DNA from: a virus | IMG/VR virus record: IMGVR_UViG_3300028800_000074 | Location: 1 to 64,000 of that record | DNA: 64,000 nt | Strand: one strand, 5' to 3' | Part shown: piece after piece, positions 1 to 64,000 of the stretch | How positions within the stretch are numbered: the stretch's first letter is position 1 | How the letters are laid out: each line of letters begins with the position of its first letter | Notes under the pieces: generated by a model | Told to the model about the DNA's origin: nothing | Seen by the model: the letters and a program-made list of their open reading frames with translations, nothing else | Database searches by the model: none | Program-made: the position numbers and the translations under genes

Positions 1-137
1 GGCCAGAACATCAGGAGGGAAACATAAACAAAGGCCTTTGCCGCCATACTGAACGATGACATCTTATGGTACTCGTGTATCACCCCGCAGAGGAAAACCC
101 CCGCGAGGAAATAGAGCCCAATCGCCCACTCAATCAC
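1..137 (-). CDS. Partial small membrane protein (runs off left edge)
   Basis: Reading leftward, a GTG at 135-137 overlaps the TGA stop of the upstream gene (GTGA overlap, the junction style used throughout this genome). It opens a frame that stays open for 45 codons to the window edge. The translation starts MIEWAIGLYFLAGVFLCGV and has a hydrophobic segment at about residues 3-19. A polar stretch follows, then a second hydrophobic run (AFVYVSLLMFW). It is probably a small two-helix membrane protein. No family was recognised and the C-terminus lies outside the window. Confidence 0.6.
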   Translation of the reverse strand, partial: MIEWAIGLYFLAGVFLCGVIHEYHKMSSFSMAAKAFVYVSLLMFW

Positions 138-400
138 AGCGGCGCGCTCCCGGGCTGAGCCTTGGTCATGCGCTTCTTGAAGTCGCCGCGCTTGCGGCGA
201 GCAAGGCCGATCAGGTAGCCGACGCGCTCGATGGCATCGGCCAGCTCACCGCCCTCTTCAATGGCGGAAACGATCTGAGCCTTCTTCAGCCCGACCAAGA
301 CATCGGTCGCATGGTCTCGCTCGTAGGCGACGCACTCTTCCTTGACGGTGAACCGCGTCCCGTCGAAGGCCACATAGATTTCCGCTCGCTCGATCTTCAC
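134..400 (-). CDS. Small phage protein, unknown function
   Basis: 88 residues beginning MKIERAEIYVAFDGTRF. A short beta-like N-terminus is followed by an alpha-helical, charged body and a basic tail (LARRKRGDFKKRM). There is no recognised domain. Its start codon overlaps the stop of the upstream leftward gene (ATGA at 397-400), and its own stop overlaps the start of the next gene, so the three are probably translationally coupled. Confidence 0.7.
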   Translation of the reverse strand: MKIERAEIYVAFDGTRFTVKEECVAYERDHATDVLVGLKKAQIVSAIEEGGELADAIERVGYLIGLARRKRGDFKKRMTKAQPGSAPL

Positions 401-750
401 TTCACAGTCTCCCGCTCGCTGAGCTTCTTTTCCGCCGTCTCGCCGAGGATGAACTCGACGTCGATCACGTCGCCGTCTTTGATCTCGGACCAGTGGTCGA
501 TGATCCAGTTGTGTGCGACCGTGAAGGTGCGGCTATTCGACCACCAGTAGGGGTCGTTGGTTGCCGGGGAGCCATCCGCCGTCAGCTTCGTGAGAAGGAT
601 GTTAGGCAGACCGACGCACGAGTATCCGCATCGGCGAAGCAGATAGCGCTGCGCCTGCCCGGCATACCCGTCGCCGTCGGGGTTCATATCGACCGCCAGA
701 ACGGGGATAAACGTCATACGGTCTCGAACTTCGAGCGCCTTGGCTTCCAT
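397..750 (-). CDS. Phage protein, unknown function
   Basis: 117 residues from the ATG at 748-750, which has a GGAAAGGGA-type ribosome site just upstream; longer in-frame extensions lack such a site. The centre is rich in aromatic residues (NDPYWWSNSRTF) and the C-terminus is acidic (DGDVIDVEF). No family was recognised. It is the first gene of the leftward trio and lies across an 85-bp divergent gap from the HTH gene, so it is likely driven by a promoter in that gap. Confidence 0.7.
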   Translation of the reverse strand: MEAKALEVRDRMTFIPVLAVDMNPDGDGYAGQAQRYLLRRCGYSCVGLPNILLTKLTADGSPATNDPYWWSNSRTFTVAHNWIIDHWSEIKDGDVIDVEFILGETAEKKLSERETVK

Positions 751-813
751 GGGGTGAGTCCCTTTCCGAGGGAGAGAGAGACACAAACCAAAATCATGCG
801 CAAGAGAAAAATA

Positions 814-825
814 AACACTTGCGTT
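814..825. promoter_or_regulatory. Putative operator, copy 1 of 3 (divergent gap 751-835)
   Basis: AACACTTGCGTT is followed directly by AC and an AT-rich flank. It matches the motif found at 14605 and 53219, which are also in divergent gaps. Reading leftward, the half-site GTGTT is followed after 10 bases by TTGCGC, a candidate -35, in the context ATTTTTCTC-TTG that recurs on both sides of the 14605 copy. The neighbouring HTH protein is the obvious candidate ligand, by inference only. Confidence 0.55.
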
Positions 826-835
826 ACTTTTTGAG

Positions 836-1216
836 ATGAGGCACGTCGGGACCGTGGCAGACCAAATCACCAATCCGCTGCGCCTCTGGATGCAGCAAAA
901 GGAAGTCCGCCAGACGGATGTCGCGAAAAGTCTCGGCGTGGCCTCGCAGCTCGTCGCCCGCTGGATGAGGGAGGGGTACCTGCCATCTCTCAAGACGGCG
1001 GCAACCATCGAGAGGCTGACGGCCGGGGCGGTCAAACTCGACAGCTTCTTGAACCTCCCTCCGATCAAGGAAACCCCTGAGTACGAGGCGGGCCGCAAGA
1101 TGGTTGCTGAAAGGCGCGCAGCAACTCGCGCCAAAAAGAGAGAGGGTGCAAGTGGCGAAGAAACCAGCAGTGGCGAGAGGCGGAGCAAAGAAGGGCGGAA
1201 ACGTCGTCGCGCTTAA
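836..1216 (+). CDS. HTH (Cro/CI-like) transcriptional regulator
   Basis: 126 residues. The segment at about residues 14-50 (NPLRLWMQQKEVRQTDVAKS, then LGVASQLVARWM) fits a helix-turn-helix of the Cro/CI or YdaS type: a helix, the Q-T-D-V-A turn, and a recognition helix ending in W. The C-terminus is a basic, low-complexity tail that overlaps the next gene. Start choice is uncertain. The ATG at 836 lacks a ribosome site, and the GTG at 854 (beginning MADQITNPL) would give a more typical Cro-like N-terminus. It lies beside the first of three shared palindromes in divergent gaps, suggesting it regulates them. Confidence 0.75.
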   Translation: MRHVGTVADQITNPLRLWMQQKEVRQTDVAKSLGVASQLVARWMREGYLPSLKTAATIERLTAGAVKLDSFLNLPPIKETPEYEAGRKMVAERRAATRAKKREGASGEETSSGERRSKEGRKRRRA

Positions 1217-1802
1217 GCCGAAGACGAAGGCGGCGCAGCCCGGGGAGTCCGGACATAACAGCGCGGGCCTAAGCGAAGAGCAACGCCGGGGCCTGATGCT
1301 TCAAGGCATCGTCGAGCTTGAGAAGCTCAAGGGCAAGGCGACGGACGCGAACAACGCCGTCTCCCAGCAACGGGCGAAGATGAAGAAGCAGGGGTTCTCG
1401 AAGGACGAGATCGACCTCATGCTGCTCTTCAGGAAGCAGCCCGAGCAGAAGCTCAGGGCGATGTTCGCCGATCAGGCGAGGATGCTCCAGTACATGGCGC
1501 ACCCGATCAGCGCCCAGTTCTCCCTACTCGACCCGACCGAAGACCGGACGCCGTCCATCGACCGGGCCCGCGAGAAAGGCAAGGTCGCCGGTCTCGAAGG
1601 CAAGAAGTGCCAGCCCATGGAGATCGACAACTACGATCAGGCCAGCAAGCAAGGTCAGGCGTGGATCGAGGGCTGGAACGAGGGGCAGGCCGTGGTGCTC
1701 AAGGGGTTCAAGCCGCTCAAGGGCATGCCCGGGGCCGAGACCGCAGACGGCGGAGACGTCAGGCCGCGCTTCATGAAGAAGGAAGGCGAGCCCGTCCATT
1801 GA
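1152..1802 (+). CDS. RMF-like phage protein (ribosome-modulation-factor-type C-terminus)
   Basis: 216 residues from GTG 1152, preceded by GAGAGAGGG; a longer frame from 1104 has no good ribosome site. After a basic N-terminus comes a GHNSAGLSEEQRR segment and a helical region. The C-terminal part, about residues 135-190, reads DRAREKGKVAGLEGK, then C-x-P, then QAWIEGWNEGQ. This is the pattern I associate with ribosome-modulation-factor-like domains in alphaproteobacterial phage proteins. The inferred role is binding of ribosomes or another RNA target. The gene overlaps the HTH gene by 65 bp and the exonuclease start by 4. Confidence 0.65.
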   Translation: MAKKPAVARGGAKKGGNVVALKPKTKAAQPGESGHNSAGLSEEQRRGLMLQGIVELEKLKGKATDANNAVSQQRAKMKKQGFSKDEIDLMLLFRKQPEQKLRAMFADQARMLQYMAHPISAQFSLLDPTEDRTPSIDRAREKGKVAGLEGKKCQPMEIDNYDQASKQGQAWIEGWNEGQAVVLKGFKPLKGMPGAETADGGDVRPRFMKKEGEPVH

Positions 1803-2524
1803 GCGAAGAGACCACCATAACGGTCACCGTGATCGATACGGAGACGACGGGGCTCGACCCCGCCGTCGACCGTGTCGTCCAGATCGCGGCCGTCGAGCTT
1901 CGTCGCTTCGGCAAGGGCAACTTTGCCATCGGCGTCCCGGCGCTCTCCCTCGTCAACCCCGGCATACCTATTCCGCCTCAGGCGAGCGGCGTTCATCATA
2001 TCGTCGACGAGGATGTGTCTGACGCTCCTAGCCTCGTCGAGGCGGTGGCGCTCAGCGTACCGCTCAATCCCAACCCAATCGCCGCACACAACGCCCGCTT
2101 CGACCGGCAGTTCCTGCCGATGCTGCGCGACCGTCCGTGGATCGACACCTATCGCTGTGCAATGCATCTCTATCCCGACGCGCCCGACTATAAGGTCGGC
2201 ACCCTGTTCTACTACCTCGGCTGCGGTAGATTGTTGTCTCGGTCTCCCCACTCCGCCCCGTTCGACGCACGCCTCGCCGCGAACATCCTTGCGCGTATGC
2301 TGGACGAGGCTCCGCTCGAAGAGTTGATCCGCCTCAGCACAAAGGCGGTCAAGCTCCGCACTATCCTCTTCGGCAAGCATGCAAATGAGAAGTGGGCCGA
2401 CGTCCCCAGCTCCTACCTGAAGTGGATTTTGGAGAAGTCAGCGAAGGGCGACGAGTTCGAGCCCGACGTGGTCTTCACGGCGAAGAAGCTACTGCAAGAG
2501 CGAGAGGAGCGCCTGCCGCTGTGA
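1799..2524 (+). CDS. DnaQ-like 3'-5' exonuclease (DEDDh) with C-terminal DUF3820-like segment
   Basis: 241 residues from a TTG that overlaps the upstream TGA. ExoI is DTETTG (D13, E15), ExoII is HNARFD (D102) and ExoIII is HSAPFDA (H151, D156), so the full DEDDh catalytic set is present. The last ~55 residues (FGKHANEKW, VPSSYLKWILEK) resemble the short DUF3820 module that often trails phage exonucleases. The likely role is proofreading or processing of nucleic acid during phage replication. It sits in an operon with a resolvase, a methyltransferase and a nuclease. Confidence 0.88.
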   Translation: MSEETTITVTVIDTETTGLDPAVDRVVQIAAVELRRFGKGNFAIGVPALSLVNPGIPIPPQASGVHHIVDEDVSDAPSLVEAVALSVPLNPNPIAAHNARFDRQFLPMLRDRPWIDTYRCAMHLYPDAPDYKVGTLFYYLGCGRLLSRSPHSAPFDARLAANILARMLDEAPLEELIRLSTKAVKLRTILFGKHANEKWADVPSSYLKWILEKSAKGDEFEPDVVFTAKKLLQEREERLPL

Positions 2525-2655
2525 AGAAGCCTCACTATTGCCTGACCACCGACGGGATGATCTTCCACGCGGACTCTTGGGTCTTTGCGGGCTACCTCAA
2601 ATGGGGTTGCTGGTACGACATCTCAGGGTGCCTTTTCTGGAGGCCCGGGCGGTGA
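2521..2655 (+). CDS. Small aromatic-rich protein, unknown
   Basis: 44 residues from a GTG that overlaps the exonuclease stop (GTGA). The sequence MKKPHYCLTTDGMIFHADSW and the rest are rich in Trp, Tyr and Phe with three Cys. Its stop overlaps the start of the resolvase, so it sits in a coupled string. It is small and unrecognised, but its position, start and frame make it a plausible gene. Confidence 0.5.
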   Translation: MKKPHYCLTTDGMIFHADSWVFAGYLKWGCWYDISGCLFWRPGR

Positions 2656-3194
2656 TGATCCTCGCGCTCGACCTGAGCCCTCGCTCGACCGGCGTATGCT
2701 TCGCCCCGGCCGACAAGATGCCAGACCCCTTCATCAAAGAGTTCCGTGACAAGGGCGAGGGCAACGACATCGCGGCCTCGAACTGCGGGAAGTGGATCAG
2801 GGACATCTGCGCTCGGCACTCCGATGGCGACCTGCTCGTCTGTGTAGAGGGATACGTCGCAGGAAGTCGCCCAGACATGATCTTCGACCGAGACGGTCAA
2901 CTCGCGCTCCACTTCGCCACGCTTGCGGTGTGCTCCTGCTACGGCGTCCGCTTCGAGTCGGTGGCGACCGCAACCTTGCGCAAGCATTTCATCGGCGTCC
3001 CCTTCATCAAGCCAGCCGAGAACGAGAGGGCCACCGGCCGTGAGCTGGCCAAGGCGGCGGTGCTCAAGCGGGCGAAACAGCTCGGGTACCTCGGTGCCGA
3101 CGTCCATAACGACAACCTCGGGGACGCCGCCATGGTGTTCGACTACGCGGTCTCCACATTCGCTCGGCGCTCGGCGTCGTTCAGGCTCACATGA
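2652..3194 (+). CDS. RuvC-like Holliday junction resolvase / RNase H-fold nuclease
   Basis: 180 residues from GTG 2652 (or 179 from ATG 2655). The N-terminus ILALDLSPRSTG carries the first acidic residue of the RuvC fold. A second acid lies in VCVEGYVAG (E66), and the C-terminal HNDNLGDAAMVFDYA supplies the last (D154/D158). This spacing matches phage crossover-junction endodeoxyribonucleases, which resolve branched DNA before packaging. It overlaps both neighbours by 4 nt, within the replication/recombination operon. Confidence 0.82.
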   Translation: MMILALDLSPRSTGVCFAPADKMPDPFIKEFRDKGEGNDIAASNCGKWIRDICARHSDGDLLVCVEGYVAGSRPDMIFDRDGQLALHFATLAVCSCYGVRFESVATATLRKHFIGVPFIKPAENERATGRELAKAAVLKRAKQLGYLGADVHNDNLGDAAMVFDYAVSTFARRSASFRLT

Positions 3195-3793
3195 GCCAGA
3201 AGCTCTACAAGCCCCTTCCGAGGGTCGCTGGCGGCTTTCGTCTCGTCTACGCTGATCCGGCTTGGGACCACCGCTCAAACTCGCTGGCGAGCCCCGGGCG
3301 CAATCCTAGACGGTATTACAAGACGATGTCTCTTGAGGCCATCGCCGATCTCCCTGTCCGAGGGGTCGTCGCTCCGGTCTCGGCGCTCCTCATGTGGGTG
3401 CCCGGGCAGTTCCTCGTGAAGGGGTTGCACCTTCCGATCTTCAAGAGCTGGGGGTTCACCCCAAGCTCGGTTTGGTTGACGTGGATTAAGACGCGTCGGC
3501 ATCTCGACGGGCACTCTTGGATCAGGGGCGACCAGCTCTCCGCCGAGCTGACCATCGGGACCGGTCACACGACACGCAAGACGACCGAGTTCCTCCTGAT
3601 CGGGAAGCGAGGACGCTCGGTGCGCGAGGTCAACGACATCATCGACGTTGCCTTTGCTCAGCGCCTTGAGCACTCGGCCAAGCCGGACGCGATCTATCCG
3701 ATCATCGAGCGATACAGCGACGGTCCCTATCTCGAACTCTTCGCCCGGAAGAGGCGCAAGGGGTGGCGTTCTTGGGGAGATCAACTTGAGTAA
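3191..3793 (+). CDS. MT-A70 family adenine (N6) methyltransferase
   Basis: 200 residues. The catalytic motif is YADPAWDH (DPAW at residues 22-25, a DPPW variant) near the N-terminus. The C-terminal motif (GPYLELFARKRRKGW, then SWGD) is typical of MT-A70 enzymes and corresponds to the AdoMet-binding end of the permuted fold. It presumably methylates adenine in phage or host DNA; the target site is unknown. Likely roles are protection from restriction or influence on the co-encoded GcrA, whose host counterpart senses methylated sites. The start ATG overlaps the resolvase stop. Confidence 0.87.
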   Translation: MSQKLYKPLPRVAGGFRLVYADPAWDHRSNSLASPGRNPRRYYKTMSLEAIADLPVRGVVAPVSALLMWVPGQFLVKGLHLPIFKSWGFTPSSVWLTWIKTRRHLDGHSWIRGDQLSAELTIGTGHTTRKTTEFLLIGKRGRSVREVNDIIDVAFAQRLEHSAKPDAIYPIIERYSDGPYLELFARKRRKGWRSWGDQLE

Positions 3794-4241
3794 GCAGAGG
3801 CCGATCTACGAGACCGCAGCGCATCGTCTCGAAGAGCGAAATATCGCCCTACAGGCTGCGGATGCGTGGGGTCTGGAGGCGCGCAAGCTTCCGAGCAAAT
3901 ACTGTCTCGACTATGCACTTCTTAAGGGAGCGGAGTTGAGGGCGATGGCGGAGGTCAAGCACCGCCCTCAGTGGGGCCTCGAATCGTTTGACCGCGCAGG
4001 CGGCTACATGCTGTCTCTTCATAAGTGGGTCTGGGCGAGAGCGTATTGCGGCGAAGCCGGATGCGCCTTCCTCATCCTGCTTAAGTGCGCTGACGGATTG
4101 TGCTGGGCAAATTTCACCGAGAGACCCAGCGGGGTGAGGGCTGGGTTCTTTAACGGGAACAATCTCCCGAGAGACGACGACGACAAAGAGCCGGTCCTCT
4201 ACCTACCAGCGTCCTCGTTCAGGGTCTTGATCCCAGCCTAA
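3786..4241 (+). CDS. Putative PD-(D/E)XK-type nuclease
   Basis: 151 residues from TTG 3786, which has a clear GGGGAG ribosome site 4 nt upstream and overlaps the methyltransferase end. The core CLDYALLKGAELRAMAEVKHR gives D followed by E-V-K at the spacing of a PD-(D/E)XK active site. A later QWGLESFDRAGGYML helix is also compatible. A basic N-terminal helix (AHRLEERNIALQ) precedes it. Assignment to the PD-(D/E)XK superfamily (VRR-NUC or similar) is inference from this motif. It sits among DNA-processing genes. Confidence 0.55.
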   Translation: MSKQRPIYETAAHRLEERNIALQAADAWGLEARKLPSKYCLDYALLKGAELRAMAEVKHRPQWGLESFDRAGGYMLSLHKWVWARAYCGEAGCAFLILLKCADGLCWANFTERPSGVRAGFFNGNNLPRDDDDKEPVLYLPASSFRVLIPA

Positions 4242-4552
4242 TGTACAACTCAATCCCCGACGGCCCTCCAAGCTTAGACGAGCTTGCGGCGAAGATGCTC
4301 TCCACCGCGCGCGAGGCCGCGCTCAAGGACGGCAAGCCCGGCATCGACGAGATGATCGAGCTGATGGATCAGCTCGCCTTCCAGATCGAGTCGACCACTA
4401 GAATCGCCTTCGAGGTCTACGGGCAAGACACCGTCCACGATAGCGTCGGCCGGAAGCTCGTGACCATCGAATCACTCAAGAAGTTTCTGGAACTGGTGAA
4501 GCTCAAGGAGCACTCCGTGAAACGGGTGCTCAGACACGAGGAGGAAAGGTGA
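4241..4552 (+). CDS. Helical phage protein, unknown function
   Basis: 103 residues, predicted almost entirely helical, acidic in the first half (DELAAKMLSTAREAALKDG) and ending in a basic tail. The start ATG shares its A with the stop of the upstream nuclease gene. No domain was recognised. It is sandwiched between the putative nuclease and gcrA. Confidence 0.7.
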   Translation: MYNSIPDGPPSLDELAAKMLSTAREAALKDGKPGIDEMIELMDQLAFQIESTTRIAFEVYGQDTVHDSVGRKLVTIESLKKFLELVKLKEHSVKRVLRHEEER

Positions 4553-4553
4553 C

Positions 4554-5069
4554 ATGGTTACGCCAACGTGGTCAGAAGAGGGTATTGAAGCCCTGAAGCA
4601 GGGGCTGGCGGATGGCAAATCTTTTGGGATGATCGCCACCGAATTGGGGGCGACAAGGAACTCGGTCATTGGTAAGGCGTTTAGGCTGGGCTTGAGAAAC
4701 CCGGCCCTTCGAAAGGGTCGGCCCAAGACCATCGGGACCGCAGTCGTCGTAGCGCTTCCACAAGCGCGCACTCTGCCGCGTCCGAACCCGAGAGCGCTGA
4801 TCGTGATGAAACCAATTGAAGACCGCAGGACCGAAGAGGTCTCAGCTCCCCCTCTCGAAGGTCGCTTGGGCGCTCAGGATGCCCACGTCCACCTTCAATC
4901 GAACATGTGCCGGTGGCCCATCGGTGACCCTCGGGAGGCCAATTTCCACTTCTGCTGCAAGCCAGCCAAGATTGATTCGCCCCAGCGCTACTGCGTCGCT
5001 CACGCCGCCATTCATGGCTCGGGAGCGTCGTGGGTCGACAGCAGGGCTAGGCGATTGAGGCTCGGCTGA
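4554..5069 (+). CDS. gcrA: GcrA-family cell-cycle regulator homologue
   Basis: 171 residues. The N-terminus has the GcrA signature: TWSEEGIEALKQGLADGKS, then IATELG, then TRNSVIGKAFRLGL at residues 34-47. The C-terminal CRWPIGDP block is followed by FHFC and YCVAH, giving the conserved Cys/His set (C119, C134, C147, H150). GcrA in Alphaproteobacteria recruits sigma-70 RNA polymerase to promoters bearing methylated GANTC sites. A phage copy could redirect host or phage transcription. It is the last gene before the transposon insertion, with an AGGAAAGG ribosome site upstream. Confidence 0.9.
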   Translation: MVTPTWSEEGIEALKQGLADGKSFGMIATELGATRNSVIGKAFRLGLRNPALRKGRPKTIGTAVVVALPQARTLPRPNPRALIVMKPIEDRRTEEVSAPPLEGRLGAQDAHVHLQSNMCRWPIGDPREANFHFCCKPAKIDSPQRYCVAHAAIHGSGASWVDSRARRLRLG

Positions 5070-5083
5070 CCACTATCCCTAGA

Positions 5084-5091
5084 GCCCGTTG
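5084..5091. repeat. Target-site duplication, left copy (GCCCGTTG)
   Basis: GCCCGTTG directly abuts the left terminal repeat and recurs exactly at 5684-5691 abutting the right terminal repeat. Removing the element would restore AGCCCGTTGACAGGGCT, an interrupted palindrome, so insertion was into a small dyad in the gap after gcrA. Confidence 0.85.
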
Positions 5092-5161
5092 GGTAGTGTC
5101 TCAGTTTGAAATTCGCGGGGCTTGACCGCACTCTCGCACTAGCTATCTGCTTCCGATATGC

Positions 5162-5404
5162 TTGACGGAAGAAAGCAGGAAGATAGGAGTGCTCAGCGCC
5201 AATTCTAAGTCATTGGAAATAAACGGTTTGAGCCATATTTGTGTGGCAAATCGAGGGAGTTCGGCGCCAACCCTTAATTGCTTCACGCCTGCGATGGCCG
5301 CTGGCCTCTCCAAGACGCTGACGACGTGGGGGGACATTCTGGCGATCATGGACACCGAAGCACCAAAGTCCGGACCGCGCGGGCCTTACAAAAAACGCGG
5401 CTAA
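5162..5404 (+). pseudogene. Remnant of an IS1-type transposase C-terminus
   Basis: The open frame from TTG 5162 gives 80 residues. Only the last ~40 look like a protein family: FTPAMAAGLSKTLTTWGDI, then APKSGPRGPYKKRG. This matches the C-terminal tail I recall for IS1-like transposases in Alphaproteobacteria (TPAMAAG followed by a basic RGPYK end). The DDE catalytic core is absent, so it cannot be functional. Its stop overlaps the stop of the convergent passenger gene. The N-terminal half is probably fortuitous coding. Confidence 0.65.
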
Positions 5405-5634
5405 ATGTGGCGGTTTCCCCCCACCAACATATTGAACAGCTCCCGGGCGGAGTCTAGGCTTGTCGCCTTGGCAAGAACCTCAAAATTGTTTCCGCGCTCA
5501 CGGCTAATAAAGTAACCCGTTGCGCCGCCGAGATTATCGGCCTCCACGTATTCCGCGTAGGTCTGATCGTGGACGGGAGACACATAGACGGTTTCGCCAG
5601 AAAGCAATTTTGCAACAAGGGTGATGTCATTCAT
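5401..5634 (-). CDS. Small passenger protein inside the IS1-like element
   Basis: 77 residues from the ATG at 5632-5634, with GGGAG upstream. It begins MNDITLVAKLLSGETVYVSP and ends with a helix (SLDSARELFNML). It is compact, mixed alpha/beta and unrecognised. It lies entirely between the transposase remnant and the right inverted repeat, so it moved with the element and belongs to the transposon rather than the phage. The function is unknown. Confidence 0.6.
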   Translation of the reverse strand: MNDITLVAKLLSGETVYVSPVHDQTYAEYVEADNLGGATGYFISRERGNNFEVLAKATSLDSARELFNMLVGGNRHI

Positions 5635-5683
5635 GGCCGAAACTCCCAACTAACGGATTCAAATTTCAAACTGAGATACTACC

Positions 5684-5691
5684 GCCCGTTG
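5684..5691. repeat. Target-site duplication, right copy (GCCCGTTG)
   Basis: Exact copy of the 8 bases at 5084-5091, beginning immediately after the right inverted repeat of the mobile element. Confidence 0.85.
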
Positions 5692-5717
5692 ACAGGGCTG
5701 AAATACCGAGCCATCGT

Positions 5718-5766
5718 GGGGGCCTGCCGGTGATTCTCATCACCCAGCAGGCCCCTTTGTTTTTGG
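5718..5766 (+). terminator. Rho-independent terminator
   Basis: The stem GGGGCCTGC (5719-5727) pairs with GCAGGCCCC (5747-5755). The loop itself holds an inner perfect hairpin, GGTGAT-TCTC-ATCACC. A T-rich tract (TTTGTTTTT) follows. It would end transcription of the 836-5069 operon and sits just beyond the mobile element. Confidence 0.85.
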
Positions 5767-5845
5767 GGAAGTGCGGTCTCGACGCCTGAACTCGTCAGAC
5801 CGCGTGACAACCTCTCTGATGTGTTGACCCGGCAACGAGGTCGTA

Positions 5846-6280
5846 ATGGCAGATGTAACAAATTCCCCCCAAAACGGCAAGCCCGGCCTCGGGACGCCCC
5901 ATCTGACCCGGGTCGCCGGGGTCGATGACTTGATCGCCGGGTCGATGCCCGGCATGGCCCATTTCGCCCGCACGGGCCCGGACGGCCAGACCTGCCGCTC
6001 CTGCGTTCACTGGTCGACCCGGTTCTGGGAGACCGACCAGAACGGCTATCAGGTCGAGTCCGAAAAGCCGGTTGATTCGTGGAAGCGAGACGCAGACACA
6101 GGCGAGCTTAAGCCGCGCCGTTGCAAGAAGTTCTACCGCATGATGGGCCACACGCTTGGCCCAGCGGTCCCCGCCGAGACCCCGGCCTGCATGTTCTTCA
6201 CTCTCAACGAGAGCGCTCCGCCCATCGAGCGTCCGGCGCGCAAGAGGCCGAAGGAGAGGCCTCCACCCGACACGAGCTAA
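5846..6280 (+). CDS. Phage protein with four-cysteine motif
   Basis: 144 residues. Cysteines at 50, 53, 93 and 115 occur in the order CRSCVHW, RRCKKFY, then PACMFF, as in a metal-binding knuckle (zinc or Fe-S). I recall this arrangement from uncharacterised proteins of alphaproteobacterial phages. The C-terminus is Pro/Arg rich. The upstream gap has a hairpin (GCGGTCT at 5773-5779 with AGACCGC at 5797-5803). The function is unknown; its place before the helicase and primase suggests a DNA-metabolism role, by inference. Confidence 0.75.
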   Translation: MADVTNSPQNGKPGLGTPHLTRVAGVDDLIAGSMPGMAHFARTGPDGQTCRSCVHWSTRFWETDQNGYQVESEKPVDSWKRDADTGELKPRRCKKFYRMMGHTLGPAVPAETPACMFFTLNESAPPIERPARKRPKERPPPDTS

Positions 6281-6311
6281 CGCCCAACGTCCGCAGCGAA
6301 GAGCGAAGGAC

Positions 6312-6350
6312 GGGGTGGCCGGGCCGTGTTGAGGCCAGTCGCGCCACCCC
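6312..6350 (+). terminator. Possible terminator hairpin after the four-Cys gene
   Basis: GGGGTGGC (6312-6319) can pair with GCCACCCC (6343-6350) across a 23-nt loop, followed by ACTTTCCCT. The stem is strong but the T-tract is weak, so intrinsic termination is only possible. The 6281-6561 gap also holds AT-rich TATTATGTATTATG at 6431-6444, which could be promoter material, and the hairpin at 6522-6543. Nothing else was recognised in the gap. Confidence 0.4.
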
Positions 6351-6521
6351 ACTTTCCCTCCCTAGACATCGGCCTTTTTGACCGCTTCGGTGGTAACGGG
6401 GAACTGCATCCAATGTGGGATTCGTCGCCCTATTATGTATTATGCTCGCGCGCCCGGAGCCTTAGTGATGCTAGGTCTAACGATGAGGGATTAACCTCTC
6501 AGTTAGATCGTAGAGCACTGA

Positions 6522-6543
6522 GGGTGGTAGTTATCCTCCACCC
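6522..6543 (+). promoter_or_regulatory. Leader hairpin before the helicase operon
   Basis: GGGTGG (6522-6527) pairs perfectly with CCACCC (6538-6543). Just upstream, CCTCTCAGT and ACTGAGG can form a second stem. The loop includes ATCCTCC, which resembles an anti-Shine-Dalgarno sequence. The hairpin sits immediately before the first possible ATG (6544) and 18 nt before the preferred start at 6562. A role in translation control is inference. Confidence 0.35.
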
Positions 6544-6561
6544 ATGCGCGAGGGCCGACCG

Positions 6562-6828
6562 ATGAGGGCCCCAGCGCACGTCGCCGCCGTCGCCGACCGG
6601 TATGTGACCAAGTCCGGCGACAAGCTCGAACCCGAAGAAACCGCCTTCCAGCACCGCCTCACCAAGCTGAGCCGGTTCGAGGCTCGGAACTTCCTCCACG
6701 ACCTCGACGTCTACGTCGGCCCTCGTGGGGTACGGCCGGGCAGCAGCCCAGATTCCTTACGTCGTGAGGCCAAGCGCCAGAAGGCTCTCACCGCTCTCAG
6801 GGTTCTTCGACGGATGCTCGGGCTATGA
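6562..6828 (+). CDS. Small basic protein upstream of helicase
   Basis: 88 residues from ATG 6562, preferred because GAGGG lies upstream; ATG 6544 would add six residues and lacks a ribosome site. It is helical and basic, ending in an Arg/Lys-rich tail (RREAKRQKALTALRVLRRM). Its stop overlaps the helicase start by 4 nt. It may be a nucleic-acid-binding accessory of the helicase, by context only. Confidence 0.6.
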   Translation: MRAPAHVAAVADRYVTKSGDKLEPEETAFQHRLTKLSRFEARNFLHDLDVYVGPRGVRPGSSPDSLRREAKRQKALTALRVLRRMLGL

Positions 6829-8330
6829 ACGCTCCGATCCTGAACTCCCTCTTCGACCACCAGTCCGACGCGCTTCAACGCCTGAGACAGTCGGTTGGTT
6901 CCGGCCACAAGCGCCCGTTGGTCTCGATCCCGACGGCCGGTGGAAAGACGATCATCGGCTGTCACATCGTTCACGGCTCGCTCCGCAAAGGCAACCGGAT
7001 CGGGTTCACGGTTCCCAAGCTCTCGATCATCGACCAGACGTTCGAGCGGTTCATCGAGAACGGGATCGACCCGTCCGAGATCGACGTCATGCAGGGTAAC
7101 CATAGCTGGCACCGTCCGCATGCCCCGGTGAAGATCATCTCGGCTCAAACGCTCGGACGCCGGGAGAGGCCGCTGGTGGACGTGGTCTTGGTCGACGAGG
7201 CGCACATCGCGTTCAAGTCGATTCGGGACTGGATGCAGGACGAGCCTGAGAAAGTTTTCATCGGGCTCTCGGCGACGCCTTGGCGCAAAGGCATGCGCGA
7301 AGAGTACGACGACCTGATCCAGCCGACGTCGATCAGGGAGCTGATCAAGATCGGACGGCTGTGCAACTTCCGGGCGTTCGCTCCATCGAAGCCGGACTTG
7401 GACAAGATCAAGACCGTCGCCGGGGACTATCATCAGGGCGAGCTTGGTCAGGTCATGCGCAAGTCGCAGCTCGTCGCCGACGTGGTGCAGACGTGGCTTG
7501 AGAAGGCCGAGCGCAGGCCTACGCTCTGCTACGCGGTCGACCTCCCGCATGCGTCTCAGCTCCACGACCAGTTCTCCGGCATGGGCGTCCGTAGCGCCTA
7601 CGTGGACGGCGACACCGAGCGCGAAGAGCGCAACTCGCTGGTCAAGATGCTCGAAGATGGACGGCTCGAAGTCATCGTCAGCGTCGGCACAATGACCACC
7701 GGAGTGGACATCCCGTGCGTGAGCTGCATCAGCGACGCGAGGCCGACGAAGAGCGAGATGCTCTACGTGCAGATGATTGGTCGTGGGCTTAGAACGCATC
7801 CCGGCAAGGATCATCTCCTTATCCTCGATCACAGCTTCACCACGCTCAAGCTCGGCACCGTCGACAGCATCGGGCACGACGAGCTTCTGAGCGGAAAGCG
7901 ATGTGAGGATCGCGGAGTCGAGCGGCCGGAAAAGAAGATGCCGAGCCCGCGTGAGTGCCCGAGCTGTCAGGTCTTGATCCCGGCCTTGGATCGCGAGTGC
8001 CCCGGCTGCGGGTTCGTTCCAAAGATGCCGTCGCGTGTCTGCGTCGAGGACGGCGAGCTGGAGGAAGTCGGGATGACGGCCGCCCAGCGCAAGGCGAACC
8101 GTCACTGGGAGACCGACGACAAGGCGCGCTTCCATGGCGAGCTGAAGCTCTACTGCCACCAGAAGGGCTACAAGGAAGGCTGGGCGGCGGCAAAGTACCG
8201 GTCGAAGTTCGGCGTCTGGCCGAACATGCCGGAGATCAGGCACGCGCAGAGGGCGCGCAGCGTGAGCGACGCAACGCTGGCATGGATCAGGTCGCAGAAC
8301 ATCCGGTGGGCGAGGCGCAAGGAGGCGTAA
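6825..8330 (+). CDS. SF2 DEAH-box helicase with C-terminal zinc ribbon
   Basis: 501 residues. Walker A is PTAGGKT (36-42), Walker B is VDEAH (DEAH 124-127), motif III is SATPW (149-153) and motif VI is QMIGRGLRTH (316-325). A four-cysteine ribbon follows, C378-x2-C381 and C392-x2-C395, then a helical tail. This is the usual layout of phage ATP-dependent UvsW/RecG-like helicases that unwind or remodel DNA at forks. It lies directly before the primase, and both are typical components of a phage replisome. Confidence 0.92.
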   Translation: MNAPILNSLFDHQSDALQRLRQSVGSGHKRPLVSIPTAGGKTIIGCHIVHGSLRKGNRIGFTVPKLSIIDQTFERFIENGIDPSEIDVMQGNHSWHRPHAPVKIISAQTLGRRERPLVDVVLVDEAHIAFKSIRDWMQDEPEKVFIGLSATPWRKGMREEYDDLIQPTSIRELIKIGRLCNFRAFAPSKPDLDKIKTVAGDYHQGELGQVMRKSQLVADVVQTWLEKAERRPTLCYAVDLPHASQLHDQFSGMGVRSAYVDGDTEREERNSLVKMLEDGRLEVIVSVGTMTTGVDIPCVSCISDARPTKSEMLYVQMIGRGLRTHPGKDHLLILDHSFTTLKLGTVDSIGHDELLSGKRCEDRGVERPEKKMPSPRECPSCQVLIPALDRECPGCGFVPKMPSRVCVEDGELEEVGMTAAQRKANRHWETDDKARFHGELKLYCHQKGYKEGWAAAKYRSKFGVWPNMPEIRHAQRARSVSDATLAWIRSQNIRWARRKEA

Positions 8331-8333
8331 GCG

Positions 8334-9368
8334 ATGTACGAGCGGGTCGACTTAAGGGATCGTGCGAGAGGGAAGTGGAAGTCGATCCTCGTGGCGCTCG
8401 GCATCCCCGAGTCCATCCTGACAACCAAGGGGTCGCCCTGCCCAATGTGCGGCGGCAAGGACCGCTTCAGTTGGTCTGATAAAGACTCGACGGGGAACTA
8501 TTTCTGCCACGGATGCGGGCCCGGGTCGGCGGTCACGCTCGTGATGAAGGTGAAGGGGGTGAACTTCACCGAGGCCGTGAGACTTATCGAGGGCACGCTC
8601 GGCGTCGCCAAGTTCTCACCGCCGAAGGCTGATCGTTCGACGCCGGAAGAGAAGGTCGAGCGCATGGCGGCTTTGTGGCGCAAGGCGAGGAAGCTCGACG
8701 GCAACGACCCTGCCTCGAAGTACCTCATCTCGCGCGGGATCACGAAGATGCCGCACTGGTCGGCGGTCCGGTGCCTGATGGAGACGGAGCACTACGCAGG
8801 ACGGATCAAATCGATAATGCCCGCGATGCTGTCTCGGTTCGTCGCACCGGACGGCCGGTCAGACACGTCGATGCTGCACGTGACCTACCTGACGATCAAT
8901 GGGGCCAAGGCCGACTTCGGCGACAGCCCGAACAAGAAGTTCATGCCGGGGTTTGTCCCGGCCGGTGGAGCGATAAGACTGTTCGAGGCTGAAGGCGATA
9001 CGCTCGGCGTAGCCGAGGGCGTCGAGACGGCGCTCAGCGCCTCCCAAATGTTCAACATACCGGTGTGGGCTTGCACTTCGACAGTGTGCTTGCTCAAATG
9101 GCTCCCGCCGAATCACATCAAGCGCGTCGTGATCTTTGCCGATACCGATGCGAATTTTGCCGGGATGTGCGCGGCGGCCAACCTCGCCAACAAGCTGTCC
9201 CTCCATCCGATCTCCATGCCAGAAGTCAAGGTCATGATGCTCACGCCGTCCATGGGGGTGAGCGAGTTCATCGGCGGGTCCGACGTGGCGGCGAAGGCCG
9301 ACTTCAACGACCGACTTCAGAGAGAGATCGAAAATGGAAGACCAAGCGCAACCGCAACCGCCGCCTGA
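8334..9368 (+). CDS. Phage primase with zinc ribbon and Toprim domain
   Basis: 344 residues. The N-terminal zinc-binding domain has CPMC (C36, C39) and CHGC (C58, C61), with GGKDRF between. The Toprim-like domain shows VAEGVETALSA (E228, E231) and VVIFADTDAN (D270, D272), the acid clusters that bind metal. There is no helicase domain, unlike T7 gp4; the separate helicase just upstream probably partners it. The inferred role is synthesis of RNA primers for phage replication. The 3' end overlaps the next gene by 35 nt. Confidence 0.9.
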   Translation: MYERVDLRDRARGKWKSILVALGIPESILTTKGSPCPMCGGKDRFSWSDKDSTGNYFCHGCGPGSAVTLVMKVKGVNFTEAVRLIEGTLGVAKFSPPKADRSTPEEKVERMAALWRKARKLDGNDPASKYLISRGITKMPHWSAVRCLMETEHYAGRIKSIMPAMLSRFVAPDGRSDTSMLHVTYLTINGAKADFGDSPNKKFMPGFVPAGGAIRLFEAEGDTLGVAEGVETALSASQMFNIPVWACTSTVCLLKWLPPNHIKRVVIFADTDANFAGMCAAANLANKLSLHPISMPEVKVMMLTPSMGVSEFIGGSDVAAKADFNDRLQREIENGRPSATATAA

Positions 9369-9954
9369 GCAGGCCTTCGTCAAGTTCTGGTCGGACAACC
9401 CTCTGCCGGAAGGGTACTCGTTCGGAGGGAACGGCATCGTCATCCCGGTCGAGCTGGGAGAGCAGATGGTCGAGTCGTGGGTCGCGATCTCGTCGGCCCA
9501 GAAGGTGATCGACGTCGCCCACCGGTCGGCGCAGTCGCTGCTGATGGAAAGCATCCAGAAGCAGCAGAGGGCGTTCGAGACGGCGCTCGGAGCGCTCGGG
9601 GTCAACCTGATTCAGGCGCAGGGCATCGAGTACGACCGGACGACCCGCTCGCTCTACAAGCGGCCCCCGCCTCCGCCTCAGCCGATGCAGACGGGCGGCC
9701 CCCAGATGACACAGGGCCCGGCGATGGAGCCGACGCCGGAGCTGCTGGAAGCCCTCAGGAGGCGCGCTGAGGCCAGAGGGCTGTTCCCCCCTCAGGCGCA
9801 GCCCGGACCCCCGCCAGCGCCCGTCCCTGCGGTTCCTATGATCGACGGCAAGACTATCGAGGAATGGGCGGCGGAGGCGAAGGGGAAAGCTCCGGAGCAG
9901 ATCGAGGACGCGACAAACCGAGACAAGCAGATGGGCCTTGGGGCCTTGCGCTAG
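9334..9954 (+). CDS. Proline-rich phage protein, unknown
   Basis: 206 residues, starting inside the primase 3' end with GAGAGAG upstream. An N-terminal segment (FVKFWSDNPLPEGY) precedes a helical core at about 50-105. Two proline-rich stretches follow (KRPPPPPQP and PGPPPAPVP) and a short C-terminal helix. No family was recognised. It is the last gene of the replication block, followed by a bidirectional hairpin. Confidence 0.7.
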   Translation: MEDQAQPQPPPEQAFVKFWSDNPLPEGYSFGGNGIVIPVELGEQMVESWVAISSAQKVIDVAHRSAQSLLMESIQKQQRAFETALGALGVNLIQAQGIEYDRTTRSLYKRPPPPPQPMQTGGPQMTQGPAMEPTPELLEALRRRAEARGLFPPQAQPGPPPAPVPAVPMIDGKTIEEWAAEAKGKAPEQIEDATNRDKQMGLGALR

Positions 9955-10043
9955 ATCAGTGAATGTGGTTCTCGTGTGCTTCCGCTGATTCTGGCGCGCT
10001 CGTTCCCTTTCCAGAGAGCATGCCGTCGGCGTCGTCAGCGGTG

Positions 10044-10074
10044 GACCCCCGGAGCTGCCCAGCATCCGGGGGTC
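10044..10074. terminator. Bidirectional terminator between convergent operons
   Basis: GACCCCCGGA (10044-10053) is perfectly complementary to TCCGGGGGTC (10065-10074), giving a 10-bp GC-rich stem with an 11-nt loop. It lies between the rightward gene ending at 9954 and the leftward gene ending at 10168. The T-tracts are poor on both sides, but position and stem strength support termination. Confidence 0.65.
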
Positions 10075-10167
10075 TTGCATTTGAGGCCAGCGTGATCTTC
10101 GAGCGACGACCGGCGCGGGTACGCCGGTCGATCTTCGCCTCGGATGGCGTCCTACGGGTGCAACGGC

Positions 10168-11160
10168 TCACGCGCACGACTCAGCCTCCCGAACGATCAG
10201 CTCCGCAAACGAGTACGGACGCCGGTCCGCATCGTCTCCACCCGATAGGAAGTCAGGAGCTATGGCGGGAGGGTCGACGTCATGGGAGAAGTTCAGCGTC
10301 GACAGTGCATAGTTCTTCGCTGAAGCGATGCGGTCATGACGAGCTTTGTCGAAGCTGCCCTGAGCGCCCCAGATGTTCGGCTCGACGTTCCCGTACTCTC
10401 CGAGCGACGTCGTCCCTCCACGGGAGAAGGCGACCTTCTTGTGCTCGTCGAGCCATAGAGCGAGACCGGTAGCAGTATCGAATCGATGGAACGCGTTGTC
10501 GGCGAGACGGTGGACGTAGCCCTTTCCATCCCAGCAGAAATTGACGTCGTACTCGCACTCTTCAGAAAAGCCGTTCACCCATGGCGGGCACCATCGGTCA
10601 GAGAACGACAGAAGGCGGCGGCCACGAAGAGCCTCTTCGAGATCGACCTTGGTCTGCGTTCCTTGGCTCGTATCCTTGGCGACGAACCATTGGCCATCTC
10701 GGAAGCCCATGGCGTCCGGGTCGGCCGAGAGCGGAGGAAGGTATTTCCCGCCTCTCATGAGCCAGACGTAGGTGTATTCCTGACCGCAGTCGACGTCCCA
10801 CGCCTCAGCGAGCGACTCGTGGGCGCTGCCGGGGCAATCCTTCTCCTTCCGGTCGCGCATGTAGGCGCGACACTGAGAATAGATCGCCGAGTTCCTGCGC
10901 TCGAACTCGGCCTCGCTGATCTTCTTTGCGTGAAGTAGGTCGTAGAGCTTTCGACCGGCATCGAAGTCGACCTTCTTCCCGATCTCCCGACCGAGAGACG
11001 ACAGGTCGCCGAGAGCGACGAGCGCCTCGCACTTCTCCTGCGTGTCGTAATTGCCCCAGAGGATCAGCCCGTTGTGGCTGAGGTACCCGTCGCTGTGGCA
11101 ATATATGCGCTTGAACGTCCCGTCCCGGCGCTCGACGATTATGTTTGATCTCGTGCTCAT
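10168..11160 (-). CDS. Phage protein of the STRSNI type, unknown function
   Basis: 330 residues from ATG 11160, with GGAAAGGGAAC upstream. The N-terminus MSTRSNIIVERRDGTFKRIY followed by HSDGY matches a family I recall from many phages with no known function. The centre is rich in Trp, Tyr and Cys. It is the last and largest gene at the 3' end of the leftward cluster and has a structured intergenic element just before its ribosome site. Confidence 0.78.
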   Translation of the reverse strand: MSTRSNIIVERRDGTFKRIYCHSDGYLSHNGLILWGNYDTQEKCEALVALGDLSSLGREIGKKVDFDAGRKLYDLLHAKKISEAEFERRNSAIYSQCRAYMRDRKEKDCPGSAHESLAEAWDVDCGQEYTYVWLMRGGKYLPPLSADPDAMGFRDGQWFVAKDTSQGTQTKVDLEEALRGRRLLSFSDRWCPPWVNGFSEECEYDVNFCWDGKGYVHRLADNAFHRFDTATGLALWLDEHKKVAFSRGGTTSLGEYGNVEPNIWGAQGSFDKARHDRIASAKNYALSTLNFSHDVDPPAIAPDFLSGGDDADRRPYSFAELIVREAESCA

Positions 11161-11184
11161 GGTTGTTCCCTTTCCAGTGATGGT

Positions 11185-11236
11185 CTTGCCATCGTGGAAG
11201 GCGCGGTTCGCACCCCGCGCCCTCGGCGACATCAAG
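11185..11236 (-). repeat. Stop-codon-anchored intergenic hairpin element, copy 1
   Basis: Read leftward, it begins at the stop of the gene at 11232-11474 and runs GTCGCCGAGGG, hairpin, CCTTCCACGATGGCAAG. The stem GAGGGCGCGG pairs with CCGCGCCTTC. The flanks are nearly identical to those at 14070-14116, but the stem and loop bases differ while pairing is kept. It may be a structured RNA controlling stability, attenuation or translation of the next gene. Confidence 0.6.
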
Positions 11237-11474
11237 CGGCTTCGTCTCGAAGCCAGTCCGCCTTGCACAGCTCGGCGTTCCACCGGCAGACGACCGGCTC
11301 TTCGCTCTCGACCACGCCGCAATCGGCGGGAGCGGTCCAGACCATGAACCGGGCCCGGGCGCTCTTCAGCGCCTCGTCATGCGTGGCGTAGGCCTCGCCG
11401 TTGAGGCAGGGCCTCAGTGTCTTCCCGTCGGGGAGAAACTCGCCCTTGAAATAGAAACACGGTTTGAAGCTCAT
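11232..11474 (-). CDS. Small phage protein, unknown
   Basis: 80 residues, beginning MSFKPCFYFKGEFLPDGKT. It has three further cysteines and ends ELCKADWLRDEAA. The LCKADW motif also occurs just upstream of the start of the gene ending at 14112. The start lies 3 nt after the upstream gene. No family was recognised. Confidence 0.7.
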   Translation of the reverse strand: MSFKPCFYFKGEFLPDGKTLRPCLNGEAYATHDEALKSARARFMVWTAPADCGVVESEEPVVCRWNAELCKADWLRDEAA

Positions 11475-11477
11475 GGC

Positions 11478-11792
11478 TCACGCTCCTTCCAGCATCTGGG
11501 CCCAATCCTCGCCGTAATGTTCGACGACGAAAGCACGCGAGCCCTTTGTCCCGGCTTCAACCTCGGAGCGGGACGGTATCCGATTGCCCCAGTAGTCGAC
11601 CGCGTGGTCGAGCCCGAGCATGCACTGCCCGCACTCGATGGCGGCCATCATGGCGCGGCCGTAGCTGCCCTGAAGCGACCACATGCCGGAGTTGATGGCG
11701 CGTTGCAGCGCCATCACTTCCGCCTCGCCGCCGTCTTCGACGGTAGTCTCCCCTTCGAGCAGGAGAGCGTCTTCAAGAGTGAAGGCCGTCAC
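11478..11792 (-). CDS. Small phage protein, unknown
   Basis: 104 residues, acidic N-terminus (TVEDGGEAEVMALQ), a Cys pair (CGQC) and a C-terminal EDWAQMLEGA helix. Its start lies within the last codons of the upstream gene (20-nt overlap), implying coupled translation. No family was recognised. Confidence 0.7.
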   Translation of the reverse strand: MTAFTLEDALLLEGETTVEDGGEAEVMALQRAINSGMWSLQGSYGRAMMAAIECGQCMLGLDHAVDYWGNRIPSRSEVEAGTKGSRAFVVEHYGEDWAQMLEGA

Positions 11793-12810
11793 GGCGATCC
11801 TCCTTGCTCGCGGTCCTACGGATAAGCTCGTTGGCGAGATCGTCTGTGTTCACGCCGCTCGCGAACTTTTCCATCAGCTCTTCCTCCGTGACGTCGATGC
11901 CGAACGACTTGAGCATCCCCATCAGTGCGTTATGAAGGGGGTCCTCCTTGACCTTTTTTAGGGTAGCGATCATCTGAAGTCGCTTAGACGCCTCGATTGC
12001 GTTGTAGGAGCTTGCGTAGACCTCGATGATCTCTTCCCGGGTGAGAAGACCGCCCTGTAGGAGGACTTTGCCTCTCTCCGAGTTGAGCATGTTGGCCGCA
12101 AGGACCCGGCGTTCGGTCAGCCAGTTCTCGCGGCCGATCTCGGCTTCGCGCTTACGGTTATGGCGCTCATGCCTAGCCGCGATGGTCTCGATGAGGTCGT
12201 CAAGCTCGGACTTCTCGCGGCTCTCTCCGATCCTCACCTCTTGTTCGACCTCGGCGATAACGCCGTCTCCGAGTTCGATCTTCTCGCCGGGCTTAAGGGC
12301 GGAGGCCTTCTCAAGGAACGGTTCGAGGGAGTCGTCGGCTGAGAGGCCAAGCGCTTCACGCAGTCCAGCTTCACCGCCCGGTCCCAAGACCTTGAAGGTC
12401 GAGACCTTGCCGCCGTCGCCAGCGTCTTCGCCGGTAAGCGTCATGAAGAGGTCGAACAGGTCGTCGCTGCCGAGATGCTTTATGAACTCGGTAACGGGGC
12501 CAGCGTTCGGAGCGAAGGCCTCGATCAGCGCTACATCGATGTTGCCATCGACGAACTGCTGAACGAGCTTGTCGGCCTTGTCGCCCTTTCCATCCTTTCG
12601 GAGGGCGTCGATCTTGGTGACGACCGCGCCCTTTGCGGCGTCGCACAGACCCGAGGCCCACACTTCGACCCAGTCGCGCTTGGTCAGCTCGATGTCTTCG
12701 AGAGTGTTCTTCGCAGCGACCTTGGCGTCGGTAAGGAAGGCCTCCGCCTCGGCTCGTCGCTTGGCGCACGATCTGAGGTACGCGGCCTGTCTTGTTGCTC
12801 TATCTTTCAT
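11773..12810 (-). CDS. Acidic helical phage protein, unknown
   Basis: 345 residues from ATG 12810, with a GGAAAGGGAAC ribosome site. An extended frame upstream is a shadow. It is mostly alpha-helical, beginning MKDRATRQAAYLRSCAKRR, with a Gly/Asp-rich loop around 150 (GEDAGDGGKVSTF) and long charged helices in the C-terminal half. No catalytic motif was seen. It is part of the leftward seven-gene cluster. Confidence 0.72.
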   Translation of the reverse strand: MKDRATRQAAYLRSCAKRRAEAEAFLTDAKVAAKNTLEDIELTKRDWVEVWASGLCDAAKGAVVTKIDALRKDGKGDKADKLVQQFVDGNIDVALIEAFAPNAGPVTEFIKHLGSDDLFDLFMTLTGEDAGDGGKVSTFKVLGPGGEAGLREALGLSADDSLEPFLEKASALKPGEKIELGDGVIAEVEQEVRIGESREKSELDDLIETIAARHERHNRKREAEIGRENWLTERRVLAANMLNSERGKVLLQGGLLTREEIIEVYASSYNAIEASKRLQMIATLKKVKEDPLHNALMGMLKSFGIDVTEEELMEKFASGVNTDDLANELIRRTASKEDRRDGLHS

Positions 12811-12839
12811 GGTTTCAAGTTCCCTTTCCAAATGAAGCC

Positions 12840-13082
12840 TTAAGTGGCTTCGGGCGCGCGAGCTTGGGATCGCGCCTCCGAAACCGCTCTCCTGAGCAGA
12901 GCACGTAGGTTCAATGCCGAGCGCCTGTCGGACGGCGTTATGCTTGTGTGCAACGTGGTGATGAACCGGCCGTCTATCTCGATATCGAGATGGAGCGACC
13001 GACGACCGAAGCGCACGCCTACTGAACAACCCTCAGCCTCCGCCATGCGCTTCAGCTCGCTCACGTACTTGTTGATCCCCAT
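12840..13082 (-). CDS. Small phage protein, unknown
   Basis: 80 residues from ATG 13082 (MGINKYVSELKRMAEAEG). A central beta hairpin (LHLDIEIDGRFITTLHTS) is followed by a basic helix. No ribosome site is obvious at this ATG; the upstream hairpin at 13100-13119 may be involved. A longer frame upstream is Arg-rich and improbable. Confidence 0.6.
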   Translation of the reverse strand: MGINKYVSELKRMAEAEGCSVGVRFGRRSLHLDIEIDGRFITTLHTSITPSDRRSALNLRALLRRAVSEARSQARAPEAT

Positions 13083-13099
13083 GGCGGTGGTCCGAAGCT

Positions 13100-13119
13100 G
13101 GGGCGGATTGCTCCGCCCC
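13100..13119 (-). other. Perfect tetraloop hairpin in leftward cluster
   Basis: GGGGCGGA and TCCGCCCC form an 8-bp perfect stem with a 4-nt loop, between the stop of the DUF932 gene and the start of the next gene. No T-tract follows in the direction of transcription, so an RNA-stability, processing or attenuation role fits better than simple termination. Confidence 0.5.
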
Positions 13120-13134
13120 CTTGTCGGCCTCCTT

Positions 13135-14037
13135 TCACGCGGCCTGCCTGATCTTCGCCATTTCCTCCGCAAGAACCCAGAGGGCCTTGTTGAGCCTCAC
13201 GTCCTGATCGATCCCCTTGATCGCGCGGGTGGTGACCCGGCGCTCACGGTTGTTGGCGTCCCGGCCGATGCCGACCACGCCGCCCTTGATCGCGTTCTCC
13301 TGAACGACGTTGAAGACGTTCCAGAGGTTCGGGTTCGTGTCGACGGCGCGGCGAGGGATCAGGAGGGTCTCCGGATCGATAGCCTGAGCCGCAAGGCCGT
13401 CCTGATCTTCGAACCGAAGAACGTGGGCCGCCTTGGCAAACGCCTTCCGTTCCTCACCGACCAGATTGATGCGAGACCATTGATCGGGTGCGACGAGGGC
13501 CTTCTCGGCTTCCGTCAGCACGCGATACGTGCCCTCGATCACTTTGTCCTGCACGTTGCCGACGTGCCCGACCTTGACCTCGTCGATGGTGGCTGTCTTC
13601 ACGACCAGCGAGTTGTCGCAGGCCACACGGAACAGACCGGCCATCAGGCAGTATCGAGCGGTGCCGTCGTTAGCGTTCTTGAGCAGCGCCTCGACCGTCG
13701 TGTCGCCGACGCTCGGACGTTTGTCGTCGAGCCTGCGAAGGCGGATAAGGTGCTTGGTGAAGTCCGCCTTGCCCGGCTCCCGAGTTACCGCCTGCCGAAC
13801 CGCGACGGGGAAGAACCCCTCGTTGGCGAGGCCGCGAAGTATCTCGATGGTCGGGATCGGTCGGAAGCGCTCGGACCGGCTCTCGTGAGCCTCGGTGGCG
13901 AAGATCGAGGGAGCGGCTTTCCGCATCTCGTCTTCGGTCAGGGCTCGCGCGGTGCTGAACCGTGCGTTCGGGCTATATGTTCCGTTGATGTCGTTGAACC
14001 CGCGATTGGTGTCGTGCGGTCTGAAGTTGAAAGTCAT
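13135..14037 (-). CDS. DUF932-family phage/plasmid protein
   Basis: 300 residues from ATG 14037 with GAGAGAGGAACC upstream. The region around 50-85 (ATEAHESRSERFRPIPTIEI, then GFFPVAVRQA) and the later VLTEAEKALV segment fit DUF932. This family is common on large phages and conjugative plasmids and has no established role. It may associate with DNA or modulate host processes, but that is not shown here. It is the second gene of the leftward cluster and follows hairpin element copy 2. Confidence 0.82.
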   Translation of the reverse strand: MTFNFRPHDTNRGFNDINGTYSPNARFSTARALTEDEMRKAAPSIFATEAHESRSERFRPIPTIEILRGLANEGFFPVAVRQAVTREPGKADFTKHLIRLRRLDDKRPSVGDTTVEALLKNANDGTARYCLMAGLFRVACDNSLVVKTATIDEVKVGHVGNVQDKVIEGTYRVLTEAEKALVAPDQWSRINLVGEERKAFAKAAHVLRFEDQDGLAAQAIDPETLLIPRRAVDTNPNLWNVFNVVQENAIKGGVVGIGRDANNRERRVTTRAIKGIDQDVRLNKALWVLAEEMAKIRQAA

Positions 14038-14069
14038 TTCGGTTCCTCTCTCTGAGTTGACGGCTTCTT

Positions 14070-14116
14070 CTTGCCATCGTGGAAGGGGCGACACGCGCCC
14101 CCTCGGCGACGTCAAG
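14070..14116 (-). repeat. Stop-codon-anchored intergenic hairpin element, copy 2
   Basis: Read leftward from the stop of the 14112-14462 gene, it runs GTCGCCGAGGG, hairpin, CTTCCACGATGGCAAG. The stem GAGGGGGCG pairs with CGCCCCTTC around the loop CGTGT. It shares both flanks with 11185-11236, with different but still pairing stem bases, and again lies between a stop codon and the next gene's ribosome site. Confidence 0.6.
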
Positions 14117-14462
14117 CTGTCCCGCGAGCTTCGTCGATCTTGCTGATGATCTCGTCGAACTTGCCATCGACATTGTCGAGCGCATCGATGGCCTCGGTGA
14201 TCTCGTCCACCATGCCATCGACCTCGTCGAGCGCATCGATGGCCTCCTGCGCCGTGCTGCCCTTATCGCCGTTCTGGATCGACTCCGGCATGCCGTCGTA
14301 ATACTCCTGCTCTTCGTCCCTCGGGCCGGACACCAAATCCTTGAGGCCCTCTATCTCTTCCCTCAGGCCGTTGAGCGGTCCGACGAGTTCGCTCACCTTG
14401 GCCTTGAGCGCCTCGACGGCGTCTATGACCTCGCCGAGAGCTTTCCTGCGTTCCTTGTTCAT
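14112..14462 (-). CDS. Acidic coiled-coil protein with internal repeat
   Basis: 116 residues from ATG 14462, preceded by AAAGGAAGG; an upstream ATG at 14513 lacks a ribosome site. The N-terminal half is a predicted coiled coil (VIDAVEALKAKVSELVGPL). The C-terminal part carries two copies of a ~17-residue unit beginning EAIDAL-x-x-VDG-x-x-DEI. The DNA repeats GTCGAGCGCATCGATGGCCT at both copies, so the duplication is recent. It is the first gene of the leftward cluster. Confidence 0.7.
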   Translation of the reverse strand: MNKERRKALGEVIDAVEALKAKVSELVGPLNGLREEIEGLKDLVSGPRDEEQEYYDGMPESIQNGDKGSTAQEAIDALDEVDGMVDEITEAIDALDNVDGKFDEIISKIDEARGTA

Positions 14463-14604
14463 GGCCTTCCTTTCGTTGAACGCCCGCCCTTCCCAATCGG
14501 CCTTGCAAAGCATGTCAGGTGTCCGACTGTTTGGGACTTCAGGGCGGGCCGTTCGTCTTGCACACCATATGGCCCCGCCTAGATCGGGCGCAAGGGGAAA
14601 AATC

Positions 14605-14616
14605 AACACGCGTGTT
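14605..14616. promoter_or_regulatory. Putative operator, copy 2 of 3 (perfect palindrome, divergent gap 14463-14661)
   Basis: AACACGCGTGTT is a perfect 12-bp palindrome followed by AC. Both arms lead outward into near-identical ATTTTTC(T/C)C-TTG runs. To the right these give TTGACG-17-ATATTG, and to the left TTGCGC-17-ATATGG. A protein bound here could control both promoters at once. Confidence 0.65.
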
Positions 14617-14627
14617 ACATTTTTCTC

Positions 14628-14656
14628 TTGACGCCGGGAGCGCCTTCCCCATATTG
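14628..14656 (+). promoter_or_regulatory. Putative sigma-70-type promoter for the 14662 operon
   Basis: TTGACG (14628-14633), a 17-bp spacer and ATATTG (14651-14656). The start codon at 14662 is where transcription would begin, so the first transcript might be leaderless; no ribosome site precedes that ATG. Confidence 0.55.
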
Positions 14657-14661
14657 GCGGC

Positions 14662-14877
14662 ATGAAATTCACACCGAACGAGATCAAACTGCTGGTCGGG
14701 GCGCTTCGCCGGTCAGCGGACGAGTACGCGGAGCAGACTGAAGACGCCGCCTCCGTGCATGTGCGCTTCGAGTTCAGGCGCAATGCGCGAGAAGCTCGAA
14801 GGCTCGCCGACCTAATCGAGGCGTCCTTGGGCGACACGGATGAAGGGGCGTCAGCCCCCTCGGGAGGAAGCATATGA
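14662..14877 (+). CDS. Small helical protein, unknown
   Basis: 71 residues, beginning MKFTPNEIKLLVGALRRSAD. It has a charged helix-rich body and a short Ser/Gly tail. The ATG lies only 5 nt after a predicted -10 box and has no Shine-Dalgarno sequence, suggesting leaderless translation. The stop overlaps the next start (ATGA). Confidence 0.68.
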   Translation: MKFTPNEIKLLVGALRRSADEYAEQTEDAASVHVRFEFRRNAREARRLADLIEASLGDTDEGASAPSGGSI

Positions 14878-15119
14878 GAAAGTTCACCTGCAACGGCGCG
14901 ACCACTCAGGCGCGCGACATCACGGAAGCCGCTGGGCACTTCGCTCAACTGGCCGCCTTCGACCACTACGGAGAGGACGGCCTCTCACCGCTGCGCTTTA
15001 TGTGCAGGGTGGCTGGCGATGAGACGTCGGCCCGGTATGCCGCGCCAATAGGCGTCATGGAGTTCACCGGATCGACGAGAGGTCCGTGGATCAACCTCGA
15101 CGTACAGGAGGTCGCGTGA
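14874..15119 (+). CDS. Small phage protein, unknown
   Basis: 81 residues, beginning MRKFTCNGATTQARDITEAA, alpha then beta. GGAGGAAG precedes the start. It overlaps its neighbours by 4 nt on both sides. No family was recognised. Confidence 0.7.
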   Translation: MRKFTCNGATTQARDITEAAGHFAQLAAFDHYGEDGLSPLRFMCRVAGDETSARYAAPIGVMEFTGSTRGPWINLDVQEVA

Positions 15120-15307
15120 AGCAGACCTTCACAGTCAACGCCTATGACCGCAAGCTCAAAGACCGTCGCATGGTCACAGTGAGCGTCGACGCGGACCTGA
15201 TGGGCATAGCCAAGTCGCTTGCCCACAAGGCGCTCAACAACAAGAGCGGCAAGAGCAAGTACCTCGGCGGGCTCGTTGAGATCACCCTCGTCAAGGAGGC
15301 GAAGTGA
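15116..15307 (+). CDS. Small basic protein, unknown
   Basis: 63 residues from GTG 15116, with AGGAGG upstream; the longer frame from 15086 lacks this site. It is basic (KSLAHKALNNKSGKSKYL) and ends in a beta strand. It has 4-nt overlaps with both neighbours in a chain of coupled small genes. Confidence 0.65.
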   Translation: MKQTFTVNAYDRKLKDRRMVTVSVDADLMGIAKSLAHKALNNKSGKSKYLGGLVEITLVKEAK

Positions 15308-15489
15308 GACAGAGCGTCAGCCGCCTTCGAGGCGCGATCAGCCGGGCGACCGGGCGCAGCTACCGCATCGACGTCGATAAGCTCGACGAAGTGAGCGTGG
15401 CCGAGTTCGAGCGCCTGTTGCGCGATATGGAATACGACAGCATGGCGCGAGCGCGCCGTGCGCAGACAATGCCGTGGAGGAGACCGTGA
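15304..15489 (+). CDS. Small basic helical protein, unknown
   Basis: 61 residues, beginning MRQSVSRLRGAISRATGRSY. Strongly basic ends flank an acidic helix (DEVSVAEFERLLRDME). GTGA overlaps occur at both ends. It could bind nucleic acid, but no family was recognised. Confidence 0.6.
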   Translation: MRQSVSRLRGAISRATGRSYRIDVDKLDEVSVAEFERLLRDMEYDSMARARRAQTMPWRRP

Positions 15490-15554
15490 GCTGCGGCAAG
15501 TGCGACGAGCTGGTCGTCCTGCCAGCTCGCCTTAACGCGAGGAGACCGCGATGA
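15486..15554 (+). CDS. 22-residue CxxC micro-protein (tentative)
   Basis: GTG 15486 overlaps the upstream stop and opens MSCGKCDELVVLPARLNARR, ending two residues later. The frame ends exactly where the next ATG begins (ATGA), so it fits the overlapping chain. It carries one CxxC pair. It may be a translational-coupling leader rather than a functional protein. Confidence 0.35.
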   Translation: MSCGKCDELVVLPARLNARRPR

Positions 15555-15691
15555 CCCGGACTGGATCGATGCGCGTGACGAAGAAGACTTGGTACGCGCA
15601 GGGCGGGTTCGCCAATTCGAAGTGCTGGCGTCGTCAGGGCCGAAACGGCGGATGGTGCTACTACATCGTCGTTGACCGATGGGTGGACTGA
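15551..15691 (+). CDS. Small aromatic basic protein, unknown
   Basis: 46 residues from ATG 15551 with GAGGAGA upstream: MTRTGSMRVTKKTWYAQGGF, then SKCWRRQGRNGGWCYY. Rich in Trp, Tyr and Arg with two Cys, it may form a compact beta fold. It fits the string of small genes between 14662 and 16079. Confidence 0.5.
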   Translation: MTRTGSMRVTKKTWYAQGGFANSKCWRRQGRNGGWCYYIVVDRWVD

Positions 15692-15693
15692 AG

Positions 15694-15888
15694 ATGACCC
15701 CGTTGAGAGCTTTCAGGCTAGCGACCTTCGCCATGCTCGGCCTCGCACTGGCCGCCTCCTATCGGGCCGATCAGATAGCGACTGAGCGAGGGGTCATGGA
15801 CGGCTTCGTGCCCATGTTCCCATTTGCGGTCGGCGCAGCGTGCGTGATCGCGCTCTTCAATCTGCTCTTCGTCTGGGGGAAAAAATGA
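15694..15888 (+). CDS. Small two-helix membrane protein (holin-like topology)
   Basis: 64 residues from ATG 15694. Two hydrophobic segments, at about residues 10-26 (ATFAMLGLALAASY) and 43-61 (FPFAVGAACVIALFNLLFV), flank a short charged loop, and the protein ends in KK. That topology fits a class II holin, but nothing else proves it, and no endolysin is adjacent. The start ATG overlaps no gene; the end overlaps the next gene by 4 nt. Confidence 0.6.
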   Translation: MTPLRAFRLATFAMLGLALAASYRADQIATERGVMDGFVPMFPFAVGAACVIALFNLLFVWGKK

Positions 15889-16079
15889 CCACCATTCGAA
15901 ATGTGCCTGTCCATCGGGACGGCAAGACATATCGCGTCGCGTTCGAGACGAGGCTCTCCCCTCCAAAGCCTCTCGGAGTTTTTCTCAATAACCGTCGCGC
16001 TGGAGAGCGACCAATCAATCCAATCGGCCCAACGGGCAGGTTCGTGATTGCAGCGGCTCGCTCGGCCCTAAAGGCATGA
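15885..16079 (+). CDS. Small basic protein, unknown
   Basis: 64 residues from ATG 15885 (MTTIRNVPVHRDGKTYRVAF), overlapping the membrane-protein stop. Beta-rich N-terminus and a basic, Pro-containing C-terminus. No family was recognised. Confidence 0.6.
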   Translation: MTTIRNVPVHRDGKTYRVAFETRLSPPKPLGVFLNNRRAGERPINPIGPTGRFVIAAARSALKA

Positions 16080-16100
16080 TATTGTCCACCCCGAATCATC

Positions 16101-16769
16101 ATGCCCGACGGATCAGCACTTGCCGCCATTCTCGCCGCCCCGCGTCAGTGGCGGCTTCTTCGCGTTGCTCCGAACTGCGAGGCCAAGGTAGCCGCCCGGT
16201 GCGAGGCGCTCGGTATCGAGGCCTTCTACCCGAAGGGCTCAAGGATGGCCTTGGGAGGCCGCAGGCTGCGCACGAACACGGTGCTCATGGTCACCCGCCC
16301 GGTGATGGCCGGATACGTCTTCGTGAGCCTCGTGAACGGCAAGGAGCATTTCTCGATCTTCCAGCCGGACCGGAACTACCGGGACAGGCCCGCGCCAATG
16401 CTCGACGTCGTCGTCGGCTCGCCGGTCTACGGGCCGCATGTCGTCAAGACGCCGCCTGTGGACGGATCGCTCGGCTTCGTGTCTGGTCCGCTGGGTCCGA
16501 AAATCGTAGACCGGATCATAGTCCTCGACCTCCAGTTGCGCGAGCAGGCCGGAGAGTTCGACGAGATCGTGCTGGCACCCGGTGGGCGCTTCTATGTGCC
16601 ACGCTGGATCAAGCGCGGTGCAGTTTGCGACGTCGTCGTGGGACCGTTCTCCGAGCAGCGATGCGAGATCAGAAAGATCAGAAACTCAAACGCCGTGGAC
16701 GTCTCGATGCAGGGACGCTGGCGCGGGCGAGTGACGCTCCCCATCGACTACCTCAGGAGGATTGAATGA
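16101..16769 (+). CDS. NusG/RfaH-like transcription elongation factor
   Basis: 222 residues. The N-terminal NGN-like domain is visible: WRLLRVAPNCEAKVAARCEA, then LGIEAFYPK, then RPVMAGYVFVSL at about 65-80. The C-terminus has a KOW-like segment starting KRGAVCDVVVGPFSEQRCEI and ending VTLPIDYLRRIE. NusG proteins bind RNA polymerase and alter pausing and termination; RfaH-type paralogues act as operon-specific antiterminators. A phage copy 900 bp before the terminator at 17624 and the terminase genes suggests antitermination of late transcription, by inference. Confidence 0.82.
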   Translation: MPDGSALAAILAAPRQWRLLRVAPNCEAKVAARCEALGIEAFYPKGSRMALGGRRLRTNTVLMVTRPVMAGYVFVSLVNGKEHFSIFQPDRNYRDRPAPMLDVVVGSPVYGPHVVKTPPVDGSLGFVSGPLGPKIVDRIIVLDLQLREQAGEFDEIVLAPGGRFYVPRWIKRGAVCDVVVGPFSEQRCEIRKIRNSNAVDVSMQGRWRGRVTLPIDYLRRIE

Positions 16770-16999
16770 GGTTCTTTCTAGACAAGCCTCCAAAGCCCAC
16801 GACGCCGGTCAAGCGTCCTGTGCCGGAAGAAGAAGTCCGGCATGTACGCAGGTCGCCAAAGCCACGCCCGCTTGACGGAGCGCTGAGGCGTCAGATGCTC
16901 ATCGAGGTAGCGCGCGGTCCGAGAGCGAACGCCGGGGCAGGATGGAACGCATGGGCAAACCACGGGCCAGACGCATACGAGCCGCAAGAGGAAAGCTGA
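16766..16999 (+). CDS. Small proline/arginine-rich protein, unknown
   Basis: 77 residues, beginning MRFFLDKPPKPTTPVKRPVP. Low-complexity and basic, probably disordered, with a short Trp-containing C-terminus (GAGWNAWANHGPDAY). It overlaps the nusG-like stop by 4 nt, so it is likely expressed with it. Confidence 0.55.
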   Translation: MRFFLDKPPKPTTPVKRPVPEEEVRHVRRSPKPRPLDGALRRQMLIEVARGPRANAGAGWNAWANHGPDAYEPQEES

Positions 17000-17000
17000 G

Positions 17001-17312
17001 ATGGAGCCGACACCCCCAACGCCGGAAGAGCAGGCGCAGTTCGAGCGCTACCTGATCGCCGCGCACGCGGTCCAGAGCGGCGTCGCCGCGCTCATGAAGC
17101 TTGATCCCAAGCTGGTCGAAGAAAAGCATATGCGGACCGGTATCGACATGCAGAAGGCAGAGATGGCTGGCTTTGCCGATCTGTTGATCAACAAGGGCGT
17201 CTTCACCCGGCTCGAATACATGACCGCCATGGCCAATGCCGCAGAAGACGAGAAGGCCCGCTACGAGGCGGCGGTCTCGGAGAAGTGGGGTAAGCCGGTG
17301 ACGCTGGCATGA
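17001..17312 (+). CDS. Helical phage protein, unknown
   Basis: 103 residues, beginning MEPTPPTPEEQAQFERYLIA. It is all-alpha, with an amphipathic N-terminal half and the segment FADLLINKGVFTRLEYMTAM. There is a short gap after the preceding stop and a 4-nt overlap with the next gene. No family was recognised. Confidence 0.7.
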   Translation: MEPTPPTPEEQAQFERYLIAAHAVQSGVAALMKLDPKLVEEKHMRTGIDMQKAEMAGFADLLINKGVFTRLEYMTAMANAAEDEKARYEAAVSEKWGKPVTLA

Positions 17313-17509
17313 GCCTTGAGGATCAATTCGCAGCGATCCAGAAAGAGGAGGCGGAGCGCTGGGGATCGCTGGAGAACCTTCGTCTTAGAAGGTTGCTAGA
17401 AGGGGCCCTGTGCGCCTGCTGCGGCGAGCCAATAGCTGACGCCAACGACGCCTTCGACGCTGAAGAAGGGACGGTCCATAAAGCCTGCCTCGCCAGCGAT
17501 GGAGCTTGA
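17309..17509 (+). CDS. Small zinc-finger-like protein
   Basis: 66 residues. A helical N-terminus (EEAERWGSLENLRLRRLLEG) is followed by CACCGEPI and then VHKAC, giving C-x2-C and H-x2-C, a likely treble-clef zinc site. It overlaps the upstream gene by 4 nt and ends the block before the 17510-17695 gap. Confidence 0.65.
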   Translation: MSLEDQFAAIQKEEAERWGSLENLRLRRLLEGALCACCGEPIADANDAFDAEEGTVHKACLASDGA

Positions 17510-17546
17510 CGAAATCCAGAAAAACGCTCTAAGCGGGTAGTGCGTC

Positions 17547-17564
17547 ACCCGAAGTGATTCGGGT
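17547..17564 (+). other. Small hairpin in pre-late gap
   Basis: ACCCGAA-GTGA-TTCGGGT is a perfect 7-bp stem with a 4-nt loop, located 38 bp after the zinc-finger gene. No T-tract follows. It may be a processing or antitermination site upstream of the main terminator. Confidence 0.35.
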
Positions 17565-17623
17565 CCGGGTCCGTGGCGCACGGCGGGGAGCGGCGAGCGA
17601 TTACGCCCGATGCCTCTGTAACA

Positions 17624-17654
17624 GCCTCCACGATGTCAACGTGGGGGCTTTTGT
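17624..17654 (+). terminator. Rho-independent terminator before terminase genes
   Basis: GCCTCCACG (17624-17632) pairs with CGTGGGGGC (17640-17648; one G-T pair), followed by TTTTGT. This closes the 14662-17509 operon. Read-through control by the NusG-like factor encoded just upstream is plausible but unproven. Confidence 0.82.
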
Positions 17655-17666
17655 ATGCGCTCATGT

Positions 17667-17695
17667 TTGATTGCTAAAGTAGCAATGGAATAGCA
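17667..17695 (+). promoter_or_regulatory. Putative late promoter/operator before terS
   Basis: TTGATT-17-ATAGCA resembles a promoter, ending right at the terS ATG. An inverted repeat TTGCTA-AAG-TAGCAA (17671-17685) lies inside it. TAGCAATGG occurs twice, at 17680 and 17691, 11 bp apart (one helical turn). This looks like a protein-binding site; the binder is unknown. Confidence 0.45.
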
Positions 17696-18040
17696 ATGGC
17701 GGGTAAGGGTTCAGCACCCGGAGAGAGACGCGGCGGACGCCAGAAGGGCACGCCGAACCTCTCGACGCGAGAGATGAAGGCGAAGGCCCAAGGCTACGCC
17801 GAAGCGACCCTCGAAGCGCTGTTCGCAATGGTCAACAAGGTGGATGAGCCTATCCCCGGTCGGGTGATGGCGGCGCGAGAGCTTCTTGATCGAGGGTTCG
17901 GCAAAGCTGCCCAGCCTCTGAAGGTCAGCCACGAGAGCGAGCGCTATGACTGGACGAAGATACCGATTGAGAAGGCGAGGCTAGTCGCCGACGCTCTTCG
18001 TCTCGCCCAGCGTGATGGTCTGGTGATCGAGCATGAGTAG
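17696..18040 (+). CDS. terS: Putative terminase small subunit
   Basis: 114 residues. The N-terminus GERRGGRQKGTPNLSTREMK is the G-R-x-K-G-T-P-N motif found at the start of small-terminase-like DNA-binding proteins. A helical core follows (ATLEALFAMVNKVDE, AARELLDRGFGKA). It directly precedes the large terminase. The small subunit recognises phage DNA and delivers it to the motor. Short for the family, so function is inferred from motif and place. Confidence 0.75.
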   Translation: MAGKGSAPGERRGGRQKGTPNLSTREMKAKAQGYAEATLEALFAMVNKVDEPIPGRVMAARELLDRGFGKAAQPLKVSHESERYDWTKIPIEKARLVADALRLAQRDGLVIEHE

Positions 18041-18049
18041 CGTCAGCTA

Positions 18050-19585
18050 ATGGCCCTCGCCGCTCCGGTCATGTCTGACGAGGCGGTTTACGACCTGCTC
18101 CGCCGCCACGCCCCCGCGTCCGTGGTTGGCTACCTAACCTCCACCGCTCGTGAGCAGGAGGAAGAGGGCAACGCAAGGCTCGCGGAACAGTTTCGTCGTC
18201 AATGTGCGACGATGATCGGTTTCACAGAGTATCGCTATGCGCGATACGTCACAGCGCCGCATCACAAGCTCGTCTCTGAACAGCTTGAGCGCGTCGAGCG
18301 TCGAGAGATCGACCGGCTCATCATCGAGATGCCTCCCCGACATGGGAAGTCGGAGCTGGCCTCGAAGAGCTACCCGTCATGGTGCTTGGGCCGCAACCCG
18401 ACGAAACAGATCATCTCCGCCTCGGCCGCGAACGATCTGGCGCAGGACTGGGGCAAGTGGGTCCGCAACATTGTCGCCAGTGACGAGTTCAGATTGGTCT
18501 ACCCCGGCGTCGAGCTTGCCGAGGACAGCCGGGCCGCAGGAAAGTGGCAGACAAAGCAGGGCGGCATCTATGTCGCCGCGTCGGTTGGCACCGCGATCTT
18601 GGGCCGTGGCGCAGACGAGTATCTAATCGACGACGCGTTCGGGAGCATGCAGGACGCCCGCAGCGAGACGATCCGAAACTCGGTGTGGGAGTGGTACAAC
18701 GGCACCGTCTACAATCGGCTCCAGCCGGGCGGAGCAATCATCATCATCGGCCACCGCATGCACGAGGACGATCTCGCCGGGCGGCTCATTGAGCGCATGA
18801 AGGCTGGAGACGGCGCGGATCAGTGGACGATCATCCGGCTCCCCGCCGTCGCGGAAGCGCCGACGAAGGAATATCCCGAGCCCGACCCTCTGGGCCGCAA
18901 GCCCGGCGAGGCGCTCTGGCCAGCCTCCTATCCGATCAAGGCGCTCGAACGCATCCGAGCGAACACGCAGCCGCCGCGCAACTGGTTCGCGCTCTATCAG
19001 CAGCGGCCGACGCCTGACGAGGGCGCGATGTTCATGCCGGACAAGATCACGATCCGGAAGAACTCGAACACGTCCGACGTGGTGGTCTGGGTCCGAGCGT
19101 GGGACTTGGCGGCGAGCGTGGATGGGGACTGGACGGTCGGCGTGCAGATGGGGCGCACCAGTAGCGGGAAGATCGTCATCGGGCACGTGCGACGCCTCAG
19201 GGGCCGCCCAGAGGCGGTTTCAGAGGCCATTGCAGCTCAGGCCCGGCTTGACACGATCAGGGTCAAGATTGCGCTTCCGATTGACCCCGGTCAGGCCGGG
19301 CTCGCGCAGAAGTCCGCCTTCGTCAAACTGCTCAACGGCTTCCGGGTCGACTTCAGCCCGGAGAGCGGCGACAAGGAGACGAGGGCCGAACCGTTCGCGG
19401 TGCAGGTCAACAACGATAACGTCGAGATGATGGAAGGCGACTGGAACGCCGCCTACGTCGAAGAGCTTCGCAGCTTTCCCGACGGGAAGTACAAGGATCA
19501 GGTCGACGCATCGAGCCGGGCACACATGGTGCTCATGGCGTCGGGCATGCCGATCAGGATCAACCCGGCGCTGCTGGAGCGCTGA
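18050..19585 (+). CDS. terL: Terminase large subunit
   Basis: 511 residues. The ATPase domain has Walker A PPRHGKS (95-101) and Walker B YLIDD (DD 194-195). The C-terminal RNase H-like nuclease starts at VRAWDLAAS (D352) with D358/D360 close by, a middle PIDPGQAG block, and a late DQVDASSRA acid motif. The protein powers DNA translocation into proheads and cuts the concatemer. It sits directly after terS with an 11-nt gap, at the head of the late genes. Confidence 0.95.
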   Translation: MALAAPVMSDEAVYDLLRRHAPASVVGYLTSTAREQEEEGNARLAEQFRRQCATMIGFTEYRYARYVTAPHHKLVSEQLERVERREIDRLIIEMPPRHGKSELASKSYPSWCLGRNPTKQIISASAANDLAQDWGKWVRNIVASDEFRLVYPGVELAEDSRAAGKWQTKQGGIYVAASVGTAILGRGADEYLIDDAFGSMQDARSETIRNSVWEWYNGTVYNRLQPGGAIIIIGHRMHEDDLAGRLIERMKAGDGADQWTIIRLPAVAEAPTKEYPEPDPLGRKPGEALWPASYPIKALERIRANTQPPRNWFALYQQRPTPDEGAMFMPDKITIRKNSNTSDVVVWVRAWDLAASVDGDWTVGVQMGRTSSGKIVIGHVRRLRGRPEAVSEAIAAQARLDTIRVKIALPIDPGQAGLAQKSAFVKLLNGFRVDFSPESGDKETRAEPFAVQVNNDNVEMMEGDWNAAYVEELRSFPDGKYKDQVDASSRAHMVLMASGMPIRINPALLER

Positions 19586-19648
19586 AACCCTCTTGCGGAC
19601 CGTTTTCAGTTGTGCTTCCGATGATCGCGGAAAGGGCGAATCATCATC

Positions 19649-19786
19649 ATGCTGGAGACGTGGCAGTTTTGGGCAGCCGTGGCCGTGGTCGTCGTGATCG
19701 TCGTCTACGTCGTTGCGGCTATACGAGCCCCGGATGACCCGGACGAGCCGAACCCGCATTACGACGACGAGTGGGACCGGTCATGA
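19649..19786 (+). CDS. Small single-helix membrane protein
   Basis: 45 residues from ATG 19649, with GGAAAGGG upstream. The N-terminal half is a hydrophobic helix rich in Val (WAAVAVVVVIVVYVVAAI) and the C-terminal half is acidic and cytoplasm-like (RAPDDPDEPNPHYDDEW). The ATGA at its end is the next gene's start. It could be a holin or antiholin partner, but there is no direct evidence. Confidence 0.65.
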   Translation: MLETWQFWAAVAVVVVIVVYVVAAIRAPDDPDEPNPHYDDEWDRS

Positions 19787-20115
19787 CCGTATATCCACTG
19801 AAGGGCCAGAAGATCGTCTGCATCGACGATGATTGGGGCGAATTTAGCCTTCTGTACCCCGGGTGTCAGACGCCTAAGGTCGGGGACAGGTTCATCATCG
19901 AGGGTGTGACGAAGGGCATCCCGAGAAAGGCCCTCAAGAAGGTGGCCCACATCATGCTCGTCGGGGTACGCATCCCCGATTGCAAAAATCTGTGGTGGGC
20001 CAGCGACCAGTTCCGCCCTCTCGACCAGATCGACGAGTTGCAGGACCAGCTCGCGTCGATCCCGAAGACTAAGAACACCGAGAAGGCCCGCGTGCTAGAG
20101 TTCGCTCGGAGATGA
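19783..20115 (+). CDS. Small phage protein, unknown
   Basis: 110 residues from ATG 19783 (MTVYPLKGQKIVCIDDDWGE), overlapping the membrane-protein stop; GTG 19771 is also in frame but internal to the upstream gene. Beta-rich first half with GDRFIIEGV, a helical C-terminus, two Cys. No family was recognised. Confidence 0.68.
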   Translation: MTVYPLKGQKIVCIDDDWGEFSLLYPGCQTPKVGDRFIIEGVTKGIPRKALKKVAHIMLVGVRIPDCKNLWWASDQFRPLDQIDELQDQLASIPKTKNTEKARVLEFARR

Positions 20116-20312
20116 CCGACTGGCGTCACCGCCTCATCATCGAGGAAAGCACGCTCAACGAACGCATCGAGGCGCTTGAGGCCTTTCGCGGGACGAACGT
20201 CTACCGCGATCTGCCGGGCACCGACCAAGACCTGCTCACGATGCAGCTTCTGGCCATGCGCTCGTACATCTATGCGCTGCGGGCTCGCATGAAGAGGACG
20301 CCGCCGCTGTGA
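20112..20312 (+). CDS. Small helical phage protein (crAss001_48-like pattern)
   Basis: 66 residues: a long helix (LNERIEALEAFRGT), then LPGTDQDLLTMQLLAMRSY and a basic end. This two-helix pattern is common in small phage proteins sometimes labelled crAss001_48-related; function unknown. It overlaps the upstream gene by 4 nt. Confidence 0.65.
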   Translation: MTDWRHRLIIEESTLNERIEALEAFRGTNVYRDLPGTDQDLLTMQLLAMRSYIYALRARMKRTPPL

Positions 20313-20388
20313 AGGGCCTATGGCGAGACAATGTTCGAAAGTGCGCCGCCCAACGTAAGCTTCCACCCGAGTTCCAGAGAGAGAGACG

Positions 20389-22530
20389 ATGAAGGCCAGT
20401 CAGCTTCTTGCCGCTGCGTCCCTCCTCCTCGCCATTGGCGCGGAGACGCCAGCCTTCTCATATCCAGCAGGCTACGGCCCTCCAGCTTTGCCGTCAGCCT
20501 CGTTGCCGATCAGGCCGGAGTGCCTTCAGCCGCCGACGAGCTTCACCAACGTCTGGCACTTCGACGCGGTGAACGGCAAGCCGCCGAACTACCTTCAGGT
20601 CGCGGGCGCTTACGGCCCGATCATCATGTCGCCGACGACTGTCCCTACCGGGCAGACCATGAAGGCCTATATCGCCACATGGAACGGCTCAGCTTGGACG
20701 CAGGTGCTGACCACGTTCACCGCTGGTCAGGTCATCCCGGTCAGCGGCAACGGCTCTCTGGCCGCGCCTTGGAACGACGTGTCGGCCGTCATGTGGGCGA
20801 GCGCGAACGCCAAGGCTGGATACAGGTGGCCGCTGCTCGCGACCGTCCCGAGCTACCAGTACGTGGTCGGCAAGGGCTATGTCTATGCCAACGGCGGCGT
20901 GAACGGCGGCGTCCAGCAGTCGGGCCCGATCCTGCCCGGGGACGAGATTTTACTCGCGACCGGGAACTATGGCGCGGTCAGCTTCAATCTTCCGACCATC
21001 GAGGTCGTCAACAGCGGCTTCGTGACGATGGCCGCCGAGCCGGGGCAATCGCCCGTGATCGCGTCGCTTGTCCTCGCCGACACCAACAAGTGGCATTTCG
21101 ACGGGATCAAGTTTCAGTCGATGGCGGGCGTCCTTGCCAGCGTGAACGACGGCGGCGGCGCGGCTGACCAGTTCGGCAACCCGCTGGTCACCAGCGACAT
21201 CATCTTCACTGCAACTGACTTCTCCAACGTCGACGACTTGGTCGCGAACGGGTGGACGCAGGTCCAGTGGCGCAGCGCAACGAGCGGCTTCCAGTCGCAG
21301 GGGAGCAACGACGGCGCGAATACGAGATGCGTCTCGGTCCTCGCCAGCCATGCCCACAATCTGCATGAGGGCATCACGATCAATTCGAACTACTCGGTCG
21401 CGTCCTATGACGAGATCAACCGGTTCACTGACAACGCCCTGAGCCACGATGGCTCGTATCAGATTTTCGACGTCAACTTCACGCATGACCCGGTCGACGT
21501 TGGGCTCGCGTACCACGTTGACGGCTCGCAGCAGGAGGGCTTCGCGCTTCTCCCCGGGCAGACGTGGATCACCTACACCGACATCGAGAAGAACAACGGC
21601 CTCTTCATCGATCATTACGATCCGACGAGCCCGTTCGCCACGATCTGCATGACGGGGATGGATGACTACTCCGGCGTCGGCTACGTCATCGTCAAAAATC
21701 TGCGCATCCAAAACAATGTTCATATCTCGTGCGGGACTGGTGAACTCTACGAGCTGAACATCCAAGACTCGATCATCTCGAACAACACGGTTGTCCCAAC
21801 GAACCCGGCGCAGAACCCCCTCCCGGGTATCTCGCTGACGCTGACGAACAATTCAAACAGCCGGGTTTGCAACAACATCGCGCCGAACATCGTCGTCGCC
21901 AACAATCAGCCCGGCGTCACGTTCGACAACAACGTCGCCGTTCAGTATGCGGCCTATATCCAGAACGCCGACGGCTCATGGCCCGCGAGCGCGAGCTTCC
22001 TTCAGGCCTATGGCTGGTGGGACACGACCGGCCACTACAGCGCGACGCAGACGGCCGCCGCCAACAACCAGACGATGTCGATTGCGTCGTTCATGGCGCT
22101 CTTCAATCAGGCTCCGACCGGCGTCCCTCCGACCTATGACGTCTCGCTCAAGCCGGGCGCAACGACCAACGGGTCGGCGAGCTGCGGTCCGCAGACGAAC
22201 ACGGCCGGGCAGCTTCGCGCCTACTGGGTGAACTACACTGCGGCCGAGACGGCGGCGATGGCGCAGGACGCGATCTCGGCTGGAGACCTTACTGCGGCCA
22301 ATGTGGCGACGCAGACGGCGAACGCGTCGGCCTCGACGGCGGCGACGGACGATCAGGCCACGGCTGCGGCCAAGGCGATCTCGGACGCTGCCGACGCTCA
22401 GGCGGCGACGGACGCTCAGACGGCGGCTCAGGCAGTCACCACGTCGAACGCGGCTCAGGCTCAGGCCGCCACGCTTGACAACGCGGCGGCTGCGGCCGGT
22501 GCCGCGCCTATGGCCCCCGGCGCATACTGA
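20389..22530 (+). CDS. Exported beta-helix-type protein with Ala-rich C-terminal coil
   Basis: 713 residues. The first ~24 (MKASQLLAAASLLLAIGAET, then PAFS) are a clear Sec signal peptide. The middle, about 170-520, is a repetitive beta architecture (GDEILLATGNYGAVSF, then NSGFVTMAAEPGQSPVIA, then NKWHFDGIKFQSM) typical of right-handed parallel beta-helices, as in pectate-lyase-like or tail-spike proteins. The last ~95 residues are Ala/Thr/Gln-rich and helical. Sitting between terminase and portal, it could be a secreted depolymerase or adhesin. A signal peptide is odd for a virion protein. Confidence 0.72.
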   Translation: MKASQLLAAASLLLAIGAETPAFSYPAGYGPPALPSASLPIRPECLQPPTSFTNVWHFDAVNGKPPNYLQVAGAYGPIIMSPTTVPTGQTMKAYIATWNGSAWTQVLTTFTAGQVIPVSGNGSLAAPWNDVSAVMWASANAKAGYRWPLLATVPSYQYVVGKGYVYANGGVNGGVQQSGPILPGDEILLATGNYGAVSFNLPTIEVVNSGFVTMAAEPGQSPVIASLVLADTNKWHFDGIKFQSMAGVLASVNDGGGAADQFGNPLVTSDIIFTATDFSNVDDLVANGWTQVQWRSATSGFQSQGSNDGANTRCVSVLASHAHNLHEGITINSNYSVASYDEINRFTDNALSHDGSYQIFDVNFTHDPVDVGLAYHVDGSQQEGFALLPGQTWITYTDIEKNNGLFIDHYDPTSPFATICMTGMDDYSGVGYVIVKNLRIQNNVHISCGTGELYELNIQDSIISNNTVVPTNPAQNPLPGISLTLTNNSNSRVCNNIAPNIVVANNQPGVTFDNNVAVQYAAYIQNADGSWPASASFLQAYGWWDTTGHYSATQTAAANNQTMSIASFMALFNQAPTGVPPTYDVSLKPGATTNGSASCGPQTNTAGQLRAYWVNYTAAETAAMAQDAISAGDLTAANVATQTANASASTAATDDQATAAAKAISDAADAQAATDAQTAAQAVTTSNAAQAQAATLDNAAAAAGAAPMAPGAY

Positions 22531-22541
22531 CCATCTGATCG

Positions 22542-25500
22542 ATGGCAGCGCGTAAGCGGCCGACCTCATCCCCCCGGGTGAGGCCCGGCATCCATATCTC
22601 GGCGGCCCTCCAGTCCCGTATCCTGCGGGCCAAGGACGGTCCGAGCTACGACCCGTTCAAGCCCTACGTTCACGATCAGGCGCTGCACCCGCCCGGCGTA
22701 ACGATGGCGATGGACGACGCCTACAACTCCTTCAGCCCGACGGCTGGGTGGTCGGTCCGCAGCCTCGGCAGCGCTATCGCCGAGGGGCAGGTCTTCCTCG
22801 GCTACCCGACCTTGGCCGCGTTGCTTCAACGCGTCGAGTACATGAACGCGGTCATGTCCTACGCCGACGACATGACGCGGAAGTGGATCGAGTTCAAGGC
22901 GAGCGCCGGGACCGACAAGCAAGAGCGCATCGACGCGATTACAGACAAGTGGGACGCGCTTCAGGTGCAGGCGCGGATGAAGGATCATATCGCGCAGGCT
23001 CTCGGCTTCGGACGGGCGCACGTCTATCTCGACACGGGCGACACCGATAATCCGGACGAGCTGAAGAAGGACATTGGCGACGGCGCTCGGTCTGCCGCCA
23101 CGGCGTTCAAACTCCCGGGCAAGAAGGTGCTCGGGCTCAGGACGATTGAGCCGGTCTGGGTCAGCCCGCACGACTACGAGACCTCGAACCCGCTCAAGCC
23201 GAACTGGTACAAGCCCAACGCTTGGCACGTCATGGCGCGCGAGGTTCATGCGAGCCGTCTTCTGACGACCATCCCGTTCCCGGTCTCCGACTTGCTCAAG
23301 CCCGCCTACTCGTTCGGCGGCATCCCGCTCATCCAGATGGGCAAGCCATACGTCGACAACTGGCTGAACGTCAGACAGTCGACGACCGACATCGCCGAGG
23401 CCTACTCGATCTTCGTGCTTGCGACGAAGTTGCAGGACACGATGGCTGGCGGCAACGGAGACCAAGAAGTCCTCAACCGCGTGGCGCTCTTCAATCGATA
23501 CCGCTCTAACAAGGGCACGATGGTCATCGACAAGGAGACCGAGGACTTCAAGAACATCTCGGCCAATGTGTCCGGCATCGAGGCGATCCAAGCCGCGTCG
23601 CAGGAGCATATGAGCGCCGCATGGCGCATCCCGCTGGTCAAGCTCACCGGCATCTCGCCGTCCGGGCTCAATGCATCGAGCGAGGGCGAGATCAGGGTCT
23701 ATTACGACCTGATCCGGAGCATGCAGGAAGGCCTCATCCGCCCCCTGCTCCAGATCGTCCTCGACTTCACGAGCATCGAGCTGTTCGGCGACGTCGATCC
23801 GGATATCACGTTCGACTTCGTCAAGCTCTTCGAGGTCACCGAGGTTGAGGCGGCCCAGATCAGGTCGGCCGATGCGCAGACCGGCACGGCGCTCATCCAG
23901 TCCGGCGTGATCTCGACCGAGGAAGAGCGGGCCCGCGTCTCCAACGACCCGGACAGCCCGTACATCGACCTCAAGGACACGCCGATCCCAGTCATGCCGG
24001 GCCCAGCCCCGGGTGAAGAGGGCTACGTCGGCGATCCGGATAACTGGCAGACCGCCCTCGAAGGGATCAACAAGCTCGGCGGCCTCCTGCCAGCGCCGGA
24101 GCCCGAGCAGCGCGCCTCACCCGGCGCATGGGAAGGGGTGCTCAAGGGCGTTCTCGCCAACGGTGGGCTTGAGAACCCGGACAACGACGGCATCGTGGCC
24201 TCCCCCGAGGCATGGAAGGCCGTGGGGGCGGGTTTGTCCGCTTCCGGGGGTCTCAGCACCCCAGACGGCTCCGAGGCCGTCCAGCAGCCTCTTGAGCCCG
24301 CCATAAGGCAGGTGTTCGGCAAGGACGCGCTCGAAGACGAGCCGCGCAAGGGTGCCGGGCAGGCTGGCGGTGGCGAATGGACGGCTCAGAGCGGCGGCGG
24401 CGCTCAGAAGTCCGCGCCCGGGAAAAATGGCATTATTGCCGGTAATAATCCGGCCAAGCGTCCCCACGTCGCGCACTATGATCCGAAGGCGACGCAGGTC
24501 GACGCACAGGGCGTGGTTCACACCACGTCGGTCGTCGACGCCGCCCGGGCGCTCTATGACGGCAAGAAGGTCGACCTCAATCAGCCGAGAGAGGTCGCAA
24601 CACTCGTCGACCATCTGGGCCAAGTCGCGAAGCATATGATCGCGATGGGCGATGCTGCGCCGAACTTCAACCTGTGCAACGTCAGCGTCGACAACACGAA
24701 CATCTTCTGTGCGGTGAGCGAGGGCATCCCTCGCATCGACATGCCGCAGCTCCCGCCGAACCTGCACCCGTTCTTGTCGTTCCTCGGCGAGAAGGGTCTC
24801 GGCTTCCAGCCCGCGATGGAAAAGGCTGGCTACCTCAGGGCGACGCAGAACGAGCTGATCGGCGCTAAGGTCGCGGCTATCGCCAAGGCGTTGCAGAACA
24901 TCGATCCGCGCAAGCTCGACCCGCTCGTGGTCAGCAAGGACAACTATATCGTCGACGGTCACCATCGCTGGTCGGCGGAAGTGGCGATCTCGGCTGAGCA
25001 AGGCAACTTCGACCGGCCGCTCGAAATCTATCGCGTCAACAGCGACATCTTGCCGCTGCTCAAGCTCGCCAACGACTTCACGGGCGGCAAGGGACATGTC
25101 GCCGGATCGCTCAAGCCGGGCGAGGCTGCGCTGAACCTGAAGACCGAGAACCATTTCCTTGATGGGGAGACCCACGCGCACGACGGCCGCCCTTTTGGCC
25201 TTGACGAGGCTCGACCGAATCAGGCCATGGATGACTTCAGCCCGTCAGAACCGCGCAAGGGCGTGGGACAGGCTGGTGCAGGGGAGTGGACGGCGGAGGG
25301 TGGGGCTGCGGCTCCTTTTGGCAAAGGCAAGCAATCCGAGCCTTCCGCCGCTTCTCTAAGCGACAAGATCGTCTCAACCCGGAACGTGACAGCCAAGTCC
25401 ACCAAGGGCGAGGCCGAGGGCAAGTACCTCCGCATCGACACCGATGCGATGAAGGCTGACCCTGAGCTGTTCAAGCACAACGTCGGCCTCTTCAAGCGCG

Positions 25501-26627
25501 GCGACCTCTACCCCGGTATGAAGCCCGACGAACTGAAGGGCTCCGAGCAAGAGGTCGCCAAGGCCGTCATCGAGCGCATGCGCGACAACCTCGACTTCCT
25601 CGTCGGGATGGTGCCGAAGGACAAGATCAAGGCGTGGGCGCACTGGTATGAGGGGGCGCACAAATTCGCAGAGGACTTCGGCAAGAAGTATGGCGTCGAC
25701 ACGGCGAGCGCGGCAGGCGTGATCGCGGCCCTCTCGCCGCAGAGGCCGTGGGACGAGAACGTCTACTTCGCGGATCGCGTGATGGACATCATGAAGAACC
25801 ATCCCCACGACAAGTGGGACGACGCGATGAAGTCGACCGGCGAGAGGATTTGGACGAGCGCCAAGAACGCGCCGATCCTGAAGGCCATCGAAGGCAAGCG
25901 CCTCGACGAACTTGACGACCCAGTCGCTCAGGCGGCGTGGATCAGGACGTGGAACGAGGCGCACGAAGACCGCAAGTTCGAGATCGCGAAGCCGGACGGC
26001 ACGTTCGGCGGCAAGATGAAGACGGCGGCCGGAGGCTATGACACCGCGTCATGGGGATCGCTTGCGCAGACCGTGAACGCGATCCACGCTTTCCAGAGCG
26101 GCGGCGACCCGAAGAAGCTCTCCGCAATCTTGGGTGAGAGACACAAGGTTCGCAGCTTCTACAACAACATCATCGCCCCTGATGATCCTAACGGCGACGT
26201 GACGGTCGATACGCATGCTGTTGGAGCGGCGTGGTTGCAGCCGACCTCGGGGACTTCCGCTTCGGTCTGGCACAACCTAGCTAACAATCCGGGCGCAGAG
26301 GGCAAGGACCCGTTCCGGCCGAAGAACTGGGTAGCAGCCAAGGGCTCGGCGAAGCTCGGCGTGAGAGGCACGTATCCGCTCTATGCCGACGCCTATCGAG
26401 AGGCGGCGAAGGATTTGGGGCTCAAGCCCCGCGAGGTTCAGTCGGTCGCGTGGGAGATGAAGCAGCGCCTGTTCAGCGACAAGCTGACCGGCGAGAGGGT
26501 TCAGAAGGCCGTCAACGAGGTCTGGGAAGACTACCGTGACGGCAAGCTCTCGCTGAAGGATGCGCGAGAGAAGGTAGTCTCGGTCGCGACGGCTATGCGC
26601 CCCGACCACAAGATCGACTTCAACTGA
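22542..26627 (+). CDS. Portal (DUF1073 type) fused to a ParB/Srx-like domain and a third helical domain
   Basis: 1361 residues, about two to three times a normal portal. Residues ~60-490 fit the DUF1073 portal family (GWSVRSLGSAI; AFKLPGKKVLGLRTIEPVWV; SPSGLNASSEGEIRVYYDLI). After an EPRKG-x(6)-GEWT linker (E600), a ParB/sulfiredoxin-like domain carries LDPLVVS and VDGHHRW (804-810). A second EPRKG linker (E903) leads to a C-terminal helical domain with AALSPQRPWDEN (~1063) and TVDTHAVGA (~1220), a pattern I recall from uncharacterised phage proteins. The portal ring anchors the packaging motor. The appended domains may act inside the capsid or be ejected with DNA, by inference. Confidence 0.85.
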   Translation: MAARKRPTSSPRVRPGIHISAALQSRILRAKDGPSYDPFKPYVHDQALHPPGVTMAMDDAYNSFSPTAGWSVRSLGSAIAEGQVFLGYPTLAALLQRVEYMNAVMSYADDMTRKWIEFKASAGTDKQERIDAITDKWDALQVQARMKDHIAQALGFGRAHVYLDTGDTDNPDELKKDIGDGARSAATAFKLPGKKVLGLRTIEPVWVSPHDYETSNPLKPNWYKPNAWHVMAREVHASRLLTTIPFPVSDLLKPAYSFGGIPLIQMGKPYVDNWLNVRQSTTDIAEAYSIFVLATKLQDTMAGGNGDQEVLNRVALFNRYRSNKGTMVIDKETEDFKNISANVSGIEAIQAASQEHMSAAWRIPLVKLTGISPSGLNASSEGEIRVYYDLIRSMQEGLIRPLLQIVLDFTSIELFGDVDPDITFDFVKLFEVTEVEAAQIRSADAQTGTALIQSGVISTEEERARVSNDPDSPYIDLKDTPIPVMPGPAPGEEGYVGDPDNWQTALEGINKLGGLLPAPEPEQRASPGAWEGVLKGVLANGGLENPDNDGIVASPEAWKAVGAGLSASGGLSTPDGSEAVQQPLEPAIRQVFGKDALEDEPRKGAGQAGGGEWTAQSGGGAQKSAPGKNGIIAGNNPAKRPHVAHYDPKATQVDAQGVVHTTSVVDAARALYDGKKVDLNQPREVATLVDHLGQVAKHMIAMGDAAPNFNLCNVSVDNTNIFCAVSEGIPRIDMPQLPPNLHPFLSFLGEKGLGFQPAMEKAGYLRATQNELIGAKVAAIAKALQNIDPRKLDPLVVSKDNYIVDGHHRWSAEVAISAEQGNFDRPLEIYRVNSDILPLLKLANDFTGGKGHVAGSLKPGEAALNLKTENHFLDGETHAHDGRPFGLDEARPNQAMDDFSPSEPRKGVGQAGAGEWTAEGGAAAPFGKGKQSEPSAASLSDKIVSTRNVTAKSTKGEAEGKYLRIDTDAMKADPELFKHNVGLFKRGDLYPGMKPDELKGSEQEVAKAVIERMRDNLDFLVGMVPKDKIKAWAHWYEGAHKFAEDFGKKYGVDTASAAGVIAALSPQRPWDENVYFADRVMDIMKNHPHDKWDDAMKSTGERIWTSAKNAPILKAIEGKRLDELDDPVAQAAWIRTWNEAHEDRKFEIAKPDGTFGGKMKTAAGGYDTASWGSLAQTVNAIHAFQSGGDPKKLSAILGERHKVRSFYNNIIAPDDPNGDVTVDTHAVGAAWLQPTSGTSASVWHNLANNPGAEGKDPFRPKNWVAAKGSAKLGVRGTYPLYADAYREAAKDLGLKPREVQSVAWEMKQRLFSDKLTGERVQKAVNEVWEDYRDGKLSLKDAREKVVSVATAMRPDHKIDFN

Positions 26628-26649
26628 ACCTCGGGAGTTTTCGTGCGAC

Positions 26650-27096
26650 ATGACCACAGAGGATGCGAAGGCGGGTCTTAATCTGGTGATGGCCTACGCC
26701 GGTAGGTGGGCGCTGGGCGTCATTGCCTCGGCGCTTGTCTCAATAGGGCTTTACGCCGTCCACCAGAACAACGACATCACGGGCCTCCTGTCGTCGCACA
26801 CGCAAAACTTCGTGAGCATGCAGCGCGAGATCGACGAGATTAAGGGCGACATCGCCAACCACAACAAGCAGATCGACGATACGCAGAGGCAGATCAAGTC
26901 GGACCTGAGCGAGGCGCAGAAAGAGTCGCAGACGCAACTGGAGCGTCGGCAGGACGAGATCATGAGCGCGGTGCATGACGTAACGCGCGCCGTAATCGCC
27001 GCGCACTCCGACCTGATGTCTCTTCGGGCTGGTCTTTTGAACGCGAAGCCGGGTATTGTCATCCCGTTCGAAGATTCGAGCCGGGCCGAGAAATGA
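26650..27096 (+). CDS. Membrane-anchored coiled-coil protein (i-spanin-like topology)
   Basis: 148 residues. One transmembrane helix lies at about 20-37 (WALGVIASALVSIGLYAV), followed by a long coiled coil at 45-130 (REIDEIKGDIANHNKQIDDT, QESQTQLERRQDE). This is the shape of inner-membrane spanins that act in lysis, but no adjacent outer-membrane spanin is certain. The next gene is exported, and a small lipoprotein lies 3.5 kb downstream. Confidence 0.62.
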   Translation: MTTEDAKAGLNLVMAYAGRWALGVIASALVSIGLYAVHQNNDITGLLSSHTQNFVSMQREIDEIKGDIANHNKQIDDTQRQIKSDLSEAQKESQTQLERRQDEIMSAVHDVTRAVIAAHSDLMSLRAGLLNAKPGIVIPFEDSSRAEK

Positions 27097-27440
27097 GATC
27101 GCAACTGATCATCGTGTTCACGGTCGCCTCTCTGGGCCAATCGGCCTCAGCGCACGCTGGCGACTGGACCGCGCAGGTCGTCGAGCGAACGCAAGGCGGG
27201 CCAGCGGCGGTCTGTAACGGTGAGCAGAGGATCGTCGTCACGAAGAAGCGTGACGGCACCTTCGTCATCGACGGGCCGACCTGCCTTGTTCCAAGAGCGC
27301 CTGCAAATAGCTGGGCTCCTCCGCCTCCGAGGCCGCCGAGCAAGACGGTCCCTCGAAGGGTCTACCACGAGCGCTATGAGCGGCCTCACCACAAGGGTCG
27401 CGCAGGGCTGTTCGACTTCCTGTTCGGTAAGCACCAATGA
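27093..27440 (+). CDS. Small exported protein, unknown
   Basis: 115 residues with a signal peptide (MRSQLIIVFTVASLGQSASA, cleavage near residue 22). There is no lipobox cysteine. The mature part has two Cys, a Pro-rich stretch (APPPPRPPSKTVPRR) and a basic end. It overlaps both neighbours by 4 nt. It could work in the periplasm with the upstream coiled-coil membrane protein, by context only. Confidence 0.6.
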   Translation: MRSQLIIVFTVASLGQSASAHAGDWTAQVVERTQGGPAAVCNGEQRIVVTKKRDGTFVIDGPTCLVPRAPANSWAPPPPRPPSKTVPRRVYHERYERPHHKGRAGLFDFLFGKHQ

Positions 27441-29107
27441 ACACGCCCGGCTCCATCGCCGTCCTCAAGTTCATGACGGAGAACGACATCCCGCTCACCC
27501 GGGAGAACTTCGTCAACACGAACTGGGGCGGCAACCCGCCTCGCCCGTGGGACGCCGAGGCCGAAGAAGAGATACCACTGGAGCTGGCCGAGTTCGGCGA
27601 GCCGGAAGAGAACCGCGAGCTTCTGGAAGACCGTGGCGACCTCGCTGGCGACGACTGGGCCGTGATGGCATCCGGCAAGATCGTCGAAGTCCCCGCTGGC
27701 ACCAAGGCTGGCGACACAGCCCCGGACATCTGGGCCAAGGACGCCTTCGACCCGCAGGAGCCGCGCAAGGACGACGGCGAGTGGACGTCGGGAGGCGGGG
27801 GCGGCGGAGCGAAGGCTGAGAAGGAGCCGGTCGTCGACGTGCCCGCATATGAGTGGGCGAAGCGTCAGATCGACAAGCACACGAAGAACAGCAAGCTGCG
27901 CGCCAAGCAGCACGAGTGGATGGCGCGGCACAAGCAGAACGTCGACGCCTTCTTCAAGAAGAGCGACATCAAGGTCGCGCTCGACAAGGTCGCCAAGGAT
28001 GCGACATCGACCACGTCGTTCACCGTCGGCGCGGCGCTCAATAAGGGCGCGGACGTCGTCTCTGATGCGCTTCAGGACGCCTTGATCGCGGTGGCGGTCG
28101 GAGCTGGCGTCGCAGCCTTCGGCGTCGGAGGTTGGCAGGTCGCAGGATCGGCGGCGCTCGCTTACGCGGTCGAAGAGCTTGGCGACTGGCTCGGGCTCAC
28201 GCCGGAGAACGCGGTCAAGCTCATCAAGGCCGGAGTGCAGGAGATCGGGAAGGCGCTGAAGAAGCGCCCCCAGAAGGACGAGAACGACGACGGGATGTTC
28301 AGCCTTCTGTCGGCTCTCCCGTGGGATCACCCGGTCGACCCGAAGACGAACCCGTTCATCGAAGGCGAAGAGTTCGTGTCTCCGAACGTCAAGACTGGTC
28401 TCGATCTTCAGGACGCGATCAAGGAGACGACGTCGCCGCGCCACAAGACGATGATCAAGGCGGCGCGCGACATCAACAAGCTCATCGGCTTCGAGAGCGA
28501 AGAACACTCAGCGATTGGCGCTTGGCTCGACGGCGCAGAGAACAGCGTGATGTCTGTCACGCACGGCGCGACCATGGCTCAGCTCAGGACGGCGGCGGCG
28601 ATGGAGGGGGCGCTTGCAAACCAGCGCTCGGTGATGATCGTCAACGAGAACGTCGGCGGCAAGGGGCTGCTCTATCACTTCGACGTCAAGGGCGACGTTC
28701 AGTCGATCCACGACGGCTTGCTGGCGAGCGGCGTCGAGTTCCACACCATCGTTCCTTCCGCCGACGGCAAGTTCACGGTATATGTCGCCTCGGCTGATTC
28801 GTCACAACGAGAGTTCAAGGCGGTTCAGAAGGCGGCGGAGCGCTTCAATGCCAAAGTCGAGTACCACAGGGTCGACGCCGAACTCGTCGGATCGGACAAA
28901 GAAGACGGCACCGACGCCGAGCAGCGAGAAGACGCCCAGTCCCGTTACGGATCAATCATTGAAGGCGGCGGGGTTCAAGGAGCCAAAGCCATCTGGGGCC
29001 GGGTTTATTCTCGGTACAAGGCCGCCTTCGAAGACAGAGCCGTAAAGAAGCCTCGTGAAGAGAGGCCGCCGTGGCGGACGCAACAGGCTGAGGGGGCGAG
29101 AGCGTGA
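27437..29107 (+). CDS. Virion-associated protein with EPR linker, unknown
   Basis: 556 residues. An acidic N-terminus leads to the EPRKDDGEWTSGGG linker at 108-121, like those in the portal fusion and the DUF2213 protein. A helical segment with a hydrophobic stretch follows (LIAVAVGAGVAAFGVGGW). The C-terminal ~150 residues (AIGAWLDGAENSVMSVTHGA, then SVMIVNENVGGKGLLYHFDV) form an alpha/beta domain that I have seen in other phage head-associated proteins but cannot name. Possibly a capsid cargo protein. Confidence 0.65.
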   Translation: MNTPGSIAVLKFMTENDIPLTRENFVNTNWGGNPPRPWDAEAEEEIPLELAEFGEPEENRELLEDRGDLAGDDWAVMASGKIVEVPAGTKAGDTAPDIWAKDAFDPQEPRKDDGEWTSGGGGGGAKAEKEPVVDVPAYEWAKRQIDKHTKNSKLRAKQHEWMARHKQNVDAFFKKSDIKVALDKVAKDATSTTSFTVGAALNKGADVVSDALQDALIAVAVGAGVAAFGVGGWQVAGSAALAYAVEELGDWLGLTPENAVKLIKAGVQEIGKALKKRPQKDENDDGMFSLLSALPWDHPVDPKTNPFIEGEEFVSPNVKTGLDLQDAIKETTSPRHKTMIKAARDINKLIGFESEEHSAIGAWLDGAENSVMSVTHGATMAQLRTAAAMEGALANQRSVMIVNENVGGKGLLYHFDVKGDVQSIHDGLLASGVEFHTIVPSADGKFTVYVASADSSQREFKAVQKAAERFNAKVEYHRVDAELVGSDKEDGTDAEQREDAQSRYGSIIEGGGVQGAKAIWGRVYSRYKAAFEDRAVKKPREERPPWRTQQAEGARA

Positions 29108-29313
29108 CGCTCGAAGAAGAGCTTTTCAAAAGAGCGCAGCTTGAGGCTGAGGCGGATCGCATCCTCAGCATCGGCATCGCGCATAATCGAAAGGTGCAGC
29201 GAAACGCCAAGCGCCTTAAGCACTGGACTGGGGGCCGCCTCACCACGGCCGAGATCAATCAGATGACGGCTGAGATGAGGGCGAGGGCTGGTGACGGCAA
29301 GGTTCTCGGGTAA
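29104..29313 (+). CDS. Small helical protein before MuF
   Basis: 69 residues from GTG 29104: MTLEEELFKRAQLEAEADRI, then a basic segment HNRKVQRNAKRLKHWTG. It overlaps the previous stop by 4 nt and the MuF-like start by 23 nt. No family was recognised. Confidence 0.6.
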   Translation: MTLEEELFKRAQLEAEADRILSIGIAHNRKVQRNAKRLKHWTGGRLTTAEINQMTAEMRARAGDGKVLG

Positions 29314-30214
29314 GTGGTGCGGGCAGCCTTACGGCAAGCCCAGCGTGCTGCTCACCCTTCCAAACCTCATGGGTCTCGACGCCAAGGCGTCAGGGAAGCC
29401 CGCTGGCGGCCGTCGGCCGTCCGTCGCGGTAGGCAGGCCCCTGCATCCGAACCTCGGTCTGGCGGCCTCCTATGGGGCGCGGCTGACCTCTCTGATCGAC
29501 GAGATGCACCGGAGCGTTATCTATTGGCTCAAGGCCGAGTATCGAGCTAACCCACCAGCGACCATGGCGTTCGACGATCTCGCATCGAAGACACTGGCCG
29601 AGACGATGAAGGGTTTGGCGAAGCGGTGGCTAGGACGCTTCGATGAAATGGCGGAGAGGCTGGCCCGTTATTTCGCCCAGTCCGTATCCAAGCGGACCGA
29701 CGACGCGCTCAGGAAGATTTTGAGCGACGGCGGCATGGCGCTCAGGGACTGGAAGACGACCGCCGCCCAGAAGGATGCGCTCGCGGCCATCGTCCACGAG
29801 AACGTGTCGCTGATCAAATCGATCCCGCGCGAGTATCTCGGCAAGGTCGAGCGCGACGTGATGCGGTCGGTCGCGGCCGGTCGAGACCTGAAGCAGCTCG
29901 AAGACGATCTTCAGGCACACTTCGGGGTGACCCGAGACAGGGCTAGGCTGATCGCGGTCGACCAGAACAACAAGGCGACGGCGATGCTGCGCCGCGTCCG
30001 CGCCGTCGAGGCGGGCACGTTCACATGGGAGTGGATGCACTCCAGCGCAGGCAAGACGCCGCGCCCGACGCATCTCGCGGCCGGACGTCGTGGCCAGCGG
30101 TTCGACATCCGAGAGGGATGGTTCGATCCGCATGAGGGCCGCAAGGTTCAGCCGGGCGAATTGATCCGGTGCCGATGTACTTGCCGACCGGTTTTCCCCG
30201 GCCTACCGTCCTGA
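29291..30214 (+). CDS. MuF/SPP1 gp7-like minor head protein
   Basis: 307 residues from GTG 29291. The C-terminus has the head-morphogenesis signature: TWEWMHSSAGKTPRPTHLAA, then PGELIRCRCTCRPV, with the CRC motif. The helical centre (DQNNKATAMLRRVRAVEAGT) fits too. MuF proteins bind the portal and affect head assembly and DNA ejection. The gene lies downstream of the portal as usual, with two genes between. Confidence 0.88.
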   Translation: MTARFSGKWCGQPYGKPSVLLTLPNLMGLDAKASGKPAGGRRPSVAVGRPLHPNLGLAASYGARLTSLIDEMHRSVIYWLKAEYRANPPATMAFDDLASKTLAETMKGLAKRWLGRFDEMAERLARYFAQSVSKRTDDALRKILSDGGMALRDWKTTAAQKDALAAIVHENVSLIKSIPREYLGKVERDVMRSVAAGRDLKQLEDDLQAHFGVTRDRARLIAVDQNNKATAMLRRVRAVEAGTFTWEWMHSSAGKTPRPTHLAAGRRGQRFDIREGWFDPHEGRKVQPGELIRCRCTCRPVFPGLPS

Positions 30215-30259
30215 AAGGTGATTCGGCGTTGCCGACACCACGTTGGAAGGAGAGAGCCA

Positions 30260-30646
30260 ATGCCGCGTGGAAAAGCGAAGATGCCGATGAGGCTGAGACA
30301 TCCGCCGACCCAGAACTATCACCGGGATGAGCCAGCGCCGCCGACGCACCGGCCTCCACCCAGCGCCGGGGCCGAAGGCAAGAGCACTGGACTTCACTCG
30401 GTCCAGTACGACTTCGATATTCGCGTAAGCGAACTGGTTCGCTTCAACGAGCGTCTTGAGCGCCTTCGCAACGAGTTGCTGGGGGTGGCGGACATGAGCG
30501 GCGAAGGACAGGAGCAGAAGCCCGAGCCGATGGGCATCCTCCCAAGGTCGCAAGCGTCGTGTGCTGCAATCGGGGGTCAGATCGTTCACGCGAACGACGT
30601 CCTTGATGACATTATGACCGCGTGCGGCGTCGTGGAGAATTATTGA
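30260..30646 (+). CDS. Phage protein, unknown
   Basis: 128 residues from ATG 30260, with GGAAGGAGAGAG upstream. A basic, Pro-rich N-terminus is followed by a helical segment (VSELVRFNERLERLRNELLG) and a C-terminal helix (IVHANDVLDDIM). No family was recognised. Confidence 0.65.
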   Translation: MPRGKAKMPMRLRHPPTQNYHRDEPAPPTHRPPPSAGAEGKSTGLHSVQYDFDIRVSELVRFNERLERLRNELLGVADMSGEGQEQKPEPMGILPRSQASCAAIGGQIVHANDVLDDIMTACGVVENY

Positions 30647-30657
30647 AGGGTTTCGAC

Positions 30658-30774
30658 ATGAAACTGGCGCTCGCGGTCTTCTTCATCTTCACGCTCGCAG
30701 GCTGCGCGGCCGGTCCGGGCTCGACGCAGAACTGCTTTCTGTCTCCGGGGCAGCAGGGCTGCTTCACGCCGTGA
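30658..30774 (+). CDS. Small lipoprotein (o-spanin-like candidate)
   Basis: 38 residues from ATG 30658: MKLALAVFFIFTLAGCAAGP and a short tail with three further residues of interest, two Cys and a Pro. The signal ends in a lipobox, LAGC, so the mature 23-residue peptide should be lipidated. Size and lipobox fit an outer-membrane spanin (Rz1-like), but partner and function are unproven. Its stop overlaps the next GTG (GTGA). Confidence 0.6.
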   Translation: MKLALAVFFIFTLAGCAAGPGSTQNCFLSPGQQGCFTP

Positions 30775-30974
30775 CGACGCCAGACTTCGATGAGCGCCAG
30801 TTCCTGCTCAACATCTACTCCGGGCCGCGCGTCAGTCTGGAGTGGGTCAATGACTTCGAGTCGGCGCGGGCCCGCGCCGACGCTCTTCTTCGTGCTGGCG
30901 GGGTTGATCGCGTTGTCGTTCATGGGCCGGACGTCGCTGGCCCGTTCGAGGCCCGGACCCCCTACCATGGCTGA
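30771..30974 (+). CDS. Small phage protein, unknown
   Basis: 67 residues from GTG 30771: MTTPDFDERQFLLNIYSGPR, helix, then VDRVVVHGPDVAGPF. It overlaps the lipoprotein stop and the next gene's start. No family was recognised. Confidence 0.6.
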   Translation: MTTPDFDERQFLLNIYSGPRVSLEWVNDFESARARADALLRAGGVDRVVVHGPDVAGPFEARTPYHG

Positions 30975-31236
30975 GACTGAGCAGCCGCTGATCGGCACCT
31001 TCTGCGAGACGTACAGGATCAAGAACGCGACGAGCGAGATCGGCGGCTTCTGGCGTATCGGCATGTTCTTCTGCGATGCGCAGGACGCCGCGACGGCCGA
31101 GAAGGTGGCGAAGTACAAGGCGATGCAGAAGCACGGCCTCATGCCCTATTTTCTGTCGACGGCGAGGGTGATCCCGTTCGGGTTGCCTGACCCCGGCCAA
31201 GCGCTGCGCAAGAAGGTCGAGAAGAAAACCAAATGA
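30967..31236 (+). CDS. Small phage protein, unknown
   Basis: 89 residues from ATG 30967 (MAETEQPLIGTFCETYRIKN). Two Cys and a helical end (ALRKKVEKKTK). Starting further upstream in this frame would put it inside the preceding gene. The stop overlaps the next start (ATGA). Confidence 0.6.
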   Translation: MAETEQPLIGTFCETYRIKNATSEIGGFWRIGMFFCDAQDAATAEKVAKYKAMQKHGLMPYFLSTARVIPFGLPDPGQALRKKVEKKTK

Positions 31237-31430
31237 GCCGGAAGCTGGCGGTCCTGTTCGACCTCTTGGAAACCGTGGTCATCGACAAACAGGTTGAGGC
31301 GAAGATCGTCGAGATCACGGCCCTCCCAGCTCAGAACGGTGAGGTCCGCATCCTCTACCACGTCGAATGGTTCAACAACGGCGCGCTCCTTTCAGCGAAC
31401 ATCGACGAGGACAGGCTGACCGCGAAATGA
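31233..31430 (+). CDS. Small beta-rich protein, unknown
   Basis: 65 residues: MSRKLAVLFDLLETVVIDKQ, then EVRILYHVEWFNNGALLSAN. It looks like a small beta barrel. ATGA overlaps on both sides. No family was recognised. Confidence 0.6.
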   Translation: MSRKLAVLFDLLETVVIDKQVEAKIVEITALPAQNGEVRILYHVEWFNNGALLSANIDEDRLTAK

Positions 31431-31696
31431 GCTTCGGCTGGCGCAAGGCTTTACGCGAAATGTTCGGTCTCAAGTCGCCGGATGATGCCCGGTCCGAGCA
31501 GTCCCAGCCGAAGCTCTTCGCCGATGGGACATGGGCTCCAAGGGTCTTCACGAGGGTGTGGAGGTCGTCGAACGGGAACACGACGCTTATTCTCAACTTC
31601 GACGAAGACCCGAACCGAGATGGGTGGAACTGGGGCCGACCGTGGACGAGGCTGACCGAGATCGCGCCCGGCATGTTTCGAGGCGATGATCGATGA
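31427..31696 (+). CDS. Small phage protein, unknown
   Basis: 89 residues from ATG 31427 (MSFGWRKALREMFGLKSPDD), with the C-terminal part rich in Trp and Arg (NRDGWNWGRPWTRL). Overlaps with neighbours by 4 nt. No family was recognised. Confidence 0.6.
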   Translation: MSFGWRKALREMFGLKSPDDARSEQSQPKLFADGTWAPRVFTRVWRSSNGNTTLILNFDEDPNRDGWNWGRPWTRLTEIAPGMFRGDDR

Positions 31697-31938
31697 TTCG
31701 TCCTGCCTGCTACATCTGCCTGCAAGAGCTTCCAGAGAGCTTCACCTTCACGAAGGGCGAGCCGCCGCCGCGTGACGCTTGGTACTGGACGAACGTAACG
31801 CCAGACGCCTCACCGCCTCCGTTTGGTAGTGGGCCCGTGATGCGACCGGTGCATGACCGGTGCAAGCCGCTGCCTACGCTAGTCGCCAGTGCGAGAACGG
31901 TGGCGGGGGATCGCGGGGCTCAGGGGCTGGCGGAGTAG
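31693..31938 (+). CDS. Small CxxC protein, unknown
   Basis: 81 residues: MIRPACYICLQELPESFTFT, with a CYIC pair near the start and VHDRC later, which together could bind zinc. The 3' 65 nt overlap the opposing gene at 31874-32071. Confidence 0.6.
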   Translation: MIRPACYICLQELPESFTFTKGEPPPRDAWYWTNVTPDASPPPFGSGPVMRPVHDRCKPLPTLVASARTVAGDRGAQGLAE

Positions 31939-32071
31939 CACCAATGGCCTTGCGCGCGATTGCCGTGATTTCCATGATCGCCGCTATGTCCGCCTGAACC
32001 AAGCGCGGACTGAGAAGGAGTTGCAATTCGATTGATGCGATGCGCTGCTCTACCGCTTGGTTGTTTGTCAT
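31874..32071 (-). CDS. Leftward gene inside the late operon (tentative)
   Basis: 65 residues from ATG 32071, preceded by GAAAGAGAGAGCCCG, a good ribosome site of the type used elsewhere in this phage. It begins MTNNQAVEQRIASIELQLLL, forms a helix, and ends Pro-rich. It opposes the surrounding genes and overlaps the end of the CxxC gene, so it may be independently transcribed or be an early 'moron'. The 32072-32174 gap to its right holds no clear operator. Confidence 0.45.
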   Translation of the reverse strand: MTNNQAVEQRIASIELQLLLSPRLVQADIAAIMEITAIARKAIGATPPAPEPRDPPPPFSHWRLA

Positions 32072-32174
32072 CGGGCTCTCTCTTTCGCTCAATGGCCAAA
32101 GATAATCGGACTACGTCCGAGCCGGATAGTTGTCACCCCTCGGAAACTACTCAAACGTCGCCACGGAGCTTGTG

Positions 32175-32525
32175 ATGTCTCTCAGCCCGCTCGTCGCGCT
32201 CTTGGTGTTGCTGGCCGCGTCTTCAGCTCACGCCGAGAGCTACTGCGGGAAGCCTGAGAACGATGCGGTTCTCAAGCTCATCCCAGACGCCAAGATCGAG
32301 ACGCTCACGAAGAGCCAGTTCTACTACGCGCTCGGCATCTGGAACGGACAACCTCCGATTGGGCGTGGACCGGACGACGTGGACGGCGCTGAGATCGTGA
32401 CAAGCCCGGACGGCAAGAGAGCAGCGGTCTTGTTCACGCTGGGGCCGCTGTTGTGTGGAGGGATTGCTCCGGCTCCGCCTCAGGTCATCGAGATGATCCG
32501 AAAGATTGATGGAGGGGAGCTGTGA
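32175..32525 (+). CDS. Small exported protein, unknown
   Basis: 116 residues from ATG 32175. A signal peptide (MSLSPLVALLVLLAASSAHA) is followed by a mature 96-residue part with two Cys (SYCGK and LLCGG). Probably periplasmic with one disulfide. The stop overlaps the next GTG. Confidence 0.65.
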   Translation: MSLSPLVALLVLLAASSAHAESYCGKPENDAVLKLIPDAKIETLTKSQFYYALGIWNGQPPIGRGPDDVDGAEIVTSPDGKRAAVLFTLGPLLCGGIAPAPPQVIEMIRKIDGGEL

Positions 32526-32899
32526 TCCGCTGGGCCGTCGCGTTCTTGCTTCTTGCGTCGCCTGCCGTTGCGCATACGAACTGCGACGGGTCGAGCGCGA
32601 GCAAGGTCCAAGGGTGCTGCGGTCCGGAAGACTCGCTCCATGTGAGTCCCGGCGACGTGAGCCGCGACGGCGACGTCTGGTACGTCAAGATCGATGGCGC
32701 GATGCACGCGCTGATCAACGGAGCTGGCAACCCCATCCAGCTCATGCCGCAGGACGATCAGGGCCACGGCTCCTGCTACACGGTCTGGTACCGGCGCGAG
32801 GTCACGAAGGGCAGCAGCTCTTTCGATCCCAACAATACGCACGGCGGAAGCGGTGATGTGTACCACTTCTACTGCTTCCAAGGACCATACACCTTTTAA
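32522..32899 (+). CDS. Small exported cysteine-rich protein, unknown
   Basis: 125 residues from GTG 32522. The signal peptide MIRWAVAFLLLASPAVA precedes a mature part with five Cys (NCDGS, GCCGPED, SCYTVWY, FYCFQ), likely disulfide-bonded in the periplasm. Paired with the exported gene just upstream. No family was named. Confidence 0.65.
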   Translation: MIRWAVAFLLLASPAVAHTNCDGSSASKVQGCCGPEDSLHVSPGDVSRDGDVWYVKIDGAMHALINGAGNPIQLMPQDDQGHGSCYTVWYRREVTKGSSSFDPNNTHGGSGDVYHFYCFQGPYTF

Positions 32900-32937
32900 G
32901 ACCTTCTGAAGGAGAGAGCAGAAGTGGACACACGACA

Positions 32938-33402
32938 GTGAAGAACGACGAAGAATGGGTTTCGCTGAACCCGCCTAGGGGTGGACGAGCTCCGTCCCTG
33001 CCTCCTGACTGGATCAGGGTGTCGATGAACATCGCTGATGCAGGGAACGAGGCCTTCATCCGCTTCGGTGGAAGGTGGGCCGCGTGGGCGCTCAAGGCGA
33101 AGAGCATCGCCGTCATGCTCGGCGGCACGAAGCTCAACAAGCTCAAGCTCACGCCAGATGAGAACGGTTTCCGCGTAAGCAAGGGCAACCCGAAGAGCGT
33201 CACGGCGGTTGTCCGGCTACGCCACGTAGGCCAGTGGCCACGCGAAGAGCGTCCGCTCACCTTCGCCGAGGTCAAGGTGCTCGACGACGGTTCGCTCATC
33301 ATCTTCCTCCCCGAGACGTTCGGGCAGAAGAAGATCGTCGCCGCGATGGCGGGTCGCCCGGCAATCCCGGCCGGAGCCATGGGCGGTGGAAACAGGCGGT
33401 GA
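32938..33402 (+). CDS. Phage protein, unknown
   Basis: 154 residues from GTG 32938 after GAAGGAGAGAG. N-terminus Pro/Arg rich, then a repeated beta pattern (AVMLGGTKLNKLKL, SLIIFLPETFGQKKIV). No family was recognised. Its stop overlaps the next GTG. Confidence 0.6.
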   Translation: MKNDEEWVSLNPPRGGRAPSLPPDWIRVSMNIADAGNEAFIRFGGRWAAWALKAKSIAVMLGGTKLNKLKLTPDENGFRVSKGNPKSVTAVVRLRHVGQWPREERPLTFAEVKVLDDGSLIIFLPETFGQKKIVAAMAGRPAIPAGAMGGGNRR

Positions 33403-33605
33403 GCCTAGCTGACCGCTATATCGGCGAGGACGGAGGTCCGCCTACCGGCAAGCCGAAGAAGCGGTTGCCGAAGTCCGATATTGACAACCTGATCAACAAG
33501 GTCTTTCGAGGCTTCAACATCGGGGCGTCCATCTCGGATCGATTCGAGGCGCACGACGCGATGGCGAAGCTAGCCAAGGTCTTGAGAAACGAACATGTCG
33601 CCTGA
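33399..33605 (+). CDS. Small basic protein, unknown
   Basis: 68 residues from GTG 33399: MSLADRYIGEDGGPPTGKPK, then KSDIDNLINKVFRGFN and a helix. GTGA overlap with the upstream gene; it ends 11 nt into the next. Confidence 0.58.
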   Translation: MSLADRYIGEDGGPPTGKPKKRLPKSDIDNLINKVFRGFNIGASISDRFEAHDAMAKLAKVLRNEHVA

Positions 33606-33882
33606 GCACACACCGGCTCGACCCTCGAAGTGCTGCCCCGCTCTATCCCGTCGCCTCATGGGCGCGGTCGGGTTTCATGCCTACCCCATGATGAACGCCT
33701 ACGCCGGATGGTTCGAGCCGATCTCTGGGCGGATCAACGTCGAGTGGCTCTCGCCGGAAGAGGTTAAGGTCCGGCACGATAAGCTCGTAGCAGAGGGTCA
33801 GAAGCGGACCTTCCAGATGGTCAACGGCATCGTCGTGGAGGCCAACGTCGACGATCTCAATGCAATCTCGGAGCGCGTGTGA
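33595..33882 (+). CDS. Small phage protein, unknown
   Basis: 95 residues: MSPEHTPARPSKCCPALSRR, then an aromatic stretch GFHAYPMMNAYAGWFEP and a helical end. Overlaps both neighbours. No family was recognised. Confidence 0.55.
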   Translation: MSPEHTPARPSKCCPALSRRLMGAVGFHAYPMMNAYAGWFEPISGRINVEWLSPEEVKVRHDKLVAEGQKRTFQMVNGIVVEANVDDLNAISERV

Positions 33883-34100
33883 TGGCTGACCCCGTGGTGA
33901 CCCTCGTGCAGGGCGACAAGGTCTCCGACAAAGAGCGCGCCGAGTGGCACAAGCAGAACATCGCCAAGGCGGCAGAGACGCTCTTCGCCGCCATGGACCT
34001 CGCGGTCAGCGAGGACTTCGTCATCAACTTCCAGCCCACCATAAACATAGCGATCAAAAAGCACATGATCGCGGTGCTGGGCGTCGGGAGGATGTGGTGA
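33879..34100 (+). CDS. Small helical protein, unknown
   Basis: 73 residues from GTG 33879 (or 72 from ATG 33882): MADPVVTLVQGDKVSDKERA, then AKAAETLFAAMDLAVSED. Overlaps the previous stop by 4 nt. No family was recognised. Confidence 0.58.
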   Translation: MMADPVVTLVQGDKVSDKERAEWHKQNIAKAAETLFAAMDLAVSEDFVINFQPTINIAIKKHMIAVLGVGRMW

Positions 34101-34396
34101 CGGCGATTGGCGGATGGGACATCGTCCACGAGTGCGATGACGGCTATCACGTCGTCTGGCTCCTGAGCAACGACAAGGGCGAAGAGCTGGCGCACGCCGA
34201 GGGCTTCCGGCGCGGGGAGAACGGCGGGTACGTCTGGTACCCCTACGCGATGGACCCGAGCGACCCCGAGCATCTGATCCGTCTCGGTCCGTCGGCGCAC
34301 AGCGACATCGAACTCGTGAAGAAACAGTGCGAGGCAGTCATCGAGGGGTCCAAGAGCCCTTACGCGGACAGCGTCGCCTACGTGATCGGAGGTTGA
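34097..34396 (+). CDS. Small phage protein, unknown
   Basis: 99 residues from GTG 34097: MTAIGGWDIVHECDDGYHVV, beta-rich, then a helical end with one Cys (KKQCEAVIEG). GTGA overlap with the upstream gene. No family was recognised. Confidence 0.6.
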   Translation: MTAIGGWDIVHECDDGYHVVWLLSNDKGEELAHAEGFRRGENGGYVWYPYAMDPSDPEHLIRLGPSAHSDIELVKKQCEAVIEGSKSPYADSVAYVIGG

Positions 34397-34399
34397 GGC

Positions 34400-35107
34400 G
34401 TGGGCAGCAACGGCAAACTCGGCATGGACGCTTGGAAGAAGGCGTTCGCGAAGGACTGCTGGATGAAGGGCGCGAAGGACGACAACGAGTCCATGGCGGC
34501 CGAGCAGGACGACAGCGGCGGCATGACCGGCGACGTCCCCGGCTTCGAGACCTCGCATGTGCCAACCTTCAGCCCCGAGGACTTCGAGCGCTTGGGCGCA
34601 CGGAAGGCCAAGGGCAACGACGACGCCTATCGCGGATGGACGCCCGGTGGCGGTGCGCCACAGCCGATCACGACCAGATCAACTCCGGCAGCGCCTAAGC
34701 GCCCGGAGTACCGTGGGTGGACCCCGGGTGGTGGCGCACCGATGTCGAAGGACGGCATCGTGAGCGGCATCAAGAGCGCGGCGAAGTCGGCGTTCGCGGC
34801 AGCGAGGAAGCCTTACCCGTCGTCAACTCCGGGCGACCCGTTTCACCTTCCGAGCGCGACGCCGAAGAACGGCTTCTCGATGCGGAACGGTCGCGGCGCT
34901 CATGACTCGCCGACCGACAAGACGCCCGATCAACCGTCCGGCTTCGACAAGGGCGGCATGGTGCGCGGCATGGATTACCTGAAGAAGGGCCAGAGGCGTC
35001 TCGGCAAGGCTGGCGCGATGGACGTCATCCTGAAGACGAAGCGCCCCAGTAGTGGCGTCAGCACTTCGCTCCGGCACGAAGTAGAGGACTTGCAGGACTC
35101 GGTGTGA
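34400..35107 (+). CDS. Disordered protein with duplicated YRGWTPGGGAP
   Basis: 235 residues from GTG 34400. The unit YRGWTPGGGAP occurs twice, around residues 77-87 and 103-113. The protein is otherwise low-complexity (Gly, Pro, Ser, Lys). The N-terminal AFAKDCWMKGAKDD resembles the start of the gene at 35679 (CFSHDCWKPKTAAKDD), so the two may share an ancestral N-terminal segment. No enzymatic motif was seen. Confidence 0.6.
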   Translation: MGSNGKLGMDAWKKAFAKDCWMKGAKDDNESMAAEQDDSGGMTGDVPGFETSHVPTFSPEDFERLGARKAKGNDDAYRGWTPGGGAPQPITTRSTPAAPKRPEYRGWTPGGGAPMSKDGIVSGIKSAAKSAFAAARKPYPSSTPGDPFHLPSATPKNGFSMRNGRGAHDSPTDKTPDQPSGFDKGGMVRGMDYLKKGQRRLGKAGAMDVILKTKRPSSGVSTSLRHEVEDLQDSV

Positions 35108-35129
35108 GTCCTGAAGCGAGGAGAGAGAG

Positions 35130-35369
35130 ATGCTGAATCACATCGAAGTCAACGACCGCCTTACCCGCCTTGAGCGCTTCGTCGCCGAGATCGGCTCGCA
35201 CATCTCGTCGGACAGTATTTCGCCAGAGCTGGAGCAGTTCGTCGCGGCCGATCAGGCGAGGATCGACAAGGAGCGTGAAGAGCAGTCGGCGAATGAGCCC
35301 GGCGAGGCCCACGACGGCGGCCCGATGCCGCCCGAGGGCGACGGCACCGACCCTGACGCGCCTCGTTGA
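35130..35369 (+). CDS. Small acidic protein, unknown
   Basis: 79 residues, with GAGGAGAGAGAG upstream. Helical start (EVNDRLTRLERFVAEIGSHI) and a disordered acidic Pro/Gly/Asp tail. The stop overlaps a TTG that starts the next gene. Confidence 0.6.
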   Translation: MLNHIEVNDRLTRLERFVAEIGSHISSDSISPELEQFVAADQARIDKEREEQSANEPGEAHDGGPMPPEGDGTDPDAPR

Positions 35370-35521
35370 CGATCAGGCACGTCTGCGCCTTCTGTTCGAC
35401 GAATAACGCGATGCAGATGGGCTCGACCGCGACCAAGAACGGGCGGACCGGCGTCGTGAAGTGGTGGAACTTGCTCCACTGCATCAAGTGCCGCCGCTCG
35501 TATCGGATCGGTCGAACATGA
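35366..35521 (+). CDS. Small zinc-ribbon protein
   Basis: 51 residues from TTG 35366: MTIRHVCAFCSTNNAMQMGS ... CIKCRRSY. CAFC and CIKC form a four-cysteine zinc ribbon about 30 residues apart, with a basic end. TTG overlaps the upstream TGA; the end overlaps the next ATG (ATGA). Confidence 0.5.
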   Translation: MTIRHVCAFCSTNNAMQMGSTATKNGRTGVVKWWNLLHCIKCRRSYRIGRT

Positions 35522-35682
35522 ACTGGGCGCTCGCTCACTTGCGCCATAAGATGCGCGTCAAGGGCTATGGCCTCGTTCGAGACCGGCGCAGATGGCGGAA
35601 CGAGCGCAATCACTGGCGCGTGCGGCGACAGATGATGTCGCTCTTCGAGGCGGCGGGATTTTTCGAGGCCGAGAGCCAATGA
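35518..35682 (+). CDS. Small basic protein, unknown
   Basis: 54 residues from ATG 35518: MNWALAHLRHKMRVKGYGLV, very Arg-rich (RDRRRWRNERNHWRVRRQM). Probably nucleic-acid- or capsid-interior-binding, by charge only. 4-nt overlaps on both sides. Confidence 0.5.
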   Translation: MNWALAHLRHKMRVKGYGLVRDRRRWRNERNHWRVRRQMMSLFEAAGFFEAESQ

Positions 35683-35921
35683 GCTTCAATGTTCAAGGAT
35701 GGTCGAAGTGCTTCTCGCATGATTGCTGGAAGCCGAAGACTGCCGCGAAGGACGATTGGGGCGACTATCATCGGGTCGGTGGGATGAACTTCCCGACCGC
35801 GAAGACGGCCGAGCGCATCGATCACGCTGGTCTCAATAAGGAGACGCGCACTCCCGGGAACATGCGCGAAGACGAAGGTCTCGGCCAGTCCATCAGGGAC
35901 GACCGGGACATGAGCTGGTAA
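35679..35921 (+). CDS. Small phage protein, unknown
   Basis: 80 residues from ATG 35679: MSFNVQGWSKCFSHDCWKPK. The CFSHDCW segment resembles the one in the gene at 34400. The rest is polar and probably disordered. It directly precedes the protease/scaffold gene. Confidence 0.55.
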   Translation: MSFNVQGWSKCFSHDCWKPKTAAKDDWGDYHRVGGMNFPTAKTAERIDHAGLNKETRTPGNMREDEGLGQSIRDDRDMSW

Positions 35922-35940
35922 CCGCAGCTCTCCCTTTCAG

Positions 35941-38397
35941 ATGCGTCGACCTGTCGGGTTCGCCCGAGCGCTTGCGCTCGACGACTTCAATGCGGCTGAG
36001 CCTCGCGCCAACAATGGCCAGTGGGCAGCGGCTCCGGGCGGGGGCTTCACGCTCAGGCCAGACGCGGCCAGTGCCGCTACCCGTTACAGAAGGGCAACGG
36101 AGCGAGCGCAGTCTGCTCTGCCTGACGACGACGAATATCAGCGTCTTCTGGAGCAGGGGCGGAAGCTCGAAGGCCTGAAGGCCGCCGTCCGCGATCCCCT
36201 GACCGGGAAGATCATGACCGGGCGTGATCACAACGCGGCGTTCTACTCGCACGATAAGGATGCGCAGGCGCGCATCAAGGCGACACTGACGCCCGGACGA
36301 GACCCGGTGACGAACGTCGCGACCAATAGGTGGAACTACGAAGGGCCAAACGTCGGCTTTACTCGTGGTGGATCATTTTTCTCGCGTCAGCAGGTCGAGG
36401 ACATGCTTAAGGCGCGCGATGATCAGGATTTATCCGAAGCGCTTCACGGTGCCTCCTACGAGGATGTGCGCTCGAAGCGCAGTTCAATCGCCAGCACCAT
36501 CGCCCGCTTCCATAATCGTGAGGGCGGAGAACCCATGTTCGGTGGAGATCGAAGGAAAGTGTTCGCGCACGACGCAATCGATGCAGAGATGGCGTTCGAT
36601 GAAGCCCAGACCACGCGATCTTATGATCCGTTCGGTCGGCTCAACCTCGACCTGACGCCGATCTCGAAGGCGACCGTCAATCCATATCAGGGGAAGGAAA
36701 TCCCCGACTGGCAGAAGCTCAAGCTTGACCCCGAAAAGGTCTACATGCTGCTTCGCCATCCCGACGAACTGAAGCGCGCAGCCGCGAGCTTCAACAATGT
36801 GCCGCTGCTCTATCGTCACAAGCCGACGAGCGCCGAGAACCATCCACGCGATCTCGTTGTGGGGACGACCGGCGAGCGCGCAGTTTATCAGCACCCCTAC
36901 CTCTACAACTCGATGTCCGTCTGGGACGACAACGACGGCATCGAGGGCATCGAGAACAACAAGGCTCGCGCTCTCTCGTGTGGCTACGCCTATGACCCGG
37001 ACATGAGGCCGGGCGTCTACGAGGGGCAGCGTTACGACGGCGTGATGCGCAACATCAGGGGCAATCACGTCATCCTCACAAAGGAAGGCCGCGCCGGGCC
37101 GGACATCATCGTTGGCGACTCAATGGAGAACCTCAACATGGCAACTGCACCGAAGCTTTCTCCGGTGGCATTGGTCGCTCGAAGGGCGGTCAGGCAGCAC
37201 CTTACGCCGCTCATGGCGGCCGACGCGGCGATTGACATCACGCCCGCCTTCGTCGGCCTCAAGCAGCTCGACGAGCGATCCCAGCAGATCGTTCACGCGC
37301 GGGTCGGCCAGCTCGTGCGCGGCAAGCTCAACGCGGCGCTGGCGATGGACGATGTGAGCGCCGGGCTCCGTGCGCTGCTCGAAGCGCTTGGCGGAGGCGG
37401 CGAGCCCGACATGGGCGGCGGCGTCGACGACGTCTCCCCTCCCGGGACCGAGGCCGAGGGCATGCCCGAGACCGACCTCGCGACCGGCGCAGAGCCGGAC
37501 ACGATGCAGCTCGAAACCGACGCCGCTCCCCCGGAGGATACCTCTGGCGGCAACGACCCGCCTCCGATGCAGGGCGCTGGCGGCGATCCGGCTGCGATGG
37601 AGCAGGCGGGTCCGGCACCGCAGGGCGGCGAAGGCGCGGCAGGACCGATTGAGAAGGTCCGCAGCTACCTCATGACCGTCCTGAACCCCGCCGAGATGCA
37701 GCATCTCGAACTCCTCATCTCCGAAGTCGACAGCGGCGACGGAGGGGAGCCGGACCCGACCATGCAGGCGGGAGGCTCAGAGAAGCCCGGTGGCGGCCAT
37801 CCGCCGATGGCCGGTGCTGGTGGACCTCCCGGCCCCGACAAGGGCGCTGGCGGGCCTCCTATGGCCGCTGGCGGCCCTCCCAAGCCTCCCGGCGCTGGCG
37901 GACCTCCGCCGAAGCCCGGCGCGGGTGGGCCTCCCGATCCCAAGAAGCAAACCGGGGATAACCCCCCTCGAACCGCAGGAACGCCGCAGGTCGGCGGAAA
38001 GGACAGAAACATGGCAGGTGATCAGGCCTTCGTCAGCCGGGCCGACCTTCAGGCTGCGCTCGCGGCGAACGACAAGCTCCATCGTGAGCGTGCGGAAGCC
38101 CGGGCTTTCATCCGACCGTTTGTCGGGGAACTCACCGGGCTCGCGATGGACGCGGCTCCGAACGACGTCATCAAGGCCGCGCTCAAGATCAAGGGCATGT
38201 CCGACGCCGACCTGAAGCCAATTCAGGACACGGCCGCGCTCAAGCTCCTGCTCGGCGCTCAGTCGAAGGCCGAAGCGTCGCGTGAGAGAGCGCCCCGCAT
38301 GGCGCTCGATTCGAAGGCGACGTCGAAGGACGAGCCCTTCAGCATCGAGGCCGTCACCGGTCTCAAGAACTTCGGAAGGATCGGACGCGCGGCCTAA
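35941..38397 (+). CDS. DUF2213 prohead protease fused to scaffold-like region, with EPR module
   Basis: 818 residues. The EPRANNGQWA linker is at 20-29, so the first part is a short module of its own. About 220-410 fits DUF2213 (KLDPEKVYMLLRHPDELKRA; LLYRHKPTSAENHPRDL; GNHVILTKEGRAGPDIIVGD), a family annotated as phage head maturation protease. After 440 comes a Pro/Gly-rich linker (PPMAGAGGPPGPDKGAGGPP) and a helical C-terminus like a scaffold. The enzyme would cleave head proteins while its tail scaffolds the prohead. It precedes the decoration and capsid genes. Confidence 0.82.
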   Translation: MRRPVGFARALALDDFNAAEPRANNGQWAAAPGGGFTLRPDAASAATRYRRATERAQSALPDDDEYQRLLEQGRKLEGLKAAVRDPLTGKIMTGRDHNAAFYSHDKDAQARIKATLTPGRDPVTNVATNRWNYEGPNVGFTRGGSFFSRQQVEDMLKARDDQDLSEALHGASYEDVRSKRSSIASTIARFHNREGGEPMFGGDRRKVFAHDAIDAEMAFDEAQTTRSYDPFGRLNLDLTPISKATVNPYQGKEIPDWQKLKLDPEKVYMLLRHPDELKRAAASFNNVPLLYRHKPTSAENHPRDLVVGTTGERAVYQHPYLYNSMSVWDDNDGIEGIENNKARALSCGYAYDPDMRPGVYEGQRYDGVMRNIRGNHVILTKEGRAGPDIIVGDSMENLNMATAPKLSPVALVARRAVRQHLTPLMAADAAIDITPAFVGLKQLDERSQQIVHARVGQLVRGKLNAALAMDDVSAGLRALLEALGGGGEPDMGGGVDDVSPPGTEAEGMPETDLATGAEPDTMQLETDAAPPEDTSGGNDPPPMQGAGGDPAAMEQAGPAPQGGEGAAGPIEKVRSYLMTVLNPAEMQHLELLISEVDSGDGGEPDPTMQAGGSEKPGGGHPPMAGAGGPPGPDKGAGGPPMAAGGPPKPPGAGGPPPKPGAGGPPDPKKQTGDNPPRTAGTPQVGGKDRNMAGDQAFVSRADLQAALAANDKLHRERAEARAFIRPFVGELTGLAMDAAPNDVIKAALKIKGMSDADLKPIQDTAALKLLLGAQSKAEASRERAPRMALDSKATSKDEPFSIEAVTGLKNFGRIGRAA

Positions 38398-38446
38398 GCG
38401 CGTCCATTTCGTCCGCCCCTCAAACTCAGCATAGAGGAGAGACCCG

Positions 38447-39415
38447 ATGTCGGGCTTCCAGACCCAAGTCAATATCCAGCCCGCACTGGGTGTCGCGGGC
38501 GACTTTTGCAGCGCCAACACCCACAACACCTTCCAGTCCGGCGCAGGCGGCCTCGTCGCGGGCCCGGCTGGCGTGACCGTCGCCGCGTTCGCGTGGGTGA
38601 CCTATCAGACGACGGATGACGCCTACGCTCCGGGCACGGTCAACAGCTTCGGCTTTGGACCACCGAGCGGCTTCATCCATCGCGAGATGCAGTCGCTGAA
38701 CACCGTCTATCCGCCTTACGTCACCCCGGCTGGCGACAACACGATCCCGTCTGGCTTCCAGATCGGCTCGCTGTTCCGCTCCGGCGACTTCTTCATGACG
38801 AACAACGGGACCACGCAGGCGCAGCCGGGCCAGACGGCCTATGCGTTCCTCGCGACCGGCCTCGTCCGCTTCGGCTCGGCGAACACCACGACGTCGTCGA
38901 CGACCTCGACCGTCTCGGCGCAGACCTTCAGCGTCACCGCGACGCTGAACAACAACATCATGACCGTCTCGAACGTCAGCTCGGGCTCGATCTACGCGGG
39001 CGCGACCATCTCGGGTTCGGGCGTGATCGGGTGCCAGATCGTCGGTCAGGTGACCCCGCTACTCGCGGGCGAGACCCTCGCTGGCGTCGGCCGCTACTAC
39101 GTCAGCGCGGCCGAGCAGAACGTCGCCGTCGGCGTCACCGTCTCGGGCACCTACGGGTTGCTCACGCTCGGCGGCGCTCCAGCCACGCCGATCCCGATTG
39201 GCGCGTTCGTGAGCGGCGGCACCGTCGGCAACCCCTGCTATGTCCGGCAGCTCATCTCGGGCACGGGCGGCGCGGGCTCGACCTACTCGGTCGACAACAA
39301 CACCGTCTCTTCGTCGGCCACGCTCACCTTCACGCTCGACGTGGCGACGAGCTGGGTTGCGGACTCGGCGGGAGCGCCCGGCGAAGTCGTCAAGACCCGC
39401 TGCCTGATCCCGTAA
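38447..39415 (+). CDS. Structural cement/decoration-type capsid protein with inserted beta modules
   Basis: 322 residues. The N-terminus MSGFQTQVNIQPALGVAGDF followed by GGLVAGPAGVTVAAFAWV is the pattern of phage structural cement (gp24-like) proteins that stabilise capsids. From ~145 on, two copies of a beta-rich module appear (NNNIMTVSNVSSGSIYAGAT, ISGSGV; then GAFVSGGTVGNPCYVRQLIS), which also occurs in three other virion proteins here. It lies directly before the major capsid gene with AGGAGAG upstream of the start. Confidence 0.75.
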   Translation: MSGFQTQVNIQPALGVAGDFCSANTHNTFQSGAGGLVAGPAGVTVAAFAWVTYQTTDDAYAPGTVNSFGFGPPSGFIHREMQSLNTVYPPYVTPAGDNTIPSGFQIGSLFRSGDFFMTNNGTTQAQPGQTAYAFLATGLVRFGSANTTTSSTTSTVSAQTFSVTATLNNNIMTVSNVSSGSIYAGATISGSGVIGCQIVGQVTPLLAGETLAGVGRYYVSAAEQNVAVGVTVSGTYGLLTLGGAPATPIPIGAFVSGGTVGNPCYVRQLISGTGGAGSTYSVDNNTVSSSATLTFTLDVATSWVADSAGAPGEVVKTRCLIP

Positions 39416-39471
39416 GGCGGCTGACACAACCATAAAGCCCAAGCGGCTAACCTCTGTAGGAGAACCCTCAC

Positions 39472-40575
39472 ATGACCGTTCACATGAACCCGCAAGAGGC
39501 ACGCGCCGCTTGGGCTCTGCATGCGCCCGAGTTCGCTCGCCTCGGTTTTATCGCGCCGGAAATCCAGTCCTACTACCCCTCTGGGATGAAGGAAGACTGG
39601 ACGCTGGCGTTCGACGCGCAGCCTTCGCTCCAGTCCGACCCGAACTCGGCGCTGCCGGTGATGCTCACGACGATGATCGACCCAGAAGTCGTTCGCTTCG
39701 TCTTCGCGCCGACCGAGTTCGCCGACATCTGCGGCGAAGTCCGGAAGGGTACGTGGCTCGACGAGACGATCCTCTTCCCGGTCGTTGAACACACCGGCGA
39801 GGTCGCGCCCTACGGCGACGACTTCAACAGCGGCGCGTCCGGGGTCAACATGAACTGGCCCCCGAGGCAGAGCTACCTGTTCCAGATCATCAAGCAGTAC
39901 GGACAGCGTGCGCTTGAGCGGGCGGGGCTCGGCAAGATCGACTACGTGAGCGAGATCGACAAGGCTGCGGCCGACGTCGTGAACCGCTTCCACAACCTCG
40001 CCTACGCGTTCGGCATCCTAGGCCTCATCAACTACGGCATGTTGAACGACCCGGCGCTCCCGGCGTCGCTCACCCCGGGCGTCAAGGCGAACGGAAACGG
40101 CAACGTCTGGATTTTCAACAATCTGCCGAACGCCAGCGCCAACGAGGTCTACAACGACATCCTCGCCCTCTACCAGTCGCTCATCTCGCGCACCTACGGC
40201 CTCGTCAACAAGAAGTCGAAGCTGACGCTCGTGATGTCGCCGGGTTCCGAGATGGCGATGGACTTCGCCAACGGCTTCAACGTCCACACGAGCGACATCC
40301 TCGCGAAGGCGTTCCCGAACCTCACGATCAAGACCGCGCCGCAGTACGGCGTGCTCTCTGCGGCCAACCCGCAGGGGATCACCGGGGGCAACTTCGTGCA
40401 GCTCTTCGCCGAGGAGTTCGAGGGGACCAAGACCGTGATGGCCGCCTTCAACGAGAAGCAGCGCGCCTTCCCCATCATCAAGGAGATGTCGTCCTTCAAG
40501 CAGAAGGTCGCCTCCGGCGTGTGGGGCACCGTGATCCGACGGCCGCTCGCCGTCGCATCCATGATCGGGGTGTAA
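39472..40575 (+). CDS. Major capsid protein (DUF2184 family)
   Basis: 367 residues. The sequence fits the DUF2184 family of HK97-fold capsid proteins: EVVRFVFAPTEFADICGEVR around 65-85, then the central KQYGQRALERAGLGKIDYVS, and later EFEGTKTVMAAFNEKQRAFP near the C-terminus. It begins with AGGAG upstream of the ATG and follows the decoration protein as in other myoviruses. It would form the icosahedral shell. No N-terminal propeptide is apparent, so cleavage by the upstream protease is not shown here. Confidence 0.9.
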   Translation: MTVHMNPQEARAAWALHAPEFARLGFIAPEIQSYYPSGMKEDWTLAFDAQPSLQSDPNSALPVMLTTMIDPEVVRFVFAPTEFADICGEVRKGTWLDETILFPVVEHTGEVAPYGDDFNSGASGVNMNWPPRQSYLFQIIKQYGQRALERAGLGKIDYVSEIDKAAADVVNRFHNLAYAFGILGLINYGMLNDPALPASLTPGVKANGNGNVWIFNNLPNASANEVYNDILALYQSLISRTYGLVNKKSKLTLVMSPGSEMAMDFANGFNVHTSDILAKAFPNLTIKTAPQYGVLSAANPQGITGGNFVQLFAEEFEGTKTVMAAFNEKQRAFPIIKEMSSFKQKVASGVWGTVIRRPLAVASMIGV

Positions 40576-40644
40576 CCCCGGCCATATCGCACCGGGTCGG
40601 CGAGAGAGAGCGACCCAAACTTCCAAAACTGAAAGCAGGACATC

Positions 40645-41214
40645 ATGCCTCAAGCCGCAAGGCGGGAGCAGTCGATTGCGCACGCAGGCGCGACCGGCAC
40701 CGCCACCGTAACCGTCGCCTCGAAGCACCCGCAAGACATCGAGCTGCGGGTGATGGAGAAGTACACGCAGCGCGTCACCTATCAGTCGATGACTGTCGAC
40801 GAAGAGCACTGGCGCTCGAAGGGCCGACACTACGTCGTCAAGGGCAACTCGAAGCCGACGAACGGCAACTATCGAGCCCCGATTGCAGGCGGCTACGCGC
40901 TTACTCGCGGCATCCCGGCCGAGTTCTGGGATGAGTGGTGCAAGCAGAACGAGGGCAGTCCGCTGCTCAAGCCGGACGGCTTCGACGGCCAGCCTATCCT
41001 CCACGCTCTTGAGCGACCGCGCGAGGTCGCCGCATGGGCCAAGGATCACGCGTTCGTCCGCTCGAACATGGAGCCTATGTCGCCGGAGGACGATCCGCGC
41101 AACCCGAAGAACCCCTACGGCATCAAGGTCAAGCCGGACGAAGACGGCGGCAACGAGTTCTTCTTCGACGAAGAAGGCGAAGAAATCGCCGACAAGGCCG
41201 CGCGTCAGGCCTGA
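40645..41214 (+). CDS. Head-region protein, unknown
   Basis: 189 residues, beginning MPQAARREQSIAHAGATGTA. Beta-rich then acidic C-terminus (FFFDEEGEEIADKAARQA). The ATG of the next gene overlaps its stop. Position between capsid and DUF4054 suggests a head or connector role. Confidence 0.65.
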   Translation: MPQAARREQSIAHAGATGTATVTVASKHPQDIELRVMEKYTQRVTYQSMTVDEEHWRSKGRHYVVKGNSKPTNGNYRAPIAGGYALTRGIPAEFWDEWCKQNEGSPLLKPDGFDGQPILHALERPREVAAWAKDHAFVRSNMEPMSPEDDPRNPKNPYGIKVKPDEDGGNEFFFDEEGEEIADKAARQA

Positions 41215-41696
41215 TGGGCGTCGTCGTCCCGTCGTTCGACTATGCGGGGTGGGCTCTGGCCTACCCCGAACTCGCGCGTGCCGACGGCGTCTACCCAGAC
41301 GGCACGCCGTGGTCGATGAGCGACACTGTCGCGACCATGCTGTGGAAGGACGCCGGTCTGCCGGGCGGTTACTTCCGAAACGACGGCGGCGGCCGATGCA
41401 ACGACGTCGCCACGGCGGCGTCGATCCTCTTCAAGGTCACGGCGCATCTCGCGGCTCTGTGGATCAGACGGCAGCGAGACGTCGAGACCGGCTTCGTGGT
41501 CGGCAGGATCGCCTCAGGAGGCCAAGGAGGCGTGTCCGGCTCGATCCAGAACGATTATCCGCCCGGGACGCCGCAGTGGTGGCAGCAGACCTCCTACGGC
41601 TCTGACGCGTGGTCGCAGATGGCTCCATTCCGGGGCTTCGCCTACGTGCCCGGCCACAGTCGAAATATGAACCCTTGGTGGCCTTGGGCCTACTGA
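41214..41696 (+). CDS. DUF4054-type head-tail connector
   Basis: 160 residues from ATG 41214: the start FDYAGWALAYPELARADGVY is the DUF4054 pattern of adaptor proteins that sit below the portal. A helical centre (NDVATAASILFKVTAHLAAL) follows and a Trp/Tyr-rich end. It would join head and tail. It overlaps the previous stop by 1-4 nt. Confidence 0.75.
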   Translation: MGVVVPSFDYAGWALAYPELARADGVYPDGTPWSMSDTVATMLWKDAGLPGGYFRNDGGGRCNDVATAASILFKVTAHLAALWIRRQRDVETGFVVGRIASGGQGGVSGSIQNDYPPGTPQWWQQTSYGSDAWSQMAPFRGFAYVPGHSRNMNPWWPWAY

Positions 41697-41714
41697 CCGA
41701 AAGGAACATCGATC

Positions 41715-42347
41715 ATGAGCGGCGGACAATTCCCTTTCATCCCGACCATCCTCACGTCCATGGGCGACATGCCCCTCAACTTCCAGCCGTCGTTCAGTGC
41801 GACGCAGGTCGGCTCGGCCGCGCAGGGAGCTGCGAACTCGTCCGTGCGCGAGAGCGGCAACATGTATATCTACTCCGGCCCGACGATCTCGCCGACCGGC
41901 ACTGGCGGTGCCAAGGTCGTGGCCTTCTTCGCCATCCCGGCGAACGCCTTCGACATCGCAGGGCGCACGCTCACGCTTATGGCGAGCGGCGGCTTCGCGG
42001 TGAACGCGAACACGAAGGCCATCACCCTCGTCGTCACCGCGACGTTGCCGGTTCTCAATTCGAACGCTCCCTCCGGCACGACCATCGCCTCGACCGGCGC
42101 GGTGACGACGAGCGGCGCGGGATGGGCAATCGGCGCTCAGATCACGAAGTACGGCAACCCGGGCTCGAACACGCAGACCGCCGTCCACAATGCGGCGCAG
42201 TGCGGCGCGGCCGTCGAGGCGCTGACGCTTCCGTCGGCGCTGACCTTGAACGAGAGCGTGGTCAACTATGTCGCGGTCTGTCTCAACAACACGACCACGA
42301 ACACCGACTCGACCCTCGCCCTCTTCGAGGCGACGTGGAACAACTAA
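41715..42347 (+). CDS. Structural beta-rich protein, unknown
   Basis: 210 residues. Repetitive beta pattern (SVRESGNMYIYSGPTISPTG, then GFAVNANTKAITLVVTATLP). It resembles capsid decoration or head-fibre proteins; no motif proves this. It lies between the connector and a tiny membrane protein. Confidence 0.65.
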   Translation: MSGGQFPFIPTILTSMGDMPLNFQPSFSATQVGSAAQGAANSSVRESGNMYIYSGPTISPTGTGGAKVVAFFAIPANAFDIAGRTLTLMASGGFAVNANTKAITLVVTATLPVLNSNAPSGTTIASTGAVTTSGAGWAIGAQITKYGNPGSNTQTAVHNAAQCGAAVEALTLPSALTLNESVVNYVAVCLNNTTTNTDSTLALFEATWNN

Positions 42348-42418
42348 GGGACGTCGCGGGCTGGGTCTTCTTCGCCTTCATCGTCATCGGCCTCGCCCTT
42401 ATGTGGGTCCATGGTTAA
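42335..42418 (+). CDS. 27-residue membrane peptide
   Basis: GTG 42335, six bases after GAGG, overlaps the end of the upstream gene in another frame and encodes MEQLRDVAGWVFFAFIVIGL and a short end to residue 27. A single hydrophobic helix covers residues 9-23. Its stop overlaps the start of the next gene by 8 nt. Its place in a tight chain and clean membrane profile suggest a real small protein. Confidence 0.5.
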   Translation: MEQLRDVAGWVFFAFIVIGLALMWVHG

Positions 42419-42857
42419 GGCGTCCGGTGGTGACCGTTGGCGTCACCGCATGGACGCCGTCAGGACCGCGCTAGAAGAGGCGAAGGCGGTCGACGTCGGC
42501 TTCATGCCCGGCGCGAAGTATCCAGACGGAACCCCGGTCGCGCTCGTCGCGGCGGTGCAGAACTTCGGCGCTCCGTCGCGTGGCATCCCTCCACGTCCCT
42601 TCTTCACCGAGATGATCCGAGAGCGCAGCGGCGAGTGGCCGCAGGCGATCAAGGAGTTCCTGAAGGTCGGCGACTTCAACACGAAGGACGCGCTGGAGCA
42701 CATGGGCGAGTTGATCAAGGGCGAGCTGCAACAGAAGATCAACACCTTCCAAGGCGTCCCGCTCGCGGCGGCGACGATCAAGAAGAAGGGCTTCGACAAG
42801 CAGCTCGTCGACACGTCGCACATGATCAACAGCGTCGACTATCAGGTGGTAAAATGA
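42411..42857 (+). CDS. HK97 gp10-like tail-completion/neck protein
   Basis: 148 residues. The region at 35-65 (GTPVALVAAVQNFGAPSRGI followed by PPRPFFTEMI) is the pattern of the HK97 gp10 family, with P-x-R-P-F. A helical middle follows, then TIKKKGFDKQLVDTSHMINS. These proteins complete the head-tail joint. It overlaps the membrane peptide. Confidence 0.78.
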   Translation: MVKASGGDRWRHRMDAVRTALEEAKAVDVGFMPGAKYPDGTPVALVAAVQNFGAPSRGIPPRPFFTEMIRERSGEWPQAIKEFLKVGDFNTKDALEHMGELIKGELQQKINTFQGVPLAAATIKKKGFDKQLVDTSHMINSVDYQVVK

Positions 42858-43186
42858 ACGGTCGCATGCTCACTGACGGCTCACCGGTCCCAGAGGACGG
42901 ATCGCATATCGAGCTGAAGCCCAATGGCCAGCAGAAGGACTACATCGTCCTAACGCCGGAAGAGCGAGCGAAGGGGTTCGTTCGCCCTGTCCGCAGGAAG
43001 TACATCCACCTGAAGTGCGGCAGCGTGACGTCCATGGGGCCGTCCATCGCCGAGACCTATGCGCGTGATCCGCACTTCTACAGCGGAACCTTCTGCGTCG
43101 CGTGCGGCAAGCACTTCCCGGTCGGCCCTCTCGATATGGGCGGTGAGTTCGTCTGGGACGGCACCGAAGAGGCGGTCGGAACTTAA
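42854..43186 (+). CDS. Small zinc-binding phage protein
   Basis: 110 residues from ATG 42854. The C-terminal half holds HLKCGSVTSM and TFCVACGKHF, a Cys set (C56, then CVAC) likely to bind zinc. The start overlaps the upstream stop (ATGA). Unknown role at the head-tail interface. Confidence 0.65.
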   Translation: MNGRMLTDGSPVPEDGSHIELKPNGQQKDYIVLTPEERAKGFVRPVRRKYIHLKCGSVTSMGPSIAETYARDPHFYSGTFCVACGKHFPVGPLDMGGEFVWDGTEEAVGT

Positions 43187-43615
43187 GTGGTCGACTTCGC
43201 CCTCGTAACCGCAGGCGTCGCCAGCGCCATCAATCCGCGCGAGACGGTGATGATCACGCCGTCGACCGGGCCGAGCGCGCCGAACACGGCAGCTCAGCGC
43301 ACGCCGACGTTCGGCACCCCGCGCAATGCTCAGGCTCAGTTTCAGCGCCTGTCGTACAACGATCTCCAGCAGATCGAGTCGTCCGGCATCAACATTCAAG
43401 GCGCTCGATTCAAGATCATCGTCCACGGGCCCATCGACGGCATCAACCGTTCGACCGGTCAGGGCGGCGATCTCGTCACGCGCATCCGCGTCGACCAGAC
43501 CGTGTGGAAGTGCGTGCTCGTCCTTGATCGCTTCTACGGCACGCATGGCGAGGTTCGCTGGACCTCGGCCGTGGTGACGCAGCAAGACGCCGCACCGGTC
43601 TTCCAGAACAACTGA
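43187..43615 (+). CDS. Neck/tail-proximal protein
   Basis: 142 residues from GTG 43187. N-terminal segment MVDFALVTAGVASAINPRET and a beta-rich core (ARFKIIVHGPIDGINRSTGQ, then VWKCVLVLDRFYGTHGEVRW). Position between zinc protein and terminator-like gene fits a tail-joining role. No family name was assigned. Confidence 0.65.
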   Translation: MVDFALVTAGVASAINPRETVMITPSTGPSAPNTAAQRTPTFGTPRNAQAQFQRLSYNDLQQIESSGINIQGARFKIIVHGPIDGINRSTGQGGDLVTRIRVDQTVWKCVLVLDRFYGTHGEVRWTSAVVTQQDAAPVFQNN

Positions 43616-44352
43616 TGCTCCTTCCGTCGCCAAATCAGGTCACGGCGCAATCGGACATGGTCTCGTTTCTCGGGACGATGTTCTCGGGCGTCGAAGTGAT
43701 CGAAGGCCTCGACAATCGAGTGCCGGAGCCCGCTGGGTCAGACTTCATCGTCGTGACCCCGACCACGCGTCAGGCGCTCGGCTCGAACCTCGAAGTCTGG
43801 TCGGACGTCGTCTTCACCGCGACGATCTCCGGCAACACGCTCACCGTTTCGGCGGTCTCGTTCGGGACTATCGATCTCTCGAACAGCAATCAGCCTTCAC
43901 TGTGGGGCGTTGGGGTCGCCGATGCAACGCCGATCCTTTCACAGGTCAGCGGAACGCCGGGCGGCGTTGGCGTCTACACGCTCGGAGGATCGGCGCAGAC
44001 GGTCTCGACGCCGACCACCATGGCGGCCGGAGAGATCATTGTGATGCGCCCGATGGCGATCACGATGCAGCTCGACTTCCATACCGCCAACGTGACCGAC
44101 GCCGCCGATATGTCGGCCGCCTTCTCGGTCCTGTTCGGCACGCTGCAATCGACCGACGCTTTCAGAGGCTACGGCCACGGCGTCGGACCTCTCTACGCCG
44201 ACGACCCTCATCTCGCTCCGTTCGTCAACGCCGAACAGGAGTGGGAGCAACGATGGGTCGTCAACGCGACCGTTCAGGCCTTCCAGCAGGTCGAGTGGCC
44301 GCAACAGTTCATGTCTCAAGTTCAGGTGACGTTCGTCCGTGCGGGCGTCTGA
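43615..44352 (+). CDS. Tail terminator (LIC_12616-like) with inserted beta module
   Basis: 245 residues. Residues ~1-60 and 145-245 fit a LIC_12616-type tail terminator (NQVTAQSDMVSFLGTMFSG; ADMSAAFSVLFGTLQSTDAF; YADDPHLAPFVNAEQEWEQR). Between them lies a foreign ~75-residue beta module (TATISGNTLTVSAVSFGTID, then VSGTPGGVGVYTLGG) of the kind in the decoration, sheath and J proteins. The terminator caps the tail tube. It precedes the sheath gene. Confidence 0.75.
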   Translation: MLLPSPNQVTAQSDMVSFLGTMFSGVEVIEGLDNRVPEPAGSDFIVVTPTTRQALGSNLEVWSDVVFTATISGNTLTVSAVSFGTIDLSNSNQPSLWGVGVADATPILSQVSGTPGGVGVYTLGGSAQTVSTPTTMAAGEIIVMRPMAITMQLDFHTANVTDAADMSAAFSVLFGTLQSTDAFRGYGHGVGPLYADDPHLAPFVNAEQEWEQRWVVNATVQAFQQVEWPQQFMSQVQVTFVRAGV

Positions 44353-44371
44353 GCGATAGGAGAGCCGAAAA

Positions 44372-46348
44372 GTGACCACGATCCCGGTTTCGTTTATCGC
44401 CAACGTCATCCCCTCCGTCATTCAAGCGGGCGGAGCGGCGTTGGTTCTCAACGGCCTGATGCTGACGACCTCTCAGCGTCTTCCGACTGGCACCGTGCAG
44501 GGCTACGGCTCGGCGGCCAACGTCGGCACCTATTTCGGGCTCAGCTCGAACGAGTATTTGAAGGCGCAGCAATACTTCAACTCGTACCTGCTCGCATCGC
44601 AGTACCCGGGGCAGATTCTCGTCGCGCAGTTCACGCCGACCGACGTCCCCGGATGGGTGCGAGGCGGATCGATTGCCGGTTTGACGGTGCCTCAGGTCGC
44701 GGCGCTCACCGGCAACATCTCCATCGCCATCGGCGGCGGCACCTACACGGCGACCGGCTTGTCGCTGTCGAGCGCGACCTCCTACAGCGCGGCGGCGACG
44801 CTGATCCAGACCGCGCTCAACACGACCTTGCCCACCGGCTTCACGAGCACCGCCACGTCGGGCTCAATCGTCGCGGTGTCGTCGACCTTCCAAGGTTCGA
44901 TTGCAGGCAACGTGCTCACCGTCACCAGCGCGCCGTCGAACCTGCTTGTTCGAGGCGCGATCATCACGGTCGGCGCGTCGGTCGGCACGCAGATCACGGA
45001 GCAGCTCACTTCGACCGGCGCGGCGAACGGCGGCGTCGGCACCTACGCGGTCTCGATCTATCAGTCGGTCCCGCTGGGCACGAACTTCACCGCGACCTAC
45101 GGCACGCTCACCCTGTCGGCCCCTCCGGCGTCGGGCACGGCGTCGATTGGGATGCAGATTTCCGGCACGGGCGTGACGGCCGGGACGCAGCTCATGCAGG
45201 CGGGGCCGGGAACGGCCGGACAATCGTTCTACGTCTCGCCGTCGCAGACCGTGACCAATCAGACGATCACGGGCGTGTGGCCGCCTCTCACGGTGACCTA
45301 CGACTCGATCTCTGGCGGCATCCTGATCACGGCGGGCAATGTTGGAGCGATCTCGACCGCCGCAGCGGCGACCGGCTCGCTTGCGACGTCTCTCAACCTC
45401 ACGACCGCGACCGGCGCAACCGTCAGTCAGGGCGCAGCCGGTGTGACGCCGGGCGCGTTCATGCCGAACATCGTCTCGGCGACCCAGAACTGGGCGAGCT
45501 TCTTCACGCTCTACGATCCGGACGACGCTGGCGCTAACACCGGACAGTGGGCCTCGAAGGTCGCATTTTCTTCGTGGGCGACGGCGCAGAACAACCGGTA
45601 CCTCTACCTCGGGTGGGATACCGACATTCAGCCGACGCTCCAGTTTAGCTGCACCACGTCGTTCGCTTACGCGGTCGGTCCGAACGGGACGAACTCTTCG
45701 GGCACGATGCCGATCTACGATCCCAACAATACGGGCAAGGCGGCGTTCGTCGCGGGCTGCATCGCGAGCATCAACTTCGGCGCGCTCAACGGCCGAACCA
45801 CGATGGCGTTCAGGCAGCAGAGTGGTCAGGTCGCCGACGTCACGACCGGCACCGCCTACACGAACCTGCTCAACAACGGCTACAACTTCTACGGCGCTTA
45901 TTCGACCGCCAATCAGGGGTACACGTTCCTCTACAACGGGTCGGTCACCGGGCCGTATCTGTGGGCTGATTCCTATGTGAACCAGATCTACATGAACGCG
46001 GCATTTCAGGTCGACATGATCAGCCTCATGACGACCGTTCCGTCGATCCCGTACAACACCACGGGTGCGACGATGGTCGAGACCTCGCTGCTCCCGACCA
46101 TCAATCAGATGGTCAACTTCGGAGCCGTCGTTCCCGGCATTTCGCTGAGCGGCAACGAGATCGCGGCGGTCAACGCCATCGCGGGCTTCGACGTCTCCGG
46201 CATCCTCTTCAACGCCGGATGGTACTTCCAGATGCAGCCCGCGATCCCGTCGACGAGACGCGCTCGCACGACGCCGCCGATCTACTTCTTTTATTGCGAT
46301 GGCGGTTCCATTCAGCAGATGACGCTTAACAGCGTCGAGCTTCAGTAA
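44372..46348 (+). CDS. Tail sheath protein (DUF3383) with inserted beta modules
   Basis: 658 residues from GTG 44372 with AGGAGAG upstream. N-terminus FIANVIPSVIQAGGAALVLN and C-terminal FNAGWYFQMQPAIPSTRRAR fit the DUF3383 sheath-type family, evidence for a contractile tail. About 165-310 is a repeated beta-rich insertion (GSIAGNVLTVTSAPSNLLVR; SIGMQISGTGVTAGTQLMQA) like that in other virion proteins. The sheath contracts to drive the tube through the host envelope. It is larger than usual for the family because of the insertion. Confidence 0.88.
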   Translation: MTTIPVSFIANVIPSVIQAGGAALVLNGLMLTTSQRLPTGTVQGYGSAANVGTYFGLSSNEYLKAQQYFNSYLLASQYPGQILVAQFTPTDVPGWVRGGSIAGLTVPQVAALTGNISIAIGGGTYTATGLSLSSATSYSAAATLIQTALNTTLPTGFTSTATSGSIVAVSSTFQGSIAGNVLTVTSAPSNLLVRGAIITVGASVGTQITEQLTSTGAANGGVGTYAVSIYQSVPLGTNFTATYGTLTLSAPPASGTASIGMQISGTGVTAGTQLMQAGPGTAGQSFYVSPSQTVTNQTITGVWPPLTVTYDSISGGILITAGNVGAISTAAAATGSLATSLNLTTATGATVSQGAAGVTPGAFMPNIVSATQNWASFFTLYDPDDAGANTGQWASKVAFSSWATAQNNRYLYLGWDTDIQPTLQFSCTTSFAYAVGPNGTNSSGTMPIYDPNNTGKAAFVAGCIASINFGALNGRTTMAFRQQSGQVADVTTGTAYTNLLNNGYNFYGAYSTANQGYTFLYNGSVTGPYLWADSYVNQIYMNAAFQVDMISLMTTVPSIPYNTTGATMVETSLLPTINQMVNFGAVVPGISLSGNEIAAVNAIAGFDVSGILFNAGWYFQMQPAIPSTRRARTTPPIYFFYCDGGSIQQMTLNSVELQ

Positions 46349-46386
46349 CCTAGCGCCAATCGAGCCCCGTTAAGGAGAACTGTCTC

Positions 46387-46857
46387 ATGGCAACGCAGAT
46401 CACGTCGCTCGATTGCATCTTCATGCTCGGGGTGACGAACGTCTACAACAACCCCATCAAGCTCTCGAACTTCTCGGCCGACGACATCTTCACCACCGAG
46501 AACTTGGCGGTCGGCGAGTTCGTGATGGGCATCGACGGCTTCCTGACGGGCGGCGCGCTCAACGTGCCGACCCCGATGACGATCTCGCTGCAAGCCGACT
46601 CGCCGTCCATCGTCCTCTTCGACGACTGGTACCTCTACATGAAGCAGAACGACACGCTGGCGTGGGCGTTCGGAACCGTGGCCTTCCCGTCGCTCGGTAA
46701 GAAGTTCACGCTCGATAGGGGCGGCCTTCGAAACTACAAGATGATCGCCGACGCACGGAAGACGCTCCAGCCGGTGCAGTACACCATCATCTGGCAGAAC
46801 CCGCTTCCAGCGCCGTCGGCGCAGGCGACGCTCGCCGTCCCGCCTGCCGGGCACTAA
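46387..46857 (+). CDS. Tail tube protein (DUF3277-like)
   Basis: 156 residues. A beta-barrel pattern (TTENLAVGEFVMGIDGFLTG; TPMTISLQADSPSIVLFDDW; FAFGTVAFPS-like stretches) and position straight after the sheath fit the tube protein of DUF3277 type (KPP10-like). A strong ribosome site (AAGGAG) precedes it. It would form the inner tail tube. Confidence 0.82.
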   Translation: MATQITSLDCIFMLGVTNVYNNPIKLSNFSADDIFTTENLAVGEFVMGIDGFLTGGALNVPTPMTISLQADSPSIVLFDDWYLYMKQNDTLAWAFGTVAFPSLGKKFTLDRGGLRNYKMIADARKTLQPVQYTIIWQNPLPAPSAQATLAVPPAGH

Positions 46858-46862
46858 GCCGT

Positions 46863-48110
46863 ATGATCAGGCGTATTGTCGCGGCGCTCGTCGCCGCATC
46901 CCTCGCGGTCGCCTGCGCCACCGCGAGGTCGTCGTCTCCTTCCGTCGGAAAGGGATACCAGCGGGTCACTCAGGATTGGACCGGCTCGTCGACATCCGGC
47001 CACTTCGTCGACCCGAGCCTGTCGTCGCAGTCTGCGAACCTGTGGAACCACTATCAGGGCATCGCGGTCCTCTACGCCGAGTGGAAGACGAATCAGCCTC
47101 AGGCGAGCGATGCGCTGAGCCGCATCAAGGCGGAGGCCGCGTGGGTCAAAGCTACGTGGCCAAACGCCTCGACGTGGTCAAGTTGCGGCACCGGGGCAAT
47201 GCTCCCGGCCCTCGACGACGTCGCATGGACCGCGCATGCCTTCCTCGTCTTCAACGAGGTCACTGGCGACAAGTTCTGGCTCACGGCGGCGAAGAACGCC
47301 ATCGATTGCTCGGGCAACCGCTGGTACGACCCGAACTGGGGCGGCCTCTGGTACAACGACGCCAAGGTCTCGAAGCGCAGCTACACAGCCGAACTCGTCT
47401 TCGACATGCTGCGCTACGACGAGCTGGCGCACGTCAGCGACTATCTCGGCGACGCCCAGTACACCTATCAGTGGGCGACCACGAACGTCGCCCCTTGCGG
47501 CTCGGGCGTCATCGCCGGGGTCAGCTCGAACTGCCTCTACCGCAGCGATGGAGGCTTCTGGGACGGCGTCGGCGCGAACGGCAATGCGGTCTTGCCAACG
47601 ACGCAGACTTCGCCCACGCCTCCACCCGCCGACGCGACGGGGACGCCCTACCAGATTCAGCTAGCGGCGACGCTTCCCTCGTGGGGCTGGAGCGTCACCT
47701 TCCTCGAAGGCAACATGATGTGGAGCGTCGTCGCGGCGAAGCTCAACGCCATCTCGCCGAACCCTGCCTTCGCCGCACAGATCAACGCCACGGCCGCGTT
47801 CATGGCGGCGCATGAGAGCTATCAGGGCGGCTTCCTCGATGATCAGGACGCCAACACCGACGCCGCAGCGGCCTACTTCTACCGGACGTTCGCCGAGCCG
47901 CTCCTGACCAGCGCCAACAAGACGAAGATCGACGCGATGTACGCGGCGACCGCAAGCGGCGTCGTGGCAGGGAACTGGAGCTGGGATTGGCAGCTTCCCG
48001 CGTCGTGCGGCGTCTGGTGCAATCAGGGGTTCGGTTCATCGGCCGACCCGAAGGCTCCGCTCGCGCCAATCGCGAACTCGACCATGTGGGCCGTGATGGG
48101 AGGCCTCTGA
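46863..48110 (+). CDS. GH76-like exported lipoprotein
   Basis: 415 residues with a lipoprotein signal ending at LAVAC (Cys19). The mature part resembles glycoside hydrolase family 76 (alpha-1,6-mannanase-type, (alpha/alpha)6 barrel): an acidic pair in LDDVAWTAHAFLVFNEVTGD at about 117-118, AAKNAIDCSGNRWYDPNWGG, and a later WGWSVTFLEGNMMWSVVAAK. It might degrade or modify surface glycans. It stands alone between the tube and chaperone genes, where no envelope enzyme is expected, so it looks like a 'moron'. Confidence 0.62.
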   Translation: MIRRIVAALVAASLAVACATARSSSPSVGKGYQRVTQDWTGSSTSGHFVDPSLSSQSANLWNHYQGIAVLYAEWKTNQPQASDALSRIKAEAAWVKATWPNASTWSSCGTGAMLPALDDVAWTAHAFLVFNEVTGDKFWLTAAKNAIDCSGNRWYDPNWGGLWYNDAKVSKRSYTAELVFDMLRYDELAHVSDYLGDAQYTYQWATTNVAPCGSGVIAGVSSNCLYRSDGGFWDGVGANGNAVLPTTQTSPTPPPADATGTPYQIQLAATLPSWGWSVTFLEGNMMWSVVAAKLNAISPNPAFAAQINATAAFMAAHESYQGGFLDDQDANTDAAAAYFYRTFAEPLLTSANKTKIDAMYAATASGVVAGNWSWDWQLPASCGVWCNQGFGSSADPKAPLAPIANSTMWAVMGGL

Positions 48111-48147
48111 CCTTTCCCCTCAAACAAGCCAACGGAAGGAGAGAGCC

Positions 48148-48678
48148 GTGGCGCTTCAAGAAGTACGTGTCATAGTCCCCAAGCTCGGGGGCAAGAACCG
48201 CGACGAAGGCAAGGCGTTCCTCTTGAAGGAGATGACCGCCTACGATGCCGAATACTGGGGCGGCGAGATCGGCGATCTCTTCATCCAGTACGGGCTCGCC
48301 GAAGTGGTCGAGTCCGGCATGGCCGGTGTCGCGCAGAACATCGGCAAGGTGTTCAACAGCGGCGGGCGCATCCCGTTCGCCGAGGCTCACCGCAAGACCG
48401 AGCGCCTGATGCAGTGCGTCTACGTGATCCCAGACAAGTCGAAGCCGGACTTCGTGCGTCAGCTCCACGAGACCGACATCGAAGACCCGGACACGCGCAT
48501 CTGGCTCAAGCGGCAGGTTCTCGAACTGCACGTAAATTTTTCGACGCTCTTGAGCCGATTGGTCGCGGCTTTAGGGCTTTCTTCGACGACCTTGGCGTCG
48601 AGCCTGTCGGATACCCAAACGTCCCCGACACCATCGCCGCCTGCCTATCGGCCAGCACGTCACCAGCCGAGACGTTGA
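48148..48678 (+). CDS. Tail assembly chaperone, zero-frame product
   Basis: 176 residues from GTG 48148, with GGAAGGAGAGAG upstream. The first 131 residues (VRVIVPKLGGKNRDEGKAFL; AYDAEYWGGEIGDLFIQYG) look like the helical chaperone seen before tape measure genes. The end after about residue 131 is Ser/Thr/Pro-rich and unlikely to be conserved, as expected if most ribosomes stop here and a few shift to the -1 frame. Confidence 0.75.
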   Translation: MALQEVRVIVPKLGGKNRDEGKAFLLKEMTAYDAEYWGGEIGDLFIQYGLAEVVESGMAGVAQNIGKVFNSGGRIPFAEAHRKTERLMQCVYVIPDKSKPDFVRQLHETDIEDPDTRIWLKRQVLELHVNFSTLLSRLVAALGLSSTTLASSLSDTQTSPTPSPPAYRPARHQPRR

Positions 48679-48815
48679 TCGCTCTCCAGACGGTCCTCAG
48701 CGTCAAGGACTTATATGTCCTGCTCGAAGTCATGACCGTCGACACCTACAACAAGCGCCAGTACCAAGAGGCTTGGAAGGCAAAGTTAGAGCGCGAACGT
48801 GCCAACGGTTCTTGA
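48148..48815 (+). CDS. Tail assembly chaperone, -1 frameshift fusion (~222 aa)
   Basis: Reading GTA-AAT-TTT at 48532-48540 and slipping back one base continues as TTC-GAC-GCT in the other frame, giving HVNF-FDALEPIGRGFRAF and a helical 91-residue end (LIALQTVLSVKDLYVLLEVM). The join comes after residue 131. Frameshift products of this type are made by many tailed phages to set the ratio of two chaperones. The extension's end overlaps the tape measure start by 17 nt. Confidence 0.78.
48534..48540 (+). promoter_or_regulatory. Predicted -1 ribosomal slippery heptamer (AAATTTT)
   Basis: A-AAT-TTT fits X-XXY-YYZ in the zero frame of the chaperone gene, with the codons spaced as required for a -1 shift into the frame that ends at 48815. 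Confidence 0.78.
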
Positions 48816-50820
48816 TCAGCTTTCATTCGAGCTAGGCCTCGACCCCTCTCAGTTTGAAGAGGGATTGAAGAAGGCTGTCCAAGCCTCGCTGAAGCTGCAC
48901 GACGAGACGATCAAACACTCGAAGGAAATCCAGCACGAGGTCGGCGAGAACCTGACCGAGGCTTTCCGCAAGGCGCGTGATCACATCATCGAGTTCACCG
49001 CCGCGTTGCTCGGCGCTCGAACCGTGGTCGACTTCACGGCCGACACCGTCTCGGCCGGGTCGGCGATGTCCACGCTCTCGACGCAGCTCGGGATGGCTCC
49101 CGAGAAGATCAGCGCCTTCCAGATGGCGATGGAGCGCGTCACCGGTTCGACGCAGGGCGCTACCGCCGCGCTGGTCGCGGTCAACGGCGCGGTCGAGCGC
49201 AGCAAGGTGTTCGGCGAAACGCCGGGCCCGTACCTCGTCTTCGACAAGGATGCGGACGCGCTCGAAAACATCCTGAAGACCGTCGAGAACCTCAACCATG
49301 GGACCGGCGAGGGGACTGGCGACATCCAAGACCGCGTCGCCAAGCTTCAATCGGTCGTTCAGGACGCAGGCGTCGCGACGCAACTGATCACCCTCGGCGC
49401 AGCTCGCGTCCGCGAGATGATGAAGGACGCGGGGCCGAACGTCTGGACCCAGAAGCAGGTCGACGACGCGAACAAGCTCCTCGATAGCTGGGTGCAGCTC
49501 AAGGGCGCAGCGACCAGCTTTGCCCGCTCAATCCTTGGAGACGTCGAGCCCGCGCTCAGCGCGCTCCTACTCGATCTCAAGAGCCTCTTCGACGCAAACC
49601 GGGAGGGGATCAAGGACTGGGTCGGCGACAAGATCAAAGCCATCGACGAGTGGATCAAGACGCCGGGCTGGCAAAAGGTCGCCGACGACTTCGAAGAGCA
49701 CCTTCGGCAGATCAACGCCATCGTGAAGGCCATAGGAGGCTGGCAGACAGCCATTGAGGCTCTGGCCGCCCTCTTCATCGCCGACAAGATCGCCAACGTC
49801 GTGCTGGGCCTCATCGCCATTGCCCGGGCGCTCGCCTTGATCTCCGGCGTCAGCGCACTATCTGCGGTCTTTGGAGGAGGGGTCGCCGCAACCGCAGCCA
49901 AGGGCGCAGGCGGCGCAGGATTGATGTCGATGATCTGGCAGGGAATCAAGAACGGCTCAATCGCTGTTGGCGGCCTCGCGGCTCTGGCGGCTGGCTCGTT
50001 GGTCTACGGCGACATCAGCGGGCAGCAGGGCTTCATGAAGAAGTTCTACGCCAACGAGCCTATGACGCCAAAGGAGGAGGCCGACCTCCACACGTGGATC
50101 GACGCTCAGATCGGCGCTAAGATCGGCGGCAACTCTGGCCCTCACCCGCGCAACGCTGAAGTCGCAATCACCGCCGACGGTCGCCCAGTGACGACGTCGA
50201 GCCCGCTCCCCGTCATCTCCGTCAGCCCGACCGACTCGCTCGGGATCATCCCGTTCCAGTCGGGAAGCTCATCGAGCGGCTCCGACTCATCGTCAGACTC
50301 TTCGCCGATCACCGTCGTCAAAGACGCGGCCCACTCGGTCGTCAACGCGGCGAAGAACTTCGGCAATTGGCTGATCGGCGGCGACAAGGCCAAGGCCTCG
50401 ACGGGCCCGGCGTCATCAAGACCGGCGTTCCCCGTTTCACCGTCAGGGCCGCACCCGAGAAATCAACCGGCTTCAACAACCGGTGCTGGCTTCACCTATG
50501 AGACGCGTCCCGAGGCGACGCCTCTTCCGCCCGGGGCCGCGCCGAGGTCCGACAGCAACACCGTCGAGTATCACGGCAAGCACTATCATCAGAACGCCGA
50601 CGGCACGCTCGGCGCGGAAGTCCATGCTTGGATGCAGAGCAGCACCCGCTACGCGAGCGAGATGCATGCCCACGCCGGAGACCGTTCGAAGAGCGTCTCG
50701 ATTGCGGCGCTGCATATCCACGGCTCGTCGAACAGCGAAAAGACGTCAGATCGAGACGTGGTGCTTCGAGCGATCAAGCGCGACCTCCTGACGCTCAACA
50801 TGGACGTCGGTCTTGCCTAA
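48799..50820 (+). CDS. Tape measure protein 1
   Basis: 673 residues from GTG 48799. N-terminus LDQLSFELGLDPSQFEEGLK, then long helices, a hydrophobic stretch at about 320-400 (LAALFIADKIANVVLGLIAI; GGAGLMSMIWQGIKN), and Ser/Gly-rich linkers. The C-terminus ends MHAHAGDRSKSVSIAALHIH. Tape measure proteins set tail length and may form a pore. It is followed without a gap by a second protein of the same plan. Confidence 0.8.
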   Translation: MPTVLDQLSFELGLDPSQFEEGLKKAVQASLKLHDETIKHSKEIQHEVGENLTEAFRKARDHIIEFTAALLGARTVVDFTADTVSAGSAMSTLSTQLGMAPEKISAFQMAMERVTGSTQGATAALVAVNGAVERSKVFGETPGPYLVFDKDADALENILKTVENLNHGTGEGTGDIQDRVAKLQSVVQDAGVATQLITLGAARVREMMKDAGPNVWTQKQVDDANKLLDSWVQLKGAATSFARSILGDVEPALSALLLDLKSLFDANREGIKDWVGDKIKAIDEWIKTPGWQKVADDFEEHLRQINAIVKAIGGWQTAIEALAALFIADKIANVVLGLIAIARALALISGVSALSAVFGGGVAATAAKGAGGAGLMSMIWQGIKNGSIAVGGLAALAAGSLVYGDISGQQGFMKKFYANEPMTPKEEADLHTWIDAQIGAKIGGNSGPHPRNAEVAITADGRPVTTSSPLPVISVSPTDSLGIIPFQSGSSSSGSDSSSDSSPITVVKDAAHSVVNAAKNFGNWLIGGDKAKASTGPASSRPAFPVSPSGPHPRNQPASTTGAGFTYETRPEATPLPPGAAPRSDSNTVEYHGKHYHQNADGTLGAEVHAWMQSSTRYASEMHAHAGDRSKSVSIAALHIHGSSNSEKTSDRDVVLRAIKRDLLTLNMDVGLA

Positions 50821-53080
50821 CGGCATGATCGAAGCTCTCTACCTTGAGCTTCGGATCGACGACAGCAAGTTCAAGGACGACGAGGATAAGCACGACGCGA
50901 AGCTGAAGGCGACGCGCCAGCGCATCGTCCGCGAAGCCGAGATTGTCGAGGCCGAGATCGCCGCCCGGTTCGCCGAGACTTTCAAAAAGCTCCGAGACGA
51001 AGTGCTCGGGGTGTTCGGCATCCTGATCGGCGCGACGACGATCACGGGGTTTCTCACGTCGACGACCGGGCTTGCGACGTCGCTCGATTTGATCTCGAAG
51101 GCGACCGGGGAGTCAGTCCATTCCCTTCACGCCTTCGATCTTGCCGTGCAGGCTGCGGGCGGCGCTCCCGGCGAGGCGGCCGACTTCATGGCCCGGCTCT
51201 CGACCGAGCTGGCAAACCAGCGCGTCCTCAATACGCCGATGGCGGACTGGTGGTACAAGTTCGGTCTCGGAGCCGAGCAGGCCAAGAACCCGATTGAGGC
51301 CTATCTCAAGCTCGTCGAGAAGGTCGAGCAGGCGAACCTTTCGCGTCCTGAGAAGTCGGCGGCGCTCCAGTCCCTCGGCATGAGCCCGGCGCTCATTCAG
51401 GAAACCCTGAAGGGCTCCGAGCAGGTCAAGGCCGACATCGCCAAGTTCGGACCCTACGCGCTGACGGACAGAGACGCCGAAGTCGTCGTCAAGATGCGCG
51501 AGTCATGGGGCGAGCTTCGGGCCTCCGTCGAGGGCTTCGCCCGGGCGGTGCTCGGCCTCACCAACGACGACATCGTCGGCATCCTCGACAAGCTGAAGAC
51601 GTGGGTCGACGAACTGCGCCAGACCGCCCTCCCATGGCTCCATGAGCGAGCCAAGGAGCTGCGGGACATCATCGACCATATCGACTGGGGGTCGCTGAAG
51701 GACGGGATCAGGACCGCAACCCAGAGCATCCGGAACGTCATCGACGCGCTCGGAGGGTGGAAGTTCGCCACCGAGGTCATCATCGGGCTGCTCGTGGCCA
51801 ATTCGTTCGCCCCCATCCTTCGGGGCATGCTGTCCTTGACCGGCGCGCTCGGGATTGGCGGGCCTCTTCTGGCGGCGGCGCTCGCCCTCGGGGCGGCGTT
51901 CGAGCTGTATCAGCACCTGAAGGGTGAACAGACCCAGCCGAAGCACCCGGCGTCCGGTGTTGGCGCGGGTGACATCCCAAGTCGAGCCGCAGCGCCGGAA
52001 GAAGCCACTACGGCGGTCAAGGGCGGCGGTTTTGCCATCCCCGGGTCCAATGACACGTCCGGAAGCCAAAAGCCGCCAGCGGCCTCCTATGGGGCTCCTG
52101 AGGCCTATGGGTCAAAAGGCGTCGAGATGGAGGTCGGCGGCTCCCCGATCTCGGCCGGGCACCCGATGCCGGTCTACGTGGTCAATCAGGTGACTGCCGA
52201 AGACGACGACGCGTGGTCACTCCTGACGAAGTTCTTCGGCAAGGCCTACGGCGGGGTGACCAATTGGTGGCACGGCGGCAGCAGGTCGAGCGTCGGCGGC
52301 GGAGGCGGGGCTGGCCCACGCGACTTCTCCGGCTACGCAGGGGCTGGCACGGCCGGGTCTGGCCACGGTTTCAATTACGAGGGCGGCCGGAAGCTCTTCG
52401 GCATGTTCAAGCTCCTTGGCATGAGCGACGAGGCGGCGGCCGGGGCGGTCGGCGGCGTCATGGGGGAGTCCTTCACGTCGCTCGACCCGAACGCCTTCCA
52501 CGCCAACGACGTTCGCCCGGGCATCGGCTCCGGTGGTCTGGCGCAGTGGAACCGGGAGCGTATCCAAGGCCTCTGGCGCTTCGCCAACGAGGCCGACCCC
52601 AGCTTGGGGCTCGATACGAGCGTGATCGACAACGATGGCATCCGACGCCAGCTCATGCGCGTGAACGCGGACGTCCAGATGCGCTACATCGTCTGGGAGC
52701 TTCAGAATACGGCCGCAGGGCGTAGCACCTTGGCGAGGCTGCGCTCGACGAAGAGCGTCGGCGAGGCAGCGGCGATCTGGGCGCAGATTTACGAGGGCGC
52801 GGTCGGCGGGTCCGAGGGAAGGCGGGCCGACTACGGGGCGACCTTTCTCAAGCACATGAACGATTCAATCCGAGCGCCATCGGTGTTCCCGCCCCCGGAT
52901 GCGTCAAAGACGAAGTCTCTATCCGGCGCGATGTCGGCGCTCAGCTACCACCGCTTCGCCGCCGCGCAGGCGATCCATCATCACACCGAGATCGCAAACG
53001 TGAGCGTCCACACTCAGGCGACGACGCCGGAAGCCATCGCGCAGGACATCAGGGTCGCGGTCGAGCGCGAGGTCGCCTGA
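50813..53080 (+). CDS. Tape measure protein 2 with phage tail lysozyme domain
   Basis: 755 residues from TTG 50813 (ATG 50825 is also in frame). The N-terminus YLELRIDDSKFKDDEDKHDA, central hydrophobic helices (EVIIGLLVANSFAPILRGML) and the C-terminal HHHTEIANVSVHTQATTPEA parallel the previous protein, suggesting gene duplication. Residues ~525-685 are a tail lysozyme: MFKLLGMSDEAAAGAVGGVM, then GES (Glu near 551), and GSGGLAQWNRERIQGLWRF. It would cut peptidoglycan as the tail enters. Confidence 0.85.
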   Translation: MPNGMIEALYLELRIDDSKFKDDEDKHDAKLKATRQRIVREAEIVEAEIAARFAETFKKLRDEVLGVFGILIGATTITGFLTSTTGLATSLDLISKATGESVHSLHAFDLAVQAAGGAPGEAADFMARLSTELANQRVLNTPMADWWYKFGLGAEQAKNPIEAYLKLVEKVEQANLSRPEKSAALQSLGMSPALIQETLKGSEQVKADIAKFGPYALTDRDAEVVVKMRESWGELRASVEGFARAVLGLTNDDIVGILDKLKTWVDELRQTALPWLHERAKELRDIIDHIDWGSLKDGIRTATQSIRNVIDALGGWKFATEVIIGLLVANSFAPILRGMLSLTGALGIGGPLLAAALALGAAFELYQHLKGEQTQPKHPASGVGAGDIPSRAAAPEEATTAVKGGGFAIPGSNDTSGSQKPPAASYGAPEAYGSKGVEMEVGGSPISAGHPMPVYVVNQVTAEDDDAWSLLTKFFGKAYGGVTNWWHGGSRSSVGGGGGAGPRDFSGYAGAGTAGSGHGFNYEGGRKLFGMFKLLGMSDEAAAGAVGGVMGESFTSLDPNAFHANDVRPGIGSGGLAQWNRERIQGLWRFANEADPSLGLDTSVIDNDGIRRQLMRVNADVQMRYIVWELQNTAAGRSTLARLRSTKSVGEAAAIWAQIYEGAVGGSEGRRADYGATFLKHMNDSIRAPSVFPPPDASKTKSLSGAMSALSYHRFAAAQAIHHHTEIANVSVHTQATTPEAIAQDIRVAVEREVA

Positions 53081-53194
53081 TCACTTCAGGTGGCTCGCGA
53101 GGTAGAGCACGCCTATGAGGACGCCGAGCATGAACGGCCCGCGCCCCATGAGCATGATCAGGATGATGACGACGAGCAGGAAGGCGATGATCAT
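53081..53194 (-). CDS. Small leftward membrane protein inside the tail operon
   Basis: 37 residues from ATG 53194: MIIAFLLVVIILIMLMGRGP, then a second hydrophobic run FMLGVLIGVLYLA and a short polar end. Two helices fit a holin-like protein. It lies head-to-head with the 53237 gene across the third operator. It starts on the minus strand immediately after the end of the tape measure gene. Confidence 0.6.
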   Translation of the reverse strand: MIIAFLLVVIILIMLMGRGPFMLGVLIGVLYLASHLK

Positions 53195-53206
53195 GGGCGA
53201 AAGGCG

Positions 53207-53235
53207 TTCACGATGTTAAACACGGGTGTTACATA
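53207..53235 (+). promoter_or_regulatory. Putative promoter overlapping operator copy 3
   Basis: TTCACG (53207-53212), 17-bp spacer, TACATA (53230-53235). The palindrome lies inside the spacer and touches the -10, so a bound protein would block it. The GTG start follows at 53237, so a transcript from here would have almost no leader. Confidence 0.5.
53219..53230. promoter_or_regulatory. Putative operator, copy 3 of 3 (divergent gap 53195-53236)
   Basis: AACACGGGTGTT followed by AC, differing from the 14605 copy at one central base. It lies between the leftward membrane gene and the rightward baseplate gene, as the other two copies lie between divergent genes. Confidence 0.6.
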
Positions 53236-53236
53236 G

Positions 53237-53992
53237 GTGGCCTATGTCGTTCCGCAAGTCCCCGGCGTCCCGCCTCTGACGGGAGGCTTCGCATCGGTCG
53301 CGAGCTTCGGCTTCCCGGCCGTGTCGGGCGCAATCGTGGACATCTCGAACTCGCTGCCGGGGTCGCTCGGGCCGCAGTGGGGCATCTTCCTCAACGGCGC
53401 GCCAGTGGTCACCGCCGACGTGGTCGTGGCGCAGGACTTCCGTGAAGAGTGGGTCATCGCCGACTATCCGATTGAGAACGGCGGCTTCGAGAGCTACGAC
53501 AAGGTCTGGCGTCCGTTCGACGTCCGGATGACGTTCGTCTCCGGCGAGAGCGTGCAGAACCGGGCCGCGCTGATCGACTCGATTGCCGCCATCGCTGGCG
53601 ACATGAACCTCTATGACTTCGTCACGCCGGAGGTCATCTATCAGTCGGTCTCCATCGCCCACGACGACTATCACCGCGAGACGACGAGAGGCGCTGGCGC
53701 GCTCCCGGTCTCGGTCTGGGGATGGCAGATCAGCATCAACACGACGAGCGGGCTCACGAACGCCGCGAACTCAGCGCCGGGCGGCAACGACCCGAGCTTC
53801 GTCGGCCCGACGCAGGCGACCGATCTCGGCGCTCCAGCCTATGGCGTATCGCCGACGAACGCGACGAGCGGGTCTCAGGTCGGGACGAGCCTCGGCATCC
53901 CCCAGATCGCCGGACCGGCCAGCTACCCGGCGACCACCAATGGCGTGACGAACGCCCCCTACAATTCAGTCAGCGGGGCGTACAGCCCTTAA
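53237..53992 (+). CDS. Baseplate-region protein
   Basis: 251 residues from GTG 53237. The N-terminal 40 residues are Gly/Pro/Val-rich (VPQVPGVPPLTGGFASVASF). A core (YPIENGGFESYDKVWRPFDV; RMTFVSGESVQNRAALIDSI; LYDFVTPEVIYQSVSIAHDD) has the form of an early baseplate protein in the DUF6046-like group, by position and pattern. The C-terminus is low-complexity. It may sit at the tail tip. Confidence 0.65.
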   Translation: MAYVVPQVPGVPPLTGGFASVASFGFPAVSGAIVDISNSLPGSLGPQWGIFLNGAPVVTADVVVAQDFREEWVIADYPIENGGFESYDKVWRPFDVRMTFVSGESVQNRAALIDSIAAIAGDMNLYDFVTPEVIYQSVSIAHDDYHRETTRGAGALPVSVWGWQISINTTSGLTNAANSAPGGNDPSFVGPTQATDLGAPAYGVSPTNATSGSQVGTSLGIPQIAGPASYPATTNGVTNAPYNSVSGAYSP

Positions 53993-53995
53993 GCA

Positions 53996-54364
53996 ATGCT
54001 GCTCATCCCCCTCGCCACAGTCCCGAACCAAATCCGGACGGTCGTCCTCAACAACCAGCAATGCTCGTTGTCGGTCTATCAGAAGTCGACCGGCATGTTC
54101 ATGGACATCGTCTCGAACAATAAGATCATCCTGAGCGGCGTGCTTTGCCGCAACCAGTGCTACCTCGTGATGAACTCCTACTTGGGCTTCATCGGCGACT
54201 TCATGTGGGTCGACACGCTCGGCGGCAACGCCGACCCGGTCTACACCGGCATTGGCGGCCCGACGGCGCGCTTCCAGCTCGTCTACCTCTTCCCGGCCGA
54301 CATCCCGCCGAACGCCCTCTTCGCTGGCCCTCAGTCGGCCGAGCTTAATCCGCCTCCGGCCTGA
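53996..54364 (+). CDS. Baseplate plug-like protein (Pam3 plug type)
   Basis: 122 residues. MLLIPLATVPNQIRTVVLNN, then CSLSVYQKSTGMFMDIVSNN, and LGFIGDFMWVDTLGGNADPV match the short baseplate plug family of contractile phages. It closes the tail tube tip. Placed between baseplate and hub genes. Confidence 0.78.
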   Translation: MLLIPLATVPNQIRTVVLNNQQCSLSVYQKSTGMFMDIVSNNKIILSGVLCRNQCYLVMNSYLGFIGDFMWVDTLGGNADPVYTGIGGPTARFQLVYLFPADIPPNALFAGPQSAELNPPPA

Positions 54365-54367
54365 TCC

Positions 54368-55288
54368 ATGGCGTGGACGCAGAAGATCATCGTCGCCACC
54401 ATCGGGTCGGTGACGCTTCAGGGCTTGCGCATGTCGGTCGAGATCGATCAGGCGGGCGCGGTCGACGCTGGAGCCACGCTCAACGCGCTCATCATCTACG
54501 GCATGACGAAGTCGCAGATGAACCAGCTCTCGAACGTCGGCAACAAGTGGAACACCTATTCTCAGTTGAACGACAGCCAGAAGCCGACCGTCACCATTCA
54601 GGCGGGAGATAAGAACGGCCTTTCCACGATCTACAGCGGGATCGTCAGCCACGCGATGATCGACGCGATGTCGGAGCCGCAGGTCCGGTTCATCGTCGCA
54701 GGCAACGCTCAGGCTGCCGCCGCAAGGAAAGCGACGAACGTCATCTCTCAGCCGGGCGCGGTGCAGTCTCAGACGCTCTTCCAGCAGATCGCCCAGTCGA
54801 TGGGCTTTCAACTCGAAAACAATGGCGTGAACGCGGTCATCCGCAACCCGTACCTCTGGGGAACGGACATCACGAAGATGCGTCACCTCGCGGAAGCCGC
54901 GAAGGCGCAGTGGTGCATCGACACGACGAAGGGTGTTGTCGCGGTCTGGCCATCGGGAGGCGGAAGGCAAAGTCAGACGCCAACGATCTCGAAGAAGACC
55001 GGCATGGTGACGTCGCCGAGCGTGCAGACGAACACGATCATCGTGAAGACGCTCTTCAACCCGAGCATCGTGTTCGGCGCTTTTATCAACGTGCAGAGCG
55101 ACGTCGTCGAGGCGGCGAACGGTCAGTGGAACGTCAACGGCATCCACACCGAACTGGATTGCATGGTCCCTCGCGGCCGATGGTTTCAAACCATCAGGGG
55201 CGTTAACCCGTCACCAAGCGGAGGGTCGACGGCGTCGAGCGGGACGGCGTCGGCGGGTAACGCAGCGCCAAGCGGAGCGAACCCGTGA
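54368..55288 (+). CDS. Baseplate hub protein
   Basis: 306 residues. Beta-rich N-terminus (VTLQGLRMSVEIDQAGAVDA), then FQQIAQSMGFQLENNGVNAV and HLAEAAKAQWCIDTTKGVVA, the gp27/hub-like two-domain pattern. The C-terminus is Ser/Gly/Ala-rich and disordered. It would form the hub joined to the tube. The stop overlaps the spike start. Confidence 0.78.
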   Translation: MAWTQKIIVATIGSVTLQGLRMSVEIDQAGAVDAGATLNALIIYGMTKSQMNQLSNVGNKWNTYSQLNDSQKPTVTIQAGDKNGLSTIYSGIVSHAMIDAMSEPQVRFIVAGNAQAAAARKATNVISQPGAVQSQTLFQQIAQSMGFQLENNGVNAVIRNPYLWGTDITKMRHLAEAAKAQWCIDTTKGVVAVWPSGGGRQSQTPTISKKTGMVTSPSVQTNTIIVKTLFNPSIVFGAFINVQSDVVEAANGQWNVNGIHTELDCMVPRGRWFQTIRGVNPSPSGGSTASSGTASAGNAAPSGANP

Positions 55289-56502
55289 CGGACGCTGTCG
55301 GCTTTGCTGGCCTACCGGAGCTTGGCGGCACCGAGCTTTCGGACGCCGTCTTCATCGCCAAGCAGATCATCATGCACGTCAGGACGCTGACGCATGTGAA
55401 GGTCACCGCCGTCTACCCCGGCAACTATAACCCTACGCCGACCTTCGTCGATGTGACGCCGGTCATCGATCAGGTCAACAGCGAAGGCACGCGGCAGCAG
55501 CACGGCACGATCTACCGCATCGCCGTTCCTCGTATCCACAATGGGTCGAGCGCGATCCTGATGGACCCGGTCGTCGGCGACGTTGGTCCGATGTGGGTCA
55601 GCGACCGCGACCACTCTCAAATGATTGCCAACAATGGCGGCAGATCAGCGCCGGGCTCTGGCCGGATCATGAGCTTGGCGGACGGCCTCTTCATGGGGAG
55701 CCTGTTCGCTCAGAACCCGACAAACTACACTGACCTTCGGAACGGCAACCACAATTCAACGTCGACGAAGGTCGTCTCGCACAACGTCAGCGGGCCGGAC
55801 GCCAAGATCGCAGACACGGCGACGAGCGGCTCGACGACGAACACGAGAACTAACGATCCGAACGCCAAGTCAATCGTCGACCAGTCTTCGACCGGATCAA
55901 ACGACGCCACGCACACCGTCGACTCGACGACGCCAAAGGTTCAGTCGATGGCGACCGACGGTGTCCACACCAGCTCGATTGACGTGACGCCAACGGCCGT
56001 AAGCATCGGTGGAGCGCTGGCGACGGCGGCGGGTGGGATCGGCTCATCGTCGGGCGGCGGAGGGACCGCCAATCTCGCGCCCTCCGACGGCACGACAACG
56101 CCGACAGCAGCGCAAATCGGCGGTCGGGTGTCGTCAGGCCTCCAGACGGTCACGGCAACAGGGGCGTGGCAGACTGTCGCGTCGATCCCGCTCACGGCTG
56201 GCTATTGGCTGATCTTCGCGAACATCAGCGTCTTTGCTGGCGGCGGCGGCGCGACCATGATCGAATTTGACGCCGTCATATCGACGACGTCGGGGAGCCC
56301 GTTGTCGATCTCAGGCGAAGTCGGCATCGCCTTTCAGGACATCAGCATCGTTATGGCCGCTGGCGACGGCTGGCAAAGCCCGCTCGGCGTCACGACGCTC
56401 ACAATCGCGACGTCGGAAACGCTCTACCTCAACGTCTTTGCCGGGGCGAGCGCCGGGACGCTGTCGGCCGAAGGCATCATCACCGCGATCAGGATGGGAT
56501 AG
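55285..56502 (+). CDS. Baseplate spike (Gp138 N-terminal type)
   Basis: 405 residues. The N-terminal ~115 residues (HVKVTAVYPGNYNPTPTFVD; RIAVPRIHNGSSAILMDPVV, then GPMWVSDRD) fit the Gp138/gp5-type OB domain of spikes. A Thr/Ser/Gly-rich middle and a beta-rich C-terminus (GAWQTVASIPLTAGYWLIFA) follow. It forms the membrane-piercing point. GTGA overlap with the hub. Confidence 0.82.
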   Translation: MTDAVGFAGLPELGGTELSDAVFIAKQIIMHVRTLTHVKVTAVYPGNYNPTPTFVDVTPVIDQVNSEGTRQQHGTIYRIAVPRIHNGSSAILMDPVVGDVGPMWVSDRDHSQMIANNGGRSAPGSGRIMSLADGLFMGSLFAQNPTNYTDLRNGNHNSTSTKVVSHNVSGPDAKIADTATSGSTTNTRTNDPNAKSIVDQSSTGSNDATHTVDSTTPKVQSMATDGVHTSSIDVTPTAVSIGGALATAAGGIGSSSGGGGTANLAPSDGTTTPTAAQIGGRVSSGLQTVTATGAWQTVASIPLTAGYWLIFANISVFAGGGGATMIEFDAVISTTSGSPLSISGEVGIAFQDISIVMAAGDGWQSPLGVTTLTIATSETLYLNVFAGASAGTLSAEGIITAIRMG

Positions 56503-56506
56503 TCGC

Positions 56507-56911
56507 ATGACCGCTTACGCCTCCCTCCTACTCGATCTCGTCAACTGGGACTTGTGCGTCGATGCATCGGGGAACATCGCCACCTGCCAAGAGCCCTATC
56601 GCCTTGCGCAGGACGCGGCGTGCCAGACCCGTCTTTGGTCTGGAGAGCTTCGCTACGACACGACGCAGGGTGTGAACTATTCCGGCCTGATCCTCGGCCA
56701 CTGGTCACCGCCAGCGTTGATCAAGGCGAACATCGCGTTCGAGGCCATGCGCGCGACCGGAGTGGGTAACGCTCAGGTCTACTTCACGGGGTGGAGCAAC
56801 GCGACGCGTAAACTGACAGGAGTGATCACGGTCGTCCCCGAGGAGACGACGCCCACGGGCGTGATCCCTCCAATCCCATTCTCCGTGTCGCCTGCGGTGC
56901 AGGCTTACTAA
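56507..56911 (+). CDS. Baseplate wedge (gp25/W-like)
   Basis: 134 residues from ATG 56507. LVNWDLCVDASGNIATCQEP, then LAQDAACQTRLWSGELRYDT and ALIKANIAFEAMRATGVGNA match the gp25/W baseplate wedge pattern in phages. It starts 4 nt after the spike stop. Confidence 0.8.
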   Translation: MTAYASLLLDLVNWDLCVDASGNIATCQEPYRLAQDAACQTRLWSGELRYDTTQGVNYSGLILGHWSPPALIKANIAFEAMRATGVGNAQVYFTGWSNATRKLTGVITVVPEETTPTGVIPPIPFSVSPAVQAY

Positions 56912-56933
56912 CCGCCCTCTCGCGCGGGGAAGT

Positions 56934-56971
56934 GTCGGCGGGTCCGTCGCGAGACTCTCTCTCCCGCCGAC
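56934..56971 (+). other. Intergenic hairpin before lysozyme gene
   Basis: GTCGGCGGG (56934-56942) pairs perfectly with CCCGCCGAC (56963-56971) across a 20-nt loop. CCTTTCCGAAAAAAATC follows, which has no T-run, so it is not a classic terminator. The gap 56912-57002 holds nothing else recognised. It may tune expression of the lysozyme or act as an RNA-processing site. Confidence 0.5.
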
Positions 56972-57002
56972 AGCCCTTTCCGAAAAAAATCAGGAGACGA
57001 TT

Positions 57003-57536
57003 ATGGCTGGACCTACTCTGGTGACGAACCGCTCTGCCCCGCTTCTGGCTTCAGTCAGGCCGCTCGTTGCGTGGCCTGATCCGAAGGCGATGCCGCAGTT
57101 CTACGACGTCGCCGACGAGATCGCGATGGCGTTCAAGTCCTACGGCGTGACCAAGAACTTCATGCTCGGCGGCCTCGCTCGCGCAGAGCTGGAGTCTTCG
57201 CTGAGGCTCGTCGTCGTTGGCGACAAGGACGCGGCGCAGGGCCCGGCGCACGGCCTCTGGCAGTGGGACTTGGCTCGCTGTGCCGAGATTCACCAGCATC
57301 TCGACATCGACATCATCAACGGTGCCTCGGTCGAGGATCAGGTCAAGTCGGTCATGTGGGAGCTGGAGACGTTCCCCTACTACGGGCTGAAGCAGATTCA
57401 GGCCGCGCCGGACCCCAACACGAGCGGCATGATGTGGTGCGAGTTCTACGACCGACCCGAGCGGGCGGACGAGCCGACCCGCACCGGCATGGCGGCAGTC
57501 AGATGGGCCACGCAGTGGACGTTCCCCGGCTGGTGA
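57003..57536 (+). CDS. Phage-tail-lysozyme-like muramidase (candidate endolysin)
   Basis: 177 residues with AGGAG upstream. FMLGGLARAELESSLRLVVV (Glu62/Glu64 as catalytic candidates) and HGLWQWDLARCAEI parallel the lysozyme domain of tape measure 2. No signal peptide. It may be a baseplate lysozyme or the endolysin. It lies between wedge and J genes, in its own transcriptional setting with a hairpin ahead. Confidence 0.72.
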   Translation: MAGPTLVTNRSAPLLASVRPLVAWPDPKAMPQFYDVADEIAMAFKSYGVTKNFMLGGLARAELESSLRLVVVGDKDAAQGPAHGLWQWDLARCAEIHQHLDIDIINGASVEDQVKSVMWELETFPYYGLKQIQAAPDPNTSGMMWCEFYDRPERADEPTRTGMAAVRWATQWTFPGW

Positions 57537-57589
57537 GCCGGGTCTCAAAATCTACTCAATAATCACTCAGATTTGAGGATTGGCGCTTT

Positions 57590-59131
57590 ATGGCGACCAA
57601 CGTCCCGCCGCTTGTCTTCACGCCGACCGGTATCATCGCGCCGCTTGAGAGCGCGATTGAAGCTGGAGTGCAGGCCGACTTCCAAGCGGCCTTCACCGTC
57701 CTCGGCGGTCCTCCGCTCAACTTCACCACGAACACGGGCGCGAACACCAACGCGACACCGCAGTCGATGCTTGCCGACGCCGAGACGGCGATCATCGGAC
57801 AGACCAACGACCTCTTCCTGCTCTACGCCAACCTGTTCGACCCGGCGCTTTCGTTCGGCAGGTTTCATGACGCCTTGGCGCGCATCTATTACATCACGAG
57901 GTTCTCCGGCACGCCGACGCTCGTGCTGGTGCAGTGCATCGGCGCGATCAACACCCAGATTCCTCTCGGCGCGCTGATTCAGGACATCAACGGATTTCAG
58001 TACGTCGCAACTCAGGCTGCGACGATCCCGTACTCCGGGTCGGTGATCATCCCGTTCGCATGCACGACGGTCGGTCCGATCCCATGCGCCGCCAATGCCC
58101 TATCGAGCGCAGATGGCGCAGAGATCGTGCAGACGATCTCCGGGTGGGACGCGATCTCGAACTCGGCGGCCGGGATCACGGGTCTCAATGCGGAGAGCGA
58201 TCAAGCCCTCGAAGTCAGGCGGTACAATTCGACCGCGATCAACGCCCACGGGACCGAGCCTTCGCTGCGCTCGAACCTTCTCGCCGTCCCGGGTGTCATC
58301 GACGCCTATGTCGTTTCGAACAGGACGTCAGGCGTGACGACGTTCATGGGCGTCACCCTCGGGCCCTATTCGATCTGGATTTCGGTCGAAGGCGGAAGCG
58401 CTGCGGCAATCGCCGCCGCGATCCTCGCGCAAGCCCCGCCGTGCCCGATGAACGGGAACACGAGCTACACCATTCAGGACACGCAGCAGGGCCAGCAGGC
58501 TCCGTATCCATCCTACGTCATGACGTGGGAGACGCCGACGCCGCTGCCGATCATCGTCGCCGTGACGATTGCAAACCTCCCGAACATTCCAAGCAATGCG
58601 CAGTCGCTGATCTCGGCGGCCATCGTCGCCGCGTGGTCAGGCCTCGATCTTCAGGGCTACAATTCCGTCAGCCAGCCGGTCTACGGGCCGAGGGTGTCAT
58701 GGCCAGCGATCTTCGCTCAACGACTTGCGAACGCGATCAACGCGTACACGTGCTGGGTCGGCATCCAAGTCGTCGCCGTTCAGCTCGGCTCCCCGAACGA
58801 CGCCAACACCGTGACGCTCCAAGGCACGGTCGCGACCAGCGGTGGGAACACGACGCTGACCGTGACCTCGGTCTCGTCGGCCGGCATCGCTCCGGGCCAG
58901 TGGCTCGCGGATACGCTCGGAAATGTTCCGGGCGGAGTGCAGATTCTGAGTCAGCTCAGCGGCGTGGCGGGAGGTACCGGAACCTACGCGCTCACTGGAG
59001 CTGGCAAAATCTTCTCCATCGGCGTCAGCCAGACGATCTACTCGATCACGCCTCTCTCTGACGAAGAGTCGATCAACCTCAACCAGTTTCCGACGATCAA
59101 CGCCGCCAACGTCGGTCTCGCCACGCAATGA
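57590..59131 (+). CDS. Baseplate J-like protein with inserted beta module
   Basis: 513 residues. N-terminal region (GIIAPLESAIEAGVQADFQA; LLYANLFDPALSFGRFHDAL) and the middle SDQALEVRRYNSTAINAHGT fit Baseplate_J. Residues ~410-480 are the recurring module (NTTLTVTSVSSAGIAPGQWL; GVAGGTGTYALTG). The protein forms the outer wedge. The preceding 53-nt gap has a weak inverted repeat (CTCAAAATCT with AGATTTGAG). Confidence 0.84.
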   Translation: MATNVPPLVFTPTGIIAPLESAIEAGVQADFQAAFTVLGGPPLNFTTNTGANTNATPQSMLADAETAIIGQTNDLFLLYANLFDPALSFGRFHDALARIYYITRFSGTPTLVLVQCIGAINTQIPLGALIQDINGFQYVATQAATIPYSGSVIIPFACTTVGPIPCAANALSSADGAEIVQTISGWDAISNSAAGITGLNAESDQALEVRRYNSTAINAHGTEPSLRSNLLAVPGVIDAYVVSNRTSGVTTFMGVTLGPYSIWISVEGGSAAAIAAAILAQAPPCPMNGNTSYTIQDTQQGQQAPYPSYVMTWETPTPLPIIVAVTIANLPNIPSNAQSLISAAIVAAWSGLDLQGYNSVSQPVYGPRVSWPAIFAQRLANAINAYTCWVGIQVVAVQLGSPNDANTVTLQGTVATSGGNTTLTVTSVSSAGIAPGQWLADTLGNVPGGVQILSQLSGVAGGTGTYALTGAGKIFSIGVSQTIYSITPLSDEESINLNQFPTINAANVGLATQ

Positions 59132-59907
59132 CCGACCCTTCAGGGCCGCAATATCCCAAGCCTCCGGGCCCGGGCTCAAATGCGCTTGGAACGTGGAACG
59201 TCGGCGTCAGTCAGATTGGGGACATCAAGCTCCTTCGAGCCTTTGATGTCATCACGTCGCAGTTTGGCAACTCGCCGATCATGGACAAGCTCATGGTCTC
59301 GACCAACGAGGCCATCGACCAGACGCTCAACTTCGACGCCTTCTTCGACGCCGTGGTCAACGTCGACACCGCATCCGGCTGGGGCCTCGACATCTGGGGA
59401 CGCATTGTCGGCATCCAAAGGACCGTAAGCGTCCCCTCAGTCGCTCCGCCGACGCCATACTTCGGATGGACGCAGGCGAAGCAGCCGGGATGGAGCCAAG
59501 GCGCTCCTTGGTACTCAGGAGAGGGCGCTGCGGCTCCGATCATCAACAGCTACGTGCTGAGCGACTCACAGTTCCGAAGGCTGATCTACGCCAAGGCGCT
59601 CGCCAACATCAGCAACGGTTCGATCCAGTCGATCAACAAGTGCCTGTTCACGCTCTTCCAAGGGCGAGGCCGGTGCTGGGTGTCGCTGCTTGCAAGCACG
59701 CAGACCTACTTCGGGTGGACGCAGGCGCAAGCCCCCGGCTTCAATCAGGGGTCGCCGTTTTATTCAGGGGCGCTCCCGGCGACGACCTTGGGCCTCCAGT
59801 TCAACTTCACCTTCCCGCTCACGGCGACTGACTACGGGATGATGCTCTCCGGCGTCATGCCCGTTCCTCCGCACATCCCCACCGCAATCGTCTTCGTTTC
59901 CGCATAA
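59128..59907 (+). CDS. DUF2612 baseplate/tail protein with internal duplication
   Basis: 259 residues. LMVSTNEAIDQTLNFDAFFD and GLDIWGRIVGI fit DUF2612, a family next to Baseplate_J in contractile phages. A 21-residue unit, YFGWTQAKQPGWSQGAPWYS and the variant YFGWTQAQAPGFNQGSPFYS, occurs at 111-131 and 194-214. The duplication may form paired loops at the fibre-binding face. ATGA overlap with the J gene. Confidence 0.8.
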   Translation: MTDPSGPQYPKPPGPGSNALGTWNVGVSQIGDIKLLRAFDVITSQFGNSPIMDKLMVSTNEAIDQTLNFDAFFDAVVNVDTASGWGLDIWGRIVGIQRTVSVPSVAPPTPYFGWTQAKQPGWSQGAPWYSGEGAAAPIINSYVLSDSQFRRLIYAKALANISNGSIQSINKCLFTLFQGRGRCWVSLLASTQTYFGWTQAQAPGFNQGSPFYSGALPATTLGLQFNFTFPLTATDYGMMLSGVMPVPPHIPTAIVFVSA

Positions 59908-59922
59908 GAGGGACCACCCAAA

Positions 59923-61083
59923 ATGCTGGCCTCAGGCATCCCGACAAAGTTTCCTCTCTATTGGGCGCAGAACGCCTCGTCGAGCTACGTGAGGCAAGTC
60001 CCGTCTCCATCGCAGACCGGCGTCAACGTCCTCAACGCAAGCTTCAACGACGGCTTCCCTCCGGCCACGTTTCAGATTGGTGGAGCACCCGACGGCCGAG
60101 ATGCGAACGGCGTCCTCCAGCAGCTCTCTCAGTGGGCTCAGTGGGATCAGGCGAAGGGCCCGGTCTATTGGGACTCGGCCTTCGCGACCGCAATCGGAGG
60201 ATACCCGCACGGGGCGTTCTTGAACGCGGTCGGCATCGACGCGGGATACTGGTTCTGCACGGTCGACAACAATCTCACGAACCCTGACGCGAGCGGAGCC
60301 GGGTGGACGTTCTGCCAGTTCGGGGCGCAGTCCGGCAGGCTCCTGAAGACGACCGTCTACGCCATCGTCGGCGGTGTTCAGCAAGTCAGCGTCAACGGCG
60401 GCGCGTTCACGACGTCCGGCGCGACGGTGTTCACGAGCGGAGGCGGAACGAACGCTATCCGAGCGAGGGTCCAAGGCGGCGGCGGCGCAGGCGGCAGCGT
60501 GCCAGCCGGGTCCAGCTCTGGACCCACCGGCTACGCCAGCGGCGGCGGCGCTGGAGGTAATTACGGAGAGTCTTGGTTCACGACCGGCTTCACTGGCGGC
60601 ATCGCGACCACCGTGGGGACTGGGGGGTCGCCGGGGGCAGCCGGTAACAATGCTGGCGGCAACGGAAATACCAGCAGCCTCGGCGCGCTCATGTCGATGG
60701 GCGGCGGGACAGGCGGCGGAAGCGGCGGAGCCTTCCAGAGCAACGACTGGACGACGTCAGGATCGGTAGGAACGCCAAGCGCCACCGCGAGTGGCGCGAA
60801 CATCATGTCCGTTGTCGGGCAAGGCGGCTTCTTCGGTATGTTCGCCAGCTCGTCGGGGTGCACTCAGGGTGCAGCCATGAGCGGCGCGGGCGGGGACTCG
60901 TTCCTCGGGAGGGGTGGTTACAGCTTGGCGAGCCAGATTGGCCCAGTCGCCAGCCAGACGGGCGTTGCGGGAACGGGATACGGAGCGGGGGGCGGCGGCT
61001 GCTACGCCATCGGCGGAGGCAGCTCAGCTCGCCAAGGCGGAGCCGGGGCGGCCGGAATCATCATCATCGAGGAGTGGGCCTAA
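59923..61083 (+). CDS. Tail fibre/adhesin with glycine-rich C-terminus
   Basis: 386 residues. N-terminal part (MLASGIPTKFPLYWAQNASS; AQWDQAKGPVYWDSAFATAI) likely attaches to the baseplate. From ~185 on it is Gly/Ser-rich (SGGGTGGGSGGAFQSNDWTT) and ends GAAGIIIIEEWA, the architecture of glycine-rich adhesins such as gp38-type tips, probably a receptor-binding tip. It lies after DUF2612. Confidence 0.75.
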   Translation: MLASGIPTKFPLYWAQNASSSYVRQVPSPSQTGVNVLNASFNDGFPPATFQIGGAPDGRDANGVLQQLSQWAQWDQAKGPVYWDSAFATAIGGYPHGAFLNAVGIDAGYWFCTVDNNLTNPDASGAGWTFCQFGAQSGRLLKTTVYAIVGGVQQVSVNGGAFTTSGATVFTSGGGTNAIRARVQGGGGAGGSVPAGSSSGPTGYASGGGAGGNYGESWFTTGFTGGIATTVGTGGSPGAAGNNAGGNGNTSSLGALMSMGGGTGGGSGGAFQSNDWTTSGSVGTPSATASGANIMSVVGQGGFFGMFASSSGCTQGAAMSGAGGDSFLGRGGYSLASQIGPVASQTGVAGTGYGAGGGGCYAIGGGSSARQGGAGAAGIIIIEEWA

Positions 61084-61084
61084 G

Positions 61085-61633
61085 ATGCTCTGGCATATTG
61101 ATCCAAACGGCGTCGTGGACGAGGCGGTTTCGTCCACGCATGACGAGAACGGCAAGCCGAGGTTCCACAAGGACTTCATCGAGAGGGTCGTAAACGACGG
61201 AGGGGCCGCTGGCGTCTCCATCGGATGGGTGTGGAAGAACGGGTCGTTCTCTCCCCCAGCGGCTCGCCAGTACACGCCAACACAGCTTCTCGACTACGGC
61301 TCCGACAAGGTCTCGTTGCTTCACGCCACGGCTCGACCATACGCGGTCTCTGGATTGAAGGAGCCGATCTTCGACGACATCGCCAATTCGACGCACGACG
61401 GCCTCAACAAGATTTACGCCGCACGGGACGTCATCGAGTGGCCCTTGTCCTACACGGACGAAAACTACGCTCGCCTTTCCCTGACCGAAGACCAGTTCAC
61501 CGATTTTTACAAGCAGGCGGTCGCCTACTGGCAGAAGGTCTGGGGCTTCTACAACGACACCGTCGTCGACGCGGTCAAAGCGGGGAAGGTGAAGTCGCCC
61601 GAGGACATCGACGCGCTGGGGTGGCCGAAATGA
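61085..61633 (+). CDS. Tail-fibre-associated protein, unknown
   Basis: 182 residues from ATG 61085: MLWHIDPNGVVDEAVSSTHD, then mostly helical with KAGKVKSPEDIDALGWPK at the end. Its position after the fibre gene and its helical nature suggest a fibre chaperone or accessory, by context only. It ends 4 nt into the next start. Confidence 0.62.
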   Translation: MLWHIDPNGVVDEAVSSTHDENGKPRFHKDFIERVVNDGGAAGVSIGWVWKNGSFSPPAARQYTPTQLLDYGSDKVSLLHATARPYAVSGLKEPIFDDIANSTHDGLNKIYAARDVIEWPLSYTDENYARLSLTEDQFTDFYKQAVAYWQKVWGFYNDTVVDAVKAGKVKSPEDIDALGWPK

Positions 61634-62772
61634 TCAAGCGCCGCACCGCGTCATTTCTTGCCGCCGCTGCGATAGCGCTTTCGCCGTTCTCGGCGGAAGC
61701 GAAGCGGGAGACGAAACCGCACATCGGTTTCCATCTCCCTCCGATGCACTCGCTGATCGTTCAGTCTGCGCCGATCTATCCATACTCGGCGCAGACTGTA
61801 TGGACGCCCCTCCAGTGGGCGGCGATCTTCGCTGCGAAGCAGGACTGGCTCGGAGCGAACCCGTGCATCATCACCGGTTGCCAGATGCAGGGGAAGATTT
61901 ACCTCAACCCCTCGACCAACGTCTTCGGAGCGAGCATCAACTTCTGGGGCGGACCTAGCGGAGGGACGCCGGGGGTCGCTCCTGCAAACCCTCAGCCGGG
62001 AGATATGTGGCTGACGACGGTCGGCCTCTACTACTACAACGGCTCAAGCATCATTGGCCCGCTCACGTCGCAGCCGACGCTGACATTCCCCGGAACGGTC
62101 GCGACCGGCGCGACAAGCGGCGGCGTCCTATGCGCAACGAGCACGACCGCCATCGCGATGAGCGGGCTTCTTCCGCTCAATGCGCTACTCGTTGGCGGCG
62201 GTGCCGGAGCCTGCCCAGCGAGCATCACCACGCCAGCAAGCGTCCTCGCCGCGCTTCAGCTCGTCACCAATTCCAATCCCGGTGGCATCCTCACATACGG
62301 GTCAGCTCCGGTCGCTGGACTTACCGGCATTAACGCGACCGTCCAGACCGACGTCGCGAACACGCCGAACACCGCGACCGGTCTCGTCGCCTACAATGGG
62401 GCGGCTGCGGGCAATCCTCCGGTCACCGTCAACTGCACCATCCCCGATGTCGCCGCAGCGTCGACGAACTGGTGTACATGGAAGTTCGCGAACACCGGCC
62501 TCGTTCAGCCGTTCTTCGACACGTTGATGGTGCAGACGCAGGCGACCTGCTCGACCACCTTCCCCGTTTATGAGGTCTTCGACGTAACGACCTCGACGGT
62601 GATCGGGTCGACCCTGACCGCCGTCAACGGCCTCGCCACGCTCTCGATAAACGCCGCCGCTGGGTCCGCCACTGACACCTTTGCGATCCGCGTCACGGTT
62701 CTCGGTAGCGGCTGCGGCGCGACCATCGCGAACGAGTTCAACACCATTTCTCTAACCCTCAGGGGAGGCTGA
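61630..62772 (+). CDS. Fibre-like protein with signal peptide
   Basis: 380 residues from ATG 61630. The start MIKRRTASFLAAAAIALSPF, then SAEAK is a typical signal peptide, unusual in a tail-fibre region. The rest is beta-rich, Thr/Gly/Asn-rich (FPGTVATGATSGGVLCATST; TVNCTIPDVAAASTNWCTWK). It could be an exported surface protein or a tail fibre with an N-terminus that mimics a signal. Confidence 0.65.
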   Translation: MIKRRTASFLAAAAIALSPFSAEAKRETKPHIGFHLPPMHSLIVQSAPIYPYSAQTVWTPLQWAAIFAAKQDWLGANPCIITGCQMQGKIYLNPSTNVFGASINFWGGPSGGTPGVAPANPQPGDMWLTTVGLYYYNGSSIIGPLTSQPTLTFPGTVATGATSGGVLCATSTTAIAMSGLLPLNALLVGGGAGACPASITTPASVLAALQLVTNSNPGGILTYGSAPVAGLTGINATVQTDVANTPNTATGLVAYNGAAAGNPPVTVNCTIPDVAAASTNWCTWKFANTGLVQPFFDTLMVQTQATCSTTFPVYEVFDVTTSTVIGSTLTAVNGLATLSINAAAGSATDTFAIRVTVLGSGCGATIANEFNTISLTLRGG

Positions 62773-62776
62773 TCCA

Positions 62777-63691
62777 ATGGCCGGTCTTGCCGACTTCGCC
62801 GCTATGCGGCAACTGAATGACGCGCTCGGCGTCATCCCGCTCAACGTCGCGAGCGCGAGCCGCTTCGCCGCCCTCTTCGTCACGATGCCTGCCGACACGG
62901 GCGCTGGCGGAACGGAGGTCAGCGGCGGGTCATATGCTCGCGTCCAATTCGCAGGCACGATCACGGTCAACGGCTCGACAACGACCGCGAGCCCGACGCT
63001 GCATGTCGCCTCCGTCCCGGCGTGGCTTGCGGCCCTCGGGTCGGCGGCCAACGGCGCAGGCGTCAACGTCTATGACACGACCACCGGGCAGCAGATCGGC
63101 ACCATCTCGACCTGCACGAGCGGCGGCACCACGATCACGCTGACCGCGAACGCGGCAAACGCCGTCGGCGCAACCGACGTACTCGCGTTCTCGGCCTTCT
63201 CTCCTGCGGTGGCGTCTTCCGGAGCCGAGCCTGCCACGACGCCTTGCTCCGCGACGCTCAACTCGCAGATCAACTACGCAGTGTCGAGCGGGTCGTGGGG
63301 CACGATCCCCGGCTTGGGCGTCTACGATGCGCTGACGAGCGGCAACCTCTATGCGTTCGACTACCTCAACCTGACCGGCGCTGGGAAGTATTCCCCCTGC
63401 TCGATCACGTCGGCTTCTCCCGGCGTCGTCACCTGCACCGACCAGACCTTCACCAACGGAAACTCGGTCGTCTTCTCGAACAAGATCGGCGGTTCTCTGC
63501 CGACGCTGTCGAGCGGTTCGTGGTCTGGACTGCAAACGGTCGCTGGCGTCTCTGGGAACACCTTCAACGTCGGCCTCAATACGACGTCCATCGGCGACGG
63601 TTTGGTGCGCCCCGTGACCCCGCTGACGGTCGGAGCCAGTCCGACCAACGTGTTCTTTCCCTCGTCGTCAATCGTCATGGCAGCAGCGTAA
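62777..63691 (+). CDS. Tail fibre protein (Gp80-like)
   Basis: 304 residues. FAALFVTMPADTGAGGTEVS, then GGSYARVQF, is the start of a Gp80-type tail-fibre domain. Then repeats of beta segments rich in Gly, Ser and Thr follow. It would contribute to host recognition. It follows the signal-peptide fibre gene by 4 nt. Confidence 0.75.
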   Translation: MAGLADFAAMRQLNDALGVIPLNVASASRFAALFVTMPADTGAGGTEVSGGSYARVQFAGTITVNGSTTTASPTLHVASVPAWLAALGSAANGAGVNVYDTTTGQQIGTISTCTSGGTTITLTANAANAVGATDVLAFSAFSPAVASSGAEPATTPCSATLNSQINYAVSSGSWGTIPGLGVYDALTSGNLYAFDYLNLTGAGKYSPCSITSASPGVVTCTDQTFTNGNSVVFSNKIGGSLPTLSSGSWSGLQTVAGVSGNTFNVGLNTTSIGDGLVRPVTPLTVGASPTNVFFPSSSIVMAAA

Positions 63692-63702
63692 GAGAGAGAC
63701 CG

Positions 63703-63939
63703 ATGGTTTCAAGACTTCTAACCACCGTTCCCGACGTCCCCGACGTCCCCATCGAGATGGTGGCTTTCGACGTCGGCACGGCCGCGTGGCAGATGTATCT
63801 CGCCAAGGCCAGACGCGACAAAGGCATGATCTCGGACAAGGAGATGGCCGTCGTCGAGCGCGTCGCCGGGCCGCTCGCGAAGCGATCCTATTCAATGTTC
63901 AATCCCTTTACCGGCGAGCGCAAGCGGGTGACCGTGTGA
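63703..63939 (+). CDS. Small phage protein, unknown
   Basis: 78 residues from ATG 63703, with AGAGAGAG upstream: MVSRLLTTVPDVPDVPIEMV. Helical with a basic C-terminus (KRSYSMFNPFTGERKRVTV). GTGA overlap with the next gene. No family was recognised. Confidence 0.6.
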   Translation: MVSRLLTTVPDVPDVPIEMVAFDVGTAAWQMYLAKARRDKGMISDKEMAVVERVAGPLAKRSYSMFNPFTGERKRVTV

Positions 63940-64000
63940 CCTACACGTTGATCCACAACTCCGACAATTCAATCGACACCGGCTCTGTCATCCTCGATGC
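63936..64000 (+). CDS. Partial gene at right edge
   Basis: GTG 63936 overlaps the previous stop and opens MTYTLIHNSDNSIDTGSVIL, still open at the window end. Too short to assign; a beta-rich start is all that can be seen. Confidence 0.55.
   Translation, partial: MTYTLIHNSDNSIDTGSVILD

Follow-up and report, generated by a model that had tools for sequence, protein, structure and literature searches.

A phage portal protein extended by two domains, one with a ParB/Srx fold and one of family DUF7178, each behind a recurring linker motif

Results

Head gene block and layout of the portal fusion

The window analysed here is a stretch of 64,000 nucleotides, positions 1 to 64,000 of IMG/VR virus record IMGVR_UViG_3300028800_000074, a record of 79,131 bases. 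Its head gene block runs in the order terminase large subunit (from 18050), portal (22542), a linker-bearing ORF (27437), MuF (29291), head maturation protease (35941), minor head protein (38447) and major head protein (39472). The terminase large subunit (18050..19585, plus strand) matches phrog_38 with an E-value of 2e-94, and the MuF-type minor head protein (29291..30214, plus strand) matches both PF04233 (E 6e-9) and phrog_324. The head maturation protease (35941..38397, plus strand), matched by phrog_2229 at residues 215-433 (E 2e-95), has an N-terminal extension that opens with a linker motif, EPRANNGQW, at 35998. Between portal and MuF lies a separate candidate cargo ORF (27437..29107, plus strand), in which an N-terminal leader is followed by a linker motif at 27758 and then by a domain (residues 310-523, 28364-29005, plus strand) for which we coined the working name GAENS in this analysis; family searches with it gave no convincing match. 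The sole modification gene among the genes examined is a DNA methyltransferase. A PADLOC search returned no defence-system match, and an MPTase domain was not found in this virus record.

The portal gene (22542-26627, plus strand) is a single uninterrupted frame of 1361 residues. Its N-terminal part is a full DUF1073/Phage_portal_3 portal, scoring above the curated cut-off. The match to PF06381 covers residues 90-447 and model positions 3-354 of 357 (E 7e-73, 245.8 bits against a cut-off of 33.8), phrog_146 (portal) matches with an E-value of 3e-94, and this part of the protein has matches in 613 phage records. The portal core, about residues 1-490 (22542..24011, plus strand), is followed on the same strand by a spacer, visible in the translation, that is rich in Pro and Gly and contains two copies of an ASPxAW..GGL repeat (about residues 491-599, 24012..24338). 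Next come an enriched motif, linker motif 1, EPRKGAGQAGGGEWTA (residues 600-615, 24339..24386), and a domain assigned to the ParB/sulfiredoxin fold by phrog_2859, a predicted model, Foldseek and VIA-align (about residues 643-859, 24468..25118), with DGHHRW at residues 805-810. The second copy of the enriched motif, linker motif 2, EPRKGVGQAGAGEWTA (residues 903-918, 25248..25295), precedes a DUF7178 domain with a predicted HhH-GPD-glycosylase-like fold, recognized by PF23802, a model and VIA-align (about residues 959-1361, 25416..26624). In the translation, AALSPQ lies near residue 1062 and TVDTHAVGA near residue 1221.

A preliminary description of this locus had reported a portal fusion ORF of 1361 residues that contains these motifs, with EPRKG..GEWT linkers ahead of both extra domains. 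We confirm the fusion as one frame whose three parts have independent in-frame homologs, find the motifs where they were quoted, and find the linkers, starting at residues 600 and 903, to exceed chance expectation by far; linkers are also present in two head ORFs that the description did not name, ORF 27437 and the protease. An assembly error had been raised as well. An assembly chimera is unlikely because the ORF is one frame with high third-position GC (0.73-0.90 in each 408-base slice, a coding signal throughout) and because independent homologs from three unrelated families, portal PF06381, ParB-like phrog_2859 and DUF7178, match that same frame.

A linker motif ahead of candidate cargo modules

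The linker is strongly conserved, with the consensus FDPxEPRDxxGRWT, and is placed ahead of the cargo modules; its common forms are FDPSEPRDEHGRWT or WEESKHPRDEDGKF. Scanning 36 genes of the window for the pattern EPR..G(E/Q)W yielded four occurrences, compared with 0.024 in shuffles: the 1361-residue ORF has two, and ORF 27437 and the N-terminus of the protease have one each. Among 1815 genes of related loci, a set selected for cargo or portal relatives whose counts are not representative of phages at large, the strict form occurs 33 times (0.75 in shuffles) and a looser form 70 times (0.5 in shuffles). The linker precedes cargo domains even in free ORFs, there with only a short leader upstream, and a leader of about 55 residues is common to some of these, such as those of loci L035 and L102 and ORF 27437 of the window.

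Linkers 1 and 2 of the 1361-residue ORF differ in their DNA at synonymous sites, which suggests that the peptide is under selection rather than recently copied. Because its conservation exceeds the needs of a passive tether, we infer that the linker is a putative recognition element for loading or processing. The internal proteins of phage T4, whose leaders are cleaved off, offer an analogy for such processing.

A predicted ParB/Srx fold in the middle domain

The ParB-like family phrog_2859 matches the middle domain with E-values of 1e-20 to 7e-22. A model predicted from an alignment of 13 relatives has a mean pLDDT of 80.5. In a Foldseek search of the PDB with this model, every structure in ranks 1-30 is a ParB, Srx, Noc or Atu1540; the probability is 1.00 for the top four, and E-values start at 2e-3. 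VIA-align gives Z-scores of 8.2-5.8 over 25 rows from the ParB/Srx superfamily, free serine kinase and SbnI included, and 3.3 for the next row; the best row (Z 8.2) has an rmsd of 3.2 over 94 residues. Judged by the predicted model, then, the middle domain has the ParB/Srx fold, and structural comparison places it in that superfamily; the ParB/Srx label of the preliminary description was right at the level of the fold. Sequence searches of the PDB with this domain returned weak rows only, with a lincosamide transferase and free serine kinases on top.

The DGHH motif is strongly conserved among relatives of the middle domain. The domain may represent a separate branch from DdrB-like ParB domains, since the Pfam ddrB-ParB model (PF18763) had no match in eight records at an E-value of 10, following a loose first look, and none at an E-value of 1 by hmmscan. 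One relative, ORF101 of Dickeya phage LIMEstone1, is annotated as "confirmed structural protein", and another forms a segment of gp60, a giant virion protein that mass spectrometry verified in Pseudomonas phage H66; the ParB domain thus has relatives that reside in virions.

DUF7178, a probable glycosylase-fold family

By its match to PF23802 (E 1e-26 to 6e-25, 94.8 bits against a curated cut-off of 27), the third domain belongs to DUF7178, a Pfam family of uncharacterised function; 61 of 61 aligned members match the same model. No mention of DUF7178 was found in the literature searched. Relatives were gathered with an alignment query, as a single-sequence scan of viral contigs, whose patterns were too specific, gave none. 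DUF7178 relatives in IMG/VR number 586 of 599 pattern-matched stretches, and contigs of bacterial or archaeal genomes hold 18 more. The depositors of Microbacterium phage Cece labelled its solo DUF7178 copy "glycosylase".

The DUF7178 model, built from the window sequence plus 60 aligned relatives, has a mean pLDDT of 94.6 and a pTM of 0.91. Foldseek found no significant match for it in the PDB, with unrelated helical proteins in the top rows, and among viral models it returned only other phage proteins, mostly uncharacterised. When the Foldseek candidates were aligned by VIA-align, ranks 1-12 were all Qng1 (DUF2419), AGOG or OGG1, one group of base-cleaving enzymes with a common HhH-GPD fold. 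Z-scores were 8.7 for Qng1 (rmsd 4.4, 222 residues), a value only moderately above those reached by unmatched models, 7.8 for AGOG, and 6.7-5.2 for OGG1 entries. Below rank 12 came the phage enzyme PUGT with Z 3.4, which we take to be placed near the HhH-GPD base-cleaving enzymes, and unrelated rows from Z 2.7.

Lys1202, Asp1223 and His1225 are invariant in all 61 of the diverse DUF7178 sequences, as are Trp and Gln residues, and Microbacterium and Anabaena phages also keep the Lys and Asp in their short solo forms. A Lys and an Asp at corresponding positions form the catalytic pair of AGOG and OGG1 (PMC9638937), the correspondence to Lys1202 and Asp1223 being one of sequence order and spacing. 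Comparison by hhalign of DUF7178 profiles with Nth, MutY and AlkA revealed no link; there was no match to PF00730 or to an Nth/MutY/AlkA profile, on which assignment to the HhH-GPD superfamily by sequence depends; and PDB sequence searches with the domain, by single sequence and by profile, gave no matches. Searches for Qng1 (PF10343) in 200 genomes and for AGOG (PF09171) in one archaeal genome found no match, and their controls likewise found none. Because sequence profiles give no link to Nth, MutY or AlkA, we hold the kinship to the fold level, at which DUF7178 is a probable member of the HhH-GPD glycosylases.

The preliminary description had called the extra domains potentially DNA-acting, which fits the likely HhH-GPD glycosylase fold of the third. 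It had also allowed that neither domain might have a structural match; the ParB/Srx matches are clear, and DUF7178 matches Qng1, AGOG and OGG1 by VIA-align only.

Mobility of the modules in other phages

The ParB and DUF7178 modules are mobile, occurring single or recombined in head-gene ORFs of many phages. Locus L039 has one ORF that reads ParB-GAENS-DUF7178 with three linkers, and in L031 and L102 DUF7178 and ParB lie close by in separate ORFs. A portal-GAENS-DUF7178 fusion occurs in L045 and likewise in L067, the latter with its 5' end cut, while L164 has portal-GAENS with a divergent DUF7178 (E 3e-4, below the cut-off). GAENS is fused directly ahead of DUF7178 in relatives of the ORF 27437 domain, and eight loci, of which three are near-identical, have the two in one ORF. 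Large ORFs of Roseobacter phage CRP-738 and of phages zth2-2 and LS06 contain DUF7178 and adjoin portal or internal virion genes.

Related DUF1073 portals carry an ADP-ribosyltransferase in L142 (E 9e-14) and show a weak MPTase-PolyVal-like match in L144. The DUF1073 portal of cultured phage BcepNY3 is called NUDIX hydrolase in its GenBank record and portal protein in its RefSeq record. Such an extension is absent from most of the 37 related portal loci; head assembly therefore does not depend on it. The fusion, singled out earlier as an oddity, is indeed unusual but not unique, as portal fusions to other enzymes have been published and others were found here.

Discussion

Portal rings generally consist of twelve copies. 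Since the C-termini of known portals point to the capsid interior, the two modules would lie inside the head. We consider it fairly probable that this portal is a carrier of two virion cargo enzymes of the polyvalent type. With the portal C-terminus on the capsid-inner side, the modules would be built into the procapsid around the portal. The head maturation machinery would most likely cut or dock at the linker motif, and this recognition would free or position each module; the modules would then pass into the host together with the DNA for early action. On this view, DUF7178 would serve as an N-glycosidase with a Lys/Asp pair that cleaves bases or nucleotides. The ParB/Srx domain would supply a nucleotide-dependent activity, either nuclease or nucleotidase. 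Jointly, the two may damage host DNA or counter a nucleic-acid-based defence, candidate targets being host DNA, tRNA or nucleotide signals.

We favour delivery into the host as the likeliest outcome, ahead of action at the vertex on phage DNA, for two reasons: virion proteins other than the portal contain these modules too, and published families of the same design are read in this way. Of the two guesses offered in the preliminary description, ejection with the DNA is better than a role in packaging, as virion or polyvalent-type proteins contain relatives of the domains and the published reading, in the available sections of PMC5512222 and PMC9503650, agrees; for a role in packaging itself, this analysis found no supporting evidence.

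We offer as a tentative and rather doubtful proposal that the dodecameric portal presents the packaged DNA with two enzymes, one base-excising with a glycosylase fold and the other a ParB/Srx nuclease, and that FDPxEPRDxxGRWT serves portal, protease and free leaders as a general signal for loading or processing interchangeable cargo. Were it right, DUF7178, a widespread phage family with at least 586 relatives in IMG/VR, would gain a predicted fold and active site, and a portable peptide motif would mark virion cargo. The motif could allow sequence-only discovery of more injected phage effectors and may provide simple protein loading into capsids.

The fused domains could instead remain on the portal and act at the vertex on the phage's own DNA, for example by checking, repairing or modifying bases during packaging or exit. 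That both folds come from superfamilies some of whose members act on nucleic acids or nucleotides, that the modules are attached to the DNA channel protein, and that PUGT, a hypermodification enzyme, is among the weak fold matches would all suit such a role. We nevertheless judge it unlikely: these modules are also encoded apart from the portal, within separate ORFs and as parts of giant virion proteins, so the vertex location is not required, and the methyltransferase is the only modification gene among those examined. It is distinctly unlikely that the extension serves chiefly as structure, in the form of an internal barrel or core that aids DNA spooling or ejection and whose enzyme-like folds have decayed. 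Invariant Lys, Asp, His, Trp and Gln in 61 diverse sequences and a strongly conserved DGHH contradict decay, and the two folds are mutually unrelated and shuffled, even though some 860 extra residues in twelve copies would make a large internal mass and most relatives do without the extension.

Cargo aimed at competitors or superinfecting phages, in the manner of the MuF polymorphic toxins of temperate phages, seems decidedly improbable; MuF proteins fused to toxin domains have a wide distribution among temperate phages (Jamet et al. 2017, PMC5576092), whereas the present modules are found in varied phages and their domains fall outside known toxin families. That the long ORF is an artefact of assembly or frameshift uniting separate genes is scarcely credible. 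It is known from the virus record sequence alone, but its coding signal is continuous, its linkers are in frame with DNA that matches yet differs synonymously, and independent portal-DUF7178 fusions occur in L045 and L067.

Cargo carriage by the portal, the reading we prefer, has published counterparts. Enzymatic fusions to portal, MuF and protease are of an already described kind, since the available sections of two papers report PBECR and 2H domains fused to portal and MuF (Iyer et al. 2017, PMC5512222) and Nudix and ART domains fused to portal, MuF and capsid-processing peptidase (Iyer et al. 2022, PMC9503650). In those sections the authors read such portal and MuF fusions as packaged in the head and injected. 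Like the polyvalent proteins presented in PMC5512222, among which ParB/Srx domains occur, the 1361-residue ORF brings together several mutually unrelated enzymatic domains in a single polypeptide whose gene lies among virion genes, and it combines at least two functionally disparate domains, as the definition of such proteins has it. It differs in DUF7178 and the glycosylase fold, which the available sections do not mention, in a ParB domain that lacks a match to Pfam ddrB-ParB, and in a record that lacks an MPTase domain. The fusions in the available sections of PMC9503650 use the same three head proteins as carriers; their cargo domains differ, and a common linker motif goes unmentioned there. 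The MuF polymorphic toxins (PMC5576092) are likewise built on a head protein, encoded next to the portal, whose C-terminal domains vary, whereas here the carrier is the portal itself and the cargo has no recognised toxin domain.

By VIA-align, the predicted DUF7178 model resembles AGOG, OGG1 and Qng1/DUF2419 in its overall helical fold, and the family has, as OGG1 does, a Lys followed by an Asp about 20 residues later; unlike the HhH-GPD glycosylases, it has large insertions and no profile similarity to Nth, MutY or AlkA. Within the literature searched, the pairing of ParB with DUF7178, the proposed fold of DUF7178 and the linker motif appear to be new additions to this known kind of virion fusion.

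Probable cargo domains in the window and in related phage loci

The separate cargo ORF of the window (27437-29107) has a leader, shared with ORFs of the phage loci L035 and L102, and a GAENS domain, for which family comparisons gave no known family; in relatives, GAENS is fused N-terminal to DUF7178. In phage locus L164, a divergent DUF7178-like domain (L164:9976-11328) follows the portal and GAENS parts; its K..F..N and MD motifs come in a similar order. Small ORFs with a conserved FNLPVTRENYLGLAYPEG (L064:7107-7535, L076:8848-9285, and similar ones elsewhere) overlap the end of DUF7178 ORFs in a different frame, and the two may represent overlapping genes.

The linker motif, FDPxEPRDxxGRWT-type, appears near the start of an N-terminal extension of about 200 additional residues on the head maturation protease (window 35941-36564); Pfam comparison of this extension matched no family. 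Between terminase and portal lies an ORF of 713 residues (window 20389-22530) whose start resembles a signal peptide, an odd site for what would appear to be a secreted or surface protein. Its comparison to PHROGs returned zero matches.

In Roseobacter phage CRP-738 (L021:8882-11389), and likewise in phage LS06, DUF7178 shares one ORF with a methyltransferase-like segment. The 695-residue portal of Burkholderia phage BcepNY3 (L184:2716-4803) is named NUDIX hydrolase in GenBank, and this cultured phage probably carries a portal-Nudix fusion.

What the first reader, a model, noticed from the sequence alone, without database searches (positions are those of the whole stretch)
22542..38397. Shared EPR-x(3-7)-G-x-W linker joins modules in three head proteins
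EPRKG-x(6)-EWT (portal fusion, twice), EPRKDDGEWTSGGG (27437 gene) and EPRANNGQWA (DUF2213 gene) form one linker family followed by Gly-rich spacers. I recall similar NEPR-like linkers before modules carried by phage head proteins. It may mark a system for swapping or releasing capsid-borne domains, perhaps a protease target for the co-encoded DUF2213 enzyme.
Basis: partly seen in the sequence, partly recalled or inferred. Interest (0 to 1): 0.75.

Follow-up and report, generated by a model that had tools for sequence, protein, structure and literature searches.

The report
Peptide tag marking phage head cargo
Phages infecting many kinds of bacteria put the same short peptide in front of very different enzymes and toxin-like domains that appear to travel inside the virus head; it is probably an address label for head cargo, which would let such cargo be recognised from sequence alone.

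Summary
In detail: four copies lie at 24330, 25236, 27746 and 35986, and the motif is not local. DNA-pattern scans of public viral contigs found about 280 distinct copies in two co-varying classes, [FY][DN]Px[EQ]PRDxxG[RKQ]WTxGG and [WF][DN]ExxHPRDxxG[KRQ]FTxGG, plus a long-spacer form (the form of both portal copies here). The next domain differs each time (148 sequence clusters: ADP-ribosyltransferases, RNases, NUDIX, topoisomerase IB, SAM-lyase and others). All three cargo modules of this window recur elsewhere behind their own copy, in other arrangements, including single ORFs that also encode a prohead protease and HK97 capsid protein.

It is not just a linker. In at least 75 of 237 ORFs it lies within 40 residues of the N-terminus, and it almost never ends a protein. 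So it is a module prefix: a disordered N-terminal peptide, a glycine spacer, then a folded cargo domain. The best explanation is a head-entry (docking) tag, working like the capsid-targeting sequences of T4 and P1 but with unrelated sequence. Cleavage by the DUF2213 protease is not supported, though not excluded. The docking partner is unknown and nothing was tested at the bench.

The parts
22542..26627 (+). Portal-fusion ORF, 1361 aa: portal domain, motif 1, ParB/sulfiredoxin-like module, motif 2, DUF7178 module
   Evidence: Pfam Phage_portal_3 E 7e-73 and DUF7178 E 5.8e-25; PHROG portal and ParB-like
22689..24017 (+). Portal domain (approx. residues 50-492)
   Evidence: phrog_146 residues 50-492, E 2.9e-94
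24330..24380 (+). Motif copy 1, long-spacer form: LEDEPRKGAGQAGGGEW, followed by TAQSGGG
   Evidence: sequence; pLDDT about 35-41, i.e. predicted disordered
24459..25151 (+). ParB-N/sulfiredoxin-like module (VVSKDNYIVDGHHRW)
   Evidence: phrog_1033; Foldseek to Srx and ParB-N, prob 0.92-0.98 but E 0.02-0.06; recurs behind its own motif in L030, L031, L046, L051, L056, L080
25236..25289 (+). Motif copy 2, long-spacer form: FSPSEPRKGVGQAGAGEW, followed by TAEGGAAA
   Evidence: sequence
25359..26624 (+). DUF7178 module (function unknown)
   Evidence: Pfam DUF7178; recurs behind its own motif in L029, L031, L112
27437..29107 (+). 27437 ORF, 556 aa: N-terminal part, motif 3, helical region, SAM-lyase-like module
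   Evidence: ORF; no Pfam or PHROG family
27746..27784 (+). Motif copy 3, canonical: FDPQEPRKDDGEW, followed by TSGGGGGG
   Evidence: profile E 9.7e-8; pLDDT 32-47
28313..28906 (+). 'FVSPN' module, probable SAM-lyase fold
   Evidence: best VIA-align match phage SAM lyase 6znb, Z 10.7, 110 of 125 residues; recurs behind its own motif in L030, L031, L046, L057, L080
35941..38397 (+). DUF2213 ORF, 818 aa: short N-terminus, motif 4, about 175-aa unknown N-terminal part, DUF2213 head maturation protease domain, Pro/Gly-rich C-terminus
   Evidence: Pfam DUF2213 E 4.7e-42; phrog_2229 head maturation protease E 1.8e-95
35986..36024 (+). Motif copy 4, divergent, N-terminal: FNAAEPRANNGQW, followed by AAAPGGG
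   Evidence: profile E 2.1e-4
36616..37122 (+). DUF2213 protease domain (residues 226-394); most relatives start near this domain and lack the motif-bearing N-terminal extension
29291..30214 (+). MuF-like head protein, no motif (context)
   Evidence: Phage_Mu_F E 5.6e-9; no core match
39472..40575 (+). Major head protein, no motif (context)
   Evidence: phrog_264 E 6.4e-44; no core match

Best explanation
The motif is a module prefix, not a linker proper: a short disordered N-terminal peptide (aromatic-[DN]-[PE]-x-[EQH]-P-R-D-x-x-G-[KRQE]-[WF]-T) and a glycine spacer in front of a folded cargo domain. Its likely job is to dock cargo to a partner in the assembling phage head, so that enzymes, toxin-like effectors and sometimes the prohead protease itself are enclosed and later delivered with the DNA. 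Prefix plus module is the unit that moves: it can be a gene of its own or be joined to a portal, a MuF protein, a protease or a protease-capsid polyprotein. Shown by sequence: the motif, its two co-varying classes, its N-terminal polarity, the variety of modules, the shuffling, the nearness to head genes. Inferred: that the modules enter the virion, that the peptide is what brings them in, and that it binds a head protein. The partner is unknown.
For: The same prefix precedes modules in 148 sequence clusters, including ADP-ribosyltransferases, PBECR and RNase A-like RNases, NUDIX, TopIB, SAM lyase, glutamine deamidase, MuF and S78 protease. Upstream of the first copy lie portals of four Pfam families, MuF and prohead proteases. 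Polarity: 75 of 237 ORFs have it within 40 aa of the frame's 5' stop, and only 4 of 206 have fewer than 60 aa after it. Co-variation among copies not selected by the search patterns: HPR with final F 80:2, E/QPR with final W 46:6. Head-gene proximity: median 6.6 kb against 13.9 kb in a rotation null, p = 0.0002. Window modules ParB-like, FVSPN and DUF7178 each carry their own copy in L031, in another order and host protein. It leads a cultured phage's annotated capsid maturation protease (Nocardia P3.1, MARRKFNPRQPRDLRGRW). Portal-motif-ADP-ribosyltransferase in Pseudomonas phage Orimi01. Motif predicted disordered, modules folded. [quoted passage not shown]
Against: No binding partner was found, and no virion proteomics shows a motif-bearing cargo in a virion. 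Modules fused to a portal should not need a targeting tag, yet keep it. Some portal-cargo fusions lack it (Bcep781 portal-NUDIX). The motif spans different portal and protease families and many host phyla, which asks for an unusually conserved or convergent receptor. P1 DarB, a proven head-targeted cargo, has no such motif.
Confidence: 0.5

Rival explanations
1. Processing site: the head maturation protease cuts at or near the motif, freeing each module from its neighbour or trimming a leader from standalone cargo (the first reader's idea; like T4 capsid-targeting sequences that are cut off by gp21).
For: It lies at module borders, up to 7 times in one polypeptide; it is predicted disordered and so accessible; it occurs in phages with S78 or DUF2213 proteases; T4 targeting peptides are also cut.
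Against: It is the same in phages with different protease families; it sits 1-5 residues from many start codons, where cutting frees nothing; the cargo/S78 junctions of three cargo-protease-capsid polyproteins have no copy; the major head protein of the window, the usual protease substrate, has none.
Confidence: 0.17
2. Passive inheritance: the peptide is only a flexible connector that tolerates fusion, spread with the modules by recombination, with no partner and no processing.
For: Gly-rich spacers follow it; synonymous bases at P and R are somewhat more alike between copies in one ORF than expected (0.69 and 0.61 against 0.38 and 0.35, 36 pairs), consistent with duplication of copies; some fusions do without it.
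Against: A passive linker would not keep P, R, G and an aromatic, with two co-varying classes, across unrelated modules and many host phyla, using all synonymous codons; nor would it lead standalone proteins.
Confidence: 0.2
3. Exit or host-side signal: the peptide guides cargo through the portal and tail during ejection, or acts in the infected cell.
For: Would explain why portal-fused modules keep it; many of the named modules (ADP-ribosyltransferases, RNases, SAM lyase) are of kinds that act on host targets.
Against: Prohead proteases act before ejection but can carry it (Nocardia P3.1); hosts span many phyla.
Confidence: 0.08

Closest known systems
T4 capsid targeting sequences (IPIII, Alt and other internal proteins)
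   Same: Short N-terminal peptide in front of unrelated internal head proteins, including an ADP-ribosyltransferase; ten residues suffice for targeting (PMC9026906).
   Different: Different sequence and length; T4 signals are cleaved by gp21; described from T4-like phages, not on portals or as repeated internal copies.
Phage P1 DarB N-terminal packaging signal
   Same: N-terminal 30 residues target a heterologous reporter to the capsid; cargo is antirestriction (PMC9024508).
   Different: The DarB N-terminus has no motif of this kind; one protein of one phage, not a recurrent family.
Polyvalent proteins and MuF-fused effectors
   Same: The same repertoire of portal-, MuF- and head-associated effector domains (PBECR, ART, InPase, LPD; PMC5512222; PMC5576092).
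   Different: Those papers classify the domains. The passages read do not describe a shared peptide, and the word 'linker' does not occur in either text.
Encapsulin cargo-loading peptides (from general knowledge)
   Same: Short peptide plus flexible spacer docks enzymes inside an HK97-fold shell.
   Different: C-terminal as a rule, different sequence, no phage portal or protease involved. Not tested here.

Membership tests
T4/P1-type capsid targeting sequence | Short sequence at or near the N-terminus of a head cargo protein | tested here: met
   75 of 237 ORFs within 40 aa of the frame's 5' stop, e.g. L063, L099, L118, Nocardia P3.1; in the window itself only the DUF2213 copy is N-terminal. 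That these proteins are head cargo is inferred from domains and gene neighbourhood.
T4/P1-type capsid targeting sequence | Necessary and sufficient for entry into the head | not testable with these tools
   needs mutants and reporter fusions
T4/P1-type capsid targeting sequence | Removed by the prohead protease (T4) | not testable with these tools
   indirect evidence against a cut at the motif
T4/P1-type capsid targeting sequence | Sequence similarity to the P1 DarB signal | tested here: not met
   no motif in the P1 DarB N-terminus; best profile score in the P1 stretch is E 0.56, in another protein
Polyvalent or MuF-type head-borne effector proteins | Effector domains fused to portal or MuF, or encoded beside head genes | tested here: met
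Phage_portal_3 (PF06381) | Portal profile above curated cut-off | tested here: met
   245.8 bits against 33.8
DUF2213 head maturation protease | Profile match above cut-off | tested here: met
   144.3 bits against 22; catalytic residues not examined
SAM lyase (27437 ORF module) | SAM-lyase fold | tested here: inconclusive
   top VIA-align rows are SAM lyase (Z 10.7, 10.5), but AcrB porter domains follow at Z 9.5; no SAM-lyase Pfam match for any of 8 members

The most novel reading that the evidence does not exclude
A general 'head cargo' address peptide is shared by tailed phages of many host phyla and read by a conserved docking surface in the procapsid, independent of portal, protease and capsid lineage; it would be the phage counterpart of encapsulin cargo-loading peptides and would mark virion-delivered effectors by sequence alone.
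Probability: 0.35. Interest if true: 0.9.

Novelty: new variant of a known kind. Interest (0 to 1): 0.72.

Why it matters
Which phage proteins ride inside the head and enter the host with the DNA is mostly unknown, because the defined signals come from a few model phages (T4, P1). A peptide that precedes unrelated effector modules across many phages would give a simple sequence rule for finding virion-delivered effectors, including many with no known fold, and a candidate handle for loading chosen proteins into phage heads. It also makes an open question testable: what in the head recognises it.

Tried and rejected
Rejected: chance (3 regex hits against 0.003 in shuffles; 317 hits, 284 of them unique, against 10 on reversed proteins). 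Rejected: selection artefact of the DNA patterns; the class co-variation was recomputed on copies the patterns did not select. Rejected: a folded mini-domain; AlphaFold gives pLDDT 30-47 over the motif with 8-15 aligned sequences (shallow alignments, so disorder is a prediction). Rejected: general bacterial motif; 1 of 149 genomes of one phylum had a strong match, and that one was the seed genome. Led nowhere: the search for related loci with the whole DUF2213 protein; tblastn of the 27437 protein and of its module relative in phage isolates, no match; motif peptide against solved structures, no match; NCBIfam, no family matching the motif; literature searches for the motif or such a tag, nothing. 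tblastn with the consensus peptide finds few isolates because a 20-residue query barely reaches significance. The portal motif statistics are partly biased, since many of those loci were fetched through the motif; among portals fetched by portal similarity, the nine without cargo have no motif.

Full report
Check of the observation. The window is the first 64 kb of a 79,131-base virus record. Its head module runs terminase (18050), portal fusion (22542), 27437 ORF, MuF protein (29291), DUF2213 ORF (35941) and major head protein (39472). Shuffling the window's ORFs gives 0.003 matches on average to the pattern that finds three of them.

How general it is. Three degenerate DNA patterns were scanned against viral contigs and one against bacterial genomes. 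In the loci from the viral-contig scans and related phages a wider protein pattern finds 317 copies, 284 unique, against 10 when the same proteins are read backwards. Two classes stand out: F/Y-D/N-P-x-E/Q-P-R-D-x-x-G-R/K/Q-W-T, and W/F-D/N-E-x-x-H-P-R-D-x-x-G-K/R/Q-F-T. Because the search patterns fixed some of these letters, the association was recomputed on 137 copies that the viral-contig patterns did not select: HPR goes with final F 80 times and W twice; E/QPR with W 46 times and F 6 times. A long-spacer form (8 residues between PR and G-x-W/F) makes up 35 of the unique copies, and both portal copies in the window are of this form. Both classes and the long form occur side by side in one protein (for example L049, L059). 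The genome scan places copies in contigs of Gastranaerophilales, Clostridia, Treponema, Planctomycetes, Elusimicrobia, Desulfovibrio, Actinobacteria and others (record titles); that these are prophages was not checked one by one. In a sample of 149 genomes of one bacterial phylum only the seed genome matched strongly, so this is not a common bacterial motif.

What follows and precedes it. Modules behind the motif fall into 148 BLAST clusters. Pfam names a minority: ADP-ribosyltransferases, PBECR RNases, LPD3 and LPD13, DUF7178, SAM lyase, S78 prohead protease, topoisomerase IB, NUDIX, MuF and MuF-C, RNase A-like, glutamine deamidase. Before the first copy lie portals of the Pfam families Phage_portal, Portal_Mu, Phage_portal_2 (lambda) and Phage_portal_3, MuF proteins, head maturation proteases including DUF2213, and further effectors. 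This is the repertoire that the polyvalent-protein paper described as likely virion-packaged (PMC5512222) and that is found on MuF toxins (PMC5576092). Neither text contains the word 'linker' in the searches made.

Swap unit. All three cargo modules of the window recur elsewhere behind their own copy of the motif. In L031 one 1938-aa frame runs motif, ParB-like, motif, FVSPN module, motif, DUF7178, S78 protease, HK97 capsid protein. L029 (motif, DUF7178, S78, capsid) and L056 (motif, ParB-like, S78, capsid) are similar. In the window the same modules hang on a portal and in a separate gene. So motif plus module moves as one piece.

Polarity. In 75 of 237 frames the motif lies within 40 aa of the 5' stop, often 1-5 residues after a start codon. 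Of 206 frames with a complete 3' end only 4 have fewer than 60 aa after the motif. The motif is therefore an N-terminal element of a module and becomes internal when genes fuse. The annotated capsid maturation protease of Nocardia phage P3.1 begins with it, MARRKFNPRQPRDLRGRW; prohead proteases must be enclosed in the procapsid (general knowledge). Pseudomonas phage Orimi01 carries portal, motif, ADP-ribosyltransferase in one protein. In 27 records with a recognised portal or MuF gene, motif copies lie near these genes (median 6.6 kb; 13.9 kb under random rotation; p = 0.0002).

Structure. AlphaFold models of the first portal module and of the 27437 protein, with 15 and 8 aligned sequences, show low confidence over the motif (pLDDT 30-47) and folded modules. 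The first module resembles sulfiredoxin and ParB-N (weak E-values). The 27437 module matches phage SAM lyase best (6znb, Z 10.7, 110 of 125 residues), with AcrB porter domains next at Z 9.5; SAM lyase is therefore likely but not established. An injected SAM lyase would fit an antirestriction role (inference from the known family).

Mechanism. The motif has too much fixed sequence for a passive spacer and the wrong position for a release site. In the three cargo-protease-capsid polyproteins the cargo/protease junction has no copy, while the position with little upstream keeps it. The simplest reading is a docking tag that brings cargo into the assembling head. That is what the ten-residue T4 signals (PMC9026906) and the 30-residue P1 DarB signal (PMC9024508) do, with other sequences; P1 DarB lacks this motif. 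Weak points: portal-fused modules keep a tag that they should not need; the receptor is unknown; and a portal-NUDIX fusion in Bcep781 does without it. Cleavage (0.17), passive inheritance (0.2) and an exit or host-side role (0.08) stay open.

Novelty. No paper in the library was found that names the motif, no NCBIfam model covers it in the ten proteins tested, and the peptide matches no solved structure. Most subscription papers are not in the library, so an earlier description cannot be excluded. It is filed as a new variant of a known kind: N-terminal head-cargo signals are known; this one is much wider in host range, portal type and cargo.

Noticed in passing
L031:2142-7955:-, L029:3327-7514:+, L056:2680-6012:-: Single open frames join effector modules, an S78 prohead protease and an HK97-type capsid protein into one polyprotein of 1111-1938 aa; this is an unusual way to put cargo into a head.
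   Followed up: partly
L031, L029, L056, just before the S78 domain: A repeated Cys/Trp-bearing helical-looking segment (DWMxRCVPxMMxxxGGTKRPQxQAVAACxxMW and a degenerate second copy) lies between cargo and protease in all three polyproteins and may be the real junction element.
   Followed up: no
window 28313-28906: The C-terminal module of the 27437 ORF has a probable SAM-lyase fold, which would make it an antirestriction cargo.
   Followed up: partly
window 34400-35107: The ORF repeats YRGWTPGGGAP twice; it resembles only the second half (G-x-W-T-x-GGG) of the motif, without PR.
   Followed up: no
window 20389-22530: A 713-aa protein without any PHROG family sits between terminase and portal.
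   Followed up: no
L049, L059, L142, L157, L133: Large phages (up to 112 kb) carry arrays of up to 7 motif-led modules in one protein and about 10 in one locus, mostly without Pfam names: a source of unknown effector candidates.
   Followed up: no
L213, L214, L207: In Gastranaerophilales and rumen loci some motif-led modules look by eye like lysozyme or M23-type peptidoglycan hydrolases.
   Followed up: no
L008:11716-13803 (Burkholderia phage Bcep781 gp17): A portal-NUDIX fusion without the motif: the tag is not obligatory for portal-borne cargo.
   Followed up: partly

Follow-up and report, generated by a model that had tools for sequence, protein, structure and literature searches.

Structural genes and module copies in the window

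The organization of virion genes was analyzed in a window of 64,000 nucleotides, which is part of a 79,131-bp IMG/VR virus record. The window encodes the virion proteins of a phage with a contractile tail, and core-family matches place it among the DUF3383/XM1-like myoviruses. PF23982 (the Vibrio phage XM1 minor capsid family), PF23961 (the phage neck terminator family), PF11863 (the DUF3383 sheath family) and PF04865 (the baseplate J family) are all present, in the syntenic order of DUF3383-type XM1/E217-like myoviruses. Gene order is that of the structural region of Pantoea phage PA-1, which has the same core families. Profile searches identified six in-frame copies of one beta module of about 65 residues (range ~60-75) in four virion proteins: tandem pairs in the decoration protein and the sheath, single copies in the tail terminator and the J protein. 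They are distributed as follows:

38447..39415, +, minor capsid/decoration protein, 322 aa, XM1 gp53-like core (PF23982, phrog_2122)
38927..39148, +, decoration module copy 1, aa 161-234 (HMM E 3.5e-18)
39137..39331, +, decoration module copy 2, aa ~231-295 (HMM; empty site in contigs L157 and L163)
39472..40575, +, major capsid protein, no module (control)
43187..43615, +, head-completion/neck protein, no module here
43615..44352, +, tail terminator, 245 aa, PF23961 core
43807..44028, +, terminator module, aa 65-138 (HMM E 3.2e-19; empty site in L185, L193 and L199)
44372..46348, +, tail sheath, 658 aa (PF11863 DUF3383, phrog_205; fold similar to the Pa193 sheath, Z 34)
44882..45094, +, sheath module copy 1, aa 171-241 (HMM; AlphaFold2)
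45083..45274, +, sheath module copy 2, aa ~238-301 (HMM; DSSP on models)
46387..46857, +, tail tube, no module (control)
57590..59131, +, baseplate J/wedge protein, 513 aa (PF04865, phrog_6)
58811..59044, +, J module, aa 408-485, ahead of the C-terminal strand (HMM E 1.4e-14; empty site in L238-L242)

Each insert is flanked on both sides by its host family (PF23982, PF23961, PF11863 or PF04865), as the initial annotation had stated. In the decoration protein that annotation had correctly placed a module, as a single region; two tandem modules are in fact present there, and the last strand of the core, VVKTRCLIP, comes after the second. No fifth module-bearing protein was found in the whole record.

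Two observations concern neighbouring genes. A 415-aa ORF (46863-48110, +) sits between the tube and tape-measure genes; it has what we take to be a lipoprotein-like signal sequence and may encode a secreted glycoside hydrolase. Two adjoining tape-measure-like ORFs (48799-50820 and 50813-53080, +) are 24% identical over their first ~350 residues.

Reality of the module

Local protein comparison related the decoration protein to the sheath (E 1.6e-7) and the J protein to the terminator (E 0.003). The six window copies, aligned alone, were too divergent to seed a search of the collection. A test profile was derived solely from copies that unrelated viral contigs (L008-L108) encode, and all 527 ORFs of the six-frame translation of the window were searched with it. 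The four module ORFs ranked at the top (E 3e-13, 2e-12, 4e-6 and 8e-4), and the next ORF had E = 1. As a control, each module segment was shuffled 1000 times with its composition preserved. The real best-domain scores exceeded the best shuffle in all four proteins: 31.3 bits versus 4.6 for the sheath, 40.9 versus 12.1 for the terminator, 21.8 versus 8.5 for the decoration protein and 12.4 versus 7.8 for J. The recurrence of one module in four virion proteins, proposed earlier from the letters of the DNA, is thus confirmed by an independent profile and by shuffles, and the similarity extends beyond low complexity.

J is the weakest case in the window (E 8e-4 with the profile from unrelated contigs). 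Its membership was accepted because the corresponding position in relatives holds an unmistakable module that is matched far more strongly (1.8e-22 in L001, 4e-19 in L003). Pure low complexity is ruled out by the shuffles for the sheath, terminator and decoration protein, and by the relatives for J. A chance likeness among beta-rich, Gly/Thr/Val-rich stretches would fit the biased composition of the copies (HMMER bias 10-16 bits), yet it is hardly conceivable: a profile from unrelated hosts puts exactly these four ORFs first, shuffled segments score lower than the real ones, the predicted fold is compact and of high confidence, and the same sites are filled in relatives.

Insertion sites and module-free relatives

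The sequences of relatives provide an empty site for all four hosts. In the sheaths of L129 and L006 the helix around LIQxAL is followed directly by the VTYDS hairpin. The decoration proteins of L157 and L163 run from SFAAAGA directly into TVAGSTETKWFAM. The terminators of L185, L193 and L199 lack the segment past the residues equivalent to EVWSD of the window, and J proteins of L238-L242 read SIISLLLGTT followed by APTLPSVTIPINR or close variants. Pantoea phage PA-1 (in its structural region), Bcep781, E217/Pa193 and XM1 share the core families of the window without the module, and their sheaths measure ~490-505 aa compared to 658 aa here; none was found either in Acetobacter phage phiAO1. 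These clean empty sites indicate that the insertion is well defined and that the module-free state is viable. The terminator gene upstream of the L153 sheath (5935-7935) carries a second module at a different site, so that insertion must have occurred more than once. Copy number ranges from 0 to 3 in the decoration protein, 0 to 2 in the terminator, 0 to 3 in the sheath and 0 to 2 in J.

Distribution of the module over virion proteins

A census was taken among sheath-bearing contigs. The module is present in 26 of 30 decoration homologues and 62 of 81 terminators; the value for the sheath (83/85) is biased upward, the search having used mostly module-bearing sheaths. In a separate count, 41 of 80 J proteins carry it. 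It is rare in the neck protein (3/68, L122 with its 196-aa homologue being a module-bearing example). No module was found in relatives of the major capsid protein (0/41), the tube (0/81), the tape measure (0/76), the hub (0/65) or the protease (0/18), and interior or core genes total 0 of ~390. Separately, the fold of the module is matched in BFVD by A0A6J5SIT1, a protein of an uncultured phage annotated as an HK97-type major capsid protein; judging from this predicted structure, the major capsid protein may be a host in other lineages.

Presence at the different sites is correlated. In each of the 23 records in which J carries a module, modules are also present outside J. Among the 23 records whose J is module-free, 7 have modules elsewhere and 16 have none, and the DUF3383 sheath is present in all 23 (Fisher p 5e-7, a value that ignores kinship and includes some records that are fragments). 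The seven mixed records indicate that one site can change without the others.

The insertion domain (InD) of the XM1 sheath points away from the tube in a horizontal direction, and trimers of gp53 sit on the capsid surface (PMC10457771). From these positions the module sites are expected to face outward, by homology to the XM1 and E217 relatives. The restriction of modules to proteins expected to be exposed agrees with the surface decoration that the initial annotation had anticipated.

Predicted fold

The tandem pair of the window sheath was modelled with AlphaFold2, the input being this pair and 78 relatives, and the fold was called from the tandem pair and full sheath models. The pair is all-beta (pLDDT 90.8, pTM 0.83). 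In the full sheath model (pLDDT 89.2, pTM 0.86) the insert spans residues 164-302, between a core helix (138-149) and a core strand (307-311), and the core superposes on the Pa193, E217 and XM1 sheaths with Z of 34, 33 and 30. DSSP run on both models shows one strand continuous from copy 1 into copy 2.

The PDB contains no confident relative of the module pair (best Foldseek E 0.45), and sequence searches of the PDB with the module gave nothing meaningful. VIA neighbours are small barrels of the EF-Tu-domain-II/F1 type and fragments of virion proteins from phages, all with Z <= 6.6; the EF-Tu domain II-like barrels score Z 5.5-6.6 (rmsd of ~3 for ~72 residues), a range common for VIA. No Pfam or NCBIfam family describes the module, and none of 79 module members matched an Ig/Big-type profile in these two collections. 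No Ig structure is among the VIA matches listed, an absence that is itself compatible with an Ig fold. The module was not filed as an Ig-like domain because the Ig-family sequence test failed and the structural comparison, whose best matches are small barrels at Z <= 6.6, gave no support for an Ig fold.

The invariant positions are mostly Gly and the Tyr of GxGTY, whose role looks structural. A conserved cluster of aromatic residues, as is typical of lectin sites, is not apparent. Carbohydrate binding cannot be read from the structure, as there is no confident match to a known binding domain.

Relatives outside this phage group

Relatives of the module were found in at least 439 viral contig stretches and at least 42 bacterial genome stretches. 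In podovirus-like contigs the module is present in SU10-type adaptors and head-closure Hc3 proteins, and it is also found in head-tail joining proteins and tail-fibre-type proteins. In L012 (2731-5727) and L017 (1400-4593), neighbouring adaptor-type and Hc3-type genes both carry it, a parallel to the myovirus pattern. L113 encodes a different J protein, in which two modules occupy other positions. Outside any virion, a GH5 cellulase of Roseicella sp. (L110, 166-4362) has two modules in its C-terminal half.

The strongest structural matches are predicted viral proteins (BFVD). The best of them is a module pair in a collagen-repeat protein of Indivirus ILV1 (Mimiviridae; A0A1V0SDM6_2, TM 0.87, 40% identity), which suggests that phages and giant viruses of protists share the module. 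Predicted viral proteins annotated as ChiC_BD, ConA-like lectin or pectate lyase also match, as weak structural matches. The module corresponds to a stretch inside the profiles phrog_38233 (tail fibre) and phrog_21413 (unknown function), neither of which sets it apart as a domain. A tblastn search of annotated phages with the isolated module gave no matches, the low-complexity filter probably masking it, and these phages were searched with the host proteins instead.

History of the copies

For 175 of 224 modules the nearest relative is at the same site of another genome, indicating that most filling of the sites predates the divergence of these phages. Recent conversion within genomes was rejected as the main pattern: in a single case of the 224 was the nearest relative at another site of the same genome. 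These four sites also hold modules in contigs with sheath identities of just 47-51%. Even copies that are 76% identical in protein approach saturation, or background, at third codon positions. The spread is therefore old, and DNA alignment, by which the initial annotation had hoped to date the transfers, cannot do so; nothing recent is visible in the genome.

The decoration protein and the sheath are linked by the order of their copies. Identity is 0.478 between first copies and 0.448 between second copies, against 0.409 and 0.397 crosswise, which points to an ordered two-module cassette once common to both genes. Position-matched pairs from a single genome resemble each other more than pairs taken across genomes (p = 0.007 and 0.0001; n=14 and 15). 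This likeness is clear at the protein level and unclear at silent sites, as would be expected from a shared target or an old conversion: either the exchange was old or the copies have been kept alike by selection. Terminator-sheath pairs showed no greater likeness within a genome than between genomes. The earlier idea of a spread between virion genes is accordingly upheld for the decoration protein and the sheath, and finds no such tie for the terminator. Since many unrelated phage proteins contain the module, import from a common pool explains the terminator and J copies at least equally well, and these two sites were probably filled independently from this wider phage pool.

Mean identity of the modules (0.49-0.52) is close to that of the sheath core (0.52-0.53); modules conserved like the core are not decaying passengers. 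A repeat-like segment spreading by illegitimate recombination and tolerated only in exposed loops, so that exposure would mean tolerance and not use, would explain both the promiscuity across many host families and the gain and loss at each site. We regard it as very improbable, because protein identity is held at about 50% despite near-saturated silent sites, and because copies co-occur over the whole particle.

Possible function

The preceding sections establish the module, its insertion and empty sites, its restriction to proteins expected to be exposed, a confident predicted fold, core-like conservation and an old age. A single sticky or protective domain probably covers the exterior of the virus in many copies. 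The Ig-like domains on Hoc are thought to give weak reversible contact with surfaces or glycans. Display on the surface with weak, avidity-based adhesion of a similar kind is the best-supported reading of the module, and we give it about an even chance. A compact beta-rich module of ~65 residues has entered tolerant loops in the outward-facing proteins, as one copy or as a tandem cassette, and would be displayed on the exterior of head, neck, sheath and baseplate. XM1 is built with 18 sheath hexamers, and with decoration trimers over a shell of 415 major capsid copies (PMC10457771); by extrapolation from an XM1-like build, a particle might carry from hundreds to more than 1000 module copies. 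Their avidity would allow weak, reversible contact with the host surface or with extracellular glycans (biofilm, capsule, exopolysaccharide). In favour of this reading are the surface-only distribution, the clean empty sites, the variable copy number, the co-occurrence over the particle, the core-like conservation, and the recurrence of the module in tail fibres, the Roseicella cellulase and viral proteins with ChiC_BD, ConA-like lectin or pectate lyase annotations. Against it are the lack of a confident match to a binding domain, the missing lectin-type aromatic patch, the structural look of the invariant positions, and the module-bearing podovirus adaptor and head-closure proteins, low-copy neck parts for which adhesion is not required. 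The two-module cassette would have been exchanged long ago between the decoration and sheath genes, with the terminator and J probably supplied separately from the wider pool.

The main rival, in our view unlikely, is that modules act as cement, touching neighbouring subunits and stabilising the capsid, the neck-sheath joint and the sheath lattice. Such a role is known for decoration proteins, and stabilisation is an alternative proposed for extra sheath domains (PMC9230969). The terminator and the sheath, which are adjacent ring proteins, both carry the module, copies are constrained like the core, and decoration and sheath copies co-vary within a genome. Against cement, module-free relatives exist at each site, the module occurs where there is no lattice (tail fibres, a secreted cellulase), and sheath rings slide on contraction, a movement that rigid cement between rings would hinder.

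The module could also be a steric shield or spacer, its bulk protecting the particle or setting distances without recognising a specific ligand. The varying number and position of the inserts, a sequence rich in small residues (Gly, Thr, Ser, Ala, Val) and the lack of a specific known binding fold would suit this role. It is rather improbable, since the motif and individual positions in it are strongly conserved and the pair order is kept in both the decoration protein and the sheath.

Comparison with known surface domains

Promiscuous phage surface domains are known mainly as Ig-like domains. Like those, e.g. in T4 Hoc, the module is a beta domain that occurs promiscuously on exposed proteins of head and tail, in varying numbers, and is dispensable at single sites. 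Unlike them it measures about 65 aa, has no Pfam Ig/Big match and no Ig among the structural neighbours listed, and lies inside continuous ORFs in several proteins of the same particle. Ig-like domains on phage virion proteins were described by Fraser et al. 2006 (as cited in PMC10385173 and PMC9230969). For extra tail sheath domains, adhesion, appendage formation or stabilisation have been offered as roles (PMC9230969). Compared to these domains and to the XM1 InD (PMC10457771), the module is an additional insert within the DUF3383 sheath and, unlike them, is common to the decoration protein, the terminator and J. What differs here is the presence of one domain, without a Pfam or NCBIfam entry, in the head, neck, sheath and baseplate of one particle.

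Naming this family would improve the annotation of many hypothetical virion proteins, given its extent among viral contigs. A wider reading, which we hold only tentatively, is that a non-Ig adhesive module makes up one particle-wide surface system of a large group of tailed phages: it would be grafted on head, neck, sheath and baseplate, with gain and loss mostly affecting the whole set and with the head and sheath copies of each genome kept matched, and would serve fibre-like proteins of giant viruses and secreted enzymes of bacteria as well. The purpose of extra surface domains has been left open in the sheath literature (PMC9230969), and the variants with and without the module at every site, together with module-free sister phages, offer natural controls for the role of such domains.
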